Positions 1-64,000 of a DNA stretch of 64,000 nucleotides are shown piece after piece. Within the stretch, counting starts at the first letter, position 1, and the number at the start of each line of letters is the position of its first letter. This DNA is from Sycon ciliatum (taxonomy: Eukaryota; Porifera; Calcarea; Leucosolenida; Sycettidae), in NCBI RefSeq assembly GCF_964019385.1, contig NC_088644.1, positions 44,972,483 through 45,036,482 on the forward strand. The letters run 5' to 3'. Under the pieces are notes generated by a model. It was given only the letters and a program-made list of their open reading frames with translations, was not told the origin of the DNA and searched no databases. Both the position numbers and the translations under genes were made by a program.

Positions 1-1268
1 TGGGGGAACTGAAGAAGCTAGCAGTATTTGCACAAACCCAGCCGCAGGCTGCGTATTCTGCGTATGTAACGGGCCTCAGGGGTAGATGGGCGTTCCTCTG
101 TCGTACCATGAAGGTACCCGAACCCATGTTCCAACCGCTGGAGGACATTGTGAAGTCTGAACTGATTCCCGCCTTAACTTGCCGTGCACCCCCAGGCGAC
201 ACCCTCCGACGGCTTATGGCTTTGCCGTGTCGTCTGGGTGGGCTCGGTTTGATTAACCCTGTGTCCCTATGCCAACAATACGACTCGTCGGTTCGGATGA
301 CCAACCCTTTGTCTCGGAGAATCTTGTCAGGGGATGGCTCCATCGGTGACTCGGTAGTGTTAATCAGATCGGCCAAGAGAGACGCCAAGGCATCTTCTCG
401 ACGTCATCAGAAACTGGAATTCGACGCGATATCGGGCAGTGCGTCGGAGTCGCTACGACATGTCATAGAAGTCGCGAAGGAGAAAGGGTCGTCGAGCTGG
501 CTGACGTGCCGTCCACTTAAGAAATATCATTTTAATTTAACAAAGGGAGAGTTTTGGGACGGACTCTGCCTCCGTTACGGATGGACACCGGCCAGGGTAC
601 CGTCACACTGCTCTTGCGGCCAAGAGGCAACTGTCGCGCATTCCCTGTCGTGCCCCTATGGAGGGTTTCCCTCCATTAGACACAATGGTATTCGGGACGT
701 CACGGCCCGGCTGCTGGACGAGGTGTGCACCAGTGTGTCCATCGAGCCCTTGCTGCAACCGCTGACGGGGGAGCGTCTTCGCTACCGGACCGCAAATGTG
801 GAAGACCGTGCCCGGTTGGATGTCGCTGCCAATGGTTTGTGGGGCAGTCGTTTTGAGCGTACACTTATTGATATACGGGTTTTTAATCCTCACTCACGCT
901 CAAATCGATCTGCACCACATACTATTGTGTATCAGCGACATGAAAAAGAAAAGAGAAGGCACTATGAGGAGCGGGTGAGGCAGGTTGAGCAAGCCTCCTT
1001 TGTTCCGGCGGTCATGTCAGCCAGTGGCGGAATGGGTCCGGCATCAACAGCACTGTACAAACGAATTGCTCATCTGTTGGCGGAGAAGAGGGGTGAGCAC
1101 TACTCTCATGTTATGGCATTTGTTAGATGCAGGATTTCCTTCAGCCTTCTGAAATCCTGTATCGTGTGCATTCGCGGTTGTAGGCGTTTAAATTTTGGTT
1201 TGAAATTTGCACCCTCCTGCGGAGCCCACGCTGCTTTGGCAGTGGCGGAGGCTCGCTTGCCGACGTAA
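1..1268 (+). CDS. C-terminal part of a non-LTR retrotransposon polyprotein (R2/NeSL-like, restriction-like endonuclease end), cut by the window edge
   Basis: The frame is open from base 3 to the TAA at 1266, so the protein continues off the left edge; the first ATG is at 108. Numbered from that ATG, a C-x-C-x7-H-x3-C knuckle (C168, C170, H178, C182) is followed directly by GGF..IRHN..RD, then by a RLDV...IDIRV stretch near residues 233-262. This order (zinc knuckle, RHN, then a PD-(D/E)XK-like core) is what R2/NeSL-type LINEs carry downstream of the reverse transcriptase. The conserved PCRLGGLGL near residue 40 looks like the end of the thumb region. The role would be target cleavage during retrotransposition in the nucleus. 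The clade name is inference; the RT core lies outside the window. No stop interrupts the visible part. Confidence 0.6.
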   Translation, partial: GELKKLAVFAQTQPQAAYSAYVTGLRGRWAFLCRTMKVPEPMFQPLEDIVKSELIPALTCRAPPGDTLRRLMALPCRLGGLGLINPVSLCQQYDSSVRMTNPLSRRILSGDGSIGDSVVLIRSAKRDAKASSRRHQKLEFDAISGSASESLRHVIEVAKEKGSSSWLTCRPLKKYHFNLTKGEFWDGLCLRYGWTPARVPSHCSCGQEATVAHSLSCPYGGFPSIRHNGIRDVTARLLDEVCTSVSIEPLLQPLTGERLRYRTANVEDRARLDVAANGLWGSRFERTLIDIRVFNPHSRSNRSAPHTIVYQRHEKEKRRHYEERVRQVEQASFVPAVMSASGGMGPASTALYKRIAHLLAEKRGEHYSHVMAFVRCRISFSLLKSCIVCIRGCRRLNFGLKFAPSCGAHAALAVAEARLPT

Positions 1269-1542
1269 CCGTCGGAGATCATCATGAACAATGGACTGAC
1301 TAATTATTCACTTGTCCTGTCTTTATAAATAACATGTTATTGCATAATATGTTCTTGGTTTAGTTTTTGGCCTTTTTCGTGCTTTGGAGTTGATAACATT
1401 TTCCTCTCACACAGAGCTGGATCGGCGTTGCACACTCTGGGGGGTTATGTACTCTGGGGGGTTATGTACTCTTGATAATATCCCCCATTATTATATTGCA
1501 TACATGTACAACATAACATGACTGTATTTTTTTTTTTTTTTT
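1269..1542. other. AT-rich stretch downstream of the R2/NeSL-like fragment
   Basis: No gene is visible. It contains a direct repeat of CTGGGGGGTTATGTACTC near 1436-1471 and ends in a run of T at about 1527-1542. It may be the retroelement 3' untranslated region, but there is no second copy in the window to fix its end. Confidence 0.4.
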
Positions 1543-1789
1543 GATTTGGATGGCTCCTGCCGGGCGTTTGCAGTCAATGTATTGCGCGCCTGAACCTCAA
1601 CTTTTTCCTCTCATTCAACACATTCCGTGACCGCGCTGCCGTCCTTGTTTCCCATTTGGTCTGTGGTAGGCATTTCCCAAATCTGCAGGCCGAGAAATTT
1701 GCCGAAAACTGTGGTTTTGAAGAAATCACCGATCTTTTGGCCAAATATGCATTTTTCGCACTGAATTCGCCGAAAATCGAAGTTTGTTA
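1543..1789. repeat. Dispersed repeat, copy 1 (other copy 45,131-45,371)
   Basis: About 245 bp starting TTTGGATG and running through GTCAATGTATTGCG and CCCATTTGGTCTGT to TTCGCCGAAAATCGA is present again, same orientation, at 45,131-45,371 with roughly 90 percent identity by eye. It has no coding content I recognise. Both copies start next to a low-complexity tract (poly-T here, GT-rich there), which suggests a retroposed unit, but the element type is unknown. Confidence 0.75.
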
Positions 1790-2204
1790 CTAGCCAACAT
1801 GGTATTCCGCTATTCAATACACTGGACAGGTTAAAGATAGCAATACGATTCGTACTAGGAATATATACAACAGGATTGACTATGTGGTTGTTCCACCACA
1901 TTGATAGCCTATCATTAACAAGGCCCGATCGTATTCTGGTACAAAAGTGTTCAGTTATTGCACCATGTATGTCGCATTATTTTCGATTCACTTCTCAGTG
2001 TTGCGAACCGCCCGTATTTGTCCGTATTTGTTCGTATTTGTTCGGAAAACGAAGTTTTGTCCGCAGTACGGTTTCTAGTCGATTATCCCGCAAACGATCA
2101 TGTATATGAACGATTACTATAATCATCGTAACTCCATCATATCGGGAAACAGCACAAGCATGCCCGGCCGCAGATGACTGCTCCACTGGCGAGCTACTTC
2201 AAGA
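1790..2204. other. Non-coding stretch, nothing recognised
   Basis: No recognisable coding or RNA feature. A three-fold short tandem repeat of TTCGTATTTG-like units lies at about 2018-2045. Confidence 0.4.
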
Positions 2205-3223
2205 TTGAAAGAGCACAAAGAGACCTACATGCCACATCCCCAGGTGAAGGATCAATGCTTGAAGACGTTGCCAGGAATGAACCCAAGGAGTTCTATTCAC
2301 AGGCCATATCTAGAGATATGTATTTCCAATTGTTGTAGTCTCCTGAGTAAACAAGCCGAAGTATTGAACCTATTGACACAAGAGTCTCTGGATATTCTTT
2401 GTCTAACAGAAACGTGGCTAAATCCCACCATTCCTGATAATGTTGTAACCATACCAGGTTATAAACTATACCGAAAGGACAGAAGCAGTACATCCCTACC
2501 ATGGTCACAGCTTGGTGGGGGTGGCGTAGCAATCTATGTTAAGGACCACTTGAGCTGCGATTTTCACCCAGAATTTACGTATGGTAGCTGCGAAATGATG
2601 ACTGTTGAGATCAAGCATCCAAGCCGACCTGTCTTCGTATCTGTTTGGTACCGGCCACCATGACAACTTATAAGTTCTTTAATATCTACTCTCGATCAGC
2701 TCTCTGATCTATTTGACCAACACAATAGCATAATTGTAGTCGACTTCAATGCCAAGAACCGAGCCTGGAAAGACACTGACACCACATACTGCAATGGTAG
2801 GGCTCTGCAGTCAGCTTTCATGAAGTTCGGTTTCAATGTGATGAATGAAGGGACTGGTACACGACCTAATCTTAGAAGCGGTCAAAACCCGTTGCTCGAC
2901 ATCATAGCAACCAACATACCAGACATTATATACTCTACACACACACTTGAGCCCTTATCTGATCATTGTCCCGTCATTGCCTCGCTATCTCTCTGCACAC
3001 CAACCCAGCGTCGAGAATGTCGACTACGCAGAACAACGGATTTCGCCAGACGGCGCATGCTAATAGAACAGGAACCGTTTCTTGAGCGCGTAATGGGGAC
3101 TGAACTTGTGGATTCAGCTTGAAAAGCGTGGGAATCTCATTTTCAGGATCTAGTAGACAGATCTTCTATCTTGATCAGTCAACAGGAGCGTCGAAAGCAG
3201 AGCTGGTACACGCCAAATCTACA
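2205..3223 (+). pseudogene. LINE endonuclease fragment (L2/CR1-like AP-type endonuclease), broken
   Basis: Two same-strand frames together give an exonuclease-endonuclease-phosphatase (EEP) domain. The first (2205-2663) carries LTETWLNP with the catalytic Glu and GGGGVAIYV. A stop at 2661-2663 precedes the DFNAKNRAW block. The second (2820-3122) carries the LLDIIATN and SDHCPV motifs that end the domain. This domain nicks target DNA in L2/CR1-type LINEs. A further stop lies at 3120. The fragment ends exactly where the Polinton terminal repeat begins and no RT half resumes beyond 25,017, so the 3' half was lost or lies elsewhere. It is inactive. A related RT half, not necessarily the same family, is on the minus strand at 41.1-43.4 kb. 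Confidence 0.75.
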
Positions 3224-3263
3224 AGTAGATAGTAGTGGGCTTGTTCTGTATCACTGACGTCAT
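3224..3263 (+). repeat. Left terminal inverted repeat of the Polinton
   Basis: It begins AGTAGATAGTAGTGGGCTTG. The reverse complement of the right end begins AGTAGAAAGTATTAGGCTTG, and both then reach CACTGACGTCAT. By eye about 31 of 40 positions agree. Polintons need matching ends for integrase-mediated insertion, and terminal repeats also serve protein-primed replication. Confidence 0.65.
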
Positions 3264-3326
3264 GCAGGTCACGTGGCTGCGCCACGTGACCTGCATGACG
3301 TCATTGATACAGAACAAGCCCACTAC
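3232..3326. repeat. Terminal hairpin: 46-bp stem with 3-nt loop inside the left Polinton end
   Basis: Bases 3232-3277 are the reverse complement of 3281-3326 with a single mismatch (ACTGACG against ATTGACG); the loop is TGC at 3278-3280. The outer part of the stem is the terminal inverted repeat itself, so the Polinton terminus is followed by its own mirror image. Two TGACGTCA palindromes lie in the stem. It could be a replication-generated inversion, a fold-back end or a nested MITE. Confidence 0.85.
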
Positions 3327-3455
3327 GAAGGATGAATAATGACGTCATCGACTTGAATGTCATGTGACATCATCGAAACATGTTAACTACAAAGGATGAA
3401 TGATGACGTTATCAACTTCAATGTCATGTGATACCATGTGACGTCATTGAATAAC
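3324..3455. repeat. Two imperfect direct repeats with TGACGTCA-like motifs
   Basis: Two units of about 64-68 bp, starting at about 3324 and 3388, share AGGATGAAT.ATGACGT, CAACTT or CGACTTGAATGTCATGTGA and similar blocks. CRE-like TGACGTCA motifs recur here and in the right-end repeats, so they may be a shared terminal regulatory motif. Confidence 0.6.
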
Positions 3456-3522
3456 CCTAATAATGCATGACACTCATCTTAGAACTTGTACTTTTTTTCT
3501 TCTTTTTTTCTTCTTTTTTTCT

Positions 3523-3594
3523 GCTATGAGGGGATTCGAACCCGCGAACATATGATTAGAAACAATGATACTTACCACACAAGCTATAGGGGCT
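3523..3594 (-). other. tRNA-like sequence (tRNA-derived SINE head or retropseudogene)
   Basis: On the minus strand the segment has an A-box-like TAGCTTGTGTGGTAAG and a perfect B-box GGTTCGAATCC, at tRNA spacing. A four-pair D stem can be drawn, but the acceptor and anticodon stems do not pair well. An A-rich (GAAAAAAA)n-like tail follows at once on the same strand (3490-3520). This is typical of a retroposed tRNA-derived sequence rather than a working tRNA. Confidence 0.5.
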
Positions 3595-3659
3595 TTGTTA
3601 GAGGTATACTGAACTAATGTGTATAAGTGGTGTGCATGGAACGAGAGGGTCATCATTGT

Positions 3660-4301
3660 ATATTTTTTATGGATAATTCTTACAAGTCTCCCTCACTAAC
3701 CCAATCACCACGACAACCCTAATAACCAATAGTCCTAATAAAACCTACATGTAGATACTGCACAAGAATATTGCCATGTCAACTAACTTGCCACTATCCT
3801 CTTTTCTACATGTTCAAGTATGTGCACAGGTACATTCTACTTCTACTCATCAAAGTCTTCAATTTCGCAGGATGACCTCGTAATCACATTCAGATGGACG
3901 AAAGGATACTATTATTATTCACATTCTGATTGTTGGAATAAATAGCGGAATTACGAGCAAAGGCATAATGCACCACATAACTAGAACATAATATTTATAA
4001 TGCACTTCACACAGCAAGAGAAAAAAGAAAAAAATACGTTTGTAATTTTTGACTCGTTCACAGAAATACGTTTGTAATTTTTGACTCGTTCACAGAAAGA
4101 TTGATTGCTAAATAAATCGATTGCATTACGAAGAGCTGAAACAGAAGATTGATTGCTAAAATGAATTTTGGTCTATGCATTACGAAGAACTAAAACAATT
4201 CAAAACTATTACTATCTTATTTACAAGTCTGAGTTTCATATATTACCGAAGGAAAAGTAATCCCCTAAACAAGTAAAACAGCTAGACAACAAAACTATCG
4301 C
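3660..4301. other. AT-rich left arm of the Polinton, no gene
   Basis: No gene recognised. It contains AACCCTAAT motifs (inverted relative to the right-end TTAGGG arrays) and a perfect 31-bp tandem duplication at about 4036-4097 (AATACGTTTGTAATTTTTGA and following). ATTGATTGCTAAA motifs recur at 4098-4160. Confidence 0.5.
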
Positions 4302-4976
4302 TCACATACCCTCACAGTTGATGTAGATGTGGGGAGTACCCATAGGTACCGATTTGATTACTGTCGTCTGCGGATCGCGTCTGATAGAACCATCTGCCTC
4401 AACCATCACCTTGGTGACCTCCACTTTGACGGCGATGAACTCGGCGGGAGAAAGTTCCAGCGGTATAGTCGGCTCGATGCGATCTTTTCGGAAATATGAC
4501 CCGCTTCTGATCTTCGCGACCAGGGTTACAAAGTCCGGAAGAGTCAGCGTCAGAGAGTTGATATCATCGTCAATGCACTTGCTCACGTCTCTAACACATG
4601 CCGCATGAGTTGCCTCGATCAGACCGTACATCCGCCATCTCCCATCCATGAGCTGAATGATCACGTAGTCGTACTTCTCATCACCATAGTCTTGTATATC
4701 TAAACCTTGGATGGAGATATTGGGGAGGTGCACCTCCTCAAGCTGACAGGATAACTTTGATGCTGATATTCTACATAGCGTCTCTATAGCTGCCAGATGG
4801 GTGAGCGGTTTCACTTGGCTTGCAATTCTCACCAATGGTCGAGCTCGATGTTGAGACATACGTTGAATTGATACTGTAGGACTCGTGCTGAAAAGCACGC
4901 TCACCACCACCACCACAAAGCCTTCATCGCTCTCCCAATTAATAGACTCGGACGCAGTAGAGAGTACAGAGGCCAT
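4302..4976 (-). CDS. Polinton accessory protein of unknown function
   Basis: It encodes 224 residues from the ATG at 4976. The frame is open to an ATG at 5057, but a TATA box lies at 5059-5069 on this strand, only a few bases upstream of 5057. A transcription start 25-30 bp beyond the TATA box would exclude 5057, so I chose 4976. The central part is acidic with alternating hydrophobic stretches (QLEEVHLPNISIQGLDIQDY), compatible with a beta-rich fold. I see no signal peptide, membrane segment or recognised motif. It is divergent from the two-exon zinc-finger gene at 5471, so the two may share a promoter region. Being the first gene inside the left end, it could be an early or host-interaction gene; that is conjecture. 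Confidence 0.6.
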   Translation of the reverse strand: MASVLSTASESINWESDEGFVVVVVSVLFSTSPTVSIQRMSQHRARPLVRIASQVKPLTHLAAIETLCRISASKLSCQLEEVHLPNISIQGLDIQDYGDEKYDYVIIQLMDGRWRMYGLIEATHAACVRDVSKCIDDDINSLTLTLPDFVTLVAKIRSGSYFRKDRIEPTIPLELSPAEFIAVKVEVTKVMVEADGSIRRDPQTTVIKSVPMGTPHIYINCEGM

Positions 4977-5058
4977 GATATTCTCTAAGTGTGGAGCTGA
5001 CTGGAAGAGAACAGGAGCGGAGGCTTGGAAACTGAGGACGATCTTGAAGCTATGCAAG

Positions 5059-5069
5059 CCTTTTTATAA
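5059..5069 (-). promoter_or_regulatory. TATA box for the 4302-4976 gene
   Basis: On the minus strand it reads TTATAAAAAGG, a strong TATA match, about 83 bp upstream of the chosen start codon. It decides against the upstream ATG at 5057. Confidence 0.6.
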
Positions 5070-5470
5070 CATGCGAGCAGTTCGTTACACACCACATACG
5101 TTTCAAAGGATATGCGCTTATGCATACAGACCCCCAACGGAGTTTTCAGAATTATCGATTTGCGCTCCAATTTAGAGCGTTTGAACTTCGAACTTTTGAT
5201 GGAATGATGATCGCGCCCATACCTGGAGCTGTTGCGTACATCGTACATCTTTTACAACTTCTCAGATCATAATTATAGCACAGACATGAGTGAACTCCAT
5301 AGTACGCATAATGCATACGCGAACTGTCTGGAATTTTTTGGAAATCGACGGAAACAGTGCATGATGTACATTCCTCGTATTCGTCGGTTGCTAATGCGCG
5401 CGCGCACATCAGAACATCAACTGACATCTGCGCGCACAACATATGCAAACTGTCTACAAGTTGTTAGAAA

Positions 5471-6410
5471 ATGGCGGAAACAACTGTCATCAGCTCAGTT
5501 TGGATAACGGAATCACCGATGATAAAAAAGGTTGGAGTCAACTTCAACGGTCTCTTTCAACTCATCGAAGAAAGCATAATGTACTTTTCGTGCAAAACCT
5601 GCAGTACCACCTTGGTGGGGCTGAAGCCCCTTTCGGATCATCTGAAGAGCAAGAGGCATTTGATGAATACTGCCAGCTGCAGATCTTTCTTCATCTGCTC
5701 ATGGTAAGTGAATATCACTTCGTGATGTTGTAGTTGCAATGGGAGCTTCGCGCGGGGTTGGAGATGAATCGGAGATGTTGAAATCGTCTCCAAATGTATT
5801 AGGAGATCCCTCTAGATGATAAGAATATACGGTCCATAATGAAAACTAGTTTGTTGATGTAATATTACTATACAACAAGAATACTACATTATCCTTGTTC
5901 GTGTTGTACTTATTTGTTCCACTGGTCTAACTGCGTGGCGTTGTAGTCTCAAGGGGAGCTTCGTGCGGAGCTGAAGAACATTCGAAGATGTTAAAATTGT
6001 CTCTAAATGTAATAGGAGATCCCTCTAGATGATAAGAATATACATCCTGTAATGAACATCAATAGTACTATACAAAAAGAATACCACAATATCTTTGTTA
6101 GTGTTGTACTTAGTTGTTTCACTGTCTGACTTCATATTATCTGGTTATATCGGCGAACTATTAGGTATAATCAGTAAAACATAGAGTCTGTTCTTTCAAC
6201 ATCTCATTATATCACCTCTTTGTTTCTTGTTTTCTTTTCCTGCATAGTGACGGTTTAGAGCGGGATGTGTCATCTCTGGCAGCGCACATACTTACGCAGA
6301 AGCACCTGGAGAACTATTTCGAAGTCATGCATCGTTACTATGGAGAGCTTCCGACGGCGAGCGTTATTACAACAGTAATGGCAACGGCAAATTTAATAAA
6401 AGAATTGTAA
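5471..6410 (+). CDS. Two-exon zinc-finger protein (exons 5471-5703 and 6248-6410), Polinton accessory gene
   Basis: Exon 1 runs from ATG 5471 to 5703 and ends in ATG|GTAAGTG, a consensus splice donor. The acceptor is TTTTCCTGCATAG|T at 6247/6248, after a pyrimidine tract. The junction keeps frame (phase 2) and exon 2 is open to TAA at 6408-6410, giving 131 residues. Exon 1 encodes C-x2-C-x12-H-x5-H (CKTC ... DHLKSKRH), the spacing of U1C/matrin-type zinc fingers. Across the junction a second cysteine pair (C-x-C) is followed by the same x12-H-x5-H spacing, so it looks like a tandem finger. Unspliced, the frame stops three bases after the donor. Likely a nucleic-acid-binding protein; its role is unknown. 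The intron is 544 bp and contains a tandem duplication. Confidence 0.65.
5727..6128. repeat. Tandem duplication (about 213-bp unit) inside the intron
   Basis: Units at 5727-5939 and 5940-6128 share GTTGTAGT..CAA.GGGAGC, GGAGATCCCTCTAGATGATA and GTTGTACTTA.TTGTT blocks, roughly 80 percent identical by eye. No coding potential. Confidence 0.8.
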
Positions 6411-6506
6411 AATATGTATCACTTTGCTTTACAACCGTAGATTATGTGTTTGTGCGGAAGGGGGGATTTTTGGGGCGGTGAATAAATGTAAGCATAGTAG
6501 CTGTCC

Positions 6507-7139
6507 TCACTGAGCTTCAAGGGTTGCATCTTCTGGCTTGCTCACGATATCCTTGGTGTGATGGAGTCTTATGTGATCGATATGTTGCGTAAATGCAATT
6601 TCATTGAATAGAGCAGCAGCGAACATCTGGCAGTTGCTTGTTATCAGATCATAATTGTCCTTGACGAGGTGTGAATTATAGAGGAAATCCACCATATCCA
6701 GCAGATTGAGATTCGATTTGTCTGCAACAATCTCCTCTAACGGATTTTTCCTGAGGTTTCCTCGATATAAGCACCTCACACTTTCTAAAGTCTTTCCTCT
6801 GCATACGCTAACACCATCCGTAGTTTTTTCCGCTGACCACCACCAGTTTCTCGTTTGAAAGATAACGAAAGCGTGGAAAGCAATCAAATCCGTCCGTTGA
6901 TGATACCATATAGGCGTTTTGTAAATACCAACCCAGATAATAGTATCTTCTCCAAGAAGGGGTTTGAGATAAGTTTTGATATCGGTGTAGTCAATTCTCC
7001 AAGCATCCTGCCCGATTTTATTCACATTCGGGTGGAAGTACACAGCACTATCATAGTTAGCACCACCGAATTTACGTATAAGCTCTAAAAGCTCAGATGA
7101 GACGCTCTTGCATGACTTGCAAGCTGTTGAGCAAGACAT
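6507..7139 (-). CDS. Permuted papain-fold (LRAT/NlpC-P60-like) protein
   Basis: It encodes 210 residues from ATG 7139. The diagnostic pair is a His in LIAFHAFVIF (H89) and a Cys in an SNCQMF block (C170), the order and context seen in the circularly permuted papain-like families such as LRAT, H-REV107 phospholipases/acyltransferases and viral H-box/NC proteins. Known members act as lipid acyltransferases, phospholipases or peptidases. The N-terminus is cysteine-rich (CSTACKSC) without a signal peptide. The gene is divergent from the TFIIB-like gene. In a capsid-encoding element a membrane-active enzyme could help entry or membrane remodelling, but that is inference. The family call rests on short motifs, so confidence in function is moderate. 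Confidence 0.55.
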   Translation of the reverse strand: MSCSTACKSCKSVSSELLELIRKFGGANYDSAVYFHPNVNKIGQDAWRIDYTDIKTYLKPLLGEDTIIWVGIYKTPIWYHQRTDLIAFHAFVIFQTRNWWWSAEKTTDGVSVCRGKTLESVRCLYRGNLRKNPLEEIVADKSNLNLLDMVDFLYNSHLVKDNYDLITSNCQMFAAALFNEIAFTQHIDHIRLHHTKDIVSKPEDATLEAQ

Positions 7140-7212
7140 GATGGGAGCACAAAAATCTTATGCAACCCTGTTATGCGGTTACTTTTAATGACTCGCGGTT
7201 GGCGTAGGTAGG

Positions 7213-7224
7213 GGTTTATATACA
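7213..7224 (-). promoter_or_regulatory. TATA box for the 6507-7139 gene
   Basis: The minus strand reads TGTATATAAACC about 75-85 bp upstream of the ATG at 7139. A CCAAT sequence follows at 7249-7253 on the plus strand, in the shared divergent promoter region. Confidence 0.55.
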
Positions 7225-7347
7225 ACCCGTCCGAAATTTTTCTCTAGAACCAATCAGCATCCAGCCAGATGGGGGTGGGGGGTGATAAACTCGCAATAAA
7301 ACTGAGTGTTGACGAAGGATTGTTGGCATTTTTCTTTTTGCAACATC

Positions 7348-8226
7348 ATGGATTCGCATCTATGTGAACAATTTGATACTCTCATCAAATACATCCATCA
7401 TGGGAAGGAGTCAGTGGTGCGAGATACTGAAAAATCCTGCAACCACGTGGATGAGACCGTTATAGATGGTAGCTATGTGTGTACTCAATGTGCACACGTG
7501 ATCGAGCAGCATGTCTATGCGCCGGAGCACGATTTTCATAAGCGATGTATGCCGGAAAAAAGATGCTATCAGTCTCGACAGCGTCTCCTAGGTGTTGACA
7601 GACATCTCGTGAGTTTTCTCAAGAAAACAAATATTGGTGAGTTTCTATCATCTCACTTCTACCTTCACCCCTTGCAAGAAACACTACATTCTTTGAAGAA
7701 ATCATGCTTATACAAAAGTCTGAACTACGCTATTGCGCTATCATGTCTCCTGTTCGAGTGTGATTATATCGTTCAGATGCGTTTACGCACCTTCCTTCCA
7801 CGTAGCAACGTTTCCTGGTTGCGCTTCGCGCGAATGCTCAGACCCTTACCATCAAGGTTTCCTCTCTTATTTTGCCTTCATTTACTGGAGAACTCACGCC
7901 AACTAACACCGCAACAAGTGCTCACCACTCGTAAAAATCTACCCCGCCTGAGCGGTGTTGATACTTCCATCCTATTATCTGTAGTGGATGCATATTGTTG
8001 GGAGATGCAACCTCTATCCGATCTAATCAACAACTTTGATTCTCATCATGAAGACTTGCAGTGCATTCTATACGACTATGTGAAAGTTGTGCAAGCTTGC
8101 GACCGACAATCACCCCGCCGACGAGGTGTAACCCGTCGGAGACGTGTTGCAGCACACCTGGACGAGTCTGAGCGTGTTGCGGCACGTCTGGTCAAGTCTG
8201 AGCGTTTTTCGGAGCAGTATGTATGA
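7348..8226 (+). CDS. TFIIB-like transcription factor (zinc ribbon plus helical region)
   Basis: I use the ATG at 7348 (292 residues); the frame is open slightly further upstream, but only through a non-ATG start. Residues 31-48 form C-x-H-x11-C-x2-C (CNH ... DGSYVCTQC) followed by AHVIEQHVY. This matches the N-terminal zinc ribbon of TFIIB and TFIIB-like proteins of large DNA viruses (C-x-H ... DG..VC..C). The rest (about 70-260) is helix-rich with Leu/Cys patterns compatible with cyclin folds, and the C-terminus is basic (RRRGVTRRRR). The likely role is recruiting RNA polymerase to element promoters. It is the first gene of the long rightward set. TFIIB-like genes are not part of the Polinton core, so this is notable. 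The cyclin-fold part is inference. Confidence 0.6.
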   Translation: MDSHLCEQFDTLIKYIHHGKESVVRDTEKSCNHVDETVIDGSYVCTQCAHVIEQHVYAPEHDFHKRCMPEKRCYQSRQRLLGVDRHLVSFLKKTNIGEFLSSHFYLHPLQETLHSLKKSCLYKSLNYAIALSCLLFECDYIVQMRLRTFLPRSNVSWLRFARMLRPLPSRFPLLFCLHLLENSRQLTPQQVLTTRKNLPRLSGVDTSILLSVVDAYCWEMQPLSDLINNFDSHHEDLQCILYDYVKVVQACDRQSPRRRGVTRRRRVAAHLDESERVAARLVKSERFSEQYV

Positions 8227-8274
8227 GGTGATGAAGTCTAATCAACCATCATAATTCTCTCAACCTCAACCAAG

Positions 8275-9087
8275 ATGGCAGCAGCTACTCCCTATCACCG
8301 CAGTGCGAGCAAATCAGCAACTCGTCGGAAACCGCGTCCGCTCCAGCTGCAGACTCCGGAGATCCCCACGCGACAATTTCTGTTCGATAATGGATCTGAT
8401 CCTCACCCCACAACAGGACCGTTTGTGAAACTTCTTATCGCTGAAGGTCTGTTCTCAGGGATTCAAGTGAACTATGTGAAGCGTGGAGAGACGTACGTAG
8501 CGCAAGATGGTGCGAGCTGGAAGTCATACTTTCCTATGGGTACTATTCCAACTGCGCGCCTGGAGGCTACACCATGTTTGACGGGGGAGCCGGAGCCCAA
8601 CCTGTATCTGCAAGTTCACGAGAGCGCAGAACAAATCCTGAAAGGCATCCTCACGACCATCCCATGTCTCAGAGCTTCTCTAGACGCAGGTATAATAAGC
8701 TGCGCGAAGACGAATTTCTACCCCATGCAGCGAGGTCAACAAGCTGATAATGGGACAAGAATCTTCATGAATACCAACCATGGAGCTGTGAAGAGCAAGC
8801 GTCATCAGGTTGCAATGCAGTACTTCCATCAACACCTGCAGTCCACCGTGCCAATCAACATCTACGTCTCGGTTATAAACTGCTCGAACCGCGGTCAATT
8901 GAAAGTCAACCTCTGCTGCAGTCCAGCAAACTCGCAGGATACTCAACTCCGACCATTAAATCTCACGCTGGACAAGAAGGAGGAGTTTGATGACGCAACA
9001 ACTCAAGCTCTTCTTTCCAAATTCTGCAGCATGTGGGCCTACTCTCAACAGATGGATGATGAGTCAATTGTTGTCTTTGATGTATAG
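8275..9087 (+). CDS. Polinton protein of unknown function, 270 residues
   Basis: The ATG at 8275 lies in a good context (CCAAGATGG), 48 bp after the TFIIB-like gene. The N-terminus is basic and Ser/Pro-rich (about residues 8-35), then the protein becomes a mixed alpha/beta-looking globular domain (about 45-270) ending in an acidic tail (DDESIVVFDV). I recognise no family. It has no signal peptide or membrane segment. Its position between the transcription-factor-like gene and the structural cluster suggests a replication, DNA-binding or assembly role, without direct evidence. Confidence 0.6.
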   Translation: MAAATPYHRSASKSATRRKPRPLQLQTPEIPTRQFLFDNGSDPHPTTGPFVKLLIAEGLFSGIQVNYVKRGETYVAQDGASWKSYFPMGTIPTARLEATPCLTGEPEPNLYLQVHESAEQILKGILTTIPCLRASLDAGIISCAKTNFYPMQRGQQADNGTRIFMNTNHGAVKSKRHQVAMQYFHQHLQSTVPINIYVSVINCSNRGQLKVNLCCSPANSQDTQLRPLNLTLDKKEEFDDATTQALLSKFCSMWAYSQQMDDESIVVFDV

Positions 9088-9181
9088 TACTCCTAGTATT
9101 ACACATTATAGTTGAGCGGAGCGTTAATCGCAGTATTCGAATATTTCATCAATTTATTTGAATATGTCATCAATATATTTG

Positions 9182-9194
9182 AAAAAAAAAAAAA
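9182..9194 (+). promoter_or_regulatory. A-tract upstream of the 9233 gene
   Basis: A run of 13 A followed by TTC lies 39 bp before the ATG at 9233. Similar tracts lie before the genes at 11,145, 12,792, 14,357 and 17,769. Confidence 0.35.
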
Positions 9195-9232
9195 TTCACA
9201 CCACTACCAAGAGAGGTCTTATTGTTGCAAAG

Positions 9233-9541
9233 ATGGCTAGACGACGGGGGCGTCGCAGACGACTGCAGTATGGGGGCGGTGAAGGAGCCGAAGCAGGTCT
9301 TGAGATAGGCATGAAACTTATTGAGAATGCACCGGAGATTATCGATAAGCTGAAAAAAGTCTTTGGACATCGGAAAAAGCATGAGGGTCGATGGTTGTCC
9401 CCTAAGATAAAGAAGCTGTATCAAGTCTATGTCAGAGCAAAGAAGGCGCACGAAAGATCTCCTGGGAATATGAAGTTGCAGCAAGACTATCTTAGAGCGG
9501 AGCAGGCGCTGCAAAGAGCGAGGGACAGAATCGTAGCTTAA
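9233..9541 (+). CDS. Small basic core-type protein
   Basis: I use the ATG at 9233, giving 102 residues; the upstream part of the frame is AT-rich leader. It starts MARRRGRRRRLQYGGG, an Arg-rich tail, followed by a short Gly/Glu segment and a predicted long amphipathic helix rich in Lys, Arg, Ala and Gln (about 55-102). Composition resembles DNA-condensing core proteins of adenovirus-like virions, but this is composition only, not homology. It sits at the start of the structural cluster. Confidence 0.55.
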   Translation: MARRRGRRRRLQYGGGEGAEAGLEIGMKLIENAPEIIDKLKKVFGHRKKHEGRWLSPKIKKLYQVYVRAKKAHERSPGNMKLQQDYLRAEQALQRARDRIVA

Positions 9542-9565
9542 AAAATAAATACTGCTATCAAACTG

Positions 9566-10309
9566 ATGTACCAACGATCACAGTCGACGGAATCAAGAAT
9601 GGCGCTCATGTGGAAAAATCAAACGCAAAGCGCATACATCTCCCCCTGGGATCCTGCAACAGCTGAAGACCTAGCCAAAGAGTTGTCAGACTTGAAAGAA
9701 AATGCCATCCGCAGAGATGGTTCAATTTCTATGGATGCACGACTCAACATGGGCTACAACGCCGTATGTTTTATGGGTGATGACGTGAGGAGCGTTACTT
9801 GCGCTGTAACGCGTGGTGCAATGGTGGAGCACGTTCGCAATGCCGTAGAGAATAAAGTGGATTCATCAACATTACAAGAGCAAACCGCTTCCCTCAGAGC
9901 TGCCATGATGGAAGCGACCGATAACGTCAGCGAAAACACCAAACGTATGCTACATCTTCGGAGAGATATCGAAGGAATTTTTTCTCCCCTACTTATAGAG
10001 CGCACTGCAGACTTGACAGGTAACTACTGGGGTAGCGACATCCTCTTGGAAGGATTAAGACCTCCGAATTCTCAGTTTGTTTCGTACGCAGTGCTGGTGA
10101 AATGTTGGGAAACGCGCGCTCCTGAACGTGTAGTATGGTTGGATGCGAAGCAAGTCCCCGGAGTATTTACTTTCCTCAAGACAGAGTCTGAAGATTCGAT
10201 TCCTTGGATGCACATCACCAGGAGCTTGAATTCGTCGACCGTCGGACCGTTTACTATCGGAGAAACTTGGATCTATAAAGCTCTGTATCTCGTAAAACCT
10301 TCAGAATAA
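9566..10309 (+). CDS. Putative structural protein, 247 residues
   Basis: The frame begins with ATG 9566; ATG 9599 is an alternative start. It lies 24 bp after the small basic gene and 7 bp before the next gene, so the three are probably co-expressed. Residues 90-140 look like a coiled coil (heptad Leu/Ala/Met pattern around QEQTASLRAAMMEATDNVSE). The C-terminal half appears beta-rich. I recognise no family; a minor capsid, fibre-like or assembly protein is plausible from position only. Confidence 0.55.
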   Translation: MYQRSQSTESRMALMWKNQTQSAYISPWDPATAEDLAKELSDLKENAIRRDGSISMDARLNMGYNAVCFMGDDVRSVTCAVTRGAMVEHVRNAVENKVDSSTLQEQTASLRAAMMEATDNVSENTKRMLHLRRDIEGIFSPLLIERTADLTGNYWGSDILLEGLRPPNSQFVSYAVLVKCWETRAPERVVWLDAKQVPGVFTFLKTESEDSIPWMHITRSLNSSTVGPFTIGETWIYKALYLVKPSE

Positions 10310-10316
10310 CACCACC

Positions 10317-11084
10317 ATGTCCGTTATTCTCACGGCCGTGAACAATGCGGCAGGTGTGACCGATGGGCTCTACACGCCACATTTTACGTTGGGCATACGA
10401 GAATTTGATTCCCGTAATAAAACGATTAGTCTGGAGGGTGCCCAGTTCGAATTGCATCGAGATAACATCACCTCGAGAACGAAGAAAATCCGGATCGAAA
10501 TCGTTGACACCCCAGGGCAATCGAAAAAACCTCGTCAAAGAGATCACACCCTAGTTCTGCTCACTGGAACGTACGAGACCGCGGAACAGTTGCGTGACAT
10601 GTTGAATGCACGCCTGAATCAACGCAGCTTGAACAGCGTAACGTTTAGTTATTCGCGTGCAACCGGGAAATTTAGTCTCGCTATGAATGAGGGGGTTCGA
10701 GTGGTGTTTGACAGCAATTCACCGAATCAAGTCCTCGGCATCGGGAACTTGGGAAAGGGTGAACATACCATCCAAGCACCGGGTGGTGAGTTTCCCTATC
10801 CAGTAGATCTCAGCGATGGAGTGCGTCAAGTCCTCCTCTACACGGATAGCATACCACATTCTATCGAGTACGAGAACAACACGGATTCTCGTCTGCTGAA
10901 AGCTTTTCCCATTATAACGCAACATGGTGTAAACAACTACGTGTTTTCCAATGCTGACGAGCGCATCATGCTCCCGTATGAGAATCTCAATTCCATATCA
11001 TTTTGGTTAAAGTATAACACGGGGGAGTATATCTCAACCGGTTTTCCCATTTATCTGGACATGCGCATACGTCCGATTAAGTGA
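10317..11084 (+). CDS. Candidate penton / minor capsid protein (single jelly-roll)
   Basis: The ATG at 10,317 has an ideal context (CACCACCATGT). The 255-residue protein is beta-strand rich throughout (for example SRTKKIRIEIVD, HTLVLLTGTYE, VTFSYSRATGKFSLAM) and lacks charged coiled-coil regions. Size and position directly before the major capsid gene match Polinton penton proteins, which have a single jelly-roll fold and close the capsid vertices. No signature motif is visible, so the call depends on position, length and strand pattern. Confidence 0.5.
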   Translation: MSVILTAVNNAAGVTDGLYTPHFTLGIREFDSRNKTISLEGAQFELHRDNITSRTKKIRIEIVDTPGQSKKPRQRDHTLVLLTGTYETAEQLRDMLNARLNQRSLNSVTFSYSRATGKFSLAMNEGVRVVFDSNSPNQVLGIGNLGKGEHTIQAPGGEFPYPVDLSDGVRQVLLYTDSIPHSIEYENNTDSRLLKAFPIITQHGVNNYVFSNADERIMLPYENLNSISFWLKYNTGEYISTGFPIYLDMRIRPIK

Positions 11085-11094
11085 AATTTCATAA

Positions 11095-11110
11095 AAAATT
11101 AAAAAAAAAA
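11095..11110 (+). promoter_or_regulatory. A-tract upstream of the major capsid gene
   Basis: AAAAATT followed by ten A and TTCTTCCC ends 34 bp before the MCP ATG. See the recurrent A-tract finding. Confidence 0.35.
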
Positions 11111-11144
11111 TTCTTCCCTCTGTTCAAGAGACCAGGGTCGTGCA

Positions 11145-12725
11145 ATGGCTCAGGAAGTGTTCACCCCCAGGGGTCCGGAGGCCTTCACGGGTCTCCTGTC
11201 CAAGACCAATATCGTGCAAGGGTCGATAAAAGAACGTAGCGAGCGTAAAGTCACACTCTTGGAAGGCGGCCGTAGCGTTCGTCTTTTCGATTCTAATAAT
11301 GCCACCCCTCCTTCACTCAACAGCGAAATCAACATTTCCACACCAAATTTGCTAGCCCTCAACGAAAGCTATTTTCTAGTCAAATTAAAGTATACGATCA
11401 AGAACAAGGCCGGTGCTGCTTGGGGAAAGTTTGTGTGTACGACGTCTCCCGCCTTTTCTTGGTTCAAGAACATGCGCGTCGAGATTAACGGAATCGAGGT
11501 CACGCAATCGAGCAAAGTATCCGATTTTCAAATTGTACAACATTTGCTCAGCATGATGGAAAGCGATCCTGATAGACTGGCTTATACGGACAAGGATGTG
11601 TACGGTCTTCAAAAACTAGATCCTGCACTAGGAATAAAAGATATCGATCTCGGACAATATCAGTATGGGAAGAATCGGAAGCGAGGTTATGCGTTCGCGA
11701 CAAATTCTTCTGGTGCCAGTGGTGCGGCTCCAGACTTTGATGCGAATCACGGTTTGAAAAGAGCGCCTACGATGCATCTTACTTCGGAGACGGGATACGG
11801 GGATGCAGTCGAGTCCAACGGTAGGAGAGTGGCCGAAGGAAAATATCAATTTAAAATGAGGCCATTCGTTCCGTTCTTCAACGCTGACGACTCCTGGCTT
11901 CCCCCCAACACCCAAGTCAAAATACGATTCGATCTCCCGCAACAAGAGCTTACGCGCTACGTAATCGCTTCGAGCTTGGGTGTCGCAGATGCTACGCGTT
12001 TGAAAGATGTGGAAATCGATCTGGAACAGCTAGATTTGGTGTACGCTACGTACAGATTGGATCCAGACATGGCTGACAAGATCTCGTTACCTCGAGAGCT
12101 ATACTATCACACGTGGTGTCCCAGACTCGTACAAAAAACCATTTCTGATGCGCAAGGAACGATCGAGATTCTGCAAAATGCTGACATCCCCAGAAGAATG
12201 ATTCTCTTCTTTACCGATCTTGATTTGGGGAAAACCCCGACCGGTGCATACGGAAATGATGCGTATAATTGCTCCAATCGTCTAGCTATGGTGCATGGAG
12301 GTTTAACGCAGCTTCGCGTGATGGTAAACGACGAACCTGTGTTCGATAGCCCCCTACGATTTGAGTGGACGCTAGGTGCTGGAAACGACTACTACGATCC
12401 TGATAAATCGTCGTATCTTCGTGCACTGTCTCTAGTTCAAAACTTTTTCGGGAAAGGCTACGGGAAAGAGGTTCCCATCGATTCCAAGGACTTCTGCAAC
12501 ACGTACTTTATGATACCGATCAGTCTGAATTTAGACAAGCATCTGGACAACCCCAAGTTGCGCGGTAATTTGAGCATCGACTATCAATTCACCGACAATC
12601 GGGATGCTCCAGTTCGAGCACCCGGTAGCGCGCAAAACAAGAGCTTGAAGGCTAACCTGCTCTGCCTCGACAAGTACATGTATACGTTCAGCAAGGATCA
12701 GGGTATCAAGTACGAAGTTGTTTAA
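11145..12725 (+). CDS. Major capsid protein (double jelly-roll, Polinton/adintovirus type)
   Basis: It encodes 526 residues from ATG 11,145. The N-terminal part has the long beta-rich segment around residues 60-130 with FSWFKNMRVEINGIEV, the conserved kind of block in the first jelly-roll of Polinton capsid proteins. An extended loop region (about 165-230) rich in Gly/Ala/Asn follows, then PFVPFFNADDSWLPPNTQVK, and a second beta-rich half (about 300-526). Length fits double jelly-roll capsid proteins that form pseudohexameric capsomers. It follows the candidate penton and precedes a basic core-type gene and the packaging ATPase, the usual neighbourhood. The frame has no interruptions. The AT-rich tail after the stop contains AATAAA. 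Confidence 0.8.
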   Translation: MAQEVFTPRGPEAFTGLLSKTNIVQGSIKERSERKVTLLEGGRSVRLFDSNNATPPSLNSEINISTPNLLALNESYFLVKLKYTIKNKAGAAWGKFVCTTSPAFSWFKNMRVEINGIEVTQSSKVSDFQIVQHLLSMMESDPDRLAYTDKDVYGLQKLDPALGIKDIDLGQYQYGKNRKRGYAFATNSSGASGAAPDFDANHGLKRAPTMHLTSETGYGDAVESNGRRVAEGKYQFKMRPFVPFFNADDSWLPPNTQVKIRFDLPQQELTRYVIASSLGVADATRLKDVEIDLEQLDLVYATYRLDPDMADKISLPRELYYHTWCPRLVQKTISDAQGTIEILQNADIPRRMILFFTDLDLGKTPTGAYGNDAYNCSNRLAMVHGGLTQLRVMVNDEPVFDSPLRFEWTLGAGNDYYDPDKSSYLRALSLVQNFFGKGYGKEVPIDSKDFCNTYFMIPISLNLDKHLDNPKLRGNLSIDYQFTDNRDAPVRAPGSAQNKSLKANLLCLDKYMYTFSKDQGIKYEVV

Positions 12726-12747
12726 AAAATATGGAAATAAAAAATTT

Positions 12748-12757
12748 AAAAAAAATT
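12748..12757 (+). promoter_or_regulatory. A-tract upstream of the 12,792 gene
   Basis: AAATTTAAAAAAAATTTATC lies about 35-45 bp before the ATG at 12,792. Confidence 0.35.
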
Positions 12758-12791
12758 TATCACTAACATTAATGAAGCGACAGTCGGAATA

Positions 12792-13379
12792 ATGTATGCG
12801 GGGGGTGATTTACGTACCATTCCACGCCCTCCATCAAACAGCGGAGGTGCTAGATCTACGAGAGACGTCACTCGCAGCAGCATGATGGATCCAGTAATGT
12901 TACAAATGTTAACTCAGAGAGGAGGTCTCTCGTCCTATTCCGGGGGGAGTTCGGTGAACGAAGGTGTCCTGAACGTGCAGATGAAAAAGTCCGCAACCCG
13001 ATTACCTCAAAGAGGTGGGAGAACTCGGGGTCGCAGAAGGAGAAGGAGGACGCCGGGAATTCGAGGAAGAGGATTCGGAAGCTTTTTGAAGAAAGCTGCG
13101 CGATTTGGTGCTAAAGCACTAAAGAGCGACACCGGTAGAGCGCTGGTGAAAAACCTCGGTACGAGAGCCGGGACTGCGCTATTGAACAAGGCTATGAACA
13201 AGGCCAGTCGCATGGGTCTATCCGACGACATGCGAGAAGGACTTCAAAGTCGCCTGACACAAGGTTTGGACGCCGGACTCGACACGGGTCTTGATAAAAT
13301 TTCATCGATTGCAGGTAGCGGCGGTATGGTTCGCCCTGAAAGCCTTTTCGCACAAAAAATACTGCGCAACATTAACTAG
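12792..13379 (+). CDS. Basic virion-type protein (adenovirus pVI/pX-like in composition)
   Basis: It encodes 195 residues from ATG 12,792. The N-terminal 75 residues are Gly/Ser/Pro-rich. Residues about 76-95 are a dense Arg block (GGRTRGRRRRRR). Next comes GSFLKKAARFGAKAL, a strongly amphipathic cationic helix, then alternating Ala/Leu helices (about 105-180). A basic segment followed by an amphipathic helix is reminiscent of adenovirus core or membrane-lytic minor capsid proteins, which are cleaved by the adenain-type protease also encoded here. That relation is inference. A GGR or GG-X site could be a protease cleavage site. The stop is 13 bp before the ATPase gene. Confidence 0.6.
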   Translation: MYAGGDLRTIPRPPSNSGGARSTRDVTRSSMMDPVMLQMLTQRGGLSSYSGGSSVNEGVLNVQMKKSATRLPQRGGRTRGRRRRRRTPGIRGRGFGSFLKKAARFGAKALKSDTGRALVKNLGTRAGTALLNKAMNKASRMGLSDDMREGLQSRLTQGLDAGLDTGLDKISSIAGSGGMVRPESLFAQKILRNIN

Positions 13380-13392
13380 TAGTGCAGGAAGC

Positions 13393-14187
13393 ATGGATTT
13401 CATTTCTCTACTTTCCAAGCCGTCGAGGGTCGTAAACAAGGTGAGCGGCGGCGGACGAAGAGCATTGAAACGCGACTCACGACAAGATGCAAGCGAGGGT
13501 ACACCGAAACGACCGACGCCCGTGCACACGGACGGGTTGAAAATGCCCGGATTAAAGTTCGAAAGGAAGCCGTGGTTTTCAGAACTCATACCCACCCTGA
13601 AGCAATGGGGTCAGAATGTGATGTTTTTAGGTCAAAGCAACATGGGTAAATCCTACTTCATGAGGAAACTCTTGAGTGAAGTGAAACCCGAACGACTCGT
13701 AGTCATTTCGAACACGTCAGCTGATCAGTACAATCTAGAAGGTCTAAAGTCCTTCAAGCACTATTCCGTCATGCCGGAGTGCATCGAAGACATGGAATTG
13801 GAGCCTCAAACCTACGTGATAATAGACGATATACGCATTATGGGGTTGAAGCACGGCAGCCAGCGAGAATGTCTCTACAAGTTTTTCACGATGTACAGTC
13901 ATCATCATCAGCTGAACGTCTTTTTCCTTTCCCAGAGCTTCGACAACATGAAGGATATGAAGATCAACGCTAATTTCCTGTACTTGTTTCGCTTCACCGA
14001 CAGGAGTAACATCAAGCGGTATTTGAATACCCTTTTTGGCGGCTCATCGGTAAAATCTGCGCTGACTTTCAAACTTTATGAAAAGCTGTTGATTATGTGT
14101 CAGAGACCAATTCTTGCCATAGACTGTTCTAAGAACACCTACTCAACTTATTGTGATGGAGAAAGCAATAAAGTTAATTTCGAATGA
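13393..14187 (+). CDS. Genome-packaging ATPase (FtsK/HerA, A32-like)
   Basis: I use ATG 13,393 (264 residues), directly after the preceding stop; the longer frame overlaps that gene. It has a Walker A motif GQSNMGKS (about 80-87), a Walker B motif YVIIDD (about 141-146) and a sensor-type FFLSQS (about 177-182). This combination and length identify the A32-like packaging ATPase of Polintons, virophages and NCLDV-type viruses, which pumps DNA into capsids. The first 55 residues are basic and Gly-rich. Its place next to the capsid genes is the standard one. The frame is uninterrupted with all catalytic residues present. Confidence 0.85.
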   Translation: MDFISLLSKPSRVVNKVSGGGRRALKRDSRQDASEGTPKRPTPVHTDGLKMPGLKFERKPWFSELIPTLKQWGQNVMFLGQSNMGKSYFMRKLLSEVKPERLVVISNTSADQYNLEGLKSFKHYSVMPECIEDMELEPQTYVIIDDIRIMGLKHGSQRECLYKFFTMYSHHHQLNVFFLSQSFDNMKDMKINANFLYLFRFTDRSNIKRYLNTLFGGSSVKSALTFKLYEKLLIMCQRPILAIDCSKNTYSTYCDGESNKVNFE

Positions 14188-14286
14188 ATCGGTCTATTTT
14201 GTAAACTTCTTTACTTTTGGCCTAAAACTTAGCCTAAATTTTAGCCTGAAAACTACCCCAAAATCTAGCGCAAATTTTAGCCAATT

Positions 14287-14287
<1 letters not shown>

Positions 14288-14322
<35 letters not shown>
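14288..14322 (+). promoter_or_regulatory. Long A-tract (about 35 A) upstream of the 14,357 gene
   Basis: It lies between the ATPase stop and the next ATG, ending 34 bp before it. The preceding AT-rich 14,190-14,287 contains repeated CTAAAATTTAGCC-like words. Confidence 0.35.
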
Positions 14323-14325
<3 letters not shown>

Positions 14326-14356
14326 CGTATACATTTGAGTACGCTCGGTGCGAGTC

Positions 14357-15424
14357 ATGGACCACTTACTCATACAATTTTCATCGGGGTTACCCAGCAC
14401 TATAAGGGCTATAAATAAAAAGGGGTTGTTCAGAATACCGAAGAAGAAACGACTTCTCGTTCTAAAGCACATTCAAGAGCACCCCGAATACGTAGTAGTC
14501 AAGAGGCGTAGGACTTGGGAAGTCTTGGGTACCGCTCCCCCGATGACGCAGAAGGGAGGTAACAGCTACAACGCTTTTCTGAAAAATGCAAAAAAAGTTC
14601 TTTCCAACGTACCAGGAAATCCGCTGGAAAATGCCAGTCTTCTGGAGCTGCAAAAAGACGCTCAGATCAAACGGCTTTACGAGGATGTCTTCAAGCACAA
14701 CCCGGATCTGATAGGGTACGACTCGGTGAGAAATGCGATCGCATCGACCATCCTCAACTACGATGGTAGCAGCGGTCAGATACGAGATTCTCGATCAGAT
14801 GTGCGAAGGAAAAGAGCTGATGCTGGTACAGCGATGACGACATCTTCTGCCAGTTCATGGGGATTGAGTCGCCCTCACGAATTCGATCTATGGACTCTTC
14901 AGCTGATGGATAATTTGCTCAAAGAAAAGGATATACCTGGGGAATTCCTACAAAGCCCATACTTCACAAACAGAACATCTCTGCTGAGGTTGTATGAGCA
15001 GGATCGCGAACATTACCGAAGCATTGTCGAGCGCCACATAGAGCAATTGGAATCGGAAACTGCTCACGACTATAAGGTGTTGGTCAATCGAGTATCACAA
15101 CAATACCTCGCTCGATACCCGTTCAGGGTAATGGCAGAGACTTTCAAGGATAAGTTCAATTTCGTAAATCTGAGTCCTAAAGTCGCTAGCCTCGAGATGC
15201 TGTCCAGCGTGGTTAGTAGTGCATATGACAAATTTCCAACTCTCGATGCTCTCCGACAGGCTTATGCAGCCTCGGACGAAGCAAAGTACGTAAACGTTAA
15301 CGATTTCATGAAACCAATGAGTAGTCTGACTAGTGATGAAGGGTTCGCTCATCAACTGTTCAAAGCCAATACAAGAACCAGAAAAAAAGTCCAGGAAATC
15401 CTTGCGGGCAAGACCATACCGTAG
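14357..15424 (+). CDS. Polinton structural-region protein of unknown function, 355 residues
   Basis: I use the ATG at 14,357; an apparent earlier start is only GTG. The N-terminus (1-50) is basic with KKGLFRIPKKKRLLVL. A Gly/Asn linker near residue 65 is followed by long helical segments (NAKKVLSNVPGNPLENASLL and onward) and a charged linker about 140-170. The second half is mostly helical. It could be a scaffold, portal-vicinity or minor virion protein by position, but I recognise no family. It is followed by the A-tract where the palindromic retroelement inserted. Confidence 0.55.
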   Translation: MDHLLIQFSSGLPSTIRAINKKGLFRIPKKKRLLVLKHIQEHPEYVVVKRRRTWEVLGTAPPMTQKGGNSYNAFLKNAKKVLSNVPGNPLENASLLELQKDAQIKRLYEDVFKHNPDLIGYDSVRNAIASTILNYDGSSGQIRDSRSDVRRKRADAGTAMTTSSASSWGLSRPHEFDLWTLQLMDNLLKEKDIPGEFLQSPYFTNRTSLLRLYEQDREHYRSIVERHIEQLESETAHDYKVLVNRVSQQYLARYPFRVMAETFKDKFNFVNLSPKVASLEMLSSVVSSAYDKFPTLDALRQAYAASDEAKYVNVNDFMKPMSSLTSDEGFAHQLFKANTRTRKKVQEILAGKTIP

Positions 15425-15487
15425 CTGTTAAAAAAAAAAAAAAAAATAATAATAATAATAATTTAAAAATTCGACGAGGAGACAATA

Positions 15488-16251
15488 ATTTTAATATGGC
15501 AATAAGTAGGACGAGCTGAAGCGACATGTGGACTACTTTATTAACAATGTAAGCGATGGAGACGATGCAAGAAACAACCTAAAGGGTAAGGAAAAATACA
15601 TGTAAGAAGAAAAAGGGGCAATGGAAAAAAAAGGATGATTCGAACAAGTTTTCGTACAACACTCTTCAGGAATCACCGTTGTACTAAAGAACAAAATGAG
15701 AACAAAGGAAATAATATAGCAATCAAGGTAGGGTGACACGATACAATGACAGCACTAGAATATCGAGGTGCGATTTCTCACAAAAGTGTGCAGAAAACAA
15801 GGGTATACAAGTAAGAACTAAGCGTGACAAGTGTGTATCAGCAACAAAAACAAAAAAGTGAGAACGAATGATAATAATAACAATAATAAACAAGAAGGTG
15901 ACAAAACACATTTAGGCACAAGTGGCAACAACGTTGCCACACTACACAACAAAACATTATTTGAACAATTTTAGGGTAATAACACTATCTTTCTGGACAC
16001 ACAAATTCGGCTTATGAATGCGCTGACAAACAGCTTCCAAAACTTGTAACTGCAAAAGATAACCATGACGAGCACGGCACAAAACAGAAAAACAGGAATC
16101 AGAATAAGTACGACAACAGTCAGTACTAGAAACCAAATGATTGTATACTGAAGACTTGTTATTACGAGACGGACGCACACAATCTCGACTCACGCGCACA
16201 CCCTCACACTCACTCTCACCCTCACTCAGCTCACCTTCTCCCTCACTGTCC
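15488..16251 (-). repeat. Left arm of the 764-bp inverted repeat
   Basis: Mirror image of 16,949-17,712 about position 16,600, with no length difference. Three different frames in the arms translate identically, so divergence is near zero. Confidence 0.95.
15633..15677 (-). ncRNA. Hammerhead-ribozyme-like motif, left arm
   Basis: Exact mirror of the motif at 17,523-17,567; see that entry for the fold. Confidence 0.5.
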
Positions 16252-16403
16252 TGAACGCACGTATCAAACAACACACTCCACTTCACATCCTTCCACCCAG
16301 TGCGCAATCTGAGAGGCCCAAACGCGGGAGGCCTAGGAAAAACCCATCACCTAGACGGCAGGATAGTTCCCTGCCGCTGTCTGCCGCTCCCCCTCTGACA
16401 TCT

Positions 16404-17243
16404 GTGTTGGACGGGCTGGAGCTTGGCAGCTCTTTGGAGGTGCGTGCGGAACCGCCACTGGTGCAGCCCTCGGGTGTGCCTAAGTCTGTGCCTCTGGGTG
16501 CTTTGCATGGGGCTGTGCCTCGAGTGGTGACAGCACCTCTGCCTCCCCCTGACCCTCCTCCTTCGAGGTCTGTGTTGGTGGGGAGCACCCGCGGCGGTCG
16601 ATTTGTCCCACCGGAACCAGAGCTGGATCCAACAGAAAGACCAACAACCATGGCTGCAACAACAACACCAGCTGCACATCCAACAACAACACCAGGTTCA
16701 CATCCAACAACAACAACAACTAATCCACAAAACAAAGCAGCAAATGACAGACCACGGAGATCTACAGCAGATTACAACCGGACCTATGAATTCACGGTAA
16801 AAATACAAAGGAAACAATCGGAAAGGACGACGACTGACGTGAAGGCAACGGCATTCAGGGTTGGCGTGGGTGGTGAAGGTGAGACGCAGGACGATGCAAG
16901 TGAGGAGGAGAGTCAAACCGCGGTGGATGATGGAGCAGGTTCTGATTCGGACAGTGAGGGAGAAGGTGAGCTGAGTGAGGGTGAGAGTGAGTGTGAGGGT
17001 GTGCGCGTGAGTCGAGATTGTGTGCGTCCGTCTCGTAATAACAAGTCTTCAGTATACAATCATTTGGTTTCTAGTACTGACTGTTGTCGTACTTATTCTG
17101 ATTCCTGTTTTTCTGTTTTGTGCCGTGCTCGTCATGGTTATCTTTTGCAGTTACAAGTTTTGGAAGCTGTTTGTCAGCGCATTCATAAGCCGAATTTGTG
17201 TGTCCAGAAAGATAGTGTTATTACCCTAAAATTGTTCAAATAA
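16404..17243 (+). CDS. Low-complexity open frame spanning loop and right arm, doubtful gene
   Basis: The frame has 279 codons. Residues 1-110 are Pro/Thr-rich and include repeated HPTTTPGSHPTTTTT; residues about 165-205 are acidic Ser/Glu/Gly (DSDSEGEGELSEGESECEG). The last about 95 residues lie in the arm and are therefore also encoded on the minus strand at 15,957-16,250. No catalytic motif is visible. It may be the remnant of a C-terminal region of a parent retroelement protein, or chance. I would not assign a function. Confidence 0.3.
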   Translation: MLDGLELGSSLEVRAEPPLVQPSGVPKSVPLGALHGAVPRVVTAPLPPPDPPPSRSVLVGSTRGGRFVPPEPELDPTERPTTMAATTTPAAHPTTTPGSHPTTTTTNPQNKAANDRPRRSTADYNRTYEFTVKIQRKQSERTTTDVKATAFRVGVGGEGETQDDASEEESQTAVDDGAGSDSDSEGEGELSEGESECEGVRVSRDCVRPSRNNKSSVYNHLVSSTDCCRTYSDSCFSVLCRARHGYLLQLQVLEAVCQRIHKPNLCVQKDSVITLKLFK

Positions 17244-17712
17244 TGTTTTGTTGTGTAGTGTGGCAACGTTGTTGCCACTTGTGCCTAAATGTGTTTTGTC
17301 ACCTTCTTGTTTATTATTGTTATTATTATCATTCGTTCTCACTTTTTTGTTTTTGTTGCTGATACACACTTGTCACGCTTAGTTCTTACTTGTATACCCT
17401 TGTTTTCTGCACACTTTTGTGAGAAATCGCACCTCGATATTCTAGTGCTGTCATTGTATCGTGTCACCCTACCTTGATTGCTATATTATTTCCTTTGTTC
17501 TCATTTTGTTCTTTAGTACAACGGTGATTCCTGAAGAGTGTTGTACGAAAACTTGTTCGAATCATCCTTTTTTTTCCATTGCCCCTTTTTCTTCTTACAT
17601 GTATTTTTCCTTACCCTTTAGGTTGTTTCTTGCATCGTCTCCATCGCTTACATTGTTAATAAAGTAGTCCACATGTCGCTTCAGCTCGTCCTACTTATTG
17701 CCATATTAAAAT
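16949..17712 (+). repeat. Right arm of the 764-bp inverted repeat
   Basis: Reverse complement of 15,488-16,251. The outer end reads CCATATTAAAAT followed by (AAT)n. Confidence 0.95.
17523..17567 (+). ncRNA. Hammerhead-ribozyme-like motif, right arm
   Basis: Stem I pairs GGTGATTC (17,523-17,530) with GAATCATCC (17,559-17,567). The core is CTGAAGA (17,531-17,537), then a 9-nt stem-loop II (GTGTTGTAC), GAA, and a 3-bp stem III AAC/GTT with 2-nt loop, and C at the cleavage position (17,558). All core bases of a type I hammerhead are present; stem II is very short. Confidence 0.55.
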
Positions 17713-17734
17713 AATAATAATAATAATAATAATT

Positions 17735-17744
17735 AAAAAAAAAA
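17735..17744 (+). promoter_or_regulatory. A-tract upstream of the protease gene
   Basis: TTAAAAAAAAAACTATC lies 24 bp before the protease ATG. It is probably the original leader A-tract, now separated from its upstream neighbour by the retroelement. Confidence 0.35.
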
Positions 17745-17768
17745 CTATCAAATCGTAAGGAGCGTACC

Positions 17769-18365
17769 ATGGAGAAGGTGTTTTTGAACTATGCTCTAAC
17801 AAATCATGATATCAATCATGTTCTGCAAGATGTCCGCGCCTTTCGGGGCGTCGGTGCATATGACCACCTACCACATTTGGATACCGGTCAGTTCTGCATA
17901 GTGAACACGGACAACGTGCACTCATCGACCACCAGTCCCCCTGAAGGCGGACATCATTGGATAACGATCTACCGGGACGGGCGGTGCATTATCATCTTCG
18001 ATAGCTTTGGCAGAAGCTTACATGATATCGGGGTCGATTATGATGAGGCGGACTTTCACCGCTCCATTGCGAGTAGATTTCCCCCATACAAGTACGATTT
18101 GATCACAACAACTCAATCGATACAGCATTCCCAAAGTTCTGTTTGTGGGTGGTATTGTATTCTAGCAGGTCTTCATCTTCTCACCTTTGGCGTAACGCAG
18201 ACCCTTCTCTTTTTTAAAGAAATGTTCGGATCGAATTTACGTCATAACGACGAGATTCTTTTTCACATCATCAAGTGCATGCTCAGAACAGGCGTGTTCG
18301 GTCGAGATGTGAGACGGAACGTCAAAAGTCTCACCGATCTAATGAATCATAGAATCAGAAAATAA
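17769..18365 (+). CDS. Adenain-like maturation cysteine protease
   Basis: It encodes 198 residues from ATG 17,769 (context ACCATGG). The catalytic set of adenovirus protease-type (C5/Ulp1 fold) enzymes is visible: His in GGHHWITIY (H63), acid in FDSFG (D78), and Cys in SVCGWYC (C126) preceded by a Gln-rich segment that supplies the oxyanion Gln. Length matches adenain (about 200). Such proteases cleave capsid and core precursors during virion maturation. It is the first gene after the inserted palindromic element and 22 bp before the integrase gene. All catalytic residues are intact. Confidence 0.88.
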   Translation: MEKVFLNYALTNHDINHVLQDVRAFRGVGAYDHLPHLDTGQFCIVNTDNVHSSTTSPPEGGHHWITIYRDGRCIIIFDSFGRSLHDIGVDYDEADFHRSIASRFPPYKYDLITTTQSIQHSQSSVCGWYCILAGLHLLTFGVTQTLLFFKEMFGSNLRHNDEILFHIIKCMLRTGVFGRDVRRNVKSLTDLMNHRIRK

Positions 18366-18387
18366 TTTCACTCAATATTTATCTACA

Positions 18388-19371
18388 ATGGCTGAGAGCG
18401 AGTGGGAGAGGGAACTCGATAGGTTGGTCAGCGGGCGAAAGCCCACCGACTGGCATCAGCTTGCCAAAGAACTGCATCGGCCGAGACGAATCCATTTCAG
18501 ACGACGCTCCGTTCGAAGCACTGGCGTGGATGAAATTTGGAGCGCTGACCTCGTCGACATGCAAGCTTACGCACGACAGAATCAAAACTATAAATTTCTC
18601 CTCACCGTCATCGACCTGTACTCTCGCTATGCTTGGGCCATTCCTTTGAAGCGTAAAACAGGCATCGAAGTCAGAGATGCTTTTCGCCGAATTGTCAACA
18701 CGTCCGATCGCATTCCTAAAAAGTTATGGGTAGATCGAGGAAAGGAATTCTACAACTCGTCCATGAACGTGTGGAGAGGTGAAAATGACATCGACATTTA
18801 CAGCACTAACAACGAGGGGAAGGCCGTCGTTATCGAGCGCTTCAACCGTACCCTGAAGAGCAGGATGTGGAAACACTTTACGGAAACCGGAACGTACAAA
18901 TACGTCGACGTGTTACCCAGGCTACTGCACAGCTACAACACTACCAAGCACAGAGTCATCTCGCAAACCCCGAGCGAAGCTGCTCATGGAAAAAACATTC
19001 GCATCGCAACACGCCAGACAGATCAACCCCCCAAGTATCACACAGGAGCGAAGGTTCGCATCTCGAAACAGAAAGGCCACTTTGAAAAAGGTTACACGCC
19101 AAATTGGAGTGAGGAAGTGTTTCAGATCAGGAAGGTTCTATTCACAGATCCGGTTACGTATCAGTTGGAAGATCTAAAAGGTGAAGAACTTACAGGCGGT
19201 TTCTATGAAAATGAATTGCAGCAAGCAAAAGAAACCGGACTGAGACTGAACAAAGTGATTAAAACGAAGGGTAATACATCTCTAGTATCTTTCAAAGGCT
19301 ATCCAGCCAAGTTTGATGAATGGTTAAGAAAATCTCAAGTTAATCGGTTGCGTAAGAATAAAATATTGTGA
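18388..19371 (+). CDS. Polinton integrase (retroviral rve type with chromodomain-like C-terminus)
   Basis: It encodes 327 residues from ATG 18,388. The DDE triad is D54 in WSADLVDMQ, D116 in LWVDRGKEF and E150 in VVIERFNRTL, with 33 residues between the last two. The motif NRTLKSRMW follows the Glu as usual. The C-terminal 55 residues (LNKVIKTKG ... FKGYPAKFDEWL) have the aromatic pattern of a chromodomain, known in Polinton integrases, where it may guide integration to chromatin. A classical N-terminal HHCC zinc finger is not evident. It lies after the protease and is convergent with PolB. The frame is intact and the triad complete, so it is potentially active. Confidence 0.9.
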   Translation: MAESEWERELDRLVSGRKPTDWHQLAKELHRPRRIHFRRRSVRSTGVDEIWSADLVDMQAYARQNQNYKFLLTVIDLYSRYAWAIPLKRKTGIEVRDAFRRIVNTSDRIPKKLWVDRGKEFYNSSMNVWRGENDIDIYSTNNEGKAVVIERFNRTLKSRMWKHFTETGTYKYVDVLPRLLHSYNTTKHRVISQTPSEAAHGKNIRIATRQTDQPPKYHTGAKVRISKQKGHFEKGYTPNWSEEVFQIRKVLFTDPVTYQLEDLKGEELTGGFYENELQQAKETGLRLNKVIKTKGNTSLVSFKGYPAKFDEWLRKSQVNRLRKNKIL

Positions 19372-19390
19372 GAATAAAATATTATGAGAA
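19360..19390. terminator. Tandem polyadenylation signals between integrase and PolB
   Basis: AGAATAAAATATT occurs twice in a row across and just after the integrase stop. The 71-bp gap to the PolB stop leaves little room for other elements, so the two convergent transcripts must end here. Confidence 0.5.
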
Positions 19391-19442
19391 CACTATGTAT
19401 TTCATGAAGTGAGCGAATGGCCTGCCGCTACGCTAAGATGTG

Positions 19443-22400
19443 TTATGCCGGTATCTTATAATGTCCATATGCAAGTGTGCTCACACCGTCGTCGAGGATG
19501 TACCTCTTGCTATCGAACGGTGATAGCGCCACTTTGCGGATGGTCTCACCATAGATGTGGTGATTCCGGCTGCGCAGCACATTCATCTCTCTCTCGATGC
19601 TCTGCTGATCGCGTAGAAGGCAGTCCTTGTACGTCGAGAACTGCAGAGTATCGTTCACGACGGACTTCTTCACACCCTTCGCACGCTTTGCTGACTCTTC
19701 GCCGGTGTACGCGTACATCATTGAGCGAAGCCCCACGAACTCGCTCATGATGCGTCCACCCAGCTCATCCTTGAACTTGCCGACGACTTTCTTGTTTGCG
19801 AGGGAGTGCAGAGGATGGTCAGTCGGATAGTTGGACGTATCGTACTGATCCATCATGTCACTCATGTCCGCATACAGGTCGGCCGTGGCGTACTGCAGGA
19901 TGAACGAGTCGGTGTCCGTGTAACACAGCCGTACGTTCTGACCATAGCGTGGCTTCAGAGTGTCGTAGAAGAAGCTGTACATCAGCACCTTCGACAACTC
20001 TAGGATGGAGAAACCCACGTATATAGGTTTGTTCAAGTGAACTTTACACTTGAAGAACTCCACCGCCACCAGGTCGTTGTCGTACACGATACTGCGCTTG
20101 TACGTTGGCTTGACGATGGCGCGCCGCAGCCTGTCCACCTCTTCTTCCGAGCGGACAAGCTTCAGGTTCAAGCGGCGCCGGACGTTCTCCATCGTCTTGC
20201 CAAACACTGCATTGTTCATGAGTTTGTAGAAATCTTTCTCAAACTCCGATGCAGCATTCGTACGCAGATCGGTGTTCAGCTGGATGTACAAGCGCATCCA
20301 CGGACGCTGCGTGAACTGGAGGACGCGATGCACTTCACTCACTTCCACGCCAAGCGCCACGTACGCCTGCAGATTTACGTAGTGGCACACGTAGCGGGTT
20401 TTTGGCAGCAGAGTGAGCATCAGCTTCTTCTCCTTCTGCTTGCCCAAGCCGAGCTGTTGCGCCAGCTGCTGCTGATGCGGCGACAGCATGTCGTCCGTCA
20501 CGCACATGTTCTCGGGGCAAGGAGGATACTCGTTTAGCGCATCGTGCACACCATCGGGAATCGTGAGATCACACTCCACGATGTATCCCACGGGCGAATC
20601 GTGGGGGTGCGTCATGACGATGTCGGCCACGAGATCATCGCTGATGTCCTCCACGAACTTGAAGTCGCCGATGGGCAGAGGCTGCTGCATGGCCCAGCCG
20701 TACAGATTGTTTGCGTCGACGTACTGCAGATACGTCATAGGCTTCGAGGGATCGTACCCGTCTGGGATAAGATCGTTGTTAGCCTCGGCGTACCTCTGCA
20801 CACTCATGCTGATTCCACCGCGGATGCCGTGCTCGATGAAGGTGTGCATCGTCACGTCAGACAGCAGGTCCAGACTGACGTCGGACACCTTGAGCAGCGC
20901 ACTCCACGCAAACCCGGGCAGCGTATAGTAGTTGGCCGGATCTAGCGAGTACGTGGCGATGGCGGTGGTGCGGAAGTTCTCAAATACATCCGCCAGCAAG
21001 TACACGTCCGTCTTCAGGTAAAGATCATGATAATCACGCAGAGTGACACAATCAAACCTGTTCCAGACGGTTTGCGCGTGACGGTACTCGTCATCGGTGA
21101 TGTGTGCCTCGGACAGCGACGAGTAGAACTTCTCCCGTGGGGGGAGACTCTCCTCGTCGAAGCGGCTGAACGAGTCCATGTACTCGTACGGGTATACACC
21201 TTTCCGAAGCAGAAGATCCGTCTTCTCGGGATCTCCCCCATGCAGATCACGCATGCGGACGAACGCTTCTCCAGGTGTTGCCTTCGCAAGCTTATCCAGC
21301 GAAGTGCTGAGAAAAGCGTACGAGTCGATGAACACGAACTGCCGCCACATCATAGCGATGTACTTTTCCGTGTTGGACGGAACGATGTTGATGGAGCCGC
21401 GCTGCTCCGTGTGCTCCTTGTCTCCAGCATCTTGGTACGTCACTTCGTCAATCTTCGTTTTACCGAGATGACTGACGATGTGATGCGCGTCGTACCCCTT
21501 GAGATTGTGGAACACCACCGGGATGTTCACCTTGCCGGGTACGATGCGCAGCTGAAGATTACAGGAGTTGTGCGCTGCTCCGCGAAACGCACCCGTCATG
21601 TGATCGTGGTCACGCACACGATCTCCTCCGAGACGACGTTTACATATCCAGCAATCCCTGGCGCTGAGAAAACCAGCCTCCTCATCAGGCGTCAGGTTCA
21701 TAGGGCGACGATTCTCCAAGTCTTCACGAATGGAGACTTCCTGCAGTTCCAGGGAGGTCAGGAACTGCTCTACTGAATCTTCGCCCGTATGCTGGAACGT
21801 ATCCGTCACGGTGCCATCACTGCGCACGACGATGTATGCGGCAGAACAGGGTATGTGCTCCGAGTGCTGCTTCGTCTTCCCCCCAATGCTTTTAGGCTCA
21901 GCATGAGGTGCGATGATGCTCTCGAAATCAGCATAAATCACATACGGTGCACGAAGCTGCTTCTCGTACTGCGTGAAACGCAGCTTTTCACCCTTCTGCG
22001 GCATCACCGCCCGCGCGATGAGATGGTCTTTACAATGCAGCTGGTGACTCTCCAAAGCCGCCTGAGTGCTCAACACGTTCAGACATCGGTAGCACACCTT
22101 CCGCGAACAACTACTTTTGTTGGCTACCAGTCGACTCATGTTCTTGATGAACACCCAGTGCTGCACGTTACGTTCGTCCTCAGTTTGACCAGAAAACAGG
22201 AGCAGATTGATGGCTTCCTGAGGATCACCTTTTCTGGTCAGACGTAGCGGAACGACAGTCTTCCCATCATCCGATATGCCGAAAACGTTGACGGCGAGAT
22301 CGACATTGTTCTGCTCCAACGTCGTGATGGCACACATACTAGCTGGAAACTCTACACCGGCAAAGTTCAGCTCGTCGACGTATGGAACGTACTTCGATAC

Positions 22401-22979
22401 TCGAGTGTTGTTTGGACCAACATCTTCGTGATGTTTTGCAGCCAGCAGAGCCCACTGCAAACACCGATCGTCGTTGTTGATGACGTTGAGGCAGGCTGTC
22501 TTAGCCTTGATGCGCTGGGGGAGATGGATGAACGTTCCACCTCCCATCGGCTCAAATTTCGACAATTCCAGATATACGGCTTCGACGTGATCCACGATCC
22601 ACCCCGATCCATTCCGGACAAACTCATCGATTTGAGCATCGATCTCTGCTGCAGCACTATCCAATTTGTAACGAACATCATCATCATTCAGGATGATGGT
22701 GGTTCGCGTGCGCACGAAGAAGCTGATGAACACCTTGTCACCGGTGACACCATCCTGCTTCAACAAGCGCAGTTGAAGGACAATAGCTACTTTGTATCTC
22801 CCAAACTCGAGGACGTCATCGCGAAGCAGCTCACTGAGGCTCCTGTCCATCAGCTGTAACAAAACGCTAGCATCCTGGTACTCTCCAGCACCAAGATTGC
22901 AGACGTAGTTCCTGAGCATTCTCGCATTATGCTCGAGCTCGAACTCGAACATTCGCATCACTCGGCTTGGTTGGGACAT
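19443..22979 (-). CDS. Protein-primed family B DNA polymerase (Polinton pPolB)
   Basis: It encodes 1178 residues from ATG 22,979. The exonuclease motifs are ExoI YADFES (about 349-354), ExoII VVFHNLKGYDAHH (about 488-500) and ExoIII near YLKTDVYLLAD (about 654-664). Polymerase motif A is DANNLYGWAM (from about 755), motif B is KLMNNAVFGKTMEN and motif C is YTDTDS. The N-terminal 340 residues hold the usual Polinton extension, with HWVFIKNMSRL and a cysteine-rich finger CYRCL...H..HC (about 296-316). Between ExoI and ExoII a zinc/endonuclease-VII-like cluster CWIC ... DHDHMTGAFRGAAHNSCN (about 443-474) is present. The enzyme replicates the linear element from a terminal protein; a separate terminal-protein gene was not identified. 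The frame is intact and all catalytic aspartates are present. Confidence 0.92.
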   Translation of the reverse strand: MSQPSRVMRMFEFELEHNARMLRNYVCNLGAGEYQDASVLLQLMDRSLSELLRDDVLEFGRYKVAIVLQLRLLKQDGVTGDKVFISFFVRTRTTIILNDDDVRYKLDSAAAEIDAQIDEFVRNGSGWIVDHVEAVYLELSKFEPMGGGTFIHLPQRIKAKTACLNVINNDDRCLQWALLAAKHHEDVGPNNTRVSKYVPYVDELNFAGVEFPASMCAITTLEQNNVDLAVNVFGISDDGKTVVPLRLTRKGDPQEAINLLLFSGQTEDERNVQHWVFIKNMSRLVANKSSCSRKVCYRCLNVLSTQAALESHQLHCKDHLIARAVMPQKGEKLRFTQYEKQLRAPYVIYADFESIIAPHAEPKSIGGKTKQHSEHIPCSAAYIVVRSDGTVTDTFQHTGEDSVEQFLTSLELQEVSIREDLENRRPMNLTPDEEAGFLSARDCWICKRRLGGDRVRDHDHMTGAFRGAAHNSCNLQLRIVPGKVNIPVVFHNLKGYDAHHIVSHLGKTKIDEVTYQDAGDKEHTEQRGSINIVPSNTEKYIAMMWRQFVFIDSYAFLSTSLDKLAKATPGEAFVRMRDLHGGDPEKTDLLLRKGVYPYEYMDSFSRFDEESLPPREKFYSSLSEAHITDDEYRHAQTVWNRFDCVTLRDYHDLYLKTDVYLLADVFENFRTTAIATYSLDPANYYTLPGFAWSALLKVSDVSLDLLSDVTMHTFIEHGIRGGISMSVQRYAEANNDLIPDGYDPSKPMTYLQYVDANNLYGWAMQQPLPIGDFKFVEDISDDLVADIVMTHPHDSPVGYIVECDLTIPDGVHDALNEYPPCPENMCVTDDMLSPHQQQLAQQLGLGKQKEKKLMLTLLPKTRYVCHYVNLQAYVALGVEVSEVHRVLQFTQRPWMRLYIQLNTDLRTNAASEFEKDFYKLMNNAVFGKTMENVRRRLNLKLVRSEEEVDRLRRAIVKPTYKRSIVYDNDLVAVEFFKCKVHLNKPIYVGFSILELSKVLMYSFFYDTLKPRYGQNVRLCYTDTDSFILQYATADLYADMSDMMDQYDTSNYPTDHPLHSLANKKVVGKFKDELGGRIMSEFVGLRSMMYAYTGEESAKRAKGVKKSVVNDTLQFSTYKDCLLRDQQSIEREMNVLRSRNHHIYGETIRKVALSPFDSKRYILDDGVSTLAYGHYKIPA

Positions 22980-24235
22980 CTTGTAGCTAAATGTACTTTC
23001 AACTAAACAAACTTACTTTCACCTTTCTTCATCGAAGGAAAATAAATTATGAGCAAGTAAAAGGAAAAGCATCTAGAGTACTTCGCCCGCGTTCTGTTTG
23101 AACCCGTTCAAACTTGTCGTTGGTTCTAGTTGATTCCAGAAACTTCCGCCTGATCGGAGTACGCTGTGCGTACTCTGAGCATCGCGAGGAGTAGGAAACC
23201 ATCGACATTTTGCTACTCTCTCTGATTGCTGCAGACCGGGGAGTAGTAAATGTATAGTATTTTACTACTCCCTGATGCAGACAGCGCGTGCGCGCGTACT
23301 CCTCGTAACCTTTTGACCCGCGTACGCGAGGGTTCGGGCGCGCTTTTGATGTGTATCCTGTACGCAGGTCTCGTTTTGACTGGCTTTGTGGTTTGATGCG
23401 TACAAACTTGAAAATTTCAAACTCGTCGGGGCAAGTGGTGTGTACGTATATCGAATCAATCTTCATTTCCTCAAATCATTTCGTAGTGACGGTGTTCCTT
23501 TTTTCATGTAGTCCTGGAATTATTTTAGCCTAGTCGTTTATTCGGACAAGAGACGGACATCCCTCTTCATCTCCTTGCAGCATTGCTTCGTGCAAGGTAT
23601 GTGATCGTCGGCCATTGCATGTCTATCGGATCGTAGTCTGATTCCATAATTATATAGATGCAGATATTTATTTTTTCGTAATTTTCAGCGTTTGATTTAT
23701 TTTTTCGTAACTTTTCATCGTTTACAGCTGCAACACTATCGTCATACATCTGCGCGTGTGAATGCACATGTGCATCTTACCTGGTGATGAGCATGACCCT
23801 CCCCCCGATTGAATTGTTGTATAATTCATGCAAGGTAAGTAAAATAGTTTACTAAGTCTTGCTGTTAGGTAAATCGGGGGGAGGATTTTTTTCCACCGAC
23901 TCTCCAGTACCTGTAGACACGTAGGTGATTGGGTTATTACGGACGTCATCAAAGAGTTGATGGGGGGTTGCGATGGTGATTGGGTTAGCATAACGATAGG
24001 ATCTGTACACATAACAACAAGATTTGCTAATAGGGTATATAGGACCTGTACGCACACACACACATAATATAAGAATAACGATAGGATCTGTGCACGTAAC
24101 AACTAGATCTAGGGCAAATAGGACTTGTACACATATAAGATGATTATTAGGGTTTGCTGAGTGTTGTTGTTGCCGTTGTGATCTGTAGTACCTGCACACA
24201 TAAAAAGAGTAGAGTTGGCATGGTAATAGGATTGT
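22980..24235. other. PolB upstream region, no convincing gene
   Basis: One minus-strand frame of 139 codons (23,047-23,466) is Arg/Ser/Thr-rich without motifs and I do not accept it. The stretch holds a strong hairpin at 23,239-23,272 and a GTACTC/GAGTAC-rich promoter-like zone at 23,155-23,310. Beyond about 23,900 it passes into TTAGGG-like words. Confidence 0.5.
23239..23272. repeat. Perfect hairpin upstream of PolB
   Basis: GGGAGTAGTAAA (23,239-23,250) mirrors TTTACTACTCCC (23,261-23,272) around a 10-nt loop; CTGCA/TGCAG extends it outside after a small bulge. Position about 260 bp upstream of the PolB start suggests a regulatory palindrome. Confidence 0.7.
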
Positions 24236-24990
24236 CATGGTGATAGGGTTACTAGGGTTATCGTCTATCGAACTATTAGGGTTATCATCACCAGAAAAAT
24301 TAGGGTTATCGTCATGGTGATAGGGTTATCAGGAATATTAGGGTTATGACTATCGAGATTATTAGGGTTATCGCCATGGTGATAGGTTTAGGTGTTATCA
24401 GAAATATTAGGGTTATCACCATGGTGATAGGGTTATCATCATCCGGAATATTAGGGTTATCGTCATGGTGATAGCCCTAGGGTTGGGGTTATCAGGAATA
24501 TTAGGGTTATCGTCATGGTGATAGCCCTAGGGTTAGGGTTATCAGGAATATTAGGGTTATCGTCATGGTGATAGCCCTAGCGTTAGGGTTATCGCCATGG
24601 TGATAGGGTTAGGGTTACCAGGATTATTAGGGTTAATACATCCCGATTTTTAGGGTTAAAACGTACAGATTTAGGGTTAAATCGCAAAATTTAGGGTTAA
24701 AACACCCCGGTTTTTAGGGTTAAATCGCATTACGTCATCGATGACGTCATGTGTAAAACGCTTCGATTTTAGGTTAAATCGCAAAAATTTACCGTAAATC
24801 GCAAAAATTTAGGGTTAAAACGCCCCGGTTTTTAGGGTTAAATCGCATTACGTCATCGATGACGTCATGTGTAAAACGCTCCGATTTTAGGTTAAATCGC
24901 AAAAATTTACCGTAAATCGCAAAAATTTAGGGTTAAATCGCCCCGGTTTATAGGGTTAAATCGCTATGACGTCATCGATGACGTCAGTGA
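24236..24990 (+). repeat. Degenerate TTAGGG-like arrays at the right Polinton end
   Basis: Two kinds of tandem array are present. From 24,236 to about 24,640 units built on ATTAGGGTTATCGTCATGGT recur, with a 55-60-bp higher-order period near 24,485-24,600. From about 24,700 to 24,990, 126-bp units contain CCCCGGTTTTTAGGGTTAAA and a perfect palindrome GACGTCATCGATGACGTC. The left Polinton arm has only scattered inverted AACCCTAAT copies. Confidence 0.85.
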
Positions 24991-25017
24991 GTTGGTACAA
25001 GCCTAATACTTTCTACT
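24978..25017 (-). repeat. Right terminal inverted repeat of the Polinton
   Basis: Its reverse complement starts AGTAGAAAGTATTAGGCTTG and reaches CACTGACGTCAT, matching the left end at about 31 of 40 positions. Confidence 0.65.
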
Positions 25018-25615
25018 CACGTCAAAGGGCAAACGATGATCTCAACCATCCTCAAGCTACCAGTTTAACAGTTTAGACTTGATTGATTGGAGAATTCCCC
25101 GAATGATGTTCAAACCAGAGGTTATAAAGCAAAAGAAAGGCGATAACCGCAGGAGTGAGAATAGTAGGAACACAAGGTGTTACCATAAGACAAGCAAGAA
25201 GTGCCAAGGTAAAACTATTACACTTTCCTCTTTGCGTATCACCTGTGATTGTCGGCTGTAGTCGAATGTCCCTTTGCTATTTGGATGGGTAATTAGTGAA
25301 ATGGAAATTTTCAATTTCACAAGGAAAAAAATTGGAGGCGTATCCCATTTCGGAAGAAAAGGTAACAGCACCGACGCAATCCACACAGTCAAGTAAGCCA
25401 ATTTCGTAAGCGAATGTTTTCGCTCCCTTCTCATCATGGGTAAGTACAGGGAATAATGGAAAATGTCAAAAATACAGCAATTTATAGAGCTACAGCAAAA
25501 ATCAAAGATTTATTTTATTTTTTATACGAAAGTCCACTATATTCCCGGATACTCTGATACCACTAGCACCTTACCACACTATATCAAGAACATTCATTGA
25601 GTTTTTGTAATCATT

Positions 25616-25658
25616 GCTGTCTGATGATCAAGACAGGCGTGAAACTCTGAGTCACAGC
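25616..25658 (+). ncRNA. Hammerhead-ribozyme-like motif
   Basis: Stem I GCTGT (25,616-25,620) pairs with ACAGC (25,654-25,658). The core is CTGATGA (25,621-25,627), GAA (25,641-25,643), stem III ACT/AGT with loop CTG, and C at 25,653. The stem II segment TCAAGACAGGCGT pairs poorly, so activity is uncertain. Confidence 0.55.
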
Positions 25659-25904
25659 CAACCCAAGCTCCGTATCCCATTCTTTTTGTATGAAGCTCTG
25701 CACCCCGGTGCATTGAGCACTCTTTCGAGGACCACACCCAACTTTCCGTGTATTTCCGGATATGTGCGAGAAGTGTTGGCGAAAAAACTGTTGTGCACCC
25801 GCATATGTTGTCCAGGCGTCAGGGGCCCAGCCTCCCTTTACACGCAGCGTCTACATCTGTTTCCTGCATGGTACATAGAAGATGACGCAGCAAAGACATA
25901 GCTC

Positions 25905-25948
25905 GATTGCGGCGTACGTTTCGTCCCCGCTGGACTCATCAGGCAATC
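25905..25948 (-). ncRNA. Hammerhead ribozyme motif, canonical core with one damaged pair
   Basis: On the minus strand, stem I GATTGC/GCAATC is perfect, the core is CTGATGA, stem II is GTCC/GGAC (4 bp), then GAA and stem III ACG..CGC. The pair next to the cleavage site is A-C instead of A-U, which should impair cleavage. Confidence 0.65.
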
Positions 25949-26025
25949 TTCTTCTTGGATGCCTTCATACGGAGCTTGACTCGGGACTTGATGTACCAGC
26001 CTGCTATGTTGGATACCGCCAACCA

Positions 26026-26272
26026 TGTGTAGTATAGGCCAATGATTACTGACGGTTGTTATTTCTCACATTTGTATTTCGTATTTCCTGCTCCTGTCCA
26101 CGTGACGAATCTCTGGCCTTGTAAGCCGCGCGCATGCTCACGTGTTTCTTGCCTTTCTCTCTCCTCTCCTCTGTGACAAGTAACCTTAGTTTTACTATCG
26201 ATATGAACAGTTTCAGTGTCTGATGAAACCTGGGAATAGTCTGGTATTGCTATTAGGAAAGGGAATCCTACA
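26026..26272 (+). repeat. 5' LTR
   Basis: It starts TGTGTAGTATAGGCC and ends AATCCTACA; nearly identical copies are at 37,629-37,876 and 46,380-46,627. Confidence 0.92.
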
Positions 26273-26273
26273 T

Positions 26274-26286
26274 TGGTGGCAGCGGT
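26274..26286 (+). promoter_or_regulatory. Primer binding site
   Basis: TGGTGGCAGCGGT begins one base after the LTR; the leading TGG pairs with a tRNA CCA end. It is repeated after the LTR copy at 46,627. The tRNA identity is not assigned. Confidence 0.65.
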
Positions 26287-26605
26287 AAACCGCGGCTCTC
26301 GATCTCGTCTCCTGAGCTGTGGATTGTCTCCGAAGAAGCCTTGACACTCTGGACCACGCAAGTCACCCATTCTACCTCGGAGATGTCGTAGATTTACCTG
26401 TCTTCTTTATGAAACTACTAGTACTAGTAACTTCAATGATGACTGTCGTCTCTTGCTGTTCGCTCTTTTATGTGCATGATAATTAGAGTGCCTGCTTGTT
26501 GATTGCTTCAGTGTTTGCCTGTCTTTGCAACATCGCGCGGCGCCTGCCTGTCTACATTTTGTTTGTTTTCTGTATGTGCATCACTGCATGCACTACATCC
26601 ATATA

Positions 26606-27333
26606 ATAATAATAATAATAATACAGCACGCATATAGCTCATATGAAAAATCAAATGAGGGTCATGCATCTGTCGACAACGTCGAGCCAGTGCGTTCTGT
26701 CTGAGGCAAGTTGCTCCGCTTCCAAAAGAGACATAAGGTTATTGAGAAGTAAAAGGTCATTCCTAATGTTGTCTACCCATCTGGTCACTGGGCGACCTCT
26801 GGGCTTCTTTATATCTGATATTCATTGCCATGTGAAGGGCTTTGTAGGACACAGCGTCCTTCCCTTCACGAATGACATGTCCAAACCATGATAAGCGCCG
26901 GCGTCTACAAACTGCACTTATTGGGCATTGAGCAGTTTTAGCATAAAGAGCATTATTCGAAATTTTATTGGAAAAGATGATTCCAAGTATGTATCTGAGT
27001 TTACGGCGGTGCCATACATCAATTTTGCTTTCTAAGGCTTTTGTTAGAGTCCATAGCGCGCAGTTATATAGGAGAACTGGCAAAATGAGACAGTTGAACA
27101 TGCTTAAGCGGGACTGCTGGGTATGGCGTTTCCATGATACACTGGAAAATGCCCGGTTCGCTGCTATGATACGTGCATCAATGTCCTCCGCTGACCCCAG
27201 ACAAGAACCCAACAGTTTGACCTACCTCCAGGAGGCATCTGACTTTGTAGCTGTTACAAATAATGTTTTGCTGATGTTTAGTTTTAAGTTGTCTTCTGCG
27301 AAGATGGGTTCGCATTTCTCTACGGTTGCTTCA
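26606..27333 (-). mobile_element. 5'-truncated RTE-like LINE with 14-bp target duplication
   Basis: It is flanked by ACTACATCCATATA at 26,592-26,605 and 27,334-27,347; the empty site is intact near 46,950. Its 3' tail is (AAT)n at the left end. The minus-strand frame 26,763-27,212 encodes the C-terminal RT region (LPVLLYNCALWTLTKALESK, RRRRLSWFGHVIREG) typical of RTE-like LINEs. It is dead on arrival: only about 730 bp of the 3' end was inserted. Confidence 0.88.
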
Positions 27334-27574
27334 ACTACATCCATATACGTTTACTTAACTAGGTTGTACATGTACTTGTACAGTCTGCCACGTGAAATTT
27401 TGAACAGTGTGCGTACGCGCCGTTCCATTTTTGCTGTTGAAGAAAAAGCGTACGCTGTTTTTACCACCTTCGGTTTCGTGCCCGTGCGGCCGCGTGGCTC
27501 AGCTAGCTAGCTCAACATTTTTTGTGCCTTGGAAATTTTTTTGGTGGATTCCAATTTTGGAATTTTTTTCAACG

Positions 27575-27961
27575 ATGAAAAAGGCTCGGAAGGCACGAAA
27601 GAGAGAAGAGATGAGTTTTCATGATATCAACAGATATGCAGCAGCAAGCAGCACACCACGCGACGAACGACTACCCTCACCACCACAGTCGCCAGCAGGA
27701 CGAGCAAGTTCAAGTAAGTTCTCACATGCTCAAGCCGCCACCACCTCCTTGCCCAAACCGATCTTGCTCCCAGACACGTTTGGCAGTCAACCTGAACAAG
27801 ATTTTGTAAATTATATGAGCCACTTTGATAACGCATGTGCCCTGTCAGGCTACACCCATGAACAATGTTTGCGCCTGTTGCCGGCGCGTCTGGTTGGTGT
27901 GCCACACGAGATATTGACGGACGTCGTCGCCAACTCGCCCAACATCACCTTTCGCGAGTGA
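27575..27961 (+). pseudogene. gag, 5' part, of the outer gypsy element
   Basis: It starts MKKARKARKREEMSFHDINR at ATG 27,575 and is cut by the inner element at 27,958/27,959; the reading resumes at 32,009. The other copy at 47,163 shows the uninterrupted join. Gag forms the nucleocapsid particle. The N-terminus is basic and Ser/Pro-rich. Confidence 0.8.
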
Positions 27962-28042
27962 AATAGTCACACACTATCTCTCTCCCAACTACCCCCGCAC
28001 ACAACCTCGTGGCAGATGTTATATATGTACTCATGTGTACTG

Positions 28043-28600
28043 TCATCATCATCATCATCATCATCATCATCTGCGTTGCCGAAAAAATAATAAAAGTAAA
28101 ATTTTAAAAATAATAATAAACGGCATTATGCAGCTGTGTAAGCAGTAGATGCACAGTGCGACTGCCAGGCATCTCTGTCAGATGCCAACTGGCAATTCTC
28201 ATGCAGAGACATACCAGTCCACGAAACGATGTTGTCAGCAAAGGAAATCTTCGGACGACCACGCTTTCTCTTACCATTCACGACACCAAACATCACGTCA
28301 CGTACAAGCTCGCAGCCAGATGGGCGGCATGTGTGCCCAAAATAGGTCAGTTTGCGTATCCTGACCCTGGCTAGCAGCTGTCTCTGTACTCCCAACTCCA
28401 CCAGGATACTGTCATTTGTGCGCTTCTCCATCCAGGATACTCTGAGCAGACGTTGGTAGCACCACATTTCTACTGCCTGTATTCGTCGTTCATCTGTTTT
28501 CCGCAGAGTCCAACTCTCAGCTCCATACAGCAGGACAGACCACACTAAGGCATGCATTATCAGGATTTTCAGCTGTCTGGAGATGTTGTGGTCTTTCCAG
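28043..28600 (-). mobile_element. Truncated RTE-like LINE fragment
   Basis: The minus-strand frame 28,126-28,557 encodes an RTE-type C-terminus (LLYGAESWTLRKTDERRIQA, GKRKRGRPK). The (ATC)n run at 28,043-28,072 is its 3' trinucleotide tail. It lies in the presumptive 5' LTR region of the inner gypsy element. Confidence 0.72.
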
Positions 28601-28834
28601 ACGTCAATTAATGTGTAAATGTGTACTGTACATAGTAGTCATATACCTACTTCTGTAGCACTAGCATGATCTAGCATGATCACACTGCGCATGCTCTTGT
28701 TCAAGGCTTTTTCCCCAATCTACTTGTGCTAGCTGAATGCTTGTGTGCATGGGGATCAGGACACAACAAATGGCGACGAAGATGGTTGCATAATTTCTCT
28801 ATTTTAGTGTTTGTAGACGGTAGTGCATGTCGAT

Positions 28835-29806
28835 ATGGCTACTGTAAGAGCTACTATAGAACCGTTTACGGGTGGCGATTTTGCCGAGTATCAAGAACTC
28901 GCCTTCTATTTTCTGGCCAACGACATTGGAGTTGTTGCCAGCAGTGCCTCGAAAGCGGAAAAGGAACGGGTAAAAAAGAAAATGTTTGCCCACCTGATTT
29001 CTAGCCTGTCGAAAGATGTTTACGCTACCCTCAAGAGTCTCTGCCTCCCAACCAGCCCTGCGGACAAATCGTTTGACGAAGTTTGTGCTCTGCGAAGGAA
29101 TTATTACAAAGTTCGTCGATCGGCCACTACGGCATCTTATCAATTCCGATCGTGTGTTCAACACCAGGCGGGCGAGAGGATCGTCGACTTTTGCAACCGA
29201 CTCAAGCGAGCTGCAGTGCCTTGCCAGTTTGGCGATCATTTAGACCGTGCACTAAAGGACCAGTTTGTTGCCGGCCTGGCCAGCTCGGACATAAAGCGCA
29301 AGATCTTGACAAGCGCGGATGCAGATACGAATGCAGATACGAATAAGTTTGCCAATGTCGTACAGATCGCAGAGCGAGAGGAGAGTGCCATCACGTACGC
29401 CGGGCAACTCACTCCAGGTGCGAGCTCTGTAAATAAGCTGCATACGAGAAGCTCACCAAATCGTACTGCCCCGAACCGCACGACGGACCAGCGAGACCAC
29501 CGAGGCCGAGGTACTACTACTACTAATACATCTACGAAGAAATGTTTCAGGTGCACTTCGGATCTACACTTGGCAAACAAGTGCCCACATCGAAACACGG
29601 AATGTCATTTCTGTAAGAAGACCGGCCATCTCGAGAGAGCCTGCCTCGCGAAACGGAAGCGTGCTGGCCAGGTCAACCATGTGGGTGACGAGGCGGAACC
29701 AGAGGAAACCAGAGGTGAGATCGTTTCGGATGTACCCATATTTAAGATTCGGTCAGGGAATGGGCACAACCCCCCCCCCCTACACTGCTATGGCAACCAT
29801 CAATGA
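28835..29806 (+). CDS. gag of the inner gypsy-like element
   Basis: I prefer the ATG at 28,835 (MATVRATIEPFTGGDFAEYQ), though 28,823 is in frame. The protein has about 323 residues with two zinc knuckles near the C-terminus: CFRCTSDLHLANKC and CHFCKKTGHLERAC (C-x2-C-x4-H-x4-C). These bind genomic RNA in the particle. It overlaps the pol frame from 29,661; a run of C at about 29,769-29,779 lies in the overlap, so a programmed or mutational frameshift joins them. Confidence 0.8.
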   Translation: MATVRATIEPFTGGDFAEYQELAFYFLANDIGVVASSASKAEKERVKKKMFAHLISSLSKDVYATLKSLCLPTSPADKSFDEVCALRRNYYKVRRSATTASYQFRSCVQHQAGERIVDFCNRLKRAAVPCQFGDHLDRALKDQFVAGLASSDIKRKILTSADADTNADTNKFANVVQIAEREESAITYAGQLTPGASSVNKLHTRSSPNRTAPNRTTDQRDHRGRGTTTTNTSTKKCFRCTSDLHLANKCPHRNTECHFCKKTGHLERACLAKRKRAGQVNHVGDEAEPEETRGEIVSDVPIFKIRSGNGHNPPPLHCYGNHQ

Positions 29807-30533
29807 TTCACCGTTAGCTACTGGTTTGGAAATAGACACAGGAAGTACCGTTACAATAATTACAAAGGCTGACTTCGAGAAATTGGGCTCCCCTAGTACA
29901 TCGCTGTCACCTCCCACAGTTCGGCTCATTGGGTTTTCGGGGTCACCCATCCCCTGTCTGGGCGAACGAAAGTTCACGGTATCACTTAATGGGCAAACAC
30001 ACGATGTTCTGCTACGTGTTGTGGATACCAAGGGGCCGTCGCTGCTAGGCAGAGATCTGCTGGCAGTGTTCCAGTTAGACTGGAAGGAAATTTTCCAGGT
30101 CAAATCACAGATTGATAAGGCAATTGAGCGTGCTGTCTTGCGGGACGAAATAATGGCCAAGTATCCCACACTATTTGACGACTCGTTGGGCAAGCTGAAC
30201 ACGACACGAGTCACGTTGAGGGTGAACGACGACCACCCAGTTTTCAATAAATGCCGAACCATACCGTTTGCAATTAAACGCAAATATGAAGAATCCTTGG
30301 ATAAGCTGGAAGCCGACGGTATTATCCGCAAAGTGGAATTTTCCAAATGGGCTTCCCCTACAGTACCGGTGCGCAAACCTGATGGCTCAATTAGAATTTG
30401 TGCAGATTACTCACGCACCATTAATGCTAACTCTGACTTGGAGAGGTATCCTTTACCCACTGTTGAAGAAATTCGTTCCAGTTTAAGTGGGGGTCAGAAC
30501 ATCACCACACTCGATTTATCATGCGAACTGTAA
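29661..30533 (+). pseudogene. pol, protease and start of RT, inner gypsy element
   Basis: It contains an aspartic protease motif GLEIDTGSTVTII and the fold-end SLLGRDLL, then RT motifs: KLEADGIIRKVEFSKWASP and RICADYSRTINANSD. It stops at 30,531-30,533 exactly at a (TAT)n microsatellite (30,535-30,555) that disrupts the RT fingers/palm join. Microsatellite expansion is the likely cause of the break. Confidence 0.8.
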
Positions 30534-31652
30534 CTATTATTATTATTATTATCACCAGTTAGAGCTTGATGAAAATTCGAGGGTCTACACTACAATCAAT
30601 ACTCATCGTGGATTGTACGAGTATACTCGACTACCTTTTGGCATACACTCTGCAGTTTCGGTGTTTCAACGTACTATGGAAGCATTACTAGCGGACATAG
30701 AGGGCTGCATTGTGTACGTAGATGACATACTGATCACAGGGCGTAATGATGAAGAACACCGACGTACACTCGAACGGGTTCTTGAGCGATTACAGGAGTC
30801 GGGTATGCGGGTCAAACCTAGCAAGGCACAATTCATGCAAGAGCAAATTGTGTATCTCGGTCATGTCTTGACCGCTAATGGTATTGCACCATCTCCGACG
30901 AAAATTGATGCAATGGTACAAGCGAAACCGCCTACCTCGGTAAATGAATTGCAATCTTTTATCGGCTCTGCAAACTACGTCCGGAAATTCATTCCAAAGT
31001 TTGCAACGATAATGGCACCATTGTATGTTCTTCTGAAGAGAGATTCTCCTTGGAAATGGACAGATGTCGAACAACAGGCCTTTACCACTTTGAAAGAGGC
31101 TCTGTGTTCTACTGATGTTTTGGCTCACTATTTACCAGAACGAGAACACGTTCTACAAACCGATGCTTCAGGCGTAGGTCTGGGTGCAGTTTTACTACAA
31201 CAAGAGGAAAATGGCACTTTGAATCCTATTGCATACGCTTCACGCACTCTCACATCTGCGGAACGAAACTATTCAAATATTGAACGGGAATCGTTAGCAT
31301 TGGTGTTCGGGGTGAGTTCCGCCAATACTTAATGGGCAAGAAGTTCGTTTTGGAAACCGACCACCGACCTCTGGTTAAGCTTTTTGGCGTTCACGAGGGT
31401 GTACCTTGCTTAGTCTCTTCCAGACTTGAAAAATGGAAACTAATGCTATCTGCATATGATTACACGATTCGACACATTGCTGGAAAACAGAATGTCATGG
31501 CTGACTTCATGTCGAGGAAACCAGTTTCAGAATCTTTGGTGTCTGAAGCTGAAATGGAAGAAACACAAGTCTTGTTCATAGAAGATGAGCTTATTGATGC
31601 ACAAACCATTGTGGGCAGCAGACCAGCCAACACACACGGCTCTGGGTTGTAA
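30487..31652 (+). pseudogene. pol, RT palm and RNase H, inner gypsy element
   Basis: From about 30,556 the frame carries LPFGIHSA, the catalytic YVDDILITG, the LGH motif and an RNase H with QTDASGVGLGAVLLQ. A frameshift near 31,320-31,332 passes to the second frame, with LETDHRPLVKLF and the RHIAGKQNVMADFMSR motif. It ends at 31,650 with no integrase domain. Confidence 0.8.
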
Positions 31653-32008
31653 TAAATAGTTAAGATAAAGGCTTAGACTAAAGTTAGAGTAAAGAGCAAA
31701 AACCACCAACCGGCAACACCTTGATCAAACCATCAAGAACCTCATGTCTCTCCCAACTGCAACTACTAGAACCACTTGTCACGCATGCAAGCTTAGCATT
31801 GTCAACATTATTGGCGCGCGCGAGCGCGCGCATGCGCACGGTAAACCGTATTTGGCGCGCAATAACGTCATGCTAGGAGGTGATGAACTAATGATCATTC
31901 ATGACACAGACAAGTAAACATGCATGAGAATGTCCACACAGCGAGGAACAACAGCACACAGCACACTGAGATGTCACCTCAGGACAGTCACATTGATTAT
32001 TACACGAG

Positions 32009-33039
32009 GCAGTCGAAGCGCTGCGCGCGAGACTGGAACCTCCGCAACTGGCCCTTATGCACGAGGCGACGCTCCGACCGAGATTGGCCACTGAAACCCA
32101 GTATGCGTTCGCGCAGGAGCTGCGACGTCTGGCACGCCAGGCTTATCCCGGGCAGAGTGGGCCGCTCCTGGACTCAATGCTGCTCCACTTGTTCATCGAC
32201 GACCAGGCAACGAAAGACCTGCGTCTGGCACTTGCATCTCCACCGCCTACGTCGTTGGATGCAGCTGTCCAAAAGGCGATTGAGGTGGGTGCCATCCACG
32301 CCCACGAACAATCCCGATCGGGATACGCTCAGCCAGTGTTTGCAACAGTTTCGCAACACCAACAACATTCGACTCCCGCGCCCAGTCGACCCAGGCACTC
32401 GGAGTACAGCCCCATCCGGCCGCGCGTTGCCACGGAGAACCACTGAAACCCAGGATGCATTCGCGCAGGAGCTGCGACGTCTGGCACGCCAGGCTTATCC
32501 CGGGCAGAGTGGGCCGCTCCTGGACTCAATGCTGCTCCACTTGTTCATCGACGGCCAGGCAACGAAAGACCTGCGTCTGGCACTTGCATCTCCACGGCGT
32601 ACGTCGTTGGATGCAGCTGTCCAAAAGGCGATTGAGGTGGGTGCCATCCACGTCCACGAACAATCCCGATCGGGATACGCTCAGCCAGTGTTTGCAACAG
32701 TTTCGCAACACCAACAACATTCGACTCCCGCGCCCAGTCGACCCAGGCACTCGGAGTACAGCCCCATCCGGCCGCGCGTTGCCACGGAGAACCAAAATGG
32801 CGACCAGGAACGCATGGAACGTGATCGCCTGGCCGGCATCTTTGAAAATTTTAGTCGCTGTCACGAACGGGTTTGTCAGACAACAGCAAGGACGGCTGCG
32901 GGGTGGCCGTGGTCGTGGCCGTTTCGGACGCGGAGGGTTGCGAGGAGCAATGCAGCCCGACTGCGCGTGCTATGGCTGTGGAGAAGTTGGCCACTTCCTC
33001 GCTAATTGTCCTCATATGAACCGAAAAAACGACGATTGA
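32009..33039 (+). pseudogene. gag, 3' part, of the outer gypsy element, with internal duplication
   Basis: It resumes the gag interrupted at 27,958. A 352-bp segment is tandemly duplicated (32,089-32,440 and 32,441-32,792). Because 352 is not a multiple of three the second copy is out of frame with the first. The C-terminal CCHC knuckle CYGCGEVGHFLANC lies at about 32,968-33,009 in the final frame. The other locus carries only one copy of the segment. Confidence 0.8.
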
Positions 33040-33644
33040 CTGGTGACGCGGGGCAGCAGCCAGTCGAGGAGAACGAGCCCCTCCATATGCATGATGTCTG
33101 TGTGAATGCTATTTCGCCCATTGTCTTGCATGTAGATGAATGTTTCCGGACTGCAACAATGTCTGGATTTATCGACTCGGGCTCAAGTGTATCGCTGTTG
33201 CGCGCAAATTTGTTCACTTCGTTGTTTGATTCTGAGCAAACACTCGAGTCTGCTCCGCGTTTATGTGCGGTGAACGAAGAACAGTTGCCTGTGTAGGGAT
33301 CTGTAGAGCTTGCATTCCGCCTTGGCAACTGCTCATTTGTGCACTCCTTTGTGTTGTCTGATGCCATCCACAAAGATGTCATTCTTGGATCAGATTTCCT
33401 CTTTGAGCATGGTGGTGTGCTGGATGTTGCCCAAGGAATGTTGACGTTTGGCGAGGAGTCTGTGTCTGTGTGCGTTAGTGGCCCACGACATGTTCCCTCA
33501 CAGACACTGTGTGCTACGAAGCCATTGTCTGACACCAGCGACACTGAGCCGAAACATAAAAATCATGAAAACAATCATACAAAATCCAATCATCCTCACA
33601 ATATTCATCATATAAATCTACATACAATCATCATCCTCATCTGA
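33006..33644 (+). pseudogene. Aspartic protease region, outer gypsy element
   Basis: The catalytic FIDSGSSVSLL motif is at about 33,166-33,200, and the VILGSDFLFEHGG fold-end near 33,378. One in-frame stop at 33,294-33,296 interrupts it. Retroviral-type proteases cleave the gag-pol precursor. Downstream 33,550-33,650 is a low-complexity AT/CA stretch. Confidence 0.75.
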
Positions 33645-33660
33645 TCTGTCTGACGATTCA

Positions 33661-35486
33661 TTGTCTGCACGGGTTGTTGAGCCCATGGCTCAGCCTGGCG
33701 TTGTCCTGGCGTGTGCGCCCGAAAGTGTGGCCGACCCTGTGGTATACTCATCTCGTGTGGTGTTTGAGATGGAGTTGTCGGTACCTGCAGGACATGTTGT
33801 CTTGGTGCCTTGTGCAGCTGTTGATGTGTGCACGGTTGAGATGGATTGCGTGGCAGATCCATTGGAGTCCTTTATGGCGAAGCATCCAGATGTGGCAGTG
33901 ACTCCTAGTCTTGTGACTGTTGGCCCTAACCAAACACGTGTGGTTGTGGCTGTTGAAAATCATGCAAATCATCCTATACTCATTCATAAAAATACCAATG
34001 TTGCCGAACGTCATCAAATTCCTACAGATTGTGAACATATTAACGACACTGAAGCTATGGTTTCCTCAGTTTCACACGGCACGATCCCGCTAACTGAGCA
34101 ACGCAAGAAACTCATCGATGAATATATCAACGCACAAAATCATCTCTCCACAGAACAGTCTCGCACGCTCACTGAACTACTTCATGATAACCACGATTTA
34201 TTTATCTTGCATGATGATGACTATGGCTACTGTGACATATTCCCTTATAAAATTAACACTGGACAAAATAACCCTATAAAACAACCTACCAGGCGGATTC
34301 CATATCACCGCCGGAAGGCTCTGCAAGATCTACTGAATACGCTTTGAAGCAAGGCATAATACAAGAATCGATTAGTCCGTGGGCATCACCCATAGTATTG
34401 GTGCCAAAGAAGGATGGCTCTCTTCGACTCTGTATCGACTATAGGAAGTTAAACTCTGTCACCGAGCCTGATGCTTACCCGATTCCCCGGGCAGATGACA
34501 CGCTTGATTTCCTGTCTGGCTGTCGGTATTTCACGTCCCTTGACTTAGCGTCAGGGTACTGGCAAATAGCAATGGAAGGAAGCAACAAGGCTAAGACGGC
34601 ATTTACCACGTCGCTGGGCTTGTTTGAGTTTAGTGTTCTGCCGATGGGCTGCAGGAATGGCCCAGCGGCATTTCAGCGCGTAATGGAAGCAGTCCTGAGT
34701 GGCTTATGTAACACACCGGCTCAGCCATTCTGCCGTGTGTTCTTTGATGATGTCCTGAATGCCAGCGAAACGCTGTCTGGCCAACTCCAGATTCTGCTGC
34801 CCGTGTTCGCGCGAGTTCGGTCCGCTGGGCTCCGGTTCAATCTGACGAAATGCTCCTTCTTCCAGGAGGAGGTCACTTTCTTAGGACACCGCGTGTCAGC
34901 GGAGGGCATCTGTCTGGATGAAGCCAAACTCATCGCGGTCAGGAACTGGAAGACTCCGAAATCTGTCACAGCTGTCCGCGAGTTCCTTTGCTTCGCTGTA
35001 TATTATCGCCGCTTCATCCGTGGGTTCGCCCAGCGTGCTGCTCCGCTGACTGCTCTGACAGGCAAGAATGCTCGCTTTGCGTGGTCGAAAGCTTGCGAAG
35101 CGGCGTTCCAGGCGCTGAAGCGGTCGCTTGCCAGTGCGCCCGTGATGGTGTACCCCCAGTTTGAAGATTCAGCGGGTGGATTCATTCTGGACACCGATGC
35201 GAGCAATGTGTCGATTGGTGCGGTCCTTAGCCGGATCCAGGATGGAACTGAGCGACCAATCGCGTACGGCAGCCGTGTACTGACGAAAGCTGAGCGCAAC
35301 TACGATGCTAGCGATCGTGAGGCCCTTGCGCTGGTCTATTTTGCGGAGTATTTTAGGCAATACTTGTTGGCACGACCATTTGTTGCCAGGACGGACAATA
35401 CTGCGTTGACTGCACTCCGGAACCTGAAGGAACCCCGCGGACGGAAAGCACGTTGGCTTGACTGTTTATCCGAATATGAATTCTGA
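33661..35486 (+). pseudogene. Reverse transcriptase and RNase H, outer gypsy element
   Basis: Frame one (33,661-34,347) includes the protease-RT linker and the start of the fingers (IPYHRRKAL). A one-base shift near 34,344 leads to frame two with SPWASPIVLVPKKDGSLRLC, VFFDDVL at the catalytic position (an FFDD variant of YVDD), LGHRVSAEG and RNase H LDTDASNVSIGAVL. The frame ends at a stop at 35,484, after EYEF, just before the tether region and a LINE-tail insertion. Confidence 0.85.
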
Positions 35487-35510
35487 GTTGTCCACCCTCC
35501 AGGTCGCCAA

Positions 35511-35800
35511 CATCTGTTGTTGTTGTTTTTTATTTGAATTCGCAATACCTAACGGGCAATAAGCCCAATACCAAGGAAGCGAATAAAAAATGCTAAGAAT
35601 GAGGCATTGGGGTGAATATTATTTCAAGTGGAAATACTGATCCCGGGAGGTACTACAAATACTTCGAAGTAGGTACAATGAAAATCTGAAAAGGCCATGG
35701 TACTGTCGTTTACCATGCCGGAAGCAGCTACATGTAGAAGGAAAAACAACTAGAAAGACGTTCTATCTCATGTATTGGACAAACAGAGCTAACAGGAAAA
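35511..35800 (-). mobile_element. LINE 3'-end fragment inserted between RNase H and integrase
   Basis: On the minus strand the segment ends GGTATTGCGAATTCAAATAA followed by an (ACA)n-like tail, the look of a LINE 3' terminus. It separates the pol tether from the integrase. The exact right edge is not certain. Confidence 0.5.
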
Positions 35801-36259
35801 GACCGTTCATTATGCCATTAGATGCTGCCCCGGCTCCGCCGCTGCGAGATGCTGCACCAGCTACATCCAGTGCTGTCACCGTTGGGCTGGATGATCTATC
35901 ATCTGCTGCTATAGCTGATGCTCAACGCTCTGATCCGGAGCTATCCACAGTCTGGTCATGGTATGACGCGGCTAGTGGCAAGTTCGTTCGCCCTCCGGAA
36001 GATGACATCTCTGGTGTTAGTCGAATTGCCAAGATTATCTGGTCACAGATTTATCAGTTGTCTTTGCGTGATTCCGTCTTGTATGCACTGCCTCCTTTTG
36101 CGGATCATGACCACGTTGGTGAGTCACCCCGTCTGGTGGTACCATGCTTAATTCAGGAGCGAGCCATGATCGCTGTACATTTTTTTTTACTAGAACCACG
36201 TGAACCCGTCATTTGTGAGCCATGAATAAGGGGAGTGGTGGTGTGGTCTGGGATGCTCT

Positions 36260-37402
36260 GCCGATCTTGGGTCTCGGCTTCATCATAACCAGGCGCGCCA
36301 TTCTCTTCCTACTGCTAACCATCCTGGTGTGGAGAAAACCCTGTCTCAAGCTCGTCTGCATTTCTACTGGGTTGGAATGGCTTCTGACATCACCGAATTT
36401 GTTCAATGCTGCCATACCTGTGCACAGATTCGAGCGAAGAATCCAACAAACCGTGCACGACTTCAGCCAATGATTGCCAGTTATCCGTTCGAAATTGTTG
36501 CCTTGGACATTGTCGGTCCTCTGCCTAAAACTTCACAGGGCCATAAGTATCTCCTGGTCATGGCAGATTACTTTACGCGATGGGTCGAGGCGTTCCCTTT
36601 GCGCGATATCACTGCTGTTTCGGTCGCTGCAGCTGTCGTTAATGGTTGGATCAGTCGGTTCGGTGCACCTTAACAGCTTCATTCAGATCAAGGGGCCACA
36701 TTCGAATCTAGCCTATTTGCGGATATCTGCCGTCTCCTTGGTATCCGGAAGACATGAACCACGCCGCATCATCCTTCTGGCGATGGTCTGGTGGAGCGCG
36801 TGAACCGCACTTTTCTAGGTCTGCTGCGTGCCCACATTACTCCAACCAGTACGGAGTGGGATGCAACGTTCCCTCTCGTCTTGCTGTCATATCGTGCTGC
36901 AGTGCACAAGTCCACTGGATTCAGTCCAGCGCACCTTCTGTATGGTGCGGATGTCCGGTTACCAGCTGATATTGTGTTCAATTTACCTTCGCTACCTTCC
37001 ACTGATATGCATACCTATCTCCGTAGTCTCGACACTTCTCTGCGCAATATTCACGTTGAAGCCCGTCATAAAGCGTATCTTGCTCATGCGTCTCAAGAAC
37101 GGTTCTATAACCGTCGCGTTCATGGTGAGCCTTATGTTGTCGGTCAGCAAGTATATCTTCATGATCCAGTTATCCGTGCTGGCGAGCACCGTAAATTTCA
37201 TCGTTTCTGGTCTGGTCCACATACTATTGTGCGTGTTCATGGTCCGACATCATACACGTTATTGCTGAATGGAGTTGAACGTGCTGTTCACTTCAATCGC
37301 TTGAAGCTAGTTACTTCATCGTGCCAAGTTTCCTTACCGTCGTCTGTCCATGATCTCCCCGACCCTGTGAGTTTGTCAGCTAATGACTTTGTTCCTGTTT
37401 AG
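36260..37402 (+). pseudogene. Integrase, outer gypsy element
   Basis: After a zinc-finger-like region (HTCAQIRAKNP near 36,415) the core shows FEIVALDIVGPLP with the first Asp, and SDQGATFES with the second after a stop at 36,672. The catalytic Glu lies in the second frame (ERVNRTFLGLL near 36,795). A stop and at least one frameshift break the gene. The C-terminus ends with a GPHTIVRVHG-like SH3-type segment. It stops at 37,400, about 230 bp before the 3' LTR. Confidence 0.8.
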
Positions 37403-37611
37403 CCACATGATGCAGATGACTCTGTGCCGAGTACGCCACCATTGTCGCCGCCTGTTGCCGTCTCACCCCTACCTCCTCCTGTTGCTACTCCAGTATTAGT
37501 GCTCCTGTGAGATTTGATGACTATCTTTTGTAGTTTGGTCATTGTATACCCGTAATTAGTAGAAATTTAATTGTTGTTGCCCTGCTTGCCTATTATTCAC
37601 GAGGTCGTGAA

Positions 37612-37628
37612 TGGTGAGAGGAGGGGAA
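37612..37628 (+). promoter_or_regulatory. Polypurine tract
   Basis: GGTGAGAGGAGGGGAAT directly precedes the 3' LTR and would prime plus-strand synthesis. Confidence 0.7.
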
Positions 37629-37876
37629 TTGTGTAGTATAGGCCAATGATTACTGATGATTGTTATTTCTTACATTTGTATTTCGTATTTCCTGCTCCTG
37701 TCCACGTGACGAATCTCTGGCCTTGTAAGCCGCGCGCATGCTCGCGTGTTTCTTGCCTTTCTCTCTCCTCTCCTCTGTGACAAGTAACATTAGTTTTACT
37801 ATCGATATGAACAGTTTGAGTGTGTGATGAAACCTGGGAATAGTCTCGTATTACTATTAGGAAAGGGAATCCTACA
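37629..37876 (+). repeat. 3' LTR
   Basis: It has 248 bp, TG...CA, with about nine differences from the 5' LTR. Confidence 0.92.
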
Positions 37877-38490
37877 CATGCATCGACTAGGCGCCAGGCG
37901 GAAACTGATGGTGGTGGTGGTGGTGAGAAGGAGAGCTCTGCCCTAGAACTTAGCAGCCTAGAGAGCGTGTGTGGGCAGCCGTGTGTTTACCGCAATATTG
38001 CCAGGTGTGTCTTTACCACCGTATTTATCAACCATAAGTACAGCTGCAGTGGTGTCTTCAACTTCATTCTCCAGATAATAATACTCAAAGATATTCCAGG
38101 TTTGTTCATCACGTATTATTACTATTATTATTATACGCACGTCTGCGTTTACGTCAACAGTAAGTCCACGTATTCGCATGTGCCAGAAGACAGGCAGAGT
38201 GGGCAGAGAGGAAACAAAAAATAAAAGTAAAAAGACAGCAGGCGATAGGCACATAACTCATGTTCGATGATAGGCGCTCAATGCACGGGATCTATTCGAA
38301 AGATCAAAAAATAAAATAAGAATAACAGAAAACGACGATAGGTTTGTAACTCATGGTCGATGGTAAGTGCTAAATGCACGGGGTCTGTACAATGCCTTCG
38401 TCCCATCTGTTAGTTACTGCGTACATCCTAGCACAGCTCGCGCCACGCTGGCCTGTGCACGTATTAAGCAGTACTATATATAAACACAGT
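37877..38490. other. Non-coding stretch with a degenerate direct repeat
   Basis: No gene. ACTCATG.TCGATG.TA.G.G and TGCACGGG words recur at about 38,233-38,293 and 38,331-38,388. A TATA-like ACTATATATAAAC lies at 38,472-38,485, just before the minisatellite. Confidence 0.5.
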
Positions 38491-38930
38491 TATGCAACTG
38501 TTCCCTGCGTTATGCAACTGTTCCCTGCGTTATGCAACTGTTCCCTGCGTTATGCAACTGTTCCCTGTGTTATGCAACTGTTCCCTGCGTTATGCAACTG
38601 TTCCCTGCGTTATGCAACTGTTCCCTGCGTTATGCAACTGTTCCCTGCATTATGCAACTGTTCCCTGCGTTATGCAACTGTTCCCTGCGTTATGCAACTG
38701 TTCCCTGCGTTATGCAACTGTTCCCTGCGTTATGCAACTGTTCCCTGCGTTATGCAACTGTTCCCTGCGTTATGCAACTGTTCCCTGCGTTATGCAACTG
38801 TTCCCTGCGTTATGCAACTGTTCCCTGCGTTATGCAACTGTTCCCTGCGTTATGCAACTGTTCCCTGCGTTATGCAACTGTTCCCTGCGTTATGCAACTG
38901 TTCCCTGCGTTATGCAACTGTTCCCTGCGT
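38491..38930 (+). repeat. 20-bp minisatellite, 22 units
   Basis: The unit is TATGCAACTGTTCCCTGCGT. There are exactly 22 units, with single-base variants at two units (TGTGT near 38,570 and TGCAT near 38,648). Three long overlapping frames run through it because no stop occurs in any forward frame; I do not regard them as genes. Confidence 0.97.
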
Positions 38931-39936
38931 TCAGTGGTGCAATTGAGTATACTTACAGTAGTTGGAGGTTTGTTAGACCAGAGAACACACCATCACTTAA
39001 ATTCTGGATGTGATTATCGCGCAACTCTCTACAAACGACAAGCCACAAGGACAATGTTGTTCTTGCTTAGTTCCGGGTAGTGAACAAAACACAGAGTTTA
39101 GGATTGTAGTAGTTCTAATCTAAAACGGCGAATCATGACCTTGTTTTCAGAAATAACCTAGACTCCTAACCACAACATGATTCATATGCAACTGGGTTAG
39201 GTTGCACAGTTCACACACACCACTGTAACATAATTATAGTCTCCGTCATTTGTAAAATATAGTGAAAAGAAGAAGGACAAAATGTTACGAGTTATGACTA
39301 ACTGTCCACCAACGTACCCAGATCTTCTACAGTCAGCGAGTGCGACAAAATGGCACAAACCTGACAAGGAGTATTGTTACTGAGTTATAGTCATAACTCG
39401 TAACATTTTGTCCTTCCTTTTTTCACAATAATTTAATTGGCTCACCATCCGAGTAAAATATAGTCTCCGTCATTTTCTTCTATTGTCAAGCATAAGGTTG
39501 ATTGCAAAGCTAAGAAAACACAATTTCTAACGATTCATTGTTTGACAATGCAGAAAAATAACCGGTCGCCGATGCTTGAAAAATATATTGGCTTGAATTG
39601 CTACAATCTGCGTGAGAGCGGAATATGATATTAAACAGTATACCTAAACGGGGACTTCCCCAATGACTCATAGTCCTTGGCGGATCATCGAGCTAGAAAG
39701 GGTCCAAAAATCCTCGGTCTTCGTTTGGGTTCATTAAGTTAATGTTTTGTTATGTTTGCAACCCCCCCCCCCCCCTTTTGTTATATTGATGAAGAAATCA
39801 AGCAGAAATAGAGGAAGTGCGTGCTGTAAGGTTTGAAAGTTCTGGAAATTTCAATGCTTTTCGAACAGAATCTGTCATTGTTTTAGAGAATTATCCACAA
39901 AGGGCGAATGACTCATGGATTCAATTATTAGTAATC

Positions 39937-39938
<2 letters not shown>
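38931..39938. other. Non-coding stretch with a palindromic insertion and a C-tract
   Basis: No gene recognised. It contains the hairpin element at 39,251-39,458, listed separately, and a C-tract at about 39,762-39,775. Confidence 0.5.
39251..39458. mobile_element. Small palindromic retroelement with 16-bp target duplication
   Basis: It is flanked by TATAGTCTCCGTCATT at 39,235-39,250 and 39,459-39,474. The arms, GAAGGACAAAATGTTACGAG-type, are at about 39,262-39,299 and 39,390-39,427. The same arm sequence occurs at 55,640-55,685. The long target duplication points to target-primed retrotransposition of a palindromic RNA or DNA. Confidence 0.75.
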
Positions 39939-39972
<34 letters not shown>

Positions 39973-40945
39973 GTGCTTGTTCGCGTAGACATCAGCATGG
40001 CCTGCAGCTGCATTAATGGGCATGCAAATCATGCAAACCAGCCAAAAATGTTCGCATAAGCCACTTCGAATAGATACAAAAGACCATAACAGTTTCAGAA
40101 AAAGAAGAAATATGCGAAAAGAAGACAAAAACTAGGGTGCCGACACCACTTGGGCACAGATGCCCACCCAACCGCTTCGGTCAGCAGCAAGGGCACGGAA
40201 CGCCTCCAGATCGACTTTGCTTGACAAGGAAAGTCCAATCCGCTTGGCATCATCTTGTAGTAGCGTTGGTAGTGTGTGTCTTGGTCGTCCCCTCCAGCCC
40301 ACTGGGCGAGGCTCTGCGAAGTACGCTCCCATGGCCAGTGATGGTGGGGAGTCGGCCGGGAGCCGGAGGACGTGCCCAAAGAGCCTCCACCTAGCTCTCA
40401 AGATGATAATGCCGAGAGGAACCGCGCCGGTACGCTCATAGAGCCTCTCGTTCCTAATCCGATTCGGGAACACAATGCCGATTAGCGCCCGCAGCTGTTT
40501 TCGGTGGAAGGCCTCAATACGGCTCAGCTGCTGTTTCGTTGGTGCCCATGTTGCACAATTGTAGCAGAGTACAGGGAGTACAAAGGCATTATAGAGCCGG
40601 ATGCGGAGATCCTCCGAAACTAGCGACCTACGGATCCACAGCGTCCAGAGTTTACCAAAGGCAACAGTTGCCAGTTGCTGTCGCCGTAGCATATCCTCGG
40701 CATCACCTAATAGGTACCCGAGTTTCTTGGTGGTTCGCCACTCCTCCTCGATGCGATCAGTGTGCCGTTCGATGTGCGTGTGCTCTGTTTTGGTCTCATT
40801 CACTTTCAAATCCCATTCGAGGAGCTTGTTGGATATGGTTGGAAGGAGGGTCCTCAGCCTCTCACCATCAGTAGTCACGAAATCCACATCGTCGGCGTAG
40901 GCAGTTTCAGTTGGTAACCCCAGGGAGATATCGGCAGAGGGCATA
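39939..40945 (-). mobile_element. 5'-truncated RTE-like LINE
   Basis: The minus-strand frame 40,132-40,944 encodes the RT from the catalytic motif C region (TAYADDVDFV) to the C-terminus (RARWRLFGHVLRLPADSPPS). The 3' tail is (ATT)n at 39,940-39,970. A shorter copy with the same 3' end is at 54,538-54,916 and a related longer element at 55.9-58.8 kb. The RT palm is missing upstream, so it is inactive. Confidence 0.82.
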
Positions 40946-41101
40946 ATTATAAACTTCGTTCTGCGTTTCCTAAAACTTCAGAACATTTGAAAGTTATAGA
41001 GGGATACATGATTTTTGCATAAGGCACTGTAGGGCAGCTCTGAAAATGAAGGGAAATTTTGTTGCACCATTTACTGTGCACTGCCGTCTAGGTATCCTAT
41101 G

Positions 41102-43398
41102 CATGTAACACTTTTTATTTTTATTTATTTATTTCACTCAACTCCTGGTTCATGACCAATTGGCACGCAAAGTGCGAGAGAGGGGTGATAGCCAACCACG
41201 GCAAGAAAAGAAAAGAAAGGAATATAGAAAAAGAGAAGAAAGAAGGATAGACAAGAATCCAGCAATGAGATCCTATCGTACTACATTATGCGATCAGAGT
41301 GCATTTTTAAAGCTGGAAAGACATTTTGATGTCTTAACATGCTGGGGAAGTTGCAGCCAAAGGCTGTAGGACAAAAACAGAGGAGAGTTGGTAAATGCGG
41401 CTGAATTAGCACGGGGAAGTGAGAGACTATTACGAGTGGATCGGGACAGAGAAAACCAATTGAATACGGAGAGATGAATGGGAATTTTGCCTAGGCGAAT
41501 TCTGTGGATCAAAACGCATAGCTGCTGTTTGCGATTATCTTGCAGTGGCTGAGTATTGCTGATACAATAGAGCTCAAGACTAGGAAATAAGCGCTGCTTG
41601 TTAAACAATATTTTAAGAAGAGATTTATGTTGGATTTCAAGTTTGTTCACAAGATGTTGACGTAGACTACACCAAGACTGACATGCATACTGGAAAATAG
41701 GTAATAGCTATGAGCGATAAAACATAGAACGGCATGTATTTGGCAAATGAGATCGATGAGGATATAGTATGCCGAGAACGCTACTAGTTTTCTTGCAAAT
41801 ATAGTCTACATGAGGAGCCCATGTTAGACAGTCGTCAATAATTATACCAAGGTGCTTATGTTCATCGACAATTTCTATGGTCGATGAGCTGCCAGGACAT
41901 GATAAAGACACATTACAGAACTGATCACTAGCACCGCTACAGAAGAACATCACTTTGGTCTTACTAGTGTTCGGTCTCAGCTTCCAAGTCGACATCCAAG
42001 AAATGGTGGAGTTTATCTTTTTCTGGAGGTCATTGACTAGCAATTGCTTGCAACTATTTGAAGCGGAAACTGTGGTGTCATTGGCGAACAGTGAAACATT
42101 AGGGATAGACATCGGTAGATCATTGACGTAGACTAAAAAGAATAGTGGCCCCAGGATTGACCCCTGTGGCACACCAGAATTAATTGCCTGGGGAGACGAG
42201 ATGGTGTTGCCGAAGCGTACAGCCTGTAACCTGTCAGTTAGGTAGCTTTCAAAGAAACAAAGCAGCTTGCCACCAATGCCATAGGCACCCAACTCCCCAA
42301 TCAGGTCTCTATGCCAAACAGTGTCAAAGGCTTTCGCCAGGTCAAAGAAGCACATGCCAGTATGTTCTTTCAAATGTCGGGACTGCATGATGTTTGGATT
42401 AGGTGGACTAGGTGCAGAGCTGTGGAGTCCCCTCGCCGGAAACCAGACTGCATGGTATGCAAGTACGGGGTCAAGTGTCGATATAGCTGATCGTACACAA
42501 TGCGCTCAAACAGCTTTGAAATACAGCACAGTAGGGAGATGGGTCTGTAGTTCGTTGCATCCGACCGGCAGCCTTTGCGCTTATAAATTGGGACCACTAA
42601 TGCGTATTTCCATGCGGAGGGAAAGATTCCAGACGACAGAGAGATGTTAAAGAGCAGCGATAACGGATATGCTAGGCTGTCTTGGAGGTGTTTCAGGATT
42701 TCGTTTGGTATACCATCGTAACCAGGAGACTTCTTATTGGGGAGACTGCGTATGTATCTGGTTACAGTACGGGATGAAATCGTCAGCGATGTAAACGTTG
42801 ACTCTACAGGTATTTGGTGGATAGGAGGAACTAACCATTCAGGTCTATCCTTAACGCAGAAGCTGGTAAACTGCTCATTCAGAGCATCCGCAATATCAAG
42901 AGGCGCAGTGGCGGAACTTTGGTCAGACCATGTGATTGCTGTTGGACTAGAGCCCAATGACGATGCTGATTTACGAAGAGTTCTTATAAATGAGTGAAGT
43001 GATGGACGCTGGCTGTCGGTGAGAGAAGTAGTGATGGACTGGATGTATTTTTTATGGGCTACACGTGATAACGTTTTTGCTATATTCCGCTGACGTTTGT
43101 ACTGCGTTGCATTGGACGGGGTAGGGTATATTTTATAGATGCTGTAGAGGTCATGCTTTCTCTTAATGCCTGCCCTGAGCACCGGTTTCATCCATGGTGG
43201 ATCCTGGCGTGAAGGGTGGCTTCGGTTTCTGGTGGTTGACTGGTGATCGCGGTGAGAAGAGCAGACTGAGAGAGACGATTCGAGGGCAGACGAGAAGTTA
43301 GAAACGGCTGTATCAATATCAAGGCCGCATAAAAGGTCACTCCAGTGAGTTGCGCCAATTTCAGCATTGACGCCTTCCCATTGCGATTGAGTGAGCAA
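41102..43398 (-). mobile_element. L2/CR1-like LINE, endonuclease-less, RT region
   Basis: Frame one (43,398-42,370) covers the linker and RT motifs up to NYRPISLLCCISKLFERIVY and SGFRRGDSTALHLV. A frameshift near 42,380 leads to frame two (42,388-41,708) with FFDLAKAFDTVWH, SGVPQGSILGPLFF and a SLFANDTT block where YADD is expected, so the catalytic site is mutated. The C-terminal part follows at 41,650-41,294 in another frame. A tail of (TTTA)n marks the 3' end at about 41,112-41,135. It is inactive. Confidence 0.82.
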
Positions 43399-43570
43399 TC
43401 ATCCAAGGATTAGGGTTTCACCTTTTGACGGTACCCAGTTACTGCTCTGGACATCTGGACATCGTCTTCCATTCTCTCAATGGGCTCTGACTTTCTTTCA
43501 AACTCTTGCTCGTTACGGCTCAGGTAGACGCAACCTCTCTGTGTAGGATCTGATTGGGCTCTTCCTTCAG

Positions 43571-44124
43571 GCTCTTTCCTCTTTGCGTATCACCTGTGAT
43601 TGTCGGCTGTAGTCGGATGTCCCTTTTCTATTTGGATGGGTACTTAGTGAAATGGAATTTTTCTATTTCATCAGGAAAAAAATTGGAAACGTATCCAATT
43701 TCGAAAGAAAAGGTAACAGCATCGACGCAATCCACACAGTCAAGTAAGCCAATTTCGTAAGCGAATGTTTTCGCTCCCTTCTCATCATGGGTAAGTACAG
43801 GGAATAATGGAAAAATGTCAAAATACAGCAATTTATAGAGCTACAGCAAAAATCAAAGATTTATTCTATTTTTTATACGAAAGTCCACTATATTCCCGGA
43901 TACGCTGATACCACTAGCACCTTACCACACTATATCAAGAACATTCATTGAGTTTTTGTAATCATTCCTGTCTGAGGATCGAGACAGGCGTGAAACTCTG
44001 AGTCACAGCCAACCCAAGCTCCGTATCCCATTCTTTTTGTATGAAGCTCTGCACCCCGGTGCATTGAGCACTCTTTCAAGGACCACACCCAACTTTCTGT
44101 GTATTCCCGGATATGTGCGAGAAG
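43571..44124 (+). repeat. Flanking repeat, copy 2 (first part)
   Basis: It matches 25,222-25,775. The hammerhead motif at 43,968 is inside. After 44,124 a 2-kb insertion separates it from the second part at 46,143. Confidence 0.8.
43968..44008 (+). ncRNA. Hammerhead-ribozyme-like motif, second copy
   Basis: Stem I CTGT/ACAG, core CTGAGGA (43,972-43,978), GAA (43,992-43,994), stem III ACT/AGT with loop CTG, cleavage C at 44,004. Stem II segment TCGAGACAGGCGT forms at most two good pairs. Confidence 0.5.
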
Positions 44125-46142
44125 TGTTGGTGGGGCCAGGCGGCTCTGCCGACCTCAAAGTTTTCGGCGTCTACGAATACAAAGCACGCCATAATGAAAT
44201 AGCGTTATTGTCCCACTGGCCCCCGCCACACAGCAAGCCGAACTTTTGATTGTGTCTCAATTCCTTTTATCATACCAACAAATGATGAGGGCATAGGAGG
44301 AGAATGGAAAACAAAGGTCAAACAAAAAGACAACAGGAAAGACTCGGAGAAACCACAAAGAACAAGCATTAAAAAATCATAAAGCGGATACAAATCCAAA
44401 CCGACCAGCCACCAAAATCTCTATCCCTTGACAAGACATGCAGAATCCCTGGATTTCTCTCGAAATCCAAGAATGTCACGAAAACAAGTGAAAAAGAGCT
44501 TTCCCGCAAGAAAAACGTTCGACAGCATAAACTGCAGATCTGCGTACAGCACTGTTCGACCCTGCAGCGCAGTTCGATCAGTCGGCGCCCGCGCCTGCCA
44601 GTGCAGATCTTGCAGGCTAGGCTGGTCAGGTCTTGAAAGTGCCATGCACAGTTCGAAGTGCAATTGCGCACTGTACTTTTTTTTAAGAAAAATAACGGGA
44701 CATTCAAGGCGAATTCATGGAGTTTTCCGGAACATTCTGCATCAGACAAAAATGTGACTGAAACGTGAGTTTGTTTGAAATCCCCGTTACCCCCGGGAGT
44801 AGTGTATGAAGCCACTTTTACGGTGAAAAGAAAAACAATGGATGAAAATGCAGTACAAATTTAATGGAAACTCAAAAAAAGTCCACCCAGAGTTTTGGGG
44901 ATTTCAATAGCCAATTGAGTCATCTTTCCAAGATTCCTTTTGAGTCTCTCCCCCCCCCCCCCTCCCGTGGAGACCCACGTGACCAGGTTTGGCAGTGAGC
45001 AACAAGTACAATAAATTTATCGTCAATTATTCTTGTGTGTGTGTGCGTGTGTGTGTGTGTGTGGGTGTGGGTGGGTGTGGGTGGGTGTGTGAGTTTGCAT
45101 GTGTGTGTGCGTGCATGCTTTTGTGTATGTATTTGGATGTCTGCTGCTGGGCGTATGCAGTCAATGTATTGCGTGCCTGAACCTCAACTTTTTCCTGTCA
45201 TTCAACATATTCCGTGACTGTGCTGCCGCCCTTGTTTCCCATTTGGTCTGTAGTAGGCATTTCCCAAATAGCAGCATGAAAAATTCGCCGAAAACTGTGG
45301 TTTTGAAGAAATCACCGATATTTTGGCCGAATATGCATTTATCGCACTGAATTCGCCGAAAATCGATGTTTTTGTGCCTTCTCAAGTGCAGCCAAGTAGC
45401 TACACAGTCCAGCAGAAAGTGCCTAGCCAGCCTGGACAGGCCAGAGTAGTGAGTGCAAGAGGTCAATCAGCCAGACCCACAGCCAGCAGCCAGAATCCTG
45501 CAACTACTTTCTACCCACCGTATGTACAGCAGCAAAGTGCACCAGCAGCTGCACAGAGTCAGTTGTCTACGCAGAATAGTCAGCCAGATGGACAACGTCC
45601 ATACATCACCAGCTGCATACCCTCATGCCAGGACATACAGATCCCATTATTTTTGAAGCCGTTGAAGCTACCGCAGTTTGTACTTTTGATAGCTTTGCGC
45701 TGGAGATCTCGCCTATGGCGCACAGATTTCTCCTTGTCGCAACTTGGCTACGTAAGCTACAACTACACTACACTACACTGAAACCACTGCTACCTGCCTG
45801 CCACAAGTCCGGCCTAATGCCGGCTGGGATGTCCGAGACGATATGAACAAGCTACGAACAAAACTCCATCAAGCCAACATTTCCCAAACTTCTCGTCACA
45901 GCCTGCCAGGCTACTCGTGCTTTGTTTCCGCGTGCCGAGCCTTCCCGTTTGGCTTTGAGAAATGCTCGTATCGCGACGTTCATTGTTCGTGGACTGTGTT
46001 CGAAATCATAACAGCGACAACTCGCTCGTGATTTCAAAACATATCCCGTCGACTTATGAGGACTTCAGGACCTGAGAACAAAGGTCCCGTTCGACAGAAG
46101 TATTAAAATCACAGGCTAGTGAGGTTTTGCCTGACAAAAAAC
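44125..46142. other. Insertion of unknown type splitting the duplicated flank
   Basis: The empty-site version is at 25,775-25,790. Inside are a C-tract (about 44,950-44,962), a GT-rich microsatellite (45,033-45,127), the dispersed repeat copy 45,131-45,371, and a Gln/Pro/Ser-rich frame at 45,323-45,781 without motifs. I cannot name the element. Confidence 0.6.
45131..45371. repeat. Dispersed repeat, copy 2
   Basis: Same sequence as 1543-1789 in the same orientation. Confidence 0.75.
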
Positions 46143-46379
46143 CTTTTGTGCACCCGCACATGTTGTCCAGGCGTCAGGGGCCCAGCCTCCCTTTACACGC
46201 AGCGTCTACAACTGTTCCCTGCATGGCACATAGAAGATGACACAGCAACGACATAGCTCGATTGCGGCGTACGTTTCGTCCCCGCTGGACTCATCAGGCA
46301 ATCTTCTTCTTGGATGTCTTCATACGGAGCTTGACTCGGGACTTGATATACCGGCCTGCTATACCGGATCCCGCAACCA
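46143..46379 (+). repeat. Flanking repeat, copy 2 (second part)
   Basis: It matches 25,790-26,025 up to the LTR junction and includes the minus-strand hammerhead at 46,260-46,303. Confidence 0.8.
46260..46303 (-). ncRNA. Hammerhead ribozyme motif, second copy
   Basis: Identical in core to the copy at 25,905: perfect stem I GATTGC/GCAATC, CTGATGA, 4-bp stem II GTCC/GGAC, GAA, and the same A-C mismatch next to the cleavage site. Confidence 0.65.
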
Positions 46380-46627
46380 TGTGTAGTATAGGCCAATGAT
46401 TACTGACGATTGTTATTTCTTACATTTGTATTTCGTATTTACTGCTCCTGTCCACGTGACGAATTTCTGGCCTTGTAAGCCGCGTGCATGCTCACGTGTT
46501 TCTTGCCTTTCTCTCTCCTCTTCTCTGTGACAAGTAACCATAGTTTTACTATCAATATGAACAGATTGAGTGTCTGATGAAACCTGGGAATAGTCTGGTA
46601 TTACTATTTGGAAAGGGAGTCCTACAT
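46380..46627 (+). repeat. Gypsy 5' LTR, second locus
   Basis: It is 248 bp, TG...CA, closely matching 26,026-26,272, followed by the same primer site at 46,629. Confidence 0.9.
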
Positions 46628-47162
46628 TGGTGGCAGCGGTTAACGCTATCGATCTCGTCTCCTGAGCTGTGGATCGTCTCCGAAGAAGCCTTGACACTCT
46701 GGACCACGCAAGTCACCCATTCTACCTCGGAGATGTCGTAGATTTACCTGTCTTCTTTATGAAACTACTAGTACTAGTAACTTCAATGATGACTGTCGTC
46801 TCTTGCTGTTCGCTCTTTTATGTGCATGATAATTAGAGTGCCTGCTTGTTGATGGCTTCAGTGTTTGCCTGTCTTTGCAACATCGCGCGGCGCCTGCCTG
46901 TCTACATTTTGTTTGTTTTCTGTACGTGCATCACTGCATGCACTACATCCATATACGTAGGTTGTACATGTACTTGTACAGTCTGCCACGTGAAATTTTG
47001 AACAGCATGCGTACTCGCCGTTCCATTTTTGCTGTTGAAAAAAAAGGGTACACTGTTTTTGCCGCCTTCGGTTTCGTGCCCGTGCGGCCGCGCGGCTCAG
47101 CTAGCTAGCTCAACATTTTTTGTGCTTTGGAAATTTTTTGGTGGATTCAATTTTTTTCAACG

Positions 47163-47990
47163 ATGAAAAAGGCTCGGAAGGCACGAAAGAGAGAAGAGAT
47201 GAGTTTTCATGATATCAACAGATATGCAGCAGCAAGCAGCACACCACGCGACGAACGACTACCCTCACCACCACAGTCGCCAGCAGGACGAGCAAGTTCA
47301 AGTAAGTTCTCACATGCTCAAGCCGCCACCACCTCCTTGCCCAAACCAATCTTGCTCCCAGACACGTTTGGCAGTCAACCTGGACAAGAATTTGTAAATT
47401 ATATGAGCCACTTTGATAACGCATGTGCCCTGTCAGGCTACACCCATGAACAATGTTTGCGCCTGTTGCCGGCGCGTCTGGTTGGCGTGCCACACGAGAT
47501 GTTGACGGACATCGTCGCTAACTCGCCCAACATCACCTATCGCGAAGCAGTCGAAGCGCTGCGCGCGAGACTGGAACCTCCGCAACTGGCCCTTACGTAC
47601 GAGGCGACGCTCCGACAGAGAGTGAAGTTGGCCACTGAAACCCAGTATGCGTTCGCGCAGGAGCTGCGACGTCTGGCACGCAAGGCTTATCCCGGGCAGA
47701 GTGGGCCGCTCCTGGACTCAATGCTGCTCCACTTGTTCATCGACGGCCAGGCAACGAAAGACCTGCGTCTGGCACTTGCATCTCCACGACCTACGTCGTT
47801 GGATGCAGCCGTCCAAAAGGCGATTGAGGTGAGTGCCATCCACGCCCACGAACAATCCCGATCGGGATACGCTCAGCCGGTGTTTGCAACAGCTCCGCAA
47901 CACCAACAACAGTCGACTCCCGCGCCCAGTCGACCCAGGCACTCGGAGTACAGCCCCATCCGGCCGCGCGTTGCCACGGAGAACCAGTAG
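47163..47990 (+). pseudogene. gag of the second gypsy locus, truncated
   Basis: It encodes 275 residues from ATG 47,163, parallel to the split gag at 27,575/32,009. It lacks the internal 352-bp duplication and has no CCHC knuckle, because it ends at the junction with a 24-bp tandem array at 47,986. It therefore shows the pre-insertion structure for the inner element and the LINE of the first locus. Nothing of pol follows. Confidence 0.82.
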
Positions 47991-48129
47991 TGACATGTGA
48001 GAGAGCATCAGTAGTGACATGTGAGAGAGCATCAGTAGTGACATGTGAGAGAGCATCAGTAGTGACATGTGAGAGAGCATCAGTAGTGACATGTGAGAGA
48101 ACGTCAGTAGTGACATGTGAGAGAGCATC
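47986..48129 (+). repeat. 24-bp tandem repeat, 6 units
   Basis: Unit AGTAGTGACATGTGAGAGAG plus CATC; six units with one variant (ACGTC). It marks the breakpoint where gag ends. Confidence 0.95.
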
Positions 48130-48242
48130 AATAGTGGGTAGAGAGCACTGGGGAAAATAAGCAAAGTAACAACAAATGTGGTCATACTACAAGGAGCATA
48201 AACTTGCGAAAGTACGACACAGCAAAATAATGCCCAACAACA

Positions 48243-48701
48243 AGAGGGAAAGACCAAGGAACTACAAGTTACGCTATGCTGTCCACTAACACCACCAGTT
48301 ACTAAACAATCAGCTCATGCGATAACACAAGTTGTGTGGAATGTTGCTTTGCGTTCTGGAATCGTGGTTTGACCGTGTTGTCCAATGGTCTTGCCAGTAT
48401 CATCATCGACATGCATGAACATCCGCCAACGTCCTTCACAGGTGAGACTTTCAGCTCGTTCTTATCTTGGTTGCGCTCACCATCACCTCCTAATGTTATT
48501 TCTATAACATTCCAACCTTCCAAGTTGGAATGCTGTTGGAGTGTGAATCCAATATGTGCTGGAGCTGTTAGCCAGTTAGTTGTAGAGCGTCAGTACCGTC
48601 GGTCAGTGTCGTGCAATGTTATCGCATGAGCTGATTGTTTATTAACTGGTGGTGTTAGTGGACAGTATAGCGTAACTTGTAGTTCCTTGGTCTTTCTCTT
48701 T
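48243..48701. repeat. Inverted-repeat element (85-bp arms)
   Basis: Arms 48,243-48,327 and 48,617-48,701 are near-perfect mirror copies around a 289-bp loop. No coding content. Confidence 0.85.
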
Positions 48702-48854
48702 TGTATAAATTAAACCTTGGCTCTCCATATGAGTAAATAACAACAAGAGGGACAAACAAAACATGATGGCAAAGTTGTGAGCGTCGTAACTAGGGTCCAG
48801 CGGATAATGCTCCGAAAATGGACGTATAATGCTAACCATATTGCTTCAAAACCT

Positions 48855-49010
48855 GCCTTATAAAACAAACAAAAATGTTGAGCTAGCTAGCTGAGCCGCC
48901 CGGCCGGCCGCACGGGCACGAAACCAAAGGCGGCAAAAACAGTGTACGCTTTTTTTCAACAGCAAAAATGGAACGCCGCGTACGCATGCTGTTCAAAAGT
49001 TCGCTCTCAA
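48855..49010 (-). repeat. Inverted fragment of the gypsy leader
   Basis: The reverse complement of this stretch matches about 46,985-47,125 (GCGTAC.CGCCGTTCCATTTT through CAGCTAGCTAGCTCAACATT). It is a third partial copy of the leader in opposite orientation. Confidence 0.75.
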
Positions 49011-50160
49011 GCACTCGTGCAGTGTTTTCCTGCTGAGTGTTTACCAGCATCTGAGAGATAGGAGTTCTGACTTTCGCTTGCCGCTGGACAAAGAAACGAG
49101 CTCAGCCCTGAGTTGGTTGGTCTCAGAACTAAAAGAAATCAGCGATCGCTGCGATAGAAATATCAGAGACACCCATCATTGCTTCTTGGCCGGCGACTAC
49201 ATGTAAAGCCGAACGACAGTACAGGCACAGCAGTGGCCAAGCAACAAATCAGCTACGACTTCTTCTTCTCTACGAAGCGAAAACTACAAACTCGGCGACC
49301 AGTCGCAGTTTATTTAAAAAGTCTCGCTCGCGCGCTCCTCAGTCAAAATGATGTTGTAGCTGTGTTCACTGCATGCTGCTGCCACTGGATACACAAAAAG
49401 TGCGGGTGACACGACTTTTGTTTGTCACCACTTGGCCAAGTAACTACGCGTTGTCAAGAAGCTGTGACGTCAGACTTCGACGGCCTATTGTCATGGTGAT
49501 TTTTATTTTTCACTCTGTTATCACTGCGGTAAATCCTAGTTTATACTATTCAAGGCAATGAATCTCATTCTGTGAACTATGTGTTCCCAGACTTATTCAC
49601 TGAATACAGTCATGTTCCATTCTTTAACCATGGTGCAGAATACATGTGCCTTTGCTGTTTGCGTTATGCAGAGCTCACTGACTTGTCAGTTTGAGCACTG
49701 TGGCAGGGTACGCTCGGGCCTGATTGGAAATTTTGATTTCCATTGCTATCAGGTTCGGCCTCATTTCCTCTGTGCTGCGCTGACGAGTCCACAAAGGACG
49801 AAACAGTTCTGTCCGCAGATTGAGTACGTATTTGTACTATATTTCTGCAATTGCAAATTGCACCAAATTGTTGTAATATCCTAAGTAAAGTAAGATAATA
49901 CAATTATCAATGGTGGGTATGTGTCATAGTTGTGGCCTGCATAGATTAGACTCAAAAATCTGAGGAAGATACACTTCAACAGGAAATAGAACAGCTTTTT
50001 CTTATTGAAAATGGTAAAATTTCATGTATCCAACTCACACGACGACAAGCATATCTGTGATCCCCCCCCCCCCCATTTGTTTAGACAATCAACATAAGCA
50101 CTACCCAAGGGACAAATTCACAAGTTTATTATAAACTTTCCATGTTTTTAATTTTTGGAG
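49011..50160. other. Stretch without recognised genes
   Basis: Only short frames. Bases about 49,660-49,830 (CTGACTTGTCAGTTTGAGCA ... CCACAAAGGACGAAACAGTT) are repeated at 62,645-62,810. A C-tract lies at about 50,064-50,074. Confidence 0.6.
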
Positions 50161-50168
50161 TTTGGTGG

Positions 50169-51219
50169 TAGGCGTTGACAGAATATGCTAATATTTTCGT
50201 GAAATTATGCTTTTCGCATTGCTGAAAAATTGCAGAATTAGGCCATCCAGAATTAATTCGTTGTTTCGGGTCACCCGACCGACCGTCTTTTTTCACCCGA
50301 CCGCAAAAAAAAATTTTTTATAGTGCATGCAAATGTACAGACTAGACTATGTACACACGCAACCCTAATAATAGCAGTCCAGATATCGACCTCAGAAGCA
50401 GCCATGGCTAGCCAAATGACAGAATGCAGCGCTTGGTGACGACGTTGTATTCTATCTCCGATCCGCAATCAGTCCTGAAACAGCATCAGCTCCGCCACCT
50501 TGTCGCTATTTACAGAAGTTTTCAAGGTGAGAGCTGCTCGCCGGTCAGACTCGTTTGCCAGCGAGGCCAAGATCTGGTCCTGGAGGGGACCTGGATCTGA
50601 TGGGTCAATGACTGCGCTGGATTGTCTACACTACAGTCAGATTTGATCGACTGGCTAGATGGACAAAAGCTATTCGATGTACATGTACATGTACGTAAAC
50701 CAAAATAAAAATAGAATAAAAAATAAACCCGACCGACCGACCCTGGCACGGATGAGTGAAGTGACCCGAAACAACGAATTAATTCTAGGTGGCCTTATGC
50801 TATTTTTATGCTAAAAGTTATCATATTATGCGGCATTATGCTCACATATGCTGCTAATGTACATGTATATGATGGTTCTGTGAAAATAGCAGGTGATTTT
50901 TTTTGTAAAGGGCATTGTACTGTAGTAGCAAAAGTTCAACGGGGTCAACGCACCGTCCGACCTAGCTACGACCGTCACCCTGGTCACTGATTGTAGTAGA
51001 CTGGACATGTTATCAAGGGAGTCGTAAACCTACGCCTTCCTAGTGCGTCTACTTGTACTTGTACTTGTAGAACATGTACAACTGTATGGAATTTGATGCG
51101 AACAGGCGGATTAGTCCAATTTTATGCGATTCGTATGCAATTTGCCTCGAATTATGCGATTATTCGATTTTGGTAGGAATTATGCGAAAAATTATGCTAG
51201 CATAATCTGTCAAGGCCTA
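50169..51219. mobile_element. hAT-like non-autonomous DNA transposon
   Basis: Left end TAGGCGTTGACAGAATATGC and the reverse complement of the right end TAGGCCTTGACAGATTATGC form terminal inverted repeats. They are flanked by the direct repeat TTTGGTGG (50,161-50,168 and 51,220-51,227), 8 bp or 9 with the next T, as expected for hAT. The interior is rich in TTATGC words and contains a nested MITE. No transposase is encoded. Confidence 0.72.
50241..50794. mobile_element. PIF/Harbinger-like MITE nested in the hAT-like element
   Basis: The terminal repeats start GGCCA.C and continue AGAATTAATTCGTTGTTTCG on both sides (about 33 bp). The target duplication is TTA (50,238-50,240 and 50,795-50,797), the Harbinger preference. 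It is 554 bp with no open frame of note. Confidence 0.72.
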
Positions 51220-51227
51220 TTTGGTGG

Positions 51228-53074
51228 TCTGAGCCTCCTTAATTTGCCACCTTGAAACGGCTACAAGAATGGCGAACGGACCTCATCTTTAGCTTCAATT
51301 TAGGAAAATTTAGGATGAGTCTTGGTTTAAAATTTTGACAAAGTCTGGCTCCCGGCACCGGCGATCACGGGCGTGAACGGTTTACACACCACTTTTGGTC
51401 AAAATTGTACGGGATCGGCGCCGGGGCAGATTGCAAGAGTTGGCCACTGTCCAACTTTGCCGGTGGTCCTTTGCGATATTTTACCGTATGATTTTGTTAC
51501 TGGTTCACATAATCGCAATGCGCCGGGATAAGTTGCAAGAGGCCCACTCCCAATGACTCCTGGCGCGTATCGGCGATATGTGAACCAAGCCTTTGAGCTT
51601 TGTCATCCAACGATTCTTCACCAAGGAGTGCATGCGATGCTTTTGCTCGAAAGCCCACTTCAAACAACGTTGATCCCCAATTTGTAATGATCTGAAAACA
51701 TTTTAGCGTGATGCAAATTATTTGTGATAACGATCGCCGTGGGTCGATTTTTGTATTGCTGGTGGTGAGAGTGTTAAAATTGAGATGCGCCTTGCTACAT
51801 TGGCTTCTTCTTGTCCTGGTCTTTCTAAAAAAAACAATGGATCAAGAAAATCCATCACATACGGTGCTTTGAGCCGGTGATCTCATTACATTGCAAATGC
51901 CGACAATTCAGTGTAACAGATATGGAAAGTGTGAATGGCTGCACGGCATATTCCAAGATGGGTGACTTACAGATTTATTGTTGTATTCGGTATTCCACCC
52001 GGCACCATTGTTAATCCGCGAGAGTAGCAATTTACAATGAACCAAGGTGCACCAGAACACGAACATGATGCTGGACAACTCATCACTGTAGTACCGGTGA
52101 GTACATAGCAGCAGATGACCAATGACAGTACAGTGTGGATTGACATCTGTTAGAAACAGGACACGAAGATGTTGGCCGTAGCCATCATCACATTCTCTCT
52201 CATGTTATTGGGTTCTTGGCACTTCTTCTTGCAGATAAATACAAACAAACGAACAACAAACATGTTTAGCACCGCTGGATTAGTCACATAATCTTTACCC
52301 ACATCTGGAAACCAATGAGGCCAATAATGCTGACTGCGAGGGTATTAGTCCTAAGTTAATTCAGCGTACTGCATCACACAAGGAGCGAGGTCACATTCCT
52401 CTCCACTAATCTACCAACACTAAAACATCCAAGTCCTAGCCCTCTCTTTGAATGAAATCGCCAGAGACCACAACACGCTGACAACAGCACCAGGGGACAA
52501 GAAATACGAGTCATGAACTGATCCACGGCAACAAATCAACATTGACGGCAACAGTCGCGCAAGATATCATGCTCTCTGAAGCCATTTATGTGCGGAAAAT
52601 GTACGCCGACTGAATTTGATCTCGACTCACCTCAAATTCCATAATTCTCCGGGCTACGACTTTAGTCTCCTTTTGACGATTTTTTCAAACTTGGGCTTCC
52701 TGGAAAGCTCGTCGCAAGAGGAGCCTACACTTGCTATCACGAATGTCAAAACTCTGGCGCTATATCCCAGTGTCTTAGTTGCAACGCCAATAATCCAACA
52801 GAAGTCGTCTTGCCATTTCGCTCTTCGCCTTGCTCGTAACAACTAATTACTTCAAAAAGTTCCCAAACTGCCACTAGTCCGTATGCCATTTTGAGCGTGC
52901 TTCACCGTCACTACATGCCCAGAGTGATGGGGAATTTCCTCATTCAAATCTGCGCACGCCGCTATTGCGCGGCATTCGCCGCGATTCGACTTTCAGGTTT
53001 CATAACTCTGGAACCACACATCGGGGCGCTTCCATGATTGTTTCAATGGATAGCTGGGAATATTCTTTTCGACC
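51228..53074. other. Stretch without recognised features
   Basis: I see no coding frame with motifs, no clear repeat shared within the window and no strong palindrome. It could be ordinary intergenic or old repeat DNA. Confidence 0.5.
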
Positions 53075-53158
53075 TACATAATAATATTAATGCGATTAAT
53101 AGTATAAGTGAAGCGGACATTACAAAATGATGAATGAGAATACATGTATCTAAAATGG

Positions 53159-53200
53159 TTGTTCCTAATCGATTTTCTTGAGACTATCATCAGGGAAAAA
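53159..53200 (-). ncRNA. Hammerhead-ribozyme-like motif, left arm
   Basis: Mirror copy of 53,549-53,590. Confidence 0.5.
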
Positions 53201-53548
53201 TTCGTCTCACAATAGAGGCTATACGGAGAAACAAACTACTTATAGGTTATCGGATAGTGGGAAGTATACAAGGTGAGGGGTGAAAAACAAAACTAACTAA
53301 AGTGGGAGAGAAGACGAAAGAAATTAGAAGAAAAGATGTGAGAGTGTTCGGACGGTGTGAGCTACTACAAAAGGTGAGTGAAATGAAGGCGTGAAAGCAG
53401 GTGAATGTGATAGAGTGAGGAACTGTGAGGTGTAGGTGTGTGCCCACTTTAGTTAGTTTTGTTTTTCACACCTCACCTTGTATACTTCCCACTATCCGAT
53501 AACCTATAAGTAGTTTGTTTCTCCGTATAGCCTCTATTGTGAGACGAA

Positions 53549-53590
53549 TTTTTCCCTGATGATAGTCTCAAGAAAATCGATTAGGAACAA
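53549..53590 (+). ncRNA. Hammerhead-ribozyme-like motif, right arm
   Basis: Stem I TTTTTCC with GGAACAA (6 of 7 pairs), core CTGATGA (53,556-53,562), 9-nt stem II segment, GAA, stem III AAT/ATT with loop CG, and A at the cleavage position (53,583). The stem III pair composition differs from the 17,523 copy but pairing is kept. Confidence 0.5.
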
Positions 53591-54195
53591 CCATTTTAGA
53601 TACATGATTGTATTCTCATTAATCATTTTGTAATGTCCGCTTCACTTATACTATTAATCGCATTAATAAAGTTATTGTCTCCTCGTCGCCTTTACATAAT
53701 AATAATACGAATTTTAGCTCTTGGAAATATAACAGGACTGACTGAGTTACGATCAATTGAAATGCTGCACACACAGGAGACTATTTATGGTATCATAAGG
53801 TGTAAGTTATTAAATCTAAAACTAATACCAGCAACACTGATATTAAATATAGCACTATTGGAGGCGTGATTACATAAGCAGCAAGCAGTGTGCAATGTTT
53901 GGGACTACTCGTAGATCTGCGGTATTCAGGCATTTGGTGTCCAACCCACTATGTTTGCAATTGTATAATGATTCCTGCTTCATGGTGGGGTTCTATGCTA
54001 GTAGTTGTCGTCCACTCTCCGTATTAGAAGCCATGTTTATACGTACTCGTGATCCAGATTGCAAACAGAAAGAATTCGTTACAGCATTCCCCTAACAAAA
54101 TAATAAAATAACCGACGAGGAGACAACAGTCGTAAAATAGCAATGAAAAATATCAATTGTGCACTCATGACCATGTATAAACAATTAAAATGAAA

Positions 54196-54240
54196 CAATT
54201 CCAGAACGTTTTCGTGTGACCATCAACAGTGGAACATCGT
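54196..54240 (-). ncRNA. Degenerate hammerhead-like motif (left arm of 54,111 element)
   Basis: Minus strand: stem I GTTCCA/TGGAAT, core CTGTTGA (one base off), GAA and AACGTT where stem III should be. The counterpart lies at about 54,478-54,516 on the plus strand. Confidence 0.4.
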
Positions 54241-54537
54241 TACATAGTAAGAATCACTAAAACAACCAGTTATATAGCTAGAGTAATATGAAAAGAAGCG
54301 TGAGAATGCAGCACAGCTAGCGGTTATGCATAACGCGTGTAGTGTGAACCTTTGCAGTGTATCTGAGAATGGTAGCAGTAGATGAATGTGGCAGCTAGCT
54401 GTGCTGCATTCTCACGCTTCTTTTCATATTACTCTAGCTATATAACTGGTTGTTTTAGTGATTCTTACTATGTGACGATGTTCCACTAATGATGGTCGCA
54501 CGAAAACGTTCTGGAATTGTTTCATTTTAATTGTTTA

Positions 54538-54916
54538 TTATTATTATTATGTGCTTGTTCGCGTAGACATCAGCATGGCCTGCAGCTGCATTAATGGGCA
54601 TGCAAATCATGCAAACCAGCCAAAAATGTTCGCATAAGCCACTTCGAATAGATACAAAAGACCATAACAGTTTCAGAAAAAGAAGAAACATGCGAAAAGA
54701 AGACAAAAACTAGGGTGCCGACACCACTCGGGCACAGATGCCCACCCAACCGCTTCGGTCAGCAGCAAGGGCACGGAACGCCTCCAGATCGACTTTGCTT
54801 GACAAGGAAAGTCCAATCCGCTTGGCATCATCTTGTAGTAGCGTTGGTAGTGCGTGTCTTGGTCGTCCCCTCCAGCCCGCTGGGCGAGGCTCTGCGAAGT
54901 ACGCTCCCATGGCCAG
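54538..54916 (-). mobile_element. Strongly 5'-truncated RTE-like LINE with 13-bp target duplication
   Basis: Flanked by TTTTAATTGTTTA (54,525-54,537 and 54,917-54,929). The 3' tail (TTA)n is at the left. The sequence is nearly identical to 39,955-40,335, encoding the last part of the RT (GWRGRPRHALPTLLQDDAKR). It splits the arm of the palindromic element. Confidence 0.9.
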
Positions 54917-55265
54917 TTTTAATTGTTTATACATGGTTATGAGTGCACAATTGATATTTTTCATTGTTAAAATAATAAAAAATAATAATAATAATTCACA
55001 CTCTTCACTTAACATACCCACACTCACATACAAGCACTCACATACTTGTACCTTTCTTCTCAACTGCATTTCTCTAATCTACACTTGCTTTCACACTGCT
55101 CGCTGCTCAGGTAATCACACCTCCAATAGTGCTAGCTTTAGAATATTAGTGTTTCTTGTATTAGTTTTAGAACTTACAAAGGAGACTGTGACATTTAGAC
55201 TACTTTAGGACAAATAGCTTCCAAAACTTATTGAAACTCGGATGTTGAGCCAATAATAAATGTAG

Positions 55266-55536
55266 AAAGGAAGAGGACGTTATGGATACGAGTTAAGAGT
55301 AACTCTCCATCACTGTAACCAGATGCTATATACAGTCAGAAAGTGCAACAACTAGGCACAATTGGAAGGCTTTCGGTTAGCGCTACGGAGATGTGTTGAA
55401 GCTAGGTGTCAGGGCGTCGAATGTCTCAGTACTTTGTCAGCTTTGTGCCTAGTTGTTGCACTTTCTGGCTGTAGAGTATCTGGTTACAGTGATGGAGAGT
55501 TACTCTTTACTCGTATCCATATGTCCTCTTCCTTAA
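55266..55536. repeat. Palindromic element (about 95-bp arms)
   Basis: Arms at about 55,266-55,358 and 55,440-55,536 mirror each other (GTAACTCTCCATCACTGTAA and its complement). No hammerhead core seen. Confidence 0.75.
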
Positions 55537-55604
55537 AACTTATTGACGTATATATAATTTTGTTATTTAACTCGGTTGGTAAGCCAATTAAATTATTGTG
55601 AAAA

Positions 55605-55888
55605 GACTATAATTATAATAATTATCTGGTTACGTTGGTGGACAGTTAGTCATAACTCGTAACATTTTGTCCTTCTTCTTTTCACAATATTTACTATTAC
55701 TATTCATTCTCACTTTCTTTTGTTGGTGATACACATATGCAACGCGTATAATTCTTATACCCTTGTTTTCTGCACACCTTTATGAGAAGTATCACACTTT
55801 GATATTTTAGTGCTGCCACTGCACCTTGCTACTTGCTAACTTTGATTGCTATATTATTTCCTTTGTTCTTATTTTGTTCTTTAGTACA
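55605..55888 (-). repeat. Fragment of the palindromic-element arm (inner half)
   Basis: Bases 55,684-55,888 match about 17,320-17,518 (TTTGATTGCTATATTATTTC and neighbours); 55,640-55,685 match the arms of the 39,251 element. The other half continues at 59,415 after the LINE. Confidence 0.78.
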
Positions 55889-55918
55889 TGAATGAGGTAG
55901 TGACGCACCTCTAGCTCC

Positions 55919-57619
55919 TTGGAGTTCATGTCTTCCTCGACGCGACAATGGTCTAAACTAGCTGTCAATACCTTCAACGTTCGCGGCCTATCATCAGGCA
56001 TAAAGAAGCAACAAATGGCTTCCGATTTGCAGCGCTACAACGTTCAAATTTGTAGCTTGCAAGAGACGAAAATTCAAAATGGATTTGACGATGTTATTGG
56101 CGACTACCGAATATTCTGCCTCCCTTCAGACTCCCGACATTATGGCCTGGGGTTCTGCATTCATCGCTCGCTCTGGGAGCGGGTGCATCGCGTTTGGAGC
56201 GAGTCGGACCGTGTTGCGGTTCTGCAGATTCGCTCGACGGAAAAGTGCTTTATCTCCATCGTCAACACTTACGCTCCGACCTCAGCGAAAGTCGCACAAG
56301 ACCAGGGCTGTTTGGAGGACTTCTACTCATCGCTTGGCACGGCTCTCAGTAAGGTACATTCCTCCTCAGTTATTCTAATTTCGGGAGACTTCAACGCCAA
56401 ACTTGGTGGAATGAGTTCTCAGTATCAGTGCATAGGACACTACGGACGCGGGCGACGGAATTTTAGCGGAGCTGTCCTGGCCGACTTCTGCGACGCACAT
56501 CATCTCTTCGCTTGCAACACTGCGTTTCAGCATCCAGCTCGGCACCAAACAACATGGACTGGCTGGAGAAAAGGACCTCAAGATGGTGTGTCTATCCCTA
56601 TATACAATCAAATAGATTATATATTCTGTCTTCATCGACAACGACAGCTACTTGTAGACAGCCGGTCATATTCTGGTACGCTGGTGGAGTCTGATCACCG
56701 ACTAGTGGTTGCAAGACTCGATCTCTCTCGCCTACGCCATGTGTGGAGCTCTGTTGAGCACGGTAAGAAACAGCGTGCCAGCCAAAGAATACTGGTTGGT
56801 GGCCTCTCGGACCCAACCATGCGAAGGAGGTATTGTGATGAGCTGGAATCCTCTCTCACCGGCAACCGGCTCGACAATACTAATTGCCCATCAACTACCT
56901 GGAATGGCATTCGTCAAACAGTGATTACAGCAGCGCGGAACACTCTGGGCGTTGCTGCACCCAGGAAGAGAGGTGGAAAGTGGATCATGGACGCCGACAC
57001 GCTAAAAATGTCCTGTGAGAAGCGTCGACTGAGACACCGGATCCGTGATGAAAAGAATGCCGATGAAGTTAGCATCCTAAAGCAACAGCGCAGCAAACTC
57101 TCCCACATGATCCGCCAACACGCCTGTGCAAATGCAGCCAGCCATCTAGATGAAAAAGCTCGTGAAATTGAAAATCAAAAAGACGGAGCCCAGATGTTTC
57201 GTGCTGTGCATCTACTGCAGCGCAAAAAGCAGTCGCCGATAGTGGTGAATGATGCCAGCGGGAAACTGGTCCTTCGCCCGATGGAGTCAGCTTCAATAAT
57301 CAGAAATCACTTCTCAGCAGCCTTCGCTGATTCCACCTGCGCACCTCTACACCAAGAGAAGAAACCTCTTGGGATACCGATAAGCGAAGTAGAAGTCAGG
57401 TCAGCAGCACGACGCCTAAATAACGGCAGAGCGATTGGACCCGACGACCTACCTGCTGAACTTACAAAATATGGCCCAGCACCGCTTCACCGTCACCTTT
57501 CCGATCTACTAGAGTATACACACGTGCCATCAACTGTGGTGATCTGCTGTCAGTTGGCCATGGAACTCTCGTCCCACTTCAGAAGCCTGGGAAGCCTAAA
57601 GGTCCACCATCTAACCTGA
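55919..57619 (+). CDS. LINE endonuclease and RT N-terminal part
   Basis: The frame has 566 codons. An EEP endonuclease occupies about residues 12-270: NTFNVRGL, SLQETKIQ (catalytic Glu), NTYAPTS, ISGDFNAKLGG, QIDYIF and ESDHRLVV. A basic linker follows, and the start of RT with NNGRAIGPDDLPAEL near residue 500. The expected next RT segment (KPGKPK ... NLRPI) is in another frame, so one frameshift lies at about 57,530-57,600. EEP endonucleases nick target DNA to prime reverse transcription. Confidence 0.85.
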   Translation: MEFMSSSTRQWSKLAVNTFNVRGLSSGIKKQQMASDLQRYNVQICSLQETKIQNGFDDVIGDYRIFCLPSDSRHYGLGFCIHRSLWERVHRVWSESDRVAVLQIRSTEKCFISIVNTYAPTSAKVAQDQGCLEDFYSSLGTALSKVHSSSVILISGDFNAKLGGMSSQYQCIGHYGRGRRNFSGAVLADFCDAHHLFACNTAFQHPARHQTTWTGWRKGPQDGVSIPIYNQIDYIFCLHRQRQLLVDSRSYSGTLVESDHRLVVARLDLSRLRHVWSSVEHGKKQRASQRILVGGLSDPTMRRRYCDELESSLTGNRLDNTNCPSTTWNGIRQTVITAARNTLGVAAPRKRGGKWIMDADTLKMSCEKRRLRHRIRDEKNADEVSILKQQRSKLSHMIRQHACANAASHLDEKAREIENQKDGAQMFRAVHLLQRKKQSPIVVNDASGKLVLRPMESASIIRNHFSAAFADSTCAPLHQEKKPLGIPISEVEVRSAARRLNNGRAIGPDDLPAELTKYGPAPLHRHLSDLLEYTHVPSTVVICCQLAMELSSHFRSLGSLKVHHLT

Positions 57620-57624
57620 GGCCC

Positions 57625-58818
57625 ATTGTGCTTCTCACTGCACTTCGGAAAGTGCTGTCCATCATTGCCCTAAATCGCATCAGGCATGCAGTCAACACGT
57701 TCCTGTCTCCGAACCAGAGTGGCTTCCGCAGTGGTAGGAGTACGGCTGATGTTGTTTGGTCCTACAGATGGATCGCGGCACGGTGCCAGCGAGTGAAGGA
57801 ATCATTTGGCTTGCTCGGCATAGACATGTCAAAAGCGTTCGACACAATATCCAGGCACCGTTTGCTCACTATATTAGCTAGCTTCCGTGAGAATGATGAG
57901 GTCACCATTATCTCCTACCTACTCAGGAACACGTCTCTTGAGGTCCGGTTACCTGGAGGGAAGAGCGAGCAGTTCCAGACCACCCGAGGCACACCACAGG
58001 GTGACTCACTATCACCTGTCCTATTCGTTATCTACCTGGAGGCAGCGCTTCGGGAGGTGAGACAGATTATCTGCGCAAGACCCGACCTAGATGTCAGGCT
58101 CGGCTTGCCAACTGATACAGAGTACGCCGACGATGTCGACTTCCTATCGTCTGACTGCAAACGTATTCAAGAGCTCCTGCCCGACATTGCAAAGTGCCTC
58201 AAAGCCTGGGACCTCAACATCAATGAATCGAAAACAGAACTCACAAACATCACACGGCTGAACGACAGAGTGTGCGAGGAATGGCGCCTCACTAAGAAGC
58301 TGGGCTCTCTCATTGGTGACTACGAGGATGCTGCGCGGAGAATGCAACTCGCCACGGCTGCCCTGCACCGGCTCTGGGCATTATGGATACGTGGTTCCAT
58401 TGTAAACGAATCGCTGAGAGTACGGCTATACAAGGCATTCGTCTTACCGGTCCTGTACTACAACAACGGGACTTGGGGCCTCACTGGCACCGCTATGCAT
58501 AGAGCTGATGCGTTCCACAGACAACAACTGCGGAAAGTTATTGGCATACGGTACCCAGCTAAGACCAAGAATAACACCCTGTACAAGAGGACGAACTCAA
58601 CACCACTTGGGATCTCGATCCTGGGAGCCCGCTGGCGTCTGTTTGGGCACGTGCTGCGGCTGGACCAGAGTGCACCGGCGAACCTGTCAATGTGCTCCTA
58701 CTTCAAGCCATCCACTGAGCCTACCTGGAGGGGCAGGCCGCTCTGCCGGTCGTGCTCAGACACGATCTTGAGCTGGTTGGGAGGACCCTCAAGACCTCAG
58801 CAGATCTTGAGGAGCTGA
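57625..58818 (+). CDS. LINE reverse transcriptase, C-terminal part
   Basis: The open frame, about 396 residues, carries QSGFRSGRSTADVV, GIDMSKAFDTISR, RGTPQGDSLSPVLF and the catalytic EYADDVDF, then the RTE-type C-terminus (LGARWRLFGHVLRLDQ). RT domain motifs are complete and the catalytic Asp pair is intact. It follows the frameshift from the upstream frame. A second frame change near the end continues the C-terminus to about 58,895. Confidence 0.85.
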   Translation: MVLLTALRKVLSIIALNRIRHAVNTFLSPNQSGFRSGRSTADVVWSYRWIAARCQRVKESFGLLGIDMSKAFDTISRHRLLTILASFRENDEVTIISYLLRNTSLEVRLPGGKSEQFQTTRGTPQGDSLSPVLFVIYLEAALREVRQIICARPDLDVRLGLPTDTEYADDVDFLSSDCKRIQELLPDIAKCLKAWDLNINESKTELTNITRLNDRVCEEWRLTKKLGSLIGDYEDAARRMQLATAALHRLWALWIRGSIVNESLRVRLYKAFVLPVLYYNNGTWGLTGTAMHRADAFHRQQLRKVIGIRYPAKTKNNTLYKRTNSTPLGISILGARWRLFGHVLRLDQSAPANLSMCSYFKPSTEPTWRGRPLCRSCSDTILSWLGGPSRPQQILRS

Positions 58819-59189
58819 GGAGCATCGCCCAGAATCGCGGGGCGTGGACCTACCTCAGCGGCCGTATCCTGGAGAGATATGTTGCTGCTCACAGATGAAC
58901 CCTGGTAATGATAAGTAAATTCAAATTCAACTCGGTTGAGCTGCTCGTTTGCTTGTCTTAATTGTATTCTATTTTCGTCACGCGTTTTATATCGCATATG
59001 TTTTATATCACGAAGTAGTGGTTGCGACTTCGGCGATGATTTGTTAGAAAGGTTTGCTCCTCACACCGGAGCTCGCGCTATTCCGCCGACTTTACTTGAC
59101 ACTTGACTGACTCACGACTGCCATCCAGAGCACACGAGAAGTCCATCGAACCTTCGACTCGGCAAACCTGCAAGAAAGCACCACTCCCT

Positions 59190-59235
59190 GCTCAATACAC
59201 AGTGTTTCGGGGAATTCACCCCTCATCAGTTGAGC
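59190..59235 (-). ncRNA. Canonical type I hammerhead ribozyme
   Basis: Minus strand 59,235 to 59,190: stem I GCTCAA/TTGAGC (6 bp, perfect), core CTGATGA, stem II GGGG/CCCC (4 bp, loop TGAATT), GAA, stem III ACA/TGT with loop CTG, and A at the cleavage position. All conserved core bases are present and all three stems pair perfectly. Confidence 0.82.
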
Positions 59236-59414
59236 TTGAGTAGGCTGAGGAAGATTGTGCCTGAAGAGCACCACTTATATAGTGCTCTCCAGTGCGATGT
59301 TTTATATCGCCATCAATATCCTGTTTGGCTGTTGTCGCTTCGGCTTATGCGAAAGCTATACATGCTGTGTATATCTACATTGCATTGATGCCCACGCGGA
59401 GAAGCTTCTAATAA

Positions 59415-59591
59415 AGTACAACGGTGATTCCTGAAGAGTGTTGGATGAAAACATGTTCAAATCCGCTTTTTTCCATCGCTTTTTCTCCTTACCTTTTAGA
59501 TCGTTTTTCGCACCGTCTCCAGAACTTAACATTGTTTAATAAAGTAGTCCAAATATGACTTAAGCTCGTCCTCCTTATTGCAATATTAAAA
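59415..59591 (-). repeat. Fragment of the palindromic-element arm (outer half)
   Basis: It matches 17,514-17,710, ending at the CAATATTAAAA edge where the THAP transposon inserted. It contains a hammerhead-like motif at 59,423-59,466. Confidence 0.8.
59423..59466 (+). ncRNA. Hammerhead-like motif, partly degenerate
   Basis: Core CTGAAGA, GAA, stem III AAC/GTT with loop AT. Stem I is weakened because the base after the cleavage C is A rather than G. Confidence 0.42.
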
Positions 59592-59868
59592 ATAGATGAT
59601 ATGCCAAATAAGCGCTCAAAAAGTTGAGAGGGCATGCGATTGATGCGCCCAGGTTTAGCTTGTCAAGTGCACGGGATGTGCAAAGTACACGGATTTTAGG
59701 CTTGTTGCGTGCTTACGCGATCAGGTACTGCACGGGCATGAATGGAATGCATGCAGTTCCACTGTTACTGCATTTTAGCATTCCGTTGGAGAAAATTTTC
59801 GGATGAAGAAAAGCAACTCTGACACCTTTGTGCATATTTTGTTTTCAATTTTTCATTTTGATACCCGG

Positions 59869-60030
59869 ATATGGCAGCAAGAAATAGTACACCAGAAATT
59901 GCTTCTCGTTTTGCGAACCCATCTGTGGGCGAAACGATTGCTAGATGGACTTTTGCTCAGCTGAGGACTTACGTGAGGGGGAGATGCCGGTAGATGGAAA
60001 GCGAGATGATTTGTTGCAGAGGTAACACCG
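59869..60030 (+). pseudogene. SAP-like motif remnant
   Basis: From ATG at about 59,871 a short frame contains TFAQLRTYVRG; a one-base shift leads to a PVDGKRDDLLQR-like end. This pattern fits a SAP DNA-binding helix-loop-helix. The break makes it nonfunctional here. Confidence 0.4.
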
Positions 60031-60099
60031 AAAGATTTTATTTTATTCCCAACGCCCCAGAGCTTAGGACGAGGGACAATGATGGCAGTCGGCGCCGAG

Positions 60100-61741
60100 C
60101 AGCGAAAGGGCGATGAAAATCCGTACCTCCTTCACTGGTCGCTACAGCAGCGAGTACCTTGACACCATCTGCATCGGGATCAGAAGGAGCTGCTTATCCG
60201 GTGAATCCATCAAATCATAGATGCTGCTCAACAAACCGACGCAGAATTTCCCGCTGAGGGATGGAGCTATCGCTCGGAGGATTTGGTAAGTGGTGTTTCT
60301 GCTAGTGCTGTACTGCAGCATCTTCAGAATCGAGAAAGGTACCTAACGCCGGGCACAGAAACCATTCGGGGATGAGTCCTTCTTCTCGCCATTCGTTTAC
60401 AGTGTTGAGTGTTGCTTCCCAGAGCCAAAGAATTCTGGACGGCAGAGATACTTTATCAAGGCTAAGTGTTGGGCATCTCAAAAGAAGAAGGAGAGCTAAG
60501 TGTGTGCTACAGTGCTAAAATAAAATCATGTAACAATTTACTCGAAATAATGTCTGCATATTGCACTTGTACACTGCAGCATTGCATGTTCCTTCCACCA
60601 CATTGTTGCATTGCTGCAGACCCTCAACTATTGTGAGATGAAAGGTCAATACCTGGCATATGCAACCTAGCAACAACAGCAATGGGGCCCAAGGGCCAAG
60701 GAACGTAGTTGCAAAAACCCCTATCAACCACCTGGGCATACTGACACTGGCAACATTGATTTGCCTTTGTCTGGGAAAATCTGTCTTCCCTATCCCACAT
60801 CACAGAGAAGGTGCTCCTAACAGAGGCAATAGCAATAGAGCGCCGTACCCAACAGCATATTGGCAGCGGCATATAGCATAGGCTGAGAAGCAAGACCCAG
60901 ACTGCTTCGCGGTTTCACCTCATCCCTCACCCGAGTGAAATCACATCAGCGTTTCTTCTGTCATTGCCCCAGGCAATCAGTTTCTCATGTGCTTCCACTA
61001 TTAGTCAGGGCCAGCACAAATAGAGTTGTTCTATTTTTGTTGTATTTATTATTTTACTAGGGCAATCCTTGCAGACAGTACGCCTTTTTACAGGGTGCTC
61101 GAGGTAAGTGGGTAAAAAAGTTGAATGAAAATCCGAGGCTGCATACTACGCCATTACGTATTGCAAAAGAGGTTACGTAGAAGGTTGTTATCACATAACA
61201 GCCTTCTACGCAGCCTCTGCCGCATGACCAAGGAGGCTGCCTAGCAGCACCCAGATGGAAGAAAACTCCAGCAATCAGAGACCAGGTGGCTGTATGTTTT
61301 GGAAAGAGAAGCCATATCGTGAAGAAGCATTAGGTAGGGCTAAAGCGAGGGTGTACTATCTATCCCCTGGTCAAGGCTTCCGTAGCCAGCGTAGGGTGAA
61401 TGGTGGTACAGCGTAGGGTGAATATTTGACCTAAAAACAAAGGAAACTCTGCAAAGAGGGGGCTGTGGCGGCCATGCACACATTTATAAAACAAGGCAAA
61501 AACAAGGCGAAATAATAATTATAAGGTTATAATGGATGGCGACTGGAATATTTCGTGGTGGTGACAAATGGTGGCTACTGGGTAGCCAAAATTTAATGTT
61601 ACCTTGAGACTCCGCTTGAAACGTCGAATGAGTGTGTTGTGCAAGGTTACTGATATGCCTTTTCTTTCAATCTGGATACTAGAACTCCAAACATGCGACT
61701 GGTTAGTCATTTCGCTCAATTTTGCTACTTTATTCTTGCAG
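60100..61741. other. Interior of the THAP transposon without readable genes
   Basis: No frame with recognised motifs. CATCACAT and CAGAAG words occur without order. Transposase-derived sequence is probably too decayed to read by eye. Confidence 0.45.
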
Positions 61742-62092
61742 TCACCCAGATTGCATTGAATACTGTCGAATGCTTCCTCCAGCGTAGGGACAGTATGCCT
61801 GGGATATCACTAGGTATAAGTCGTATGTCTTCAGGCAGCTCCCGTGCAGTAGCTCACGACACGAGGTAGAGCGACGGACGCCGGTTAGCATCAGCCGCTG
61901 TTGTCTTGGCGGACCAGATTGAAAACTCCAGATACAAAAATGTTTTACCAGTCTTGCTCTGGCGATTTTCTCCCCTTGTACATAATCTTCTGGCAAGAAA
62001 TGGTCAGAGCACACCACTGTAGTGTCACTTTCTTTTGCTCTCCTTCCCTTTCCTCCCGTCGAATAGCAGCAGTCCATTTCCTTCACAGTTCA
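61742..62092 (-). pseudogene. THAP-domain remnant
   Basis: The minus-strand frame contains TTVVCSDHFLPEDYV, the C...HF...DY block of THAP zinc fingers. Upstream, in a shifted frame near 62,085, WTAAIRRE resembles the conserved THAP Trp segment. THAP domains bind transposon ends. Frame changes suggest decay or introns. Confidence 0.5.
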
Positions 62093-62501
62093 GGATGATG
62101 GAAATTTATGGAAAAGACGAATACCATTTGCTGGGGCCGGGGAGTAACGCCGGTCACCAGTACATCCTGGAACACAGCAATGGTCGTGGTTGGTCGGTAT
62201 CCGAAAACAAGACAGCGAAAAATCACACCAGCCGCTATAAAGCAAGCAAAACTGTTTCTTCTATCCATATTTACAGCTTTAGTTTTTCAGTAATCTCAAC
62301 GCCGAAGGAAGTGCTAAAACTAGTAACGGTGGAACTGCATGCATTCCATTCATGCACGTGCAGCACCTGATTGCGTAAGCACGCAACAAGCCTAAAATCC
62401 GTGTACTGTACACACCCCGTGCACTTGACAAGCTAAGCCTGGGCGCATCAATCGCATGCCCTCTCAACTTTTCGAGCGCTTATTTGGCATATCATCTATT
62501 G

Positions 62502-62516
62502 TTGTCTCCACGTCGA
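62502..62516 (-). repeat. One-sided end of a palindromic retroelement
   Basis: On the minus strand it reads TCGACGTGGAGACAA, the shared end of this family. The element body continues at 59,591 on the other side of the THAP transposon. Confidence 0.7.
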
Positions 62517-62924
62517 ATATTTAAAGGAGACTGTTTTAATTTTTCATCGAAAGTTCACGAGAAGAAAACAACCCATTCGTGTATTACTCTCCTGCTTGTA
62601 GCAGTTTAGCACTCTTGTGTGGGGTAGTGCCTTTGCTGTTTTCGTTCCTGACTTGTCAGTTTGAGCACTCTGACAAGTTACGTTCCGGCTTGGTTTAAAT
62701 CTGGCTTGGAAACTAATTTTTCATTGTTACCAGGTTCGGGGTCATTTCCTCTGTGCTGCACTAATGAGTCCACAAAGGACGAAACAGTTCTGTCCGCAGA
62801 TTGAGTAACAATCCATTCATAAAGCCGTTTTATCAATTTTTGTTCGAAAGTATCGAATATATCTGTAAAAAATCAAGTAAATCCTTAGGAATTCTCTCCC
62901 CCCACTGCTCCTACCTCCCACTTT
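62517..62924. other. Non-coding, includes a dispersed repeat copy
   Basis: Bases about 62,645-62,810 match 49,660-49,830. No gene. Confidence 0.65.
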
Positions 62925-63620
62925 CTTGCTAACTTCATTTTTATTTAGCCTACCTTCGCCCAATATTTGATTATGCCGATACGTCTTGGGTTGGATTATC
63001 CTCTTCCGCTGCTGCAAAGCTTGAAATACACCACAAGAAAATCCTTAAAATTCTCCTCCGTCAACCGCACATGCTCTCATCAACCGCCCTTTATAAAATC
63101 GCTCACACAACCCCGTTATCACATGGACGCAGTGCACACCTGGCTTTTCTTGTCCATTCTATTAAGCTTGAGTTGTGCCCACCTCATCTCATGTGTTTTA
63201 ATTGGTTCTCTTCTCTAAGAACTAGAAACTCGCTCTTACTCCCTAAGTGTAACTCATCCACTCTTTTGCGCTCCCCTCTCTTTATTGCTTATTCTGTTTG
63301 GCTCATTCTACCCAGAGAAGTTAAGGATCTGACCTCACTCCGCCTGTTTAAGATCCGTGCCGCCCCTTATTTACTACGACATAAATAGCTCATTATCCAC
63401 ATGTCCTTTGCGTCTCTCTGTTTTTCACTGTTTTTATTAGACATTATCTTTCTTTACGGAGTTGTTGTTGCTGTTCATTTTGCTACTGTTTCTTTTTCCC
63501 TCCCCTTACTTTTATTTATCGCCGTGGTTGGCAATCACCCACTCTCTTCGCATTGGCCCGTGTGTTTCCGCCGAGTCTTGAGATGTTGAAATAAATATAA
63601 ATATAAATATACCCAATGCT
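62925..63620 (+). mobile_element. L2/CR1-like LINE C-terminal fragment
   Basis: From about 62,930 an open frame reads LAYLRPIFDYADTSWVG and continues to 63,388 with LEIHHKKILKILL, parallel to MNKLEIQHKSLLKILF in the minus-strand LINE at 41.3-41.6 kb. The tail is (AAATAT)n at 63,590-63,612. Only the 3' end was inserted. Confidence 0.75.
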
Positions 63621-63656
63621 GTAGACAGCAAGCAAGTTAAATATAAATATAAATAA

Positions 63657-64000
63657 TCGACGTGGAGACAACAATTTTATAATAGCAATAAAAAGAACAA
63701 ATTCTGCTGTCATCGCCACACTACAACGAAGTCATGAAAGTTTACCAGAATTAATTTTCTTGTCACATTCATCAGTGGAAAGTCGTGACTGAAGAGTGAC
63801 CATGCTGAACAATGATTAAATATACATTCAATGATGTGTTACGAGAACAAAATACAGTGCCAAAATAGAATGAGGGAAGGTGAGACAATAGAAGTGAAGT
63901 GAGAGCTAAGTGCAAAAGGGGTGAGGAACTAATTGCAACGCTAGGTGCACAGCATGATTGTTTGTCTCACTACACAGTTCTAGCGTTGCAATTAGTTCCT
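63657..64000 (+). mobile_element. Palindromic retroelement, truncated by the window edge
   Basis: It starts TCGACGTGGAGACAACAATT (63,657). At the end 63,926-63,945 (AGGAACTAATTGCAACGCTA) mirrors 63,981-64,000, so the window stops just inside the second arm. One hammerhead motif lies in the left arm. Confidence 0.78.
63738..63785 (-). ncRNA. Hammerhead-ribozyme-like motif
   Basis: Minus strand: stem I TTTCCA with TGGTAA, core CTGATGA, 9-nt stem II segment, GAA, stem III AAT/ATT with loop TA, cleavage C. The 3-bp stem with 2-nt loop is conserved in pairing but not in sequence versus other copies. Confidence 0.52.

Follow-up and report, generated by a model that had tools for sequence, protein, structure and literature searches.

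A 64,000-nucleotide stretch of DNA (hereafter the window) contains several short motifs resembling the hammerhead ribozyme, which raises the question of whether they are genuine, what kind of element carries them and how their catalytic core might be held together. The exact pattern CTGANGA-N9-GAA occurred six times in the window, compared with a mean of 0.72 (sd 0.84, maximum 3) in 100 shuffled windows, none of which reached six. The total rose to eight sites once both arms of one core-damaged element (element E) were added, representing six distinct sequences in five elements (A to E). The hammerhead-like motifs are real. A previous sequence-only reading had listed seven sites, and a motif was present at, or no more than 2 nt from, each of these positions. 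It had also described CTGANGA as common to all seven, which holds for six, but the copy at 54,196 reads CTGTTGA; the partner arm of this copy (54470-54519), which carries CTAATGA, was missing from the list. Likewise, the 9-nt segment that had been described as constant is constant in length but not in sequence. The type I hammerhead core (CUGANGA and GAA, A15.1-U16.1, H17) is present in four of the five elements, the exception being element E, in which the core is changed in both arms. The A15.1-U16.1 pair is kept in all six sequences, and H is never G. Rfam models gave no match in the whole window at gathering thresholds; at E values up to 10 there were 13 matches, none on the motif sites, and the only hammerhead match listed was at 49774-49819.

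On sequence similarity, the elements were assigned to the Penelope-like elements (PLEs), with B, C, D and E joined to A through their 3' ends only. Element A (15472..17712) consists of two PLE copies, arranged head to head, that lie within a Polinton; it was recognized by its inverted repeat, tblastn matches and tail, and is the only motif element with PLE coding sequence. Its left copy occupies 15472-16251 on the minus strand and its right copy 16252-17712 on the plus strand, including a C-terminal PLE coding region (16251..17240, plus strand) that covers an AT-hook spacer and the second half of a GIY-YIG domain. In tblastn searches, residues 277-520 of protein P0002 matched this coding region with an E value of 1.2e-40, P0001 was 95% identical to element A from position 16404 onward, and P0001/P0002 matched both arms. 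The window's own C-terminal fragments were not named GIY-YIG by Pfam, and their assignment to GIY-YIG and PLEs came via the relative P0002, which itself scored under both Pfam cut-offs (14.8 of 29.6 bits for the reverse transcriptase, 17.2 of 22.6 bits for GIY-YIG). P0002 had 1749 relatives at E values up to 1e-5; among the best 120 of these, many were labelled PF00078 (RVT_1) and one was named reverse transcriptase. Among the matches listed, the closest named relatives were from the sponge Sycon ciliatum, and the host of this putatively endonuclease-bearing PLE lineage is probably a calcareous sponge. Between elements C and E lies a further, separate remnant of the GIY-YIG C-terminus of a PLE (53910..54089, plus strand), which matched residues 224-285 of P0003 (47% identity, E value 5e-7). 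As an example of similarity between 3' ends, B was 76% identical to A over 198 columns.

The sequence-only reading had regarded the whole family as palindromic. This applies to A, C, D and E, each a head-to-head pair of 5'-truncated copies, but not to B, which is a single copy. The arms of element A (15485-16251 and 16949-17715) show 100% complementarity across their 767 nt. Element C (53090..53688) was delimited by inverted repeats I3 and I7, a tail and its flanks, and element E (54113..54537) by inverted repeat I4 (97%) and a tail. Element D (63658..64000), recognized by its tail and inner junction, is cut off by the window end, with its inner junction already palindromic (63924-63944 and 63980-64000). 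The tail TTGTCTCCTCGTCG was found at one end only of each of the three complete palindromes (left in A, right in C and left in E); in D, the left end, the one end visible, also has the tail, with one mismatch to TTGTCTCCTCGTCG. Element C is flanked by a 12-nt repeat, TACATAATAATA. The flanks of A contain a 19-nt repeat that lies within TAA repeats and is ambiguous, and no clear target-site duplication was seen around E. A pseudo-LTR (pLTR) arrangement with direct or inverted, often 5'-truncated copies and an optional tail at one end are traits of PLEs, and both were found here. A tail on one of two inverted pLTRs has been described for PLEs (PMC3846280).

Such palindromes might form when both nicked target strands prime reverse transcription and the resulting 5'-truncated copies are joined head to head; this two-strand priming and joining is our proposed reason for the short tail at one end only. 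In keeping with such a route, the PLE of Anolis extends both target strands, and its reverse transcription begins at two sites next to each other (PMC11167929). A serious alternative, although in our view the less probable one, is that the palindromes originate by twin priming or by self-priming on an antisense template. Arkhipova and co-authors read the palindromic junctions of rotifer PLEs in terms of the latter (PMC3846280). However, the arms here are joined through spacers of 697 (A), 136 (C), 35 (D) and 72 nt (E) rather than as a perfect hairpin, and the two ends of A, C and E differ by the tail, as if reverse transcription had begun twice.

The motifs of element A lie at 15633..15684 (left arm, minus strand; predicted cleavage after C 15642) and 17516..17567 (right arm, plus strand; predicted cleavage after C 17558) and are identical. 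Those of element C are at 53157..53210 (minus strand) and 53539..53592 (plus strand; predicted cleavage after A 53583), those of E at 54196..54245 (minus strand) and 54470..54519 (plus strand), that of B, a single PLE 3' end, at 59416..59466 (plus strand) and that of D at 63740..63791 (minus strand; predicted cleavage after C 63748). Stem I had been said to differ between copies and still pair, and this was borne out: in a hand alignment, 27 of 30 cells of its first five pairs were paired, with at least one double change in every pair. None of 5000 shuffles matched the number of paired cells or the covariation, while the count of pairs with double changes was not significant by itself (721/5000). 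Stem I is flush with the core, and its first pair is missing in B. Stem III has the reported AAC/GTT or AAT/ATT halves and a 2-nt loop in A, B, C and D. The loop is absent in E, where the halves abut (AACGTT) and a hairpin loop is impossible. Covariation, claimed for this stem as a whole, was seen in one of its three pairs (C-G versus T-A), but the other two are invariant. Stem III is self-complementary in five of the six sequences (four of the five elements, the exception being A), a feature shared with hammerheads that work as dimers.

A pairing that the sequence-only reading had missed joins positions 3-7 of the 9-nt segment to an upstream strand that lies 8-10 nt from the core. At all six exact sites, the longest complement within the 25 nt upstream begins at segment position 3 and stops 8-10 nt before CTGA. 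In the end-trimmed alignment A3, 28 of 30 cells were paired and three of five pairs had double changes; a hand count was identical. The covariation score was 0.613 compared with 0.191 in shuffles (none of 500 reached 0.613), and all six slid registers were far below the actual one, which had been picked after the sequences were seen. The number of pairs with double changes was not significant alone (79/500 shuffles). As the sample comprises six distinct sequences from about three lineages (A/B, C and D/E), these shuffle tests overstate significance. One pair reads C-G or G-C when the right arm of E is compared with D, two elements that are 70% alike in the motif region. The predicted pseudoknot extends over 7 bp right up to GAA in A (GTACAAC/GTTGTAC; the other parts of the right-arm motif are stem I, CTGAAGA, GAA and AACTTGTT), stops 1 nt short of it in C (TGAGAC/GTCTCA in the right arm, with CTGATGA and AATCGATT) and in E, and 2 nt short in D (GTCAC/GTGAC, with CTGATGA and AATTAATT). 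In E, one mismatch (left arm) and one G-U pair (right arm) were found, and a strict Watson-Crick test was weak (P values of 0.27 and 0.045, respectively). Element B, in which pseudoknot and stem I are partly lost, retains four pseudoknot pairs.

These same stems might have been kept for another purpose, the pseudoknot serving to bind the PLE protein or to mark the start of reverse transcription, with cleavage weak or absent. In the Anolis PLE, the RNA required for insertion adjoins the hammerhead, insertion persists when the ribozyme carries catalytic mutations, and the ribozyme shows no activity unless protein is present; as a point against cleavage, no RNA-seq reads started or stopped at its predicted site (PMC11167929). 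For R2 of Taeniopygia, binding to a pseudoknotted RNA has been described (PMC12222951). On the other hand, elements A, B, C and D retain the core, A15.1-U16.1 and a base other than G at H despite changes in stem I and the pseudoknot. A mere binding site has no need of such features, and we find this explanation rather doubtful.

We also considered that the motif might be a small PLE hammerhead of the conventional kind, with a stem II of 2 to 3 bp and the upstream complementarity as a secondary contact of loop II. In other hammerheads, stem II may be as short as two bp or a single one, and a U-U first pair is tolerated (PMC3088659). However, the short stem II hairpin assumed at first, and already singled out in the sequence-only reading as the weak point, did not hold up here: 61% of its 18 cells were paired, a value equalled by 252 of 500 shuffles, and its covariation was at the shuffle level. 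When folded alone, each 9-nt segment had a minimum free energy of 0.0, and forcing the hairpin cost +2.7 to +5.8 kcal/mol in all six sequences. A 2-bp version (segment positions 1-9 and 2-8) was paired in 6 of 12 cells, and in element A the outer two hairpin pairs compete with the 7-bp pseudoknot. Given this poor pairing, unfavourable energy and lack of covariation above shuffles, the hairpin was rejected as the main structure, and the conventional form is unlikely. Stem II appears instead to be replaced by a pseudoknot, in which the 9-nt segment pairs with the sequence immediately preceding stem I.

Control sites were examined for the same pairing. Among the 120 matches listed for CTGATGA-NNGT-N5-GAAAA in viral contigs, one had at least five pairs at the same place, and three had at least five pairs when the whole 25 nt upstream was considered. 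The combination of pseudoknot, stem III and stem I was present in none of 131 control CTGANGA-N9-GAA sites among the matches listed. It is highly improbable that the motifs arose by chance in AT-rich repeats and were then multiplied as these repeats were copied: palindrome arms do copy each other, so that eight sites amount to six sequences and fewer lineages, but differing stem I and pseudoknot sequences pair in the same register, and the controls lack the combination. No further copies were found in viral contigs searched with P0002 (as DNA copies) or with alignment A2, or in genome contigs searched with A2. The tail pattern occurred at seven loci in viral contigs, and the 400 nt preceding it lacked such a motif in every case. 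One of these loci (L126) has a single CTGAAGA...GAA with different spacing.

Taken together, the likely best explanation is a hammerhead-like module that these PLEs carry in their 3' untranslated (pseudo-LTR) region, with cleavage, dimer formation and dual priming as putative steps. The order of the module is 5'-pseudoknot strand, stem I 5' strand, CUGANGA, NN, pseudoknot strand, GAA, stem III, H, stem I 3' strand. In this proposed fold, an H-type pseudoknot of approximately five pairs to the upstream strand stands in for the stem II hairpin, and stem I and the pseudoknot would hold CUGANGA and GAA together, like stems I and II of other hammerheads. The largely self-complementary stem III may pair with that of a second copy to form a double hammerhead. 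The RNA would be cut after H (UUC or UUA), ∼90-170 nt ahead of the tailed end of the element. The inferred self-cleavage could release PLE RNA out of tandem or read-through transcripts, perhaps with the help of the PLE protein. Dimer formation and dual priming are also conjectural. The combined proposal, that stem II in this PLE lineage is built from non-neighbouring strands with its 5' strand upstream of stem I, that the junction is an H-type pseudoknot and that the RNA cleaves as a dimer, is offered tentatively; the 7-bp pairing of element A, which reaches GAA, is what such a stem II would be expected to show.

If the strands of stem II can be non-adjacent, it could no longer be assumed that both stems of the CUGANGA block run on from it without a break. 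The pseudoknot form would escape searches in which a stem II hairpin is obligatory, and elements scored as ribozyme-free may carry a ribozyme if a pseudoknot can replace the hairpin. Such motifs would also be a natural test of the connections needed by the hammerhead core, and the predictions (the cleavage base, pseudoknot swaps and the need for a dimer) are open to tests with short RNAs.

Small type I hammerhead variants of PLEs and Terminons were reportedly described by Cervera and de la Pena in 2014 and by Luense, Weinberg and Breaker in 2017. Hammerheads and inverted pseudo-LTRs are already known from print in the PLE group. Judged by titles and the beginnings of abstracts, the literature gave no PLE hammerhead with a pseudoknot replacing stem II, and a search joining Sycon and Penelope returned nothing. 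The motifs described here resemble the PLE/Terminon hammerheads in element type and pseudo-LTR position (PMC7761336, PMC6155905, PMC7229834), as well as in the order of CUGANGA, GAA and cleavage site, the weak or missing helix III and the proposed action as dimers. However, those hammerheads are described as having no helix III or no tertiary contact, whereas here a pseudoknot is predicted instead of a supported stem II. The role of hammerheads in PLEs was called unknown in a 2020 review (PMC7761336).

Pseudoknots are also found in other hammerheads. One example is the group in which a pseudoknot, likewise of Watson-Crick pairs, unites stems I and II (Perreault et al. 2011, PMC3088659), and in which stem II can be very short. 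There, the pseudoknot adds to an existing stem II, whereas the six sequences here support none. Another example involves the non-circularly permuted SGC/CSG hammerheads (Eckert et al. 2023, PMC10085705), which share a pseudoknotted core. Their blocks are rearranged, whereas the order here is the classic C-G-S, with no displacement other than that of the 5' strand of stem II, which would move upstream; membership in SGC/CSG was therefore rejected. Satellite hammerheads of newt and axolotl share a very short, palindromic helix III and are active as dimers, but they keep contacts between loops 1 and 2 and occur in retrozyme repeats, not PLEs (PMC7229834). Finally, the endonuclease-bearing Penelope elements of Adineta vaga, in whose paper the word "hammerhead" is absent from the text, are similar in their inverted, head-to-head pseudo-LTRs with a tail on one of them, and some of their copies have short target duplications (PMC3846280).

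A search with the coding region of element A, the right copy of which codes for the C-terminal end of a protein, found 4 proteins among 10 candidates. The reading frame of A aligned with P0002, a related protein, from residue 277 onward (E 1.2e-40). P0002 contains an RT stretch with FVDD, followed by a GIY-YIG domain (YNFECRNCASRYVGRT..RIKQH), a long AT-hook-like spacer and the C-terminus shared with A. In Pfam searches, GIY-YIG and RVT_1 were seen in P0002, both below cut-offs, and no name was given to the protein fragment of A itself. Of 7992 candidates scored against P0002, 1749 were relatives with E no higher than 1e-5; among the 120 of these listed, many were labelled PF00078 (RVT_1) and one, from Chrysogorgia stellata, was named reverse transcriptase. 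The consensus of 12 aligned relatives had the same layout, which, judged by sequence, is the Penelope-like (PLE) architecture. The closest named relatives were Sycon ciliatum proteins (P0004 and P0008), and the DNA probably belongs to this sponge or a close relative. The final 34 residues of P0004, an ankyrin-repeat protein, were 91% identical to the PLE C-terminus, and this end may be either a PLE fragment serving as coding end or a gene-model artefact. Among the five elements, PLE coding sequence was present in A only; B, C, D and E were assigned to PLEs by 3'-end similarity and a shared terminal tail. In blastn comparisons, A and B were 76% alike over 198 columns and D and E 70% over 141 columns, and the terminal region of A matched C (79% over 57 columns) and D (83% over 42 columns). 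A–E look like a single lineage with approximately three branches.

The pattern CTGANGA-N9-GAA occurred at 6 sites in 64 kb (both strands searched), versus a mean of 0.72 and a maximum of 3 in 100 dinucleotide-preserving shuffles of the window. These sites were in the left and right arms of A (15633-15684, minus; 17516-17567, plus) and of C (53157-53210, minus; 53539-53592, plus), in B (59416-59466, plus) and in D (63740-63791, minus). The sequence-only reading had described this core as common to all motifs, which held for A, B, C and D and not for E, where the same layout had the cores CTGTTGA (left arm, 54196-54245, minus) and CTAATGA (right arm, 54470-54519, plus). With E included, the 8 sites represented 6 distinct, mutually related sequences in 5 elements, on which all comparative statistics rest.

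The same reading had drawn a short stem II hairpin within the 9-nt segment between CTGANGA and GAA. This hairpin was not borne out: 61% of 18 cells were paired, covariation was 0.200 versus 0.183 in shuffles, the segments folded singly gave no structure, and the forced hairpin cost +2.7 to +5.8 kcal/mol. When 25 nt upstream were searched, the longest complement of the segment started at segment position 3 and ended 8-10 nt before CTGA in all 6 exact sites (A, 7 bp; C, 6 bp; D, 5 bp; B, 4 bp). For this pseudoknot, five pairs (segment positions 3-7) were counted in a MAFFT alignment of the 6 distinct sequences, in which C was placed one column differently from an earlier alignment; the register was picked after the sequences had been seen, and slid versions all scored far lower. 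Paired cells numbered 28/30, and two pairs were invariant and three had double changes. Covariation was 0.613 versus 0.191 in shuffles, and 7 cells had a double change versus 2.1; none of 500 shuffles equalled either value. The number of pairs with double change (79/500 shuffles as good) and of pair types (53/500) was not significant. Single-site P values, from a shuffle test with strict Watson-Crick pairs, were 0.0001 for A, 0.015 for B, 0.0007 for C and 0.0068 for D; for E they were 0.27 in the left arm, which has one mismatch, and 0.045 in the right arm, which has one G-U. Duplex energies were 0.0 kcal/mol for the left arm of E, -2.7 for B and between -4.8 and -6.8 for A, C, D and the right arm of E.

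Stem I sequences, as had been noted, differed and still paired, in 27/30 cells over the first five pairs of a hand alignment (B, C and D each lacked one pair). Every pair had a double change, a number reached by 721/5000 shuffles; the paired cells and the covariation were reached by none of 5000. The proposed stem III (AAC/GTT or AAT/ATT) was present, and its 2-nt loop, which is strained, was absent from E, where there was no loop at all. In 5/6 sequences, 6 or 8 nt of stem III were self-complementary, and self-duplex energies were between -2.0 and -6.4 kcal/mol (A, -1.5). Judging by the title of Luense et al. 2017, PLE hammerheads reportedly cleave as dimers. Cleavage as dimers is also reported for PLE hammerheads in a passage of PMC7761336, and in PMC7229834 amphibian hammerheads whose helix III is very short and palindromic are described as cleaving much better as dimers. 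By analogy with both, we infer that the window motifs may act as dimers.

Controls came from unrelated DNA. Among the 120 listed matches to CTGATGA-NNGT-N5-GAAAA in viral contigs, one had at least 5 bp at the pseudoknot place, two at least 4 bp and three at least 5 bp anywhere within 25 nt; 7 had a 3-bp stem III with a 2-nt loop. None of 131 CTGANGA-N9-GAA sites in 127 loci (sites too close to locus ends left out) combined pseudoknot, stem III and stem I, a combination found in 5/6 exact window sites, B being the exception.

Additional hammerhead-like sequences were seen in the window. At 49774-49819 (+), a canonical type I hammerhead scored 30.1 bits in Rfam (E 0.0021), below the gathering score of 34; its repeat had a second copy at 62718-62807 (+, core CTAATGA) and is retrozyme-like, and no tandem array was found in 49000-50800. 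By eye, 59205-59229 (-), which lies on the strand opposite motif B at a distance of approximately 200 nt, resembled a canonical type I hammerhead with a 4-bp stem II (GGGG/CCCC) and a 6-bp stem I; it had no second copy within the window and was absent from Rfam matches. Both copies of a long repeat carried CTGATGAGTCC-AGCG-GGGACGAAA (25919-25942 and 46274-46297, both minus), for which a stem I of 6 bp was drawn by eye; the site was GCC, so A15.1-U16.1 was absent from both.

A, C, D and E were head-to-head joined pairs of truncated copies, with arms of 767 nt (A, 100% identity), 164 nt (C, 99%) and 145 nt (E, 97%); those of D could be made out where the window ends (63924-63944 / 63980-64000). 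With up to 2 mismatches allowed, the tail, TTGTCTCCTCGTCG, was at one end only in A, C and E; the one end of D that lies inside the window also had it, with one mismatch. Flanks were AT-rich or TAA repeats, with a 12-nt flanking repeat in C, one of 19 nt in A that is possibly merely TAA repeat, and no clear one in E. In PMC11167929, an Anolis PLE protein cleaves and extends both target strands, and reverse transcription begins at two adjacent internal sites, which the authors tie to the tail. If both target strands primed, one copy would be made from each side and the two joined at truncated 5' ends. Inverted pseudo-LTRs, mostly head to head and with a tail optionally present on one of the pair, are described for rotifer PLEs in PMC3846280. 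A further copy of the tail word, with one mismatch (62502-62515, +), ended a 182-nt inverted repeat (59588-59769 / 62322-62503), in which no hammerhead-like motif was seen and the other arm of which began directly after PLE end B.

Element A lay between two genes of a Polinton/Maverick (~4300-23000). In this Polinton, Pfam identified a type B DNA polymerase, an integrase and an adenovirus-type protease, and likely capsid and ATPase genes were seen by eye. Repeats at 24277-24964 had many TTAGGG-like units (TAGGGTTATC, TTTAGGGTTAAA) and are interstitial telomere-like or minisatellite DNA. A long tandem repeat with a 20-nt unit (38369-39028) was open in three plus-strand frames.

In the most likely working of the motif, the upstream strand would pair with the segment and stem I would close, CUGANGA and GAA would be drawn together about the site UUC or UUA, and stem III would be supplied by a second copy. 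The RNA would then be cleaved 90-170 nt upstream of the tailed element end (from coordinates, 170 nt in A, 105 in C, 91 in E and 90 in D). Because the Anolis PLE ribozyme is active only with protein and in vitro insertion survives its loss (PMC11167929), either of two benefits may apply: RNA of unit length may be freed, or the motif may serve as a structure for protein binding that owes its hammerhead form to descent.

The motif is hammerhead-like and probably works like a hammerhead. Since the stem II hairpin, when tested, was not supported, we did not file it as a standard type I hammerhead. A search of literature listings found no description of a PLE motif with a covarying pseudoknot replacing an unsupported stem II. 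PLE hammerheads themselves are already known, as minimal type I without helix III or tertiary contact in passages of PMC7761336 and another paper. For other hammerheads, PMC3088659 describes stem I-stem II pseudoknots and a stem II as short as two pairs or a single pair. Non-circularly permuted hammerheads are also known, and those in the passages of PMC10085705 have other block orders, whereas that of the window motif is C-G-S.
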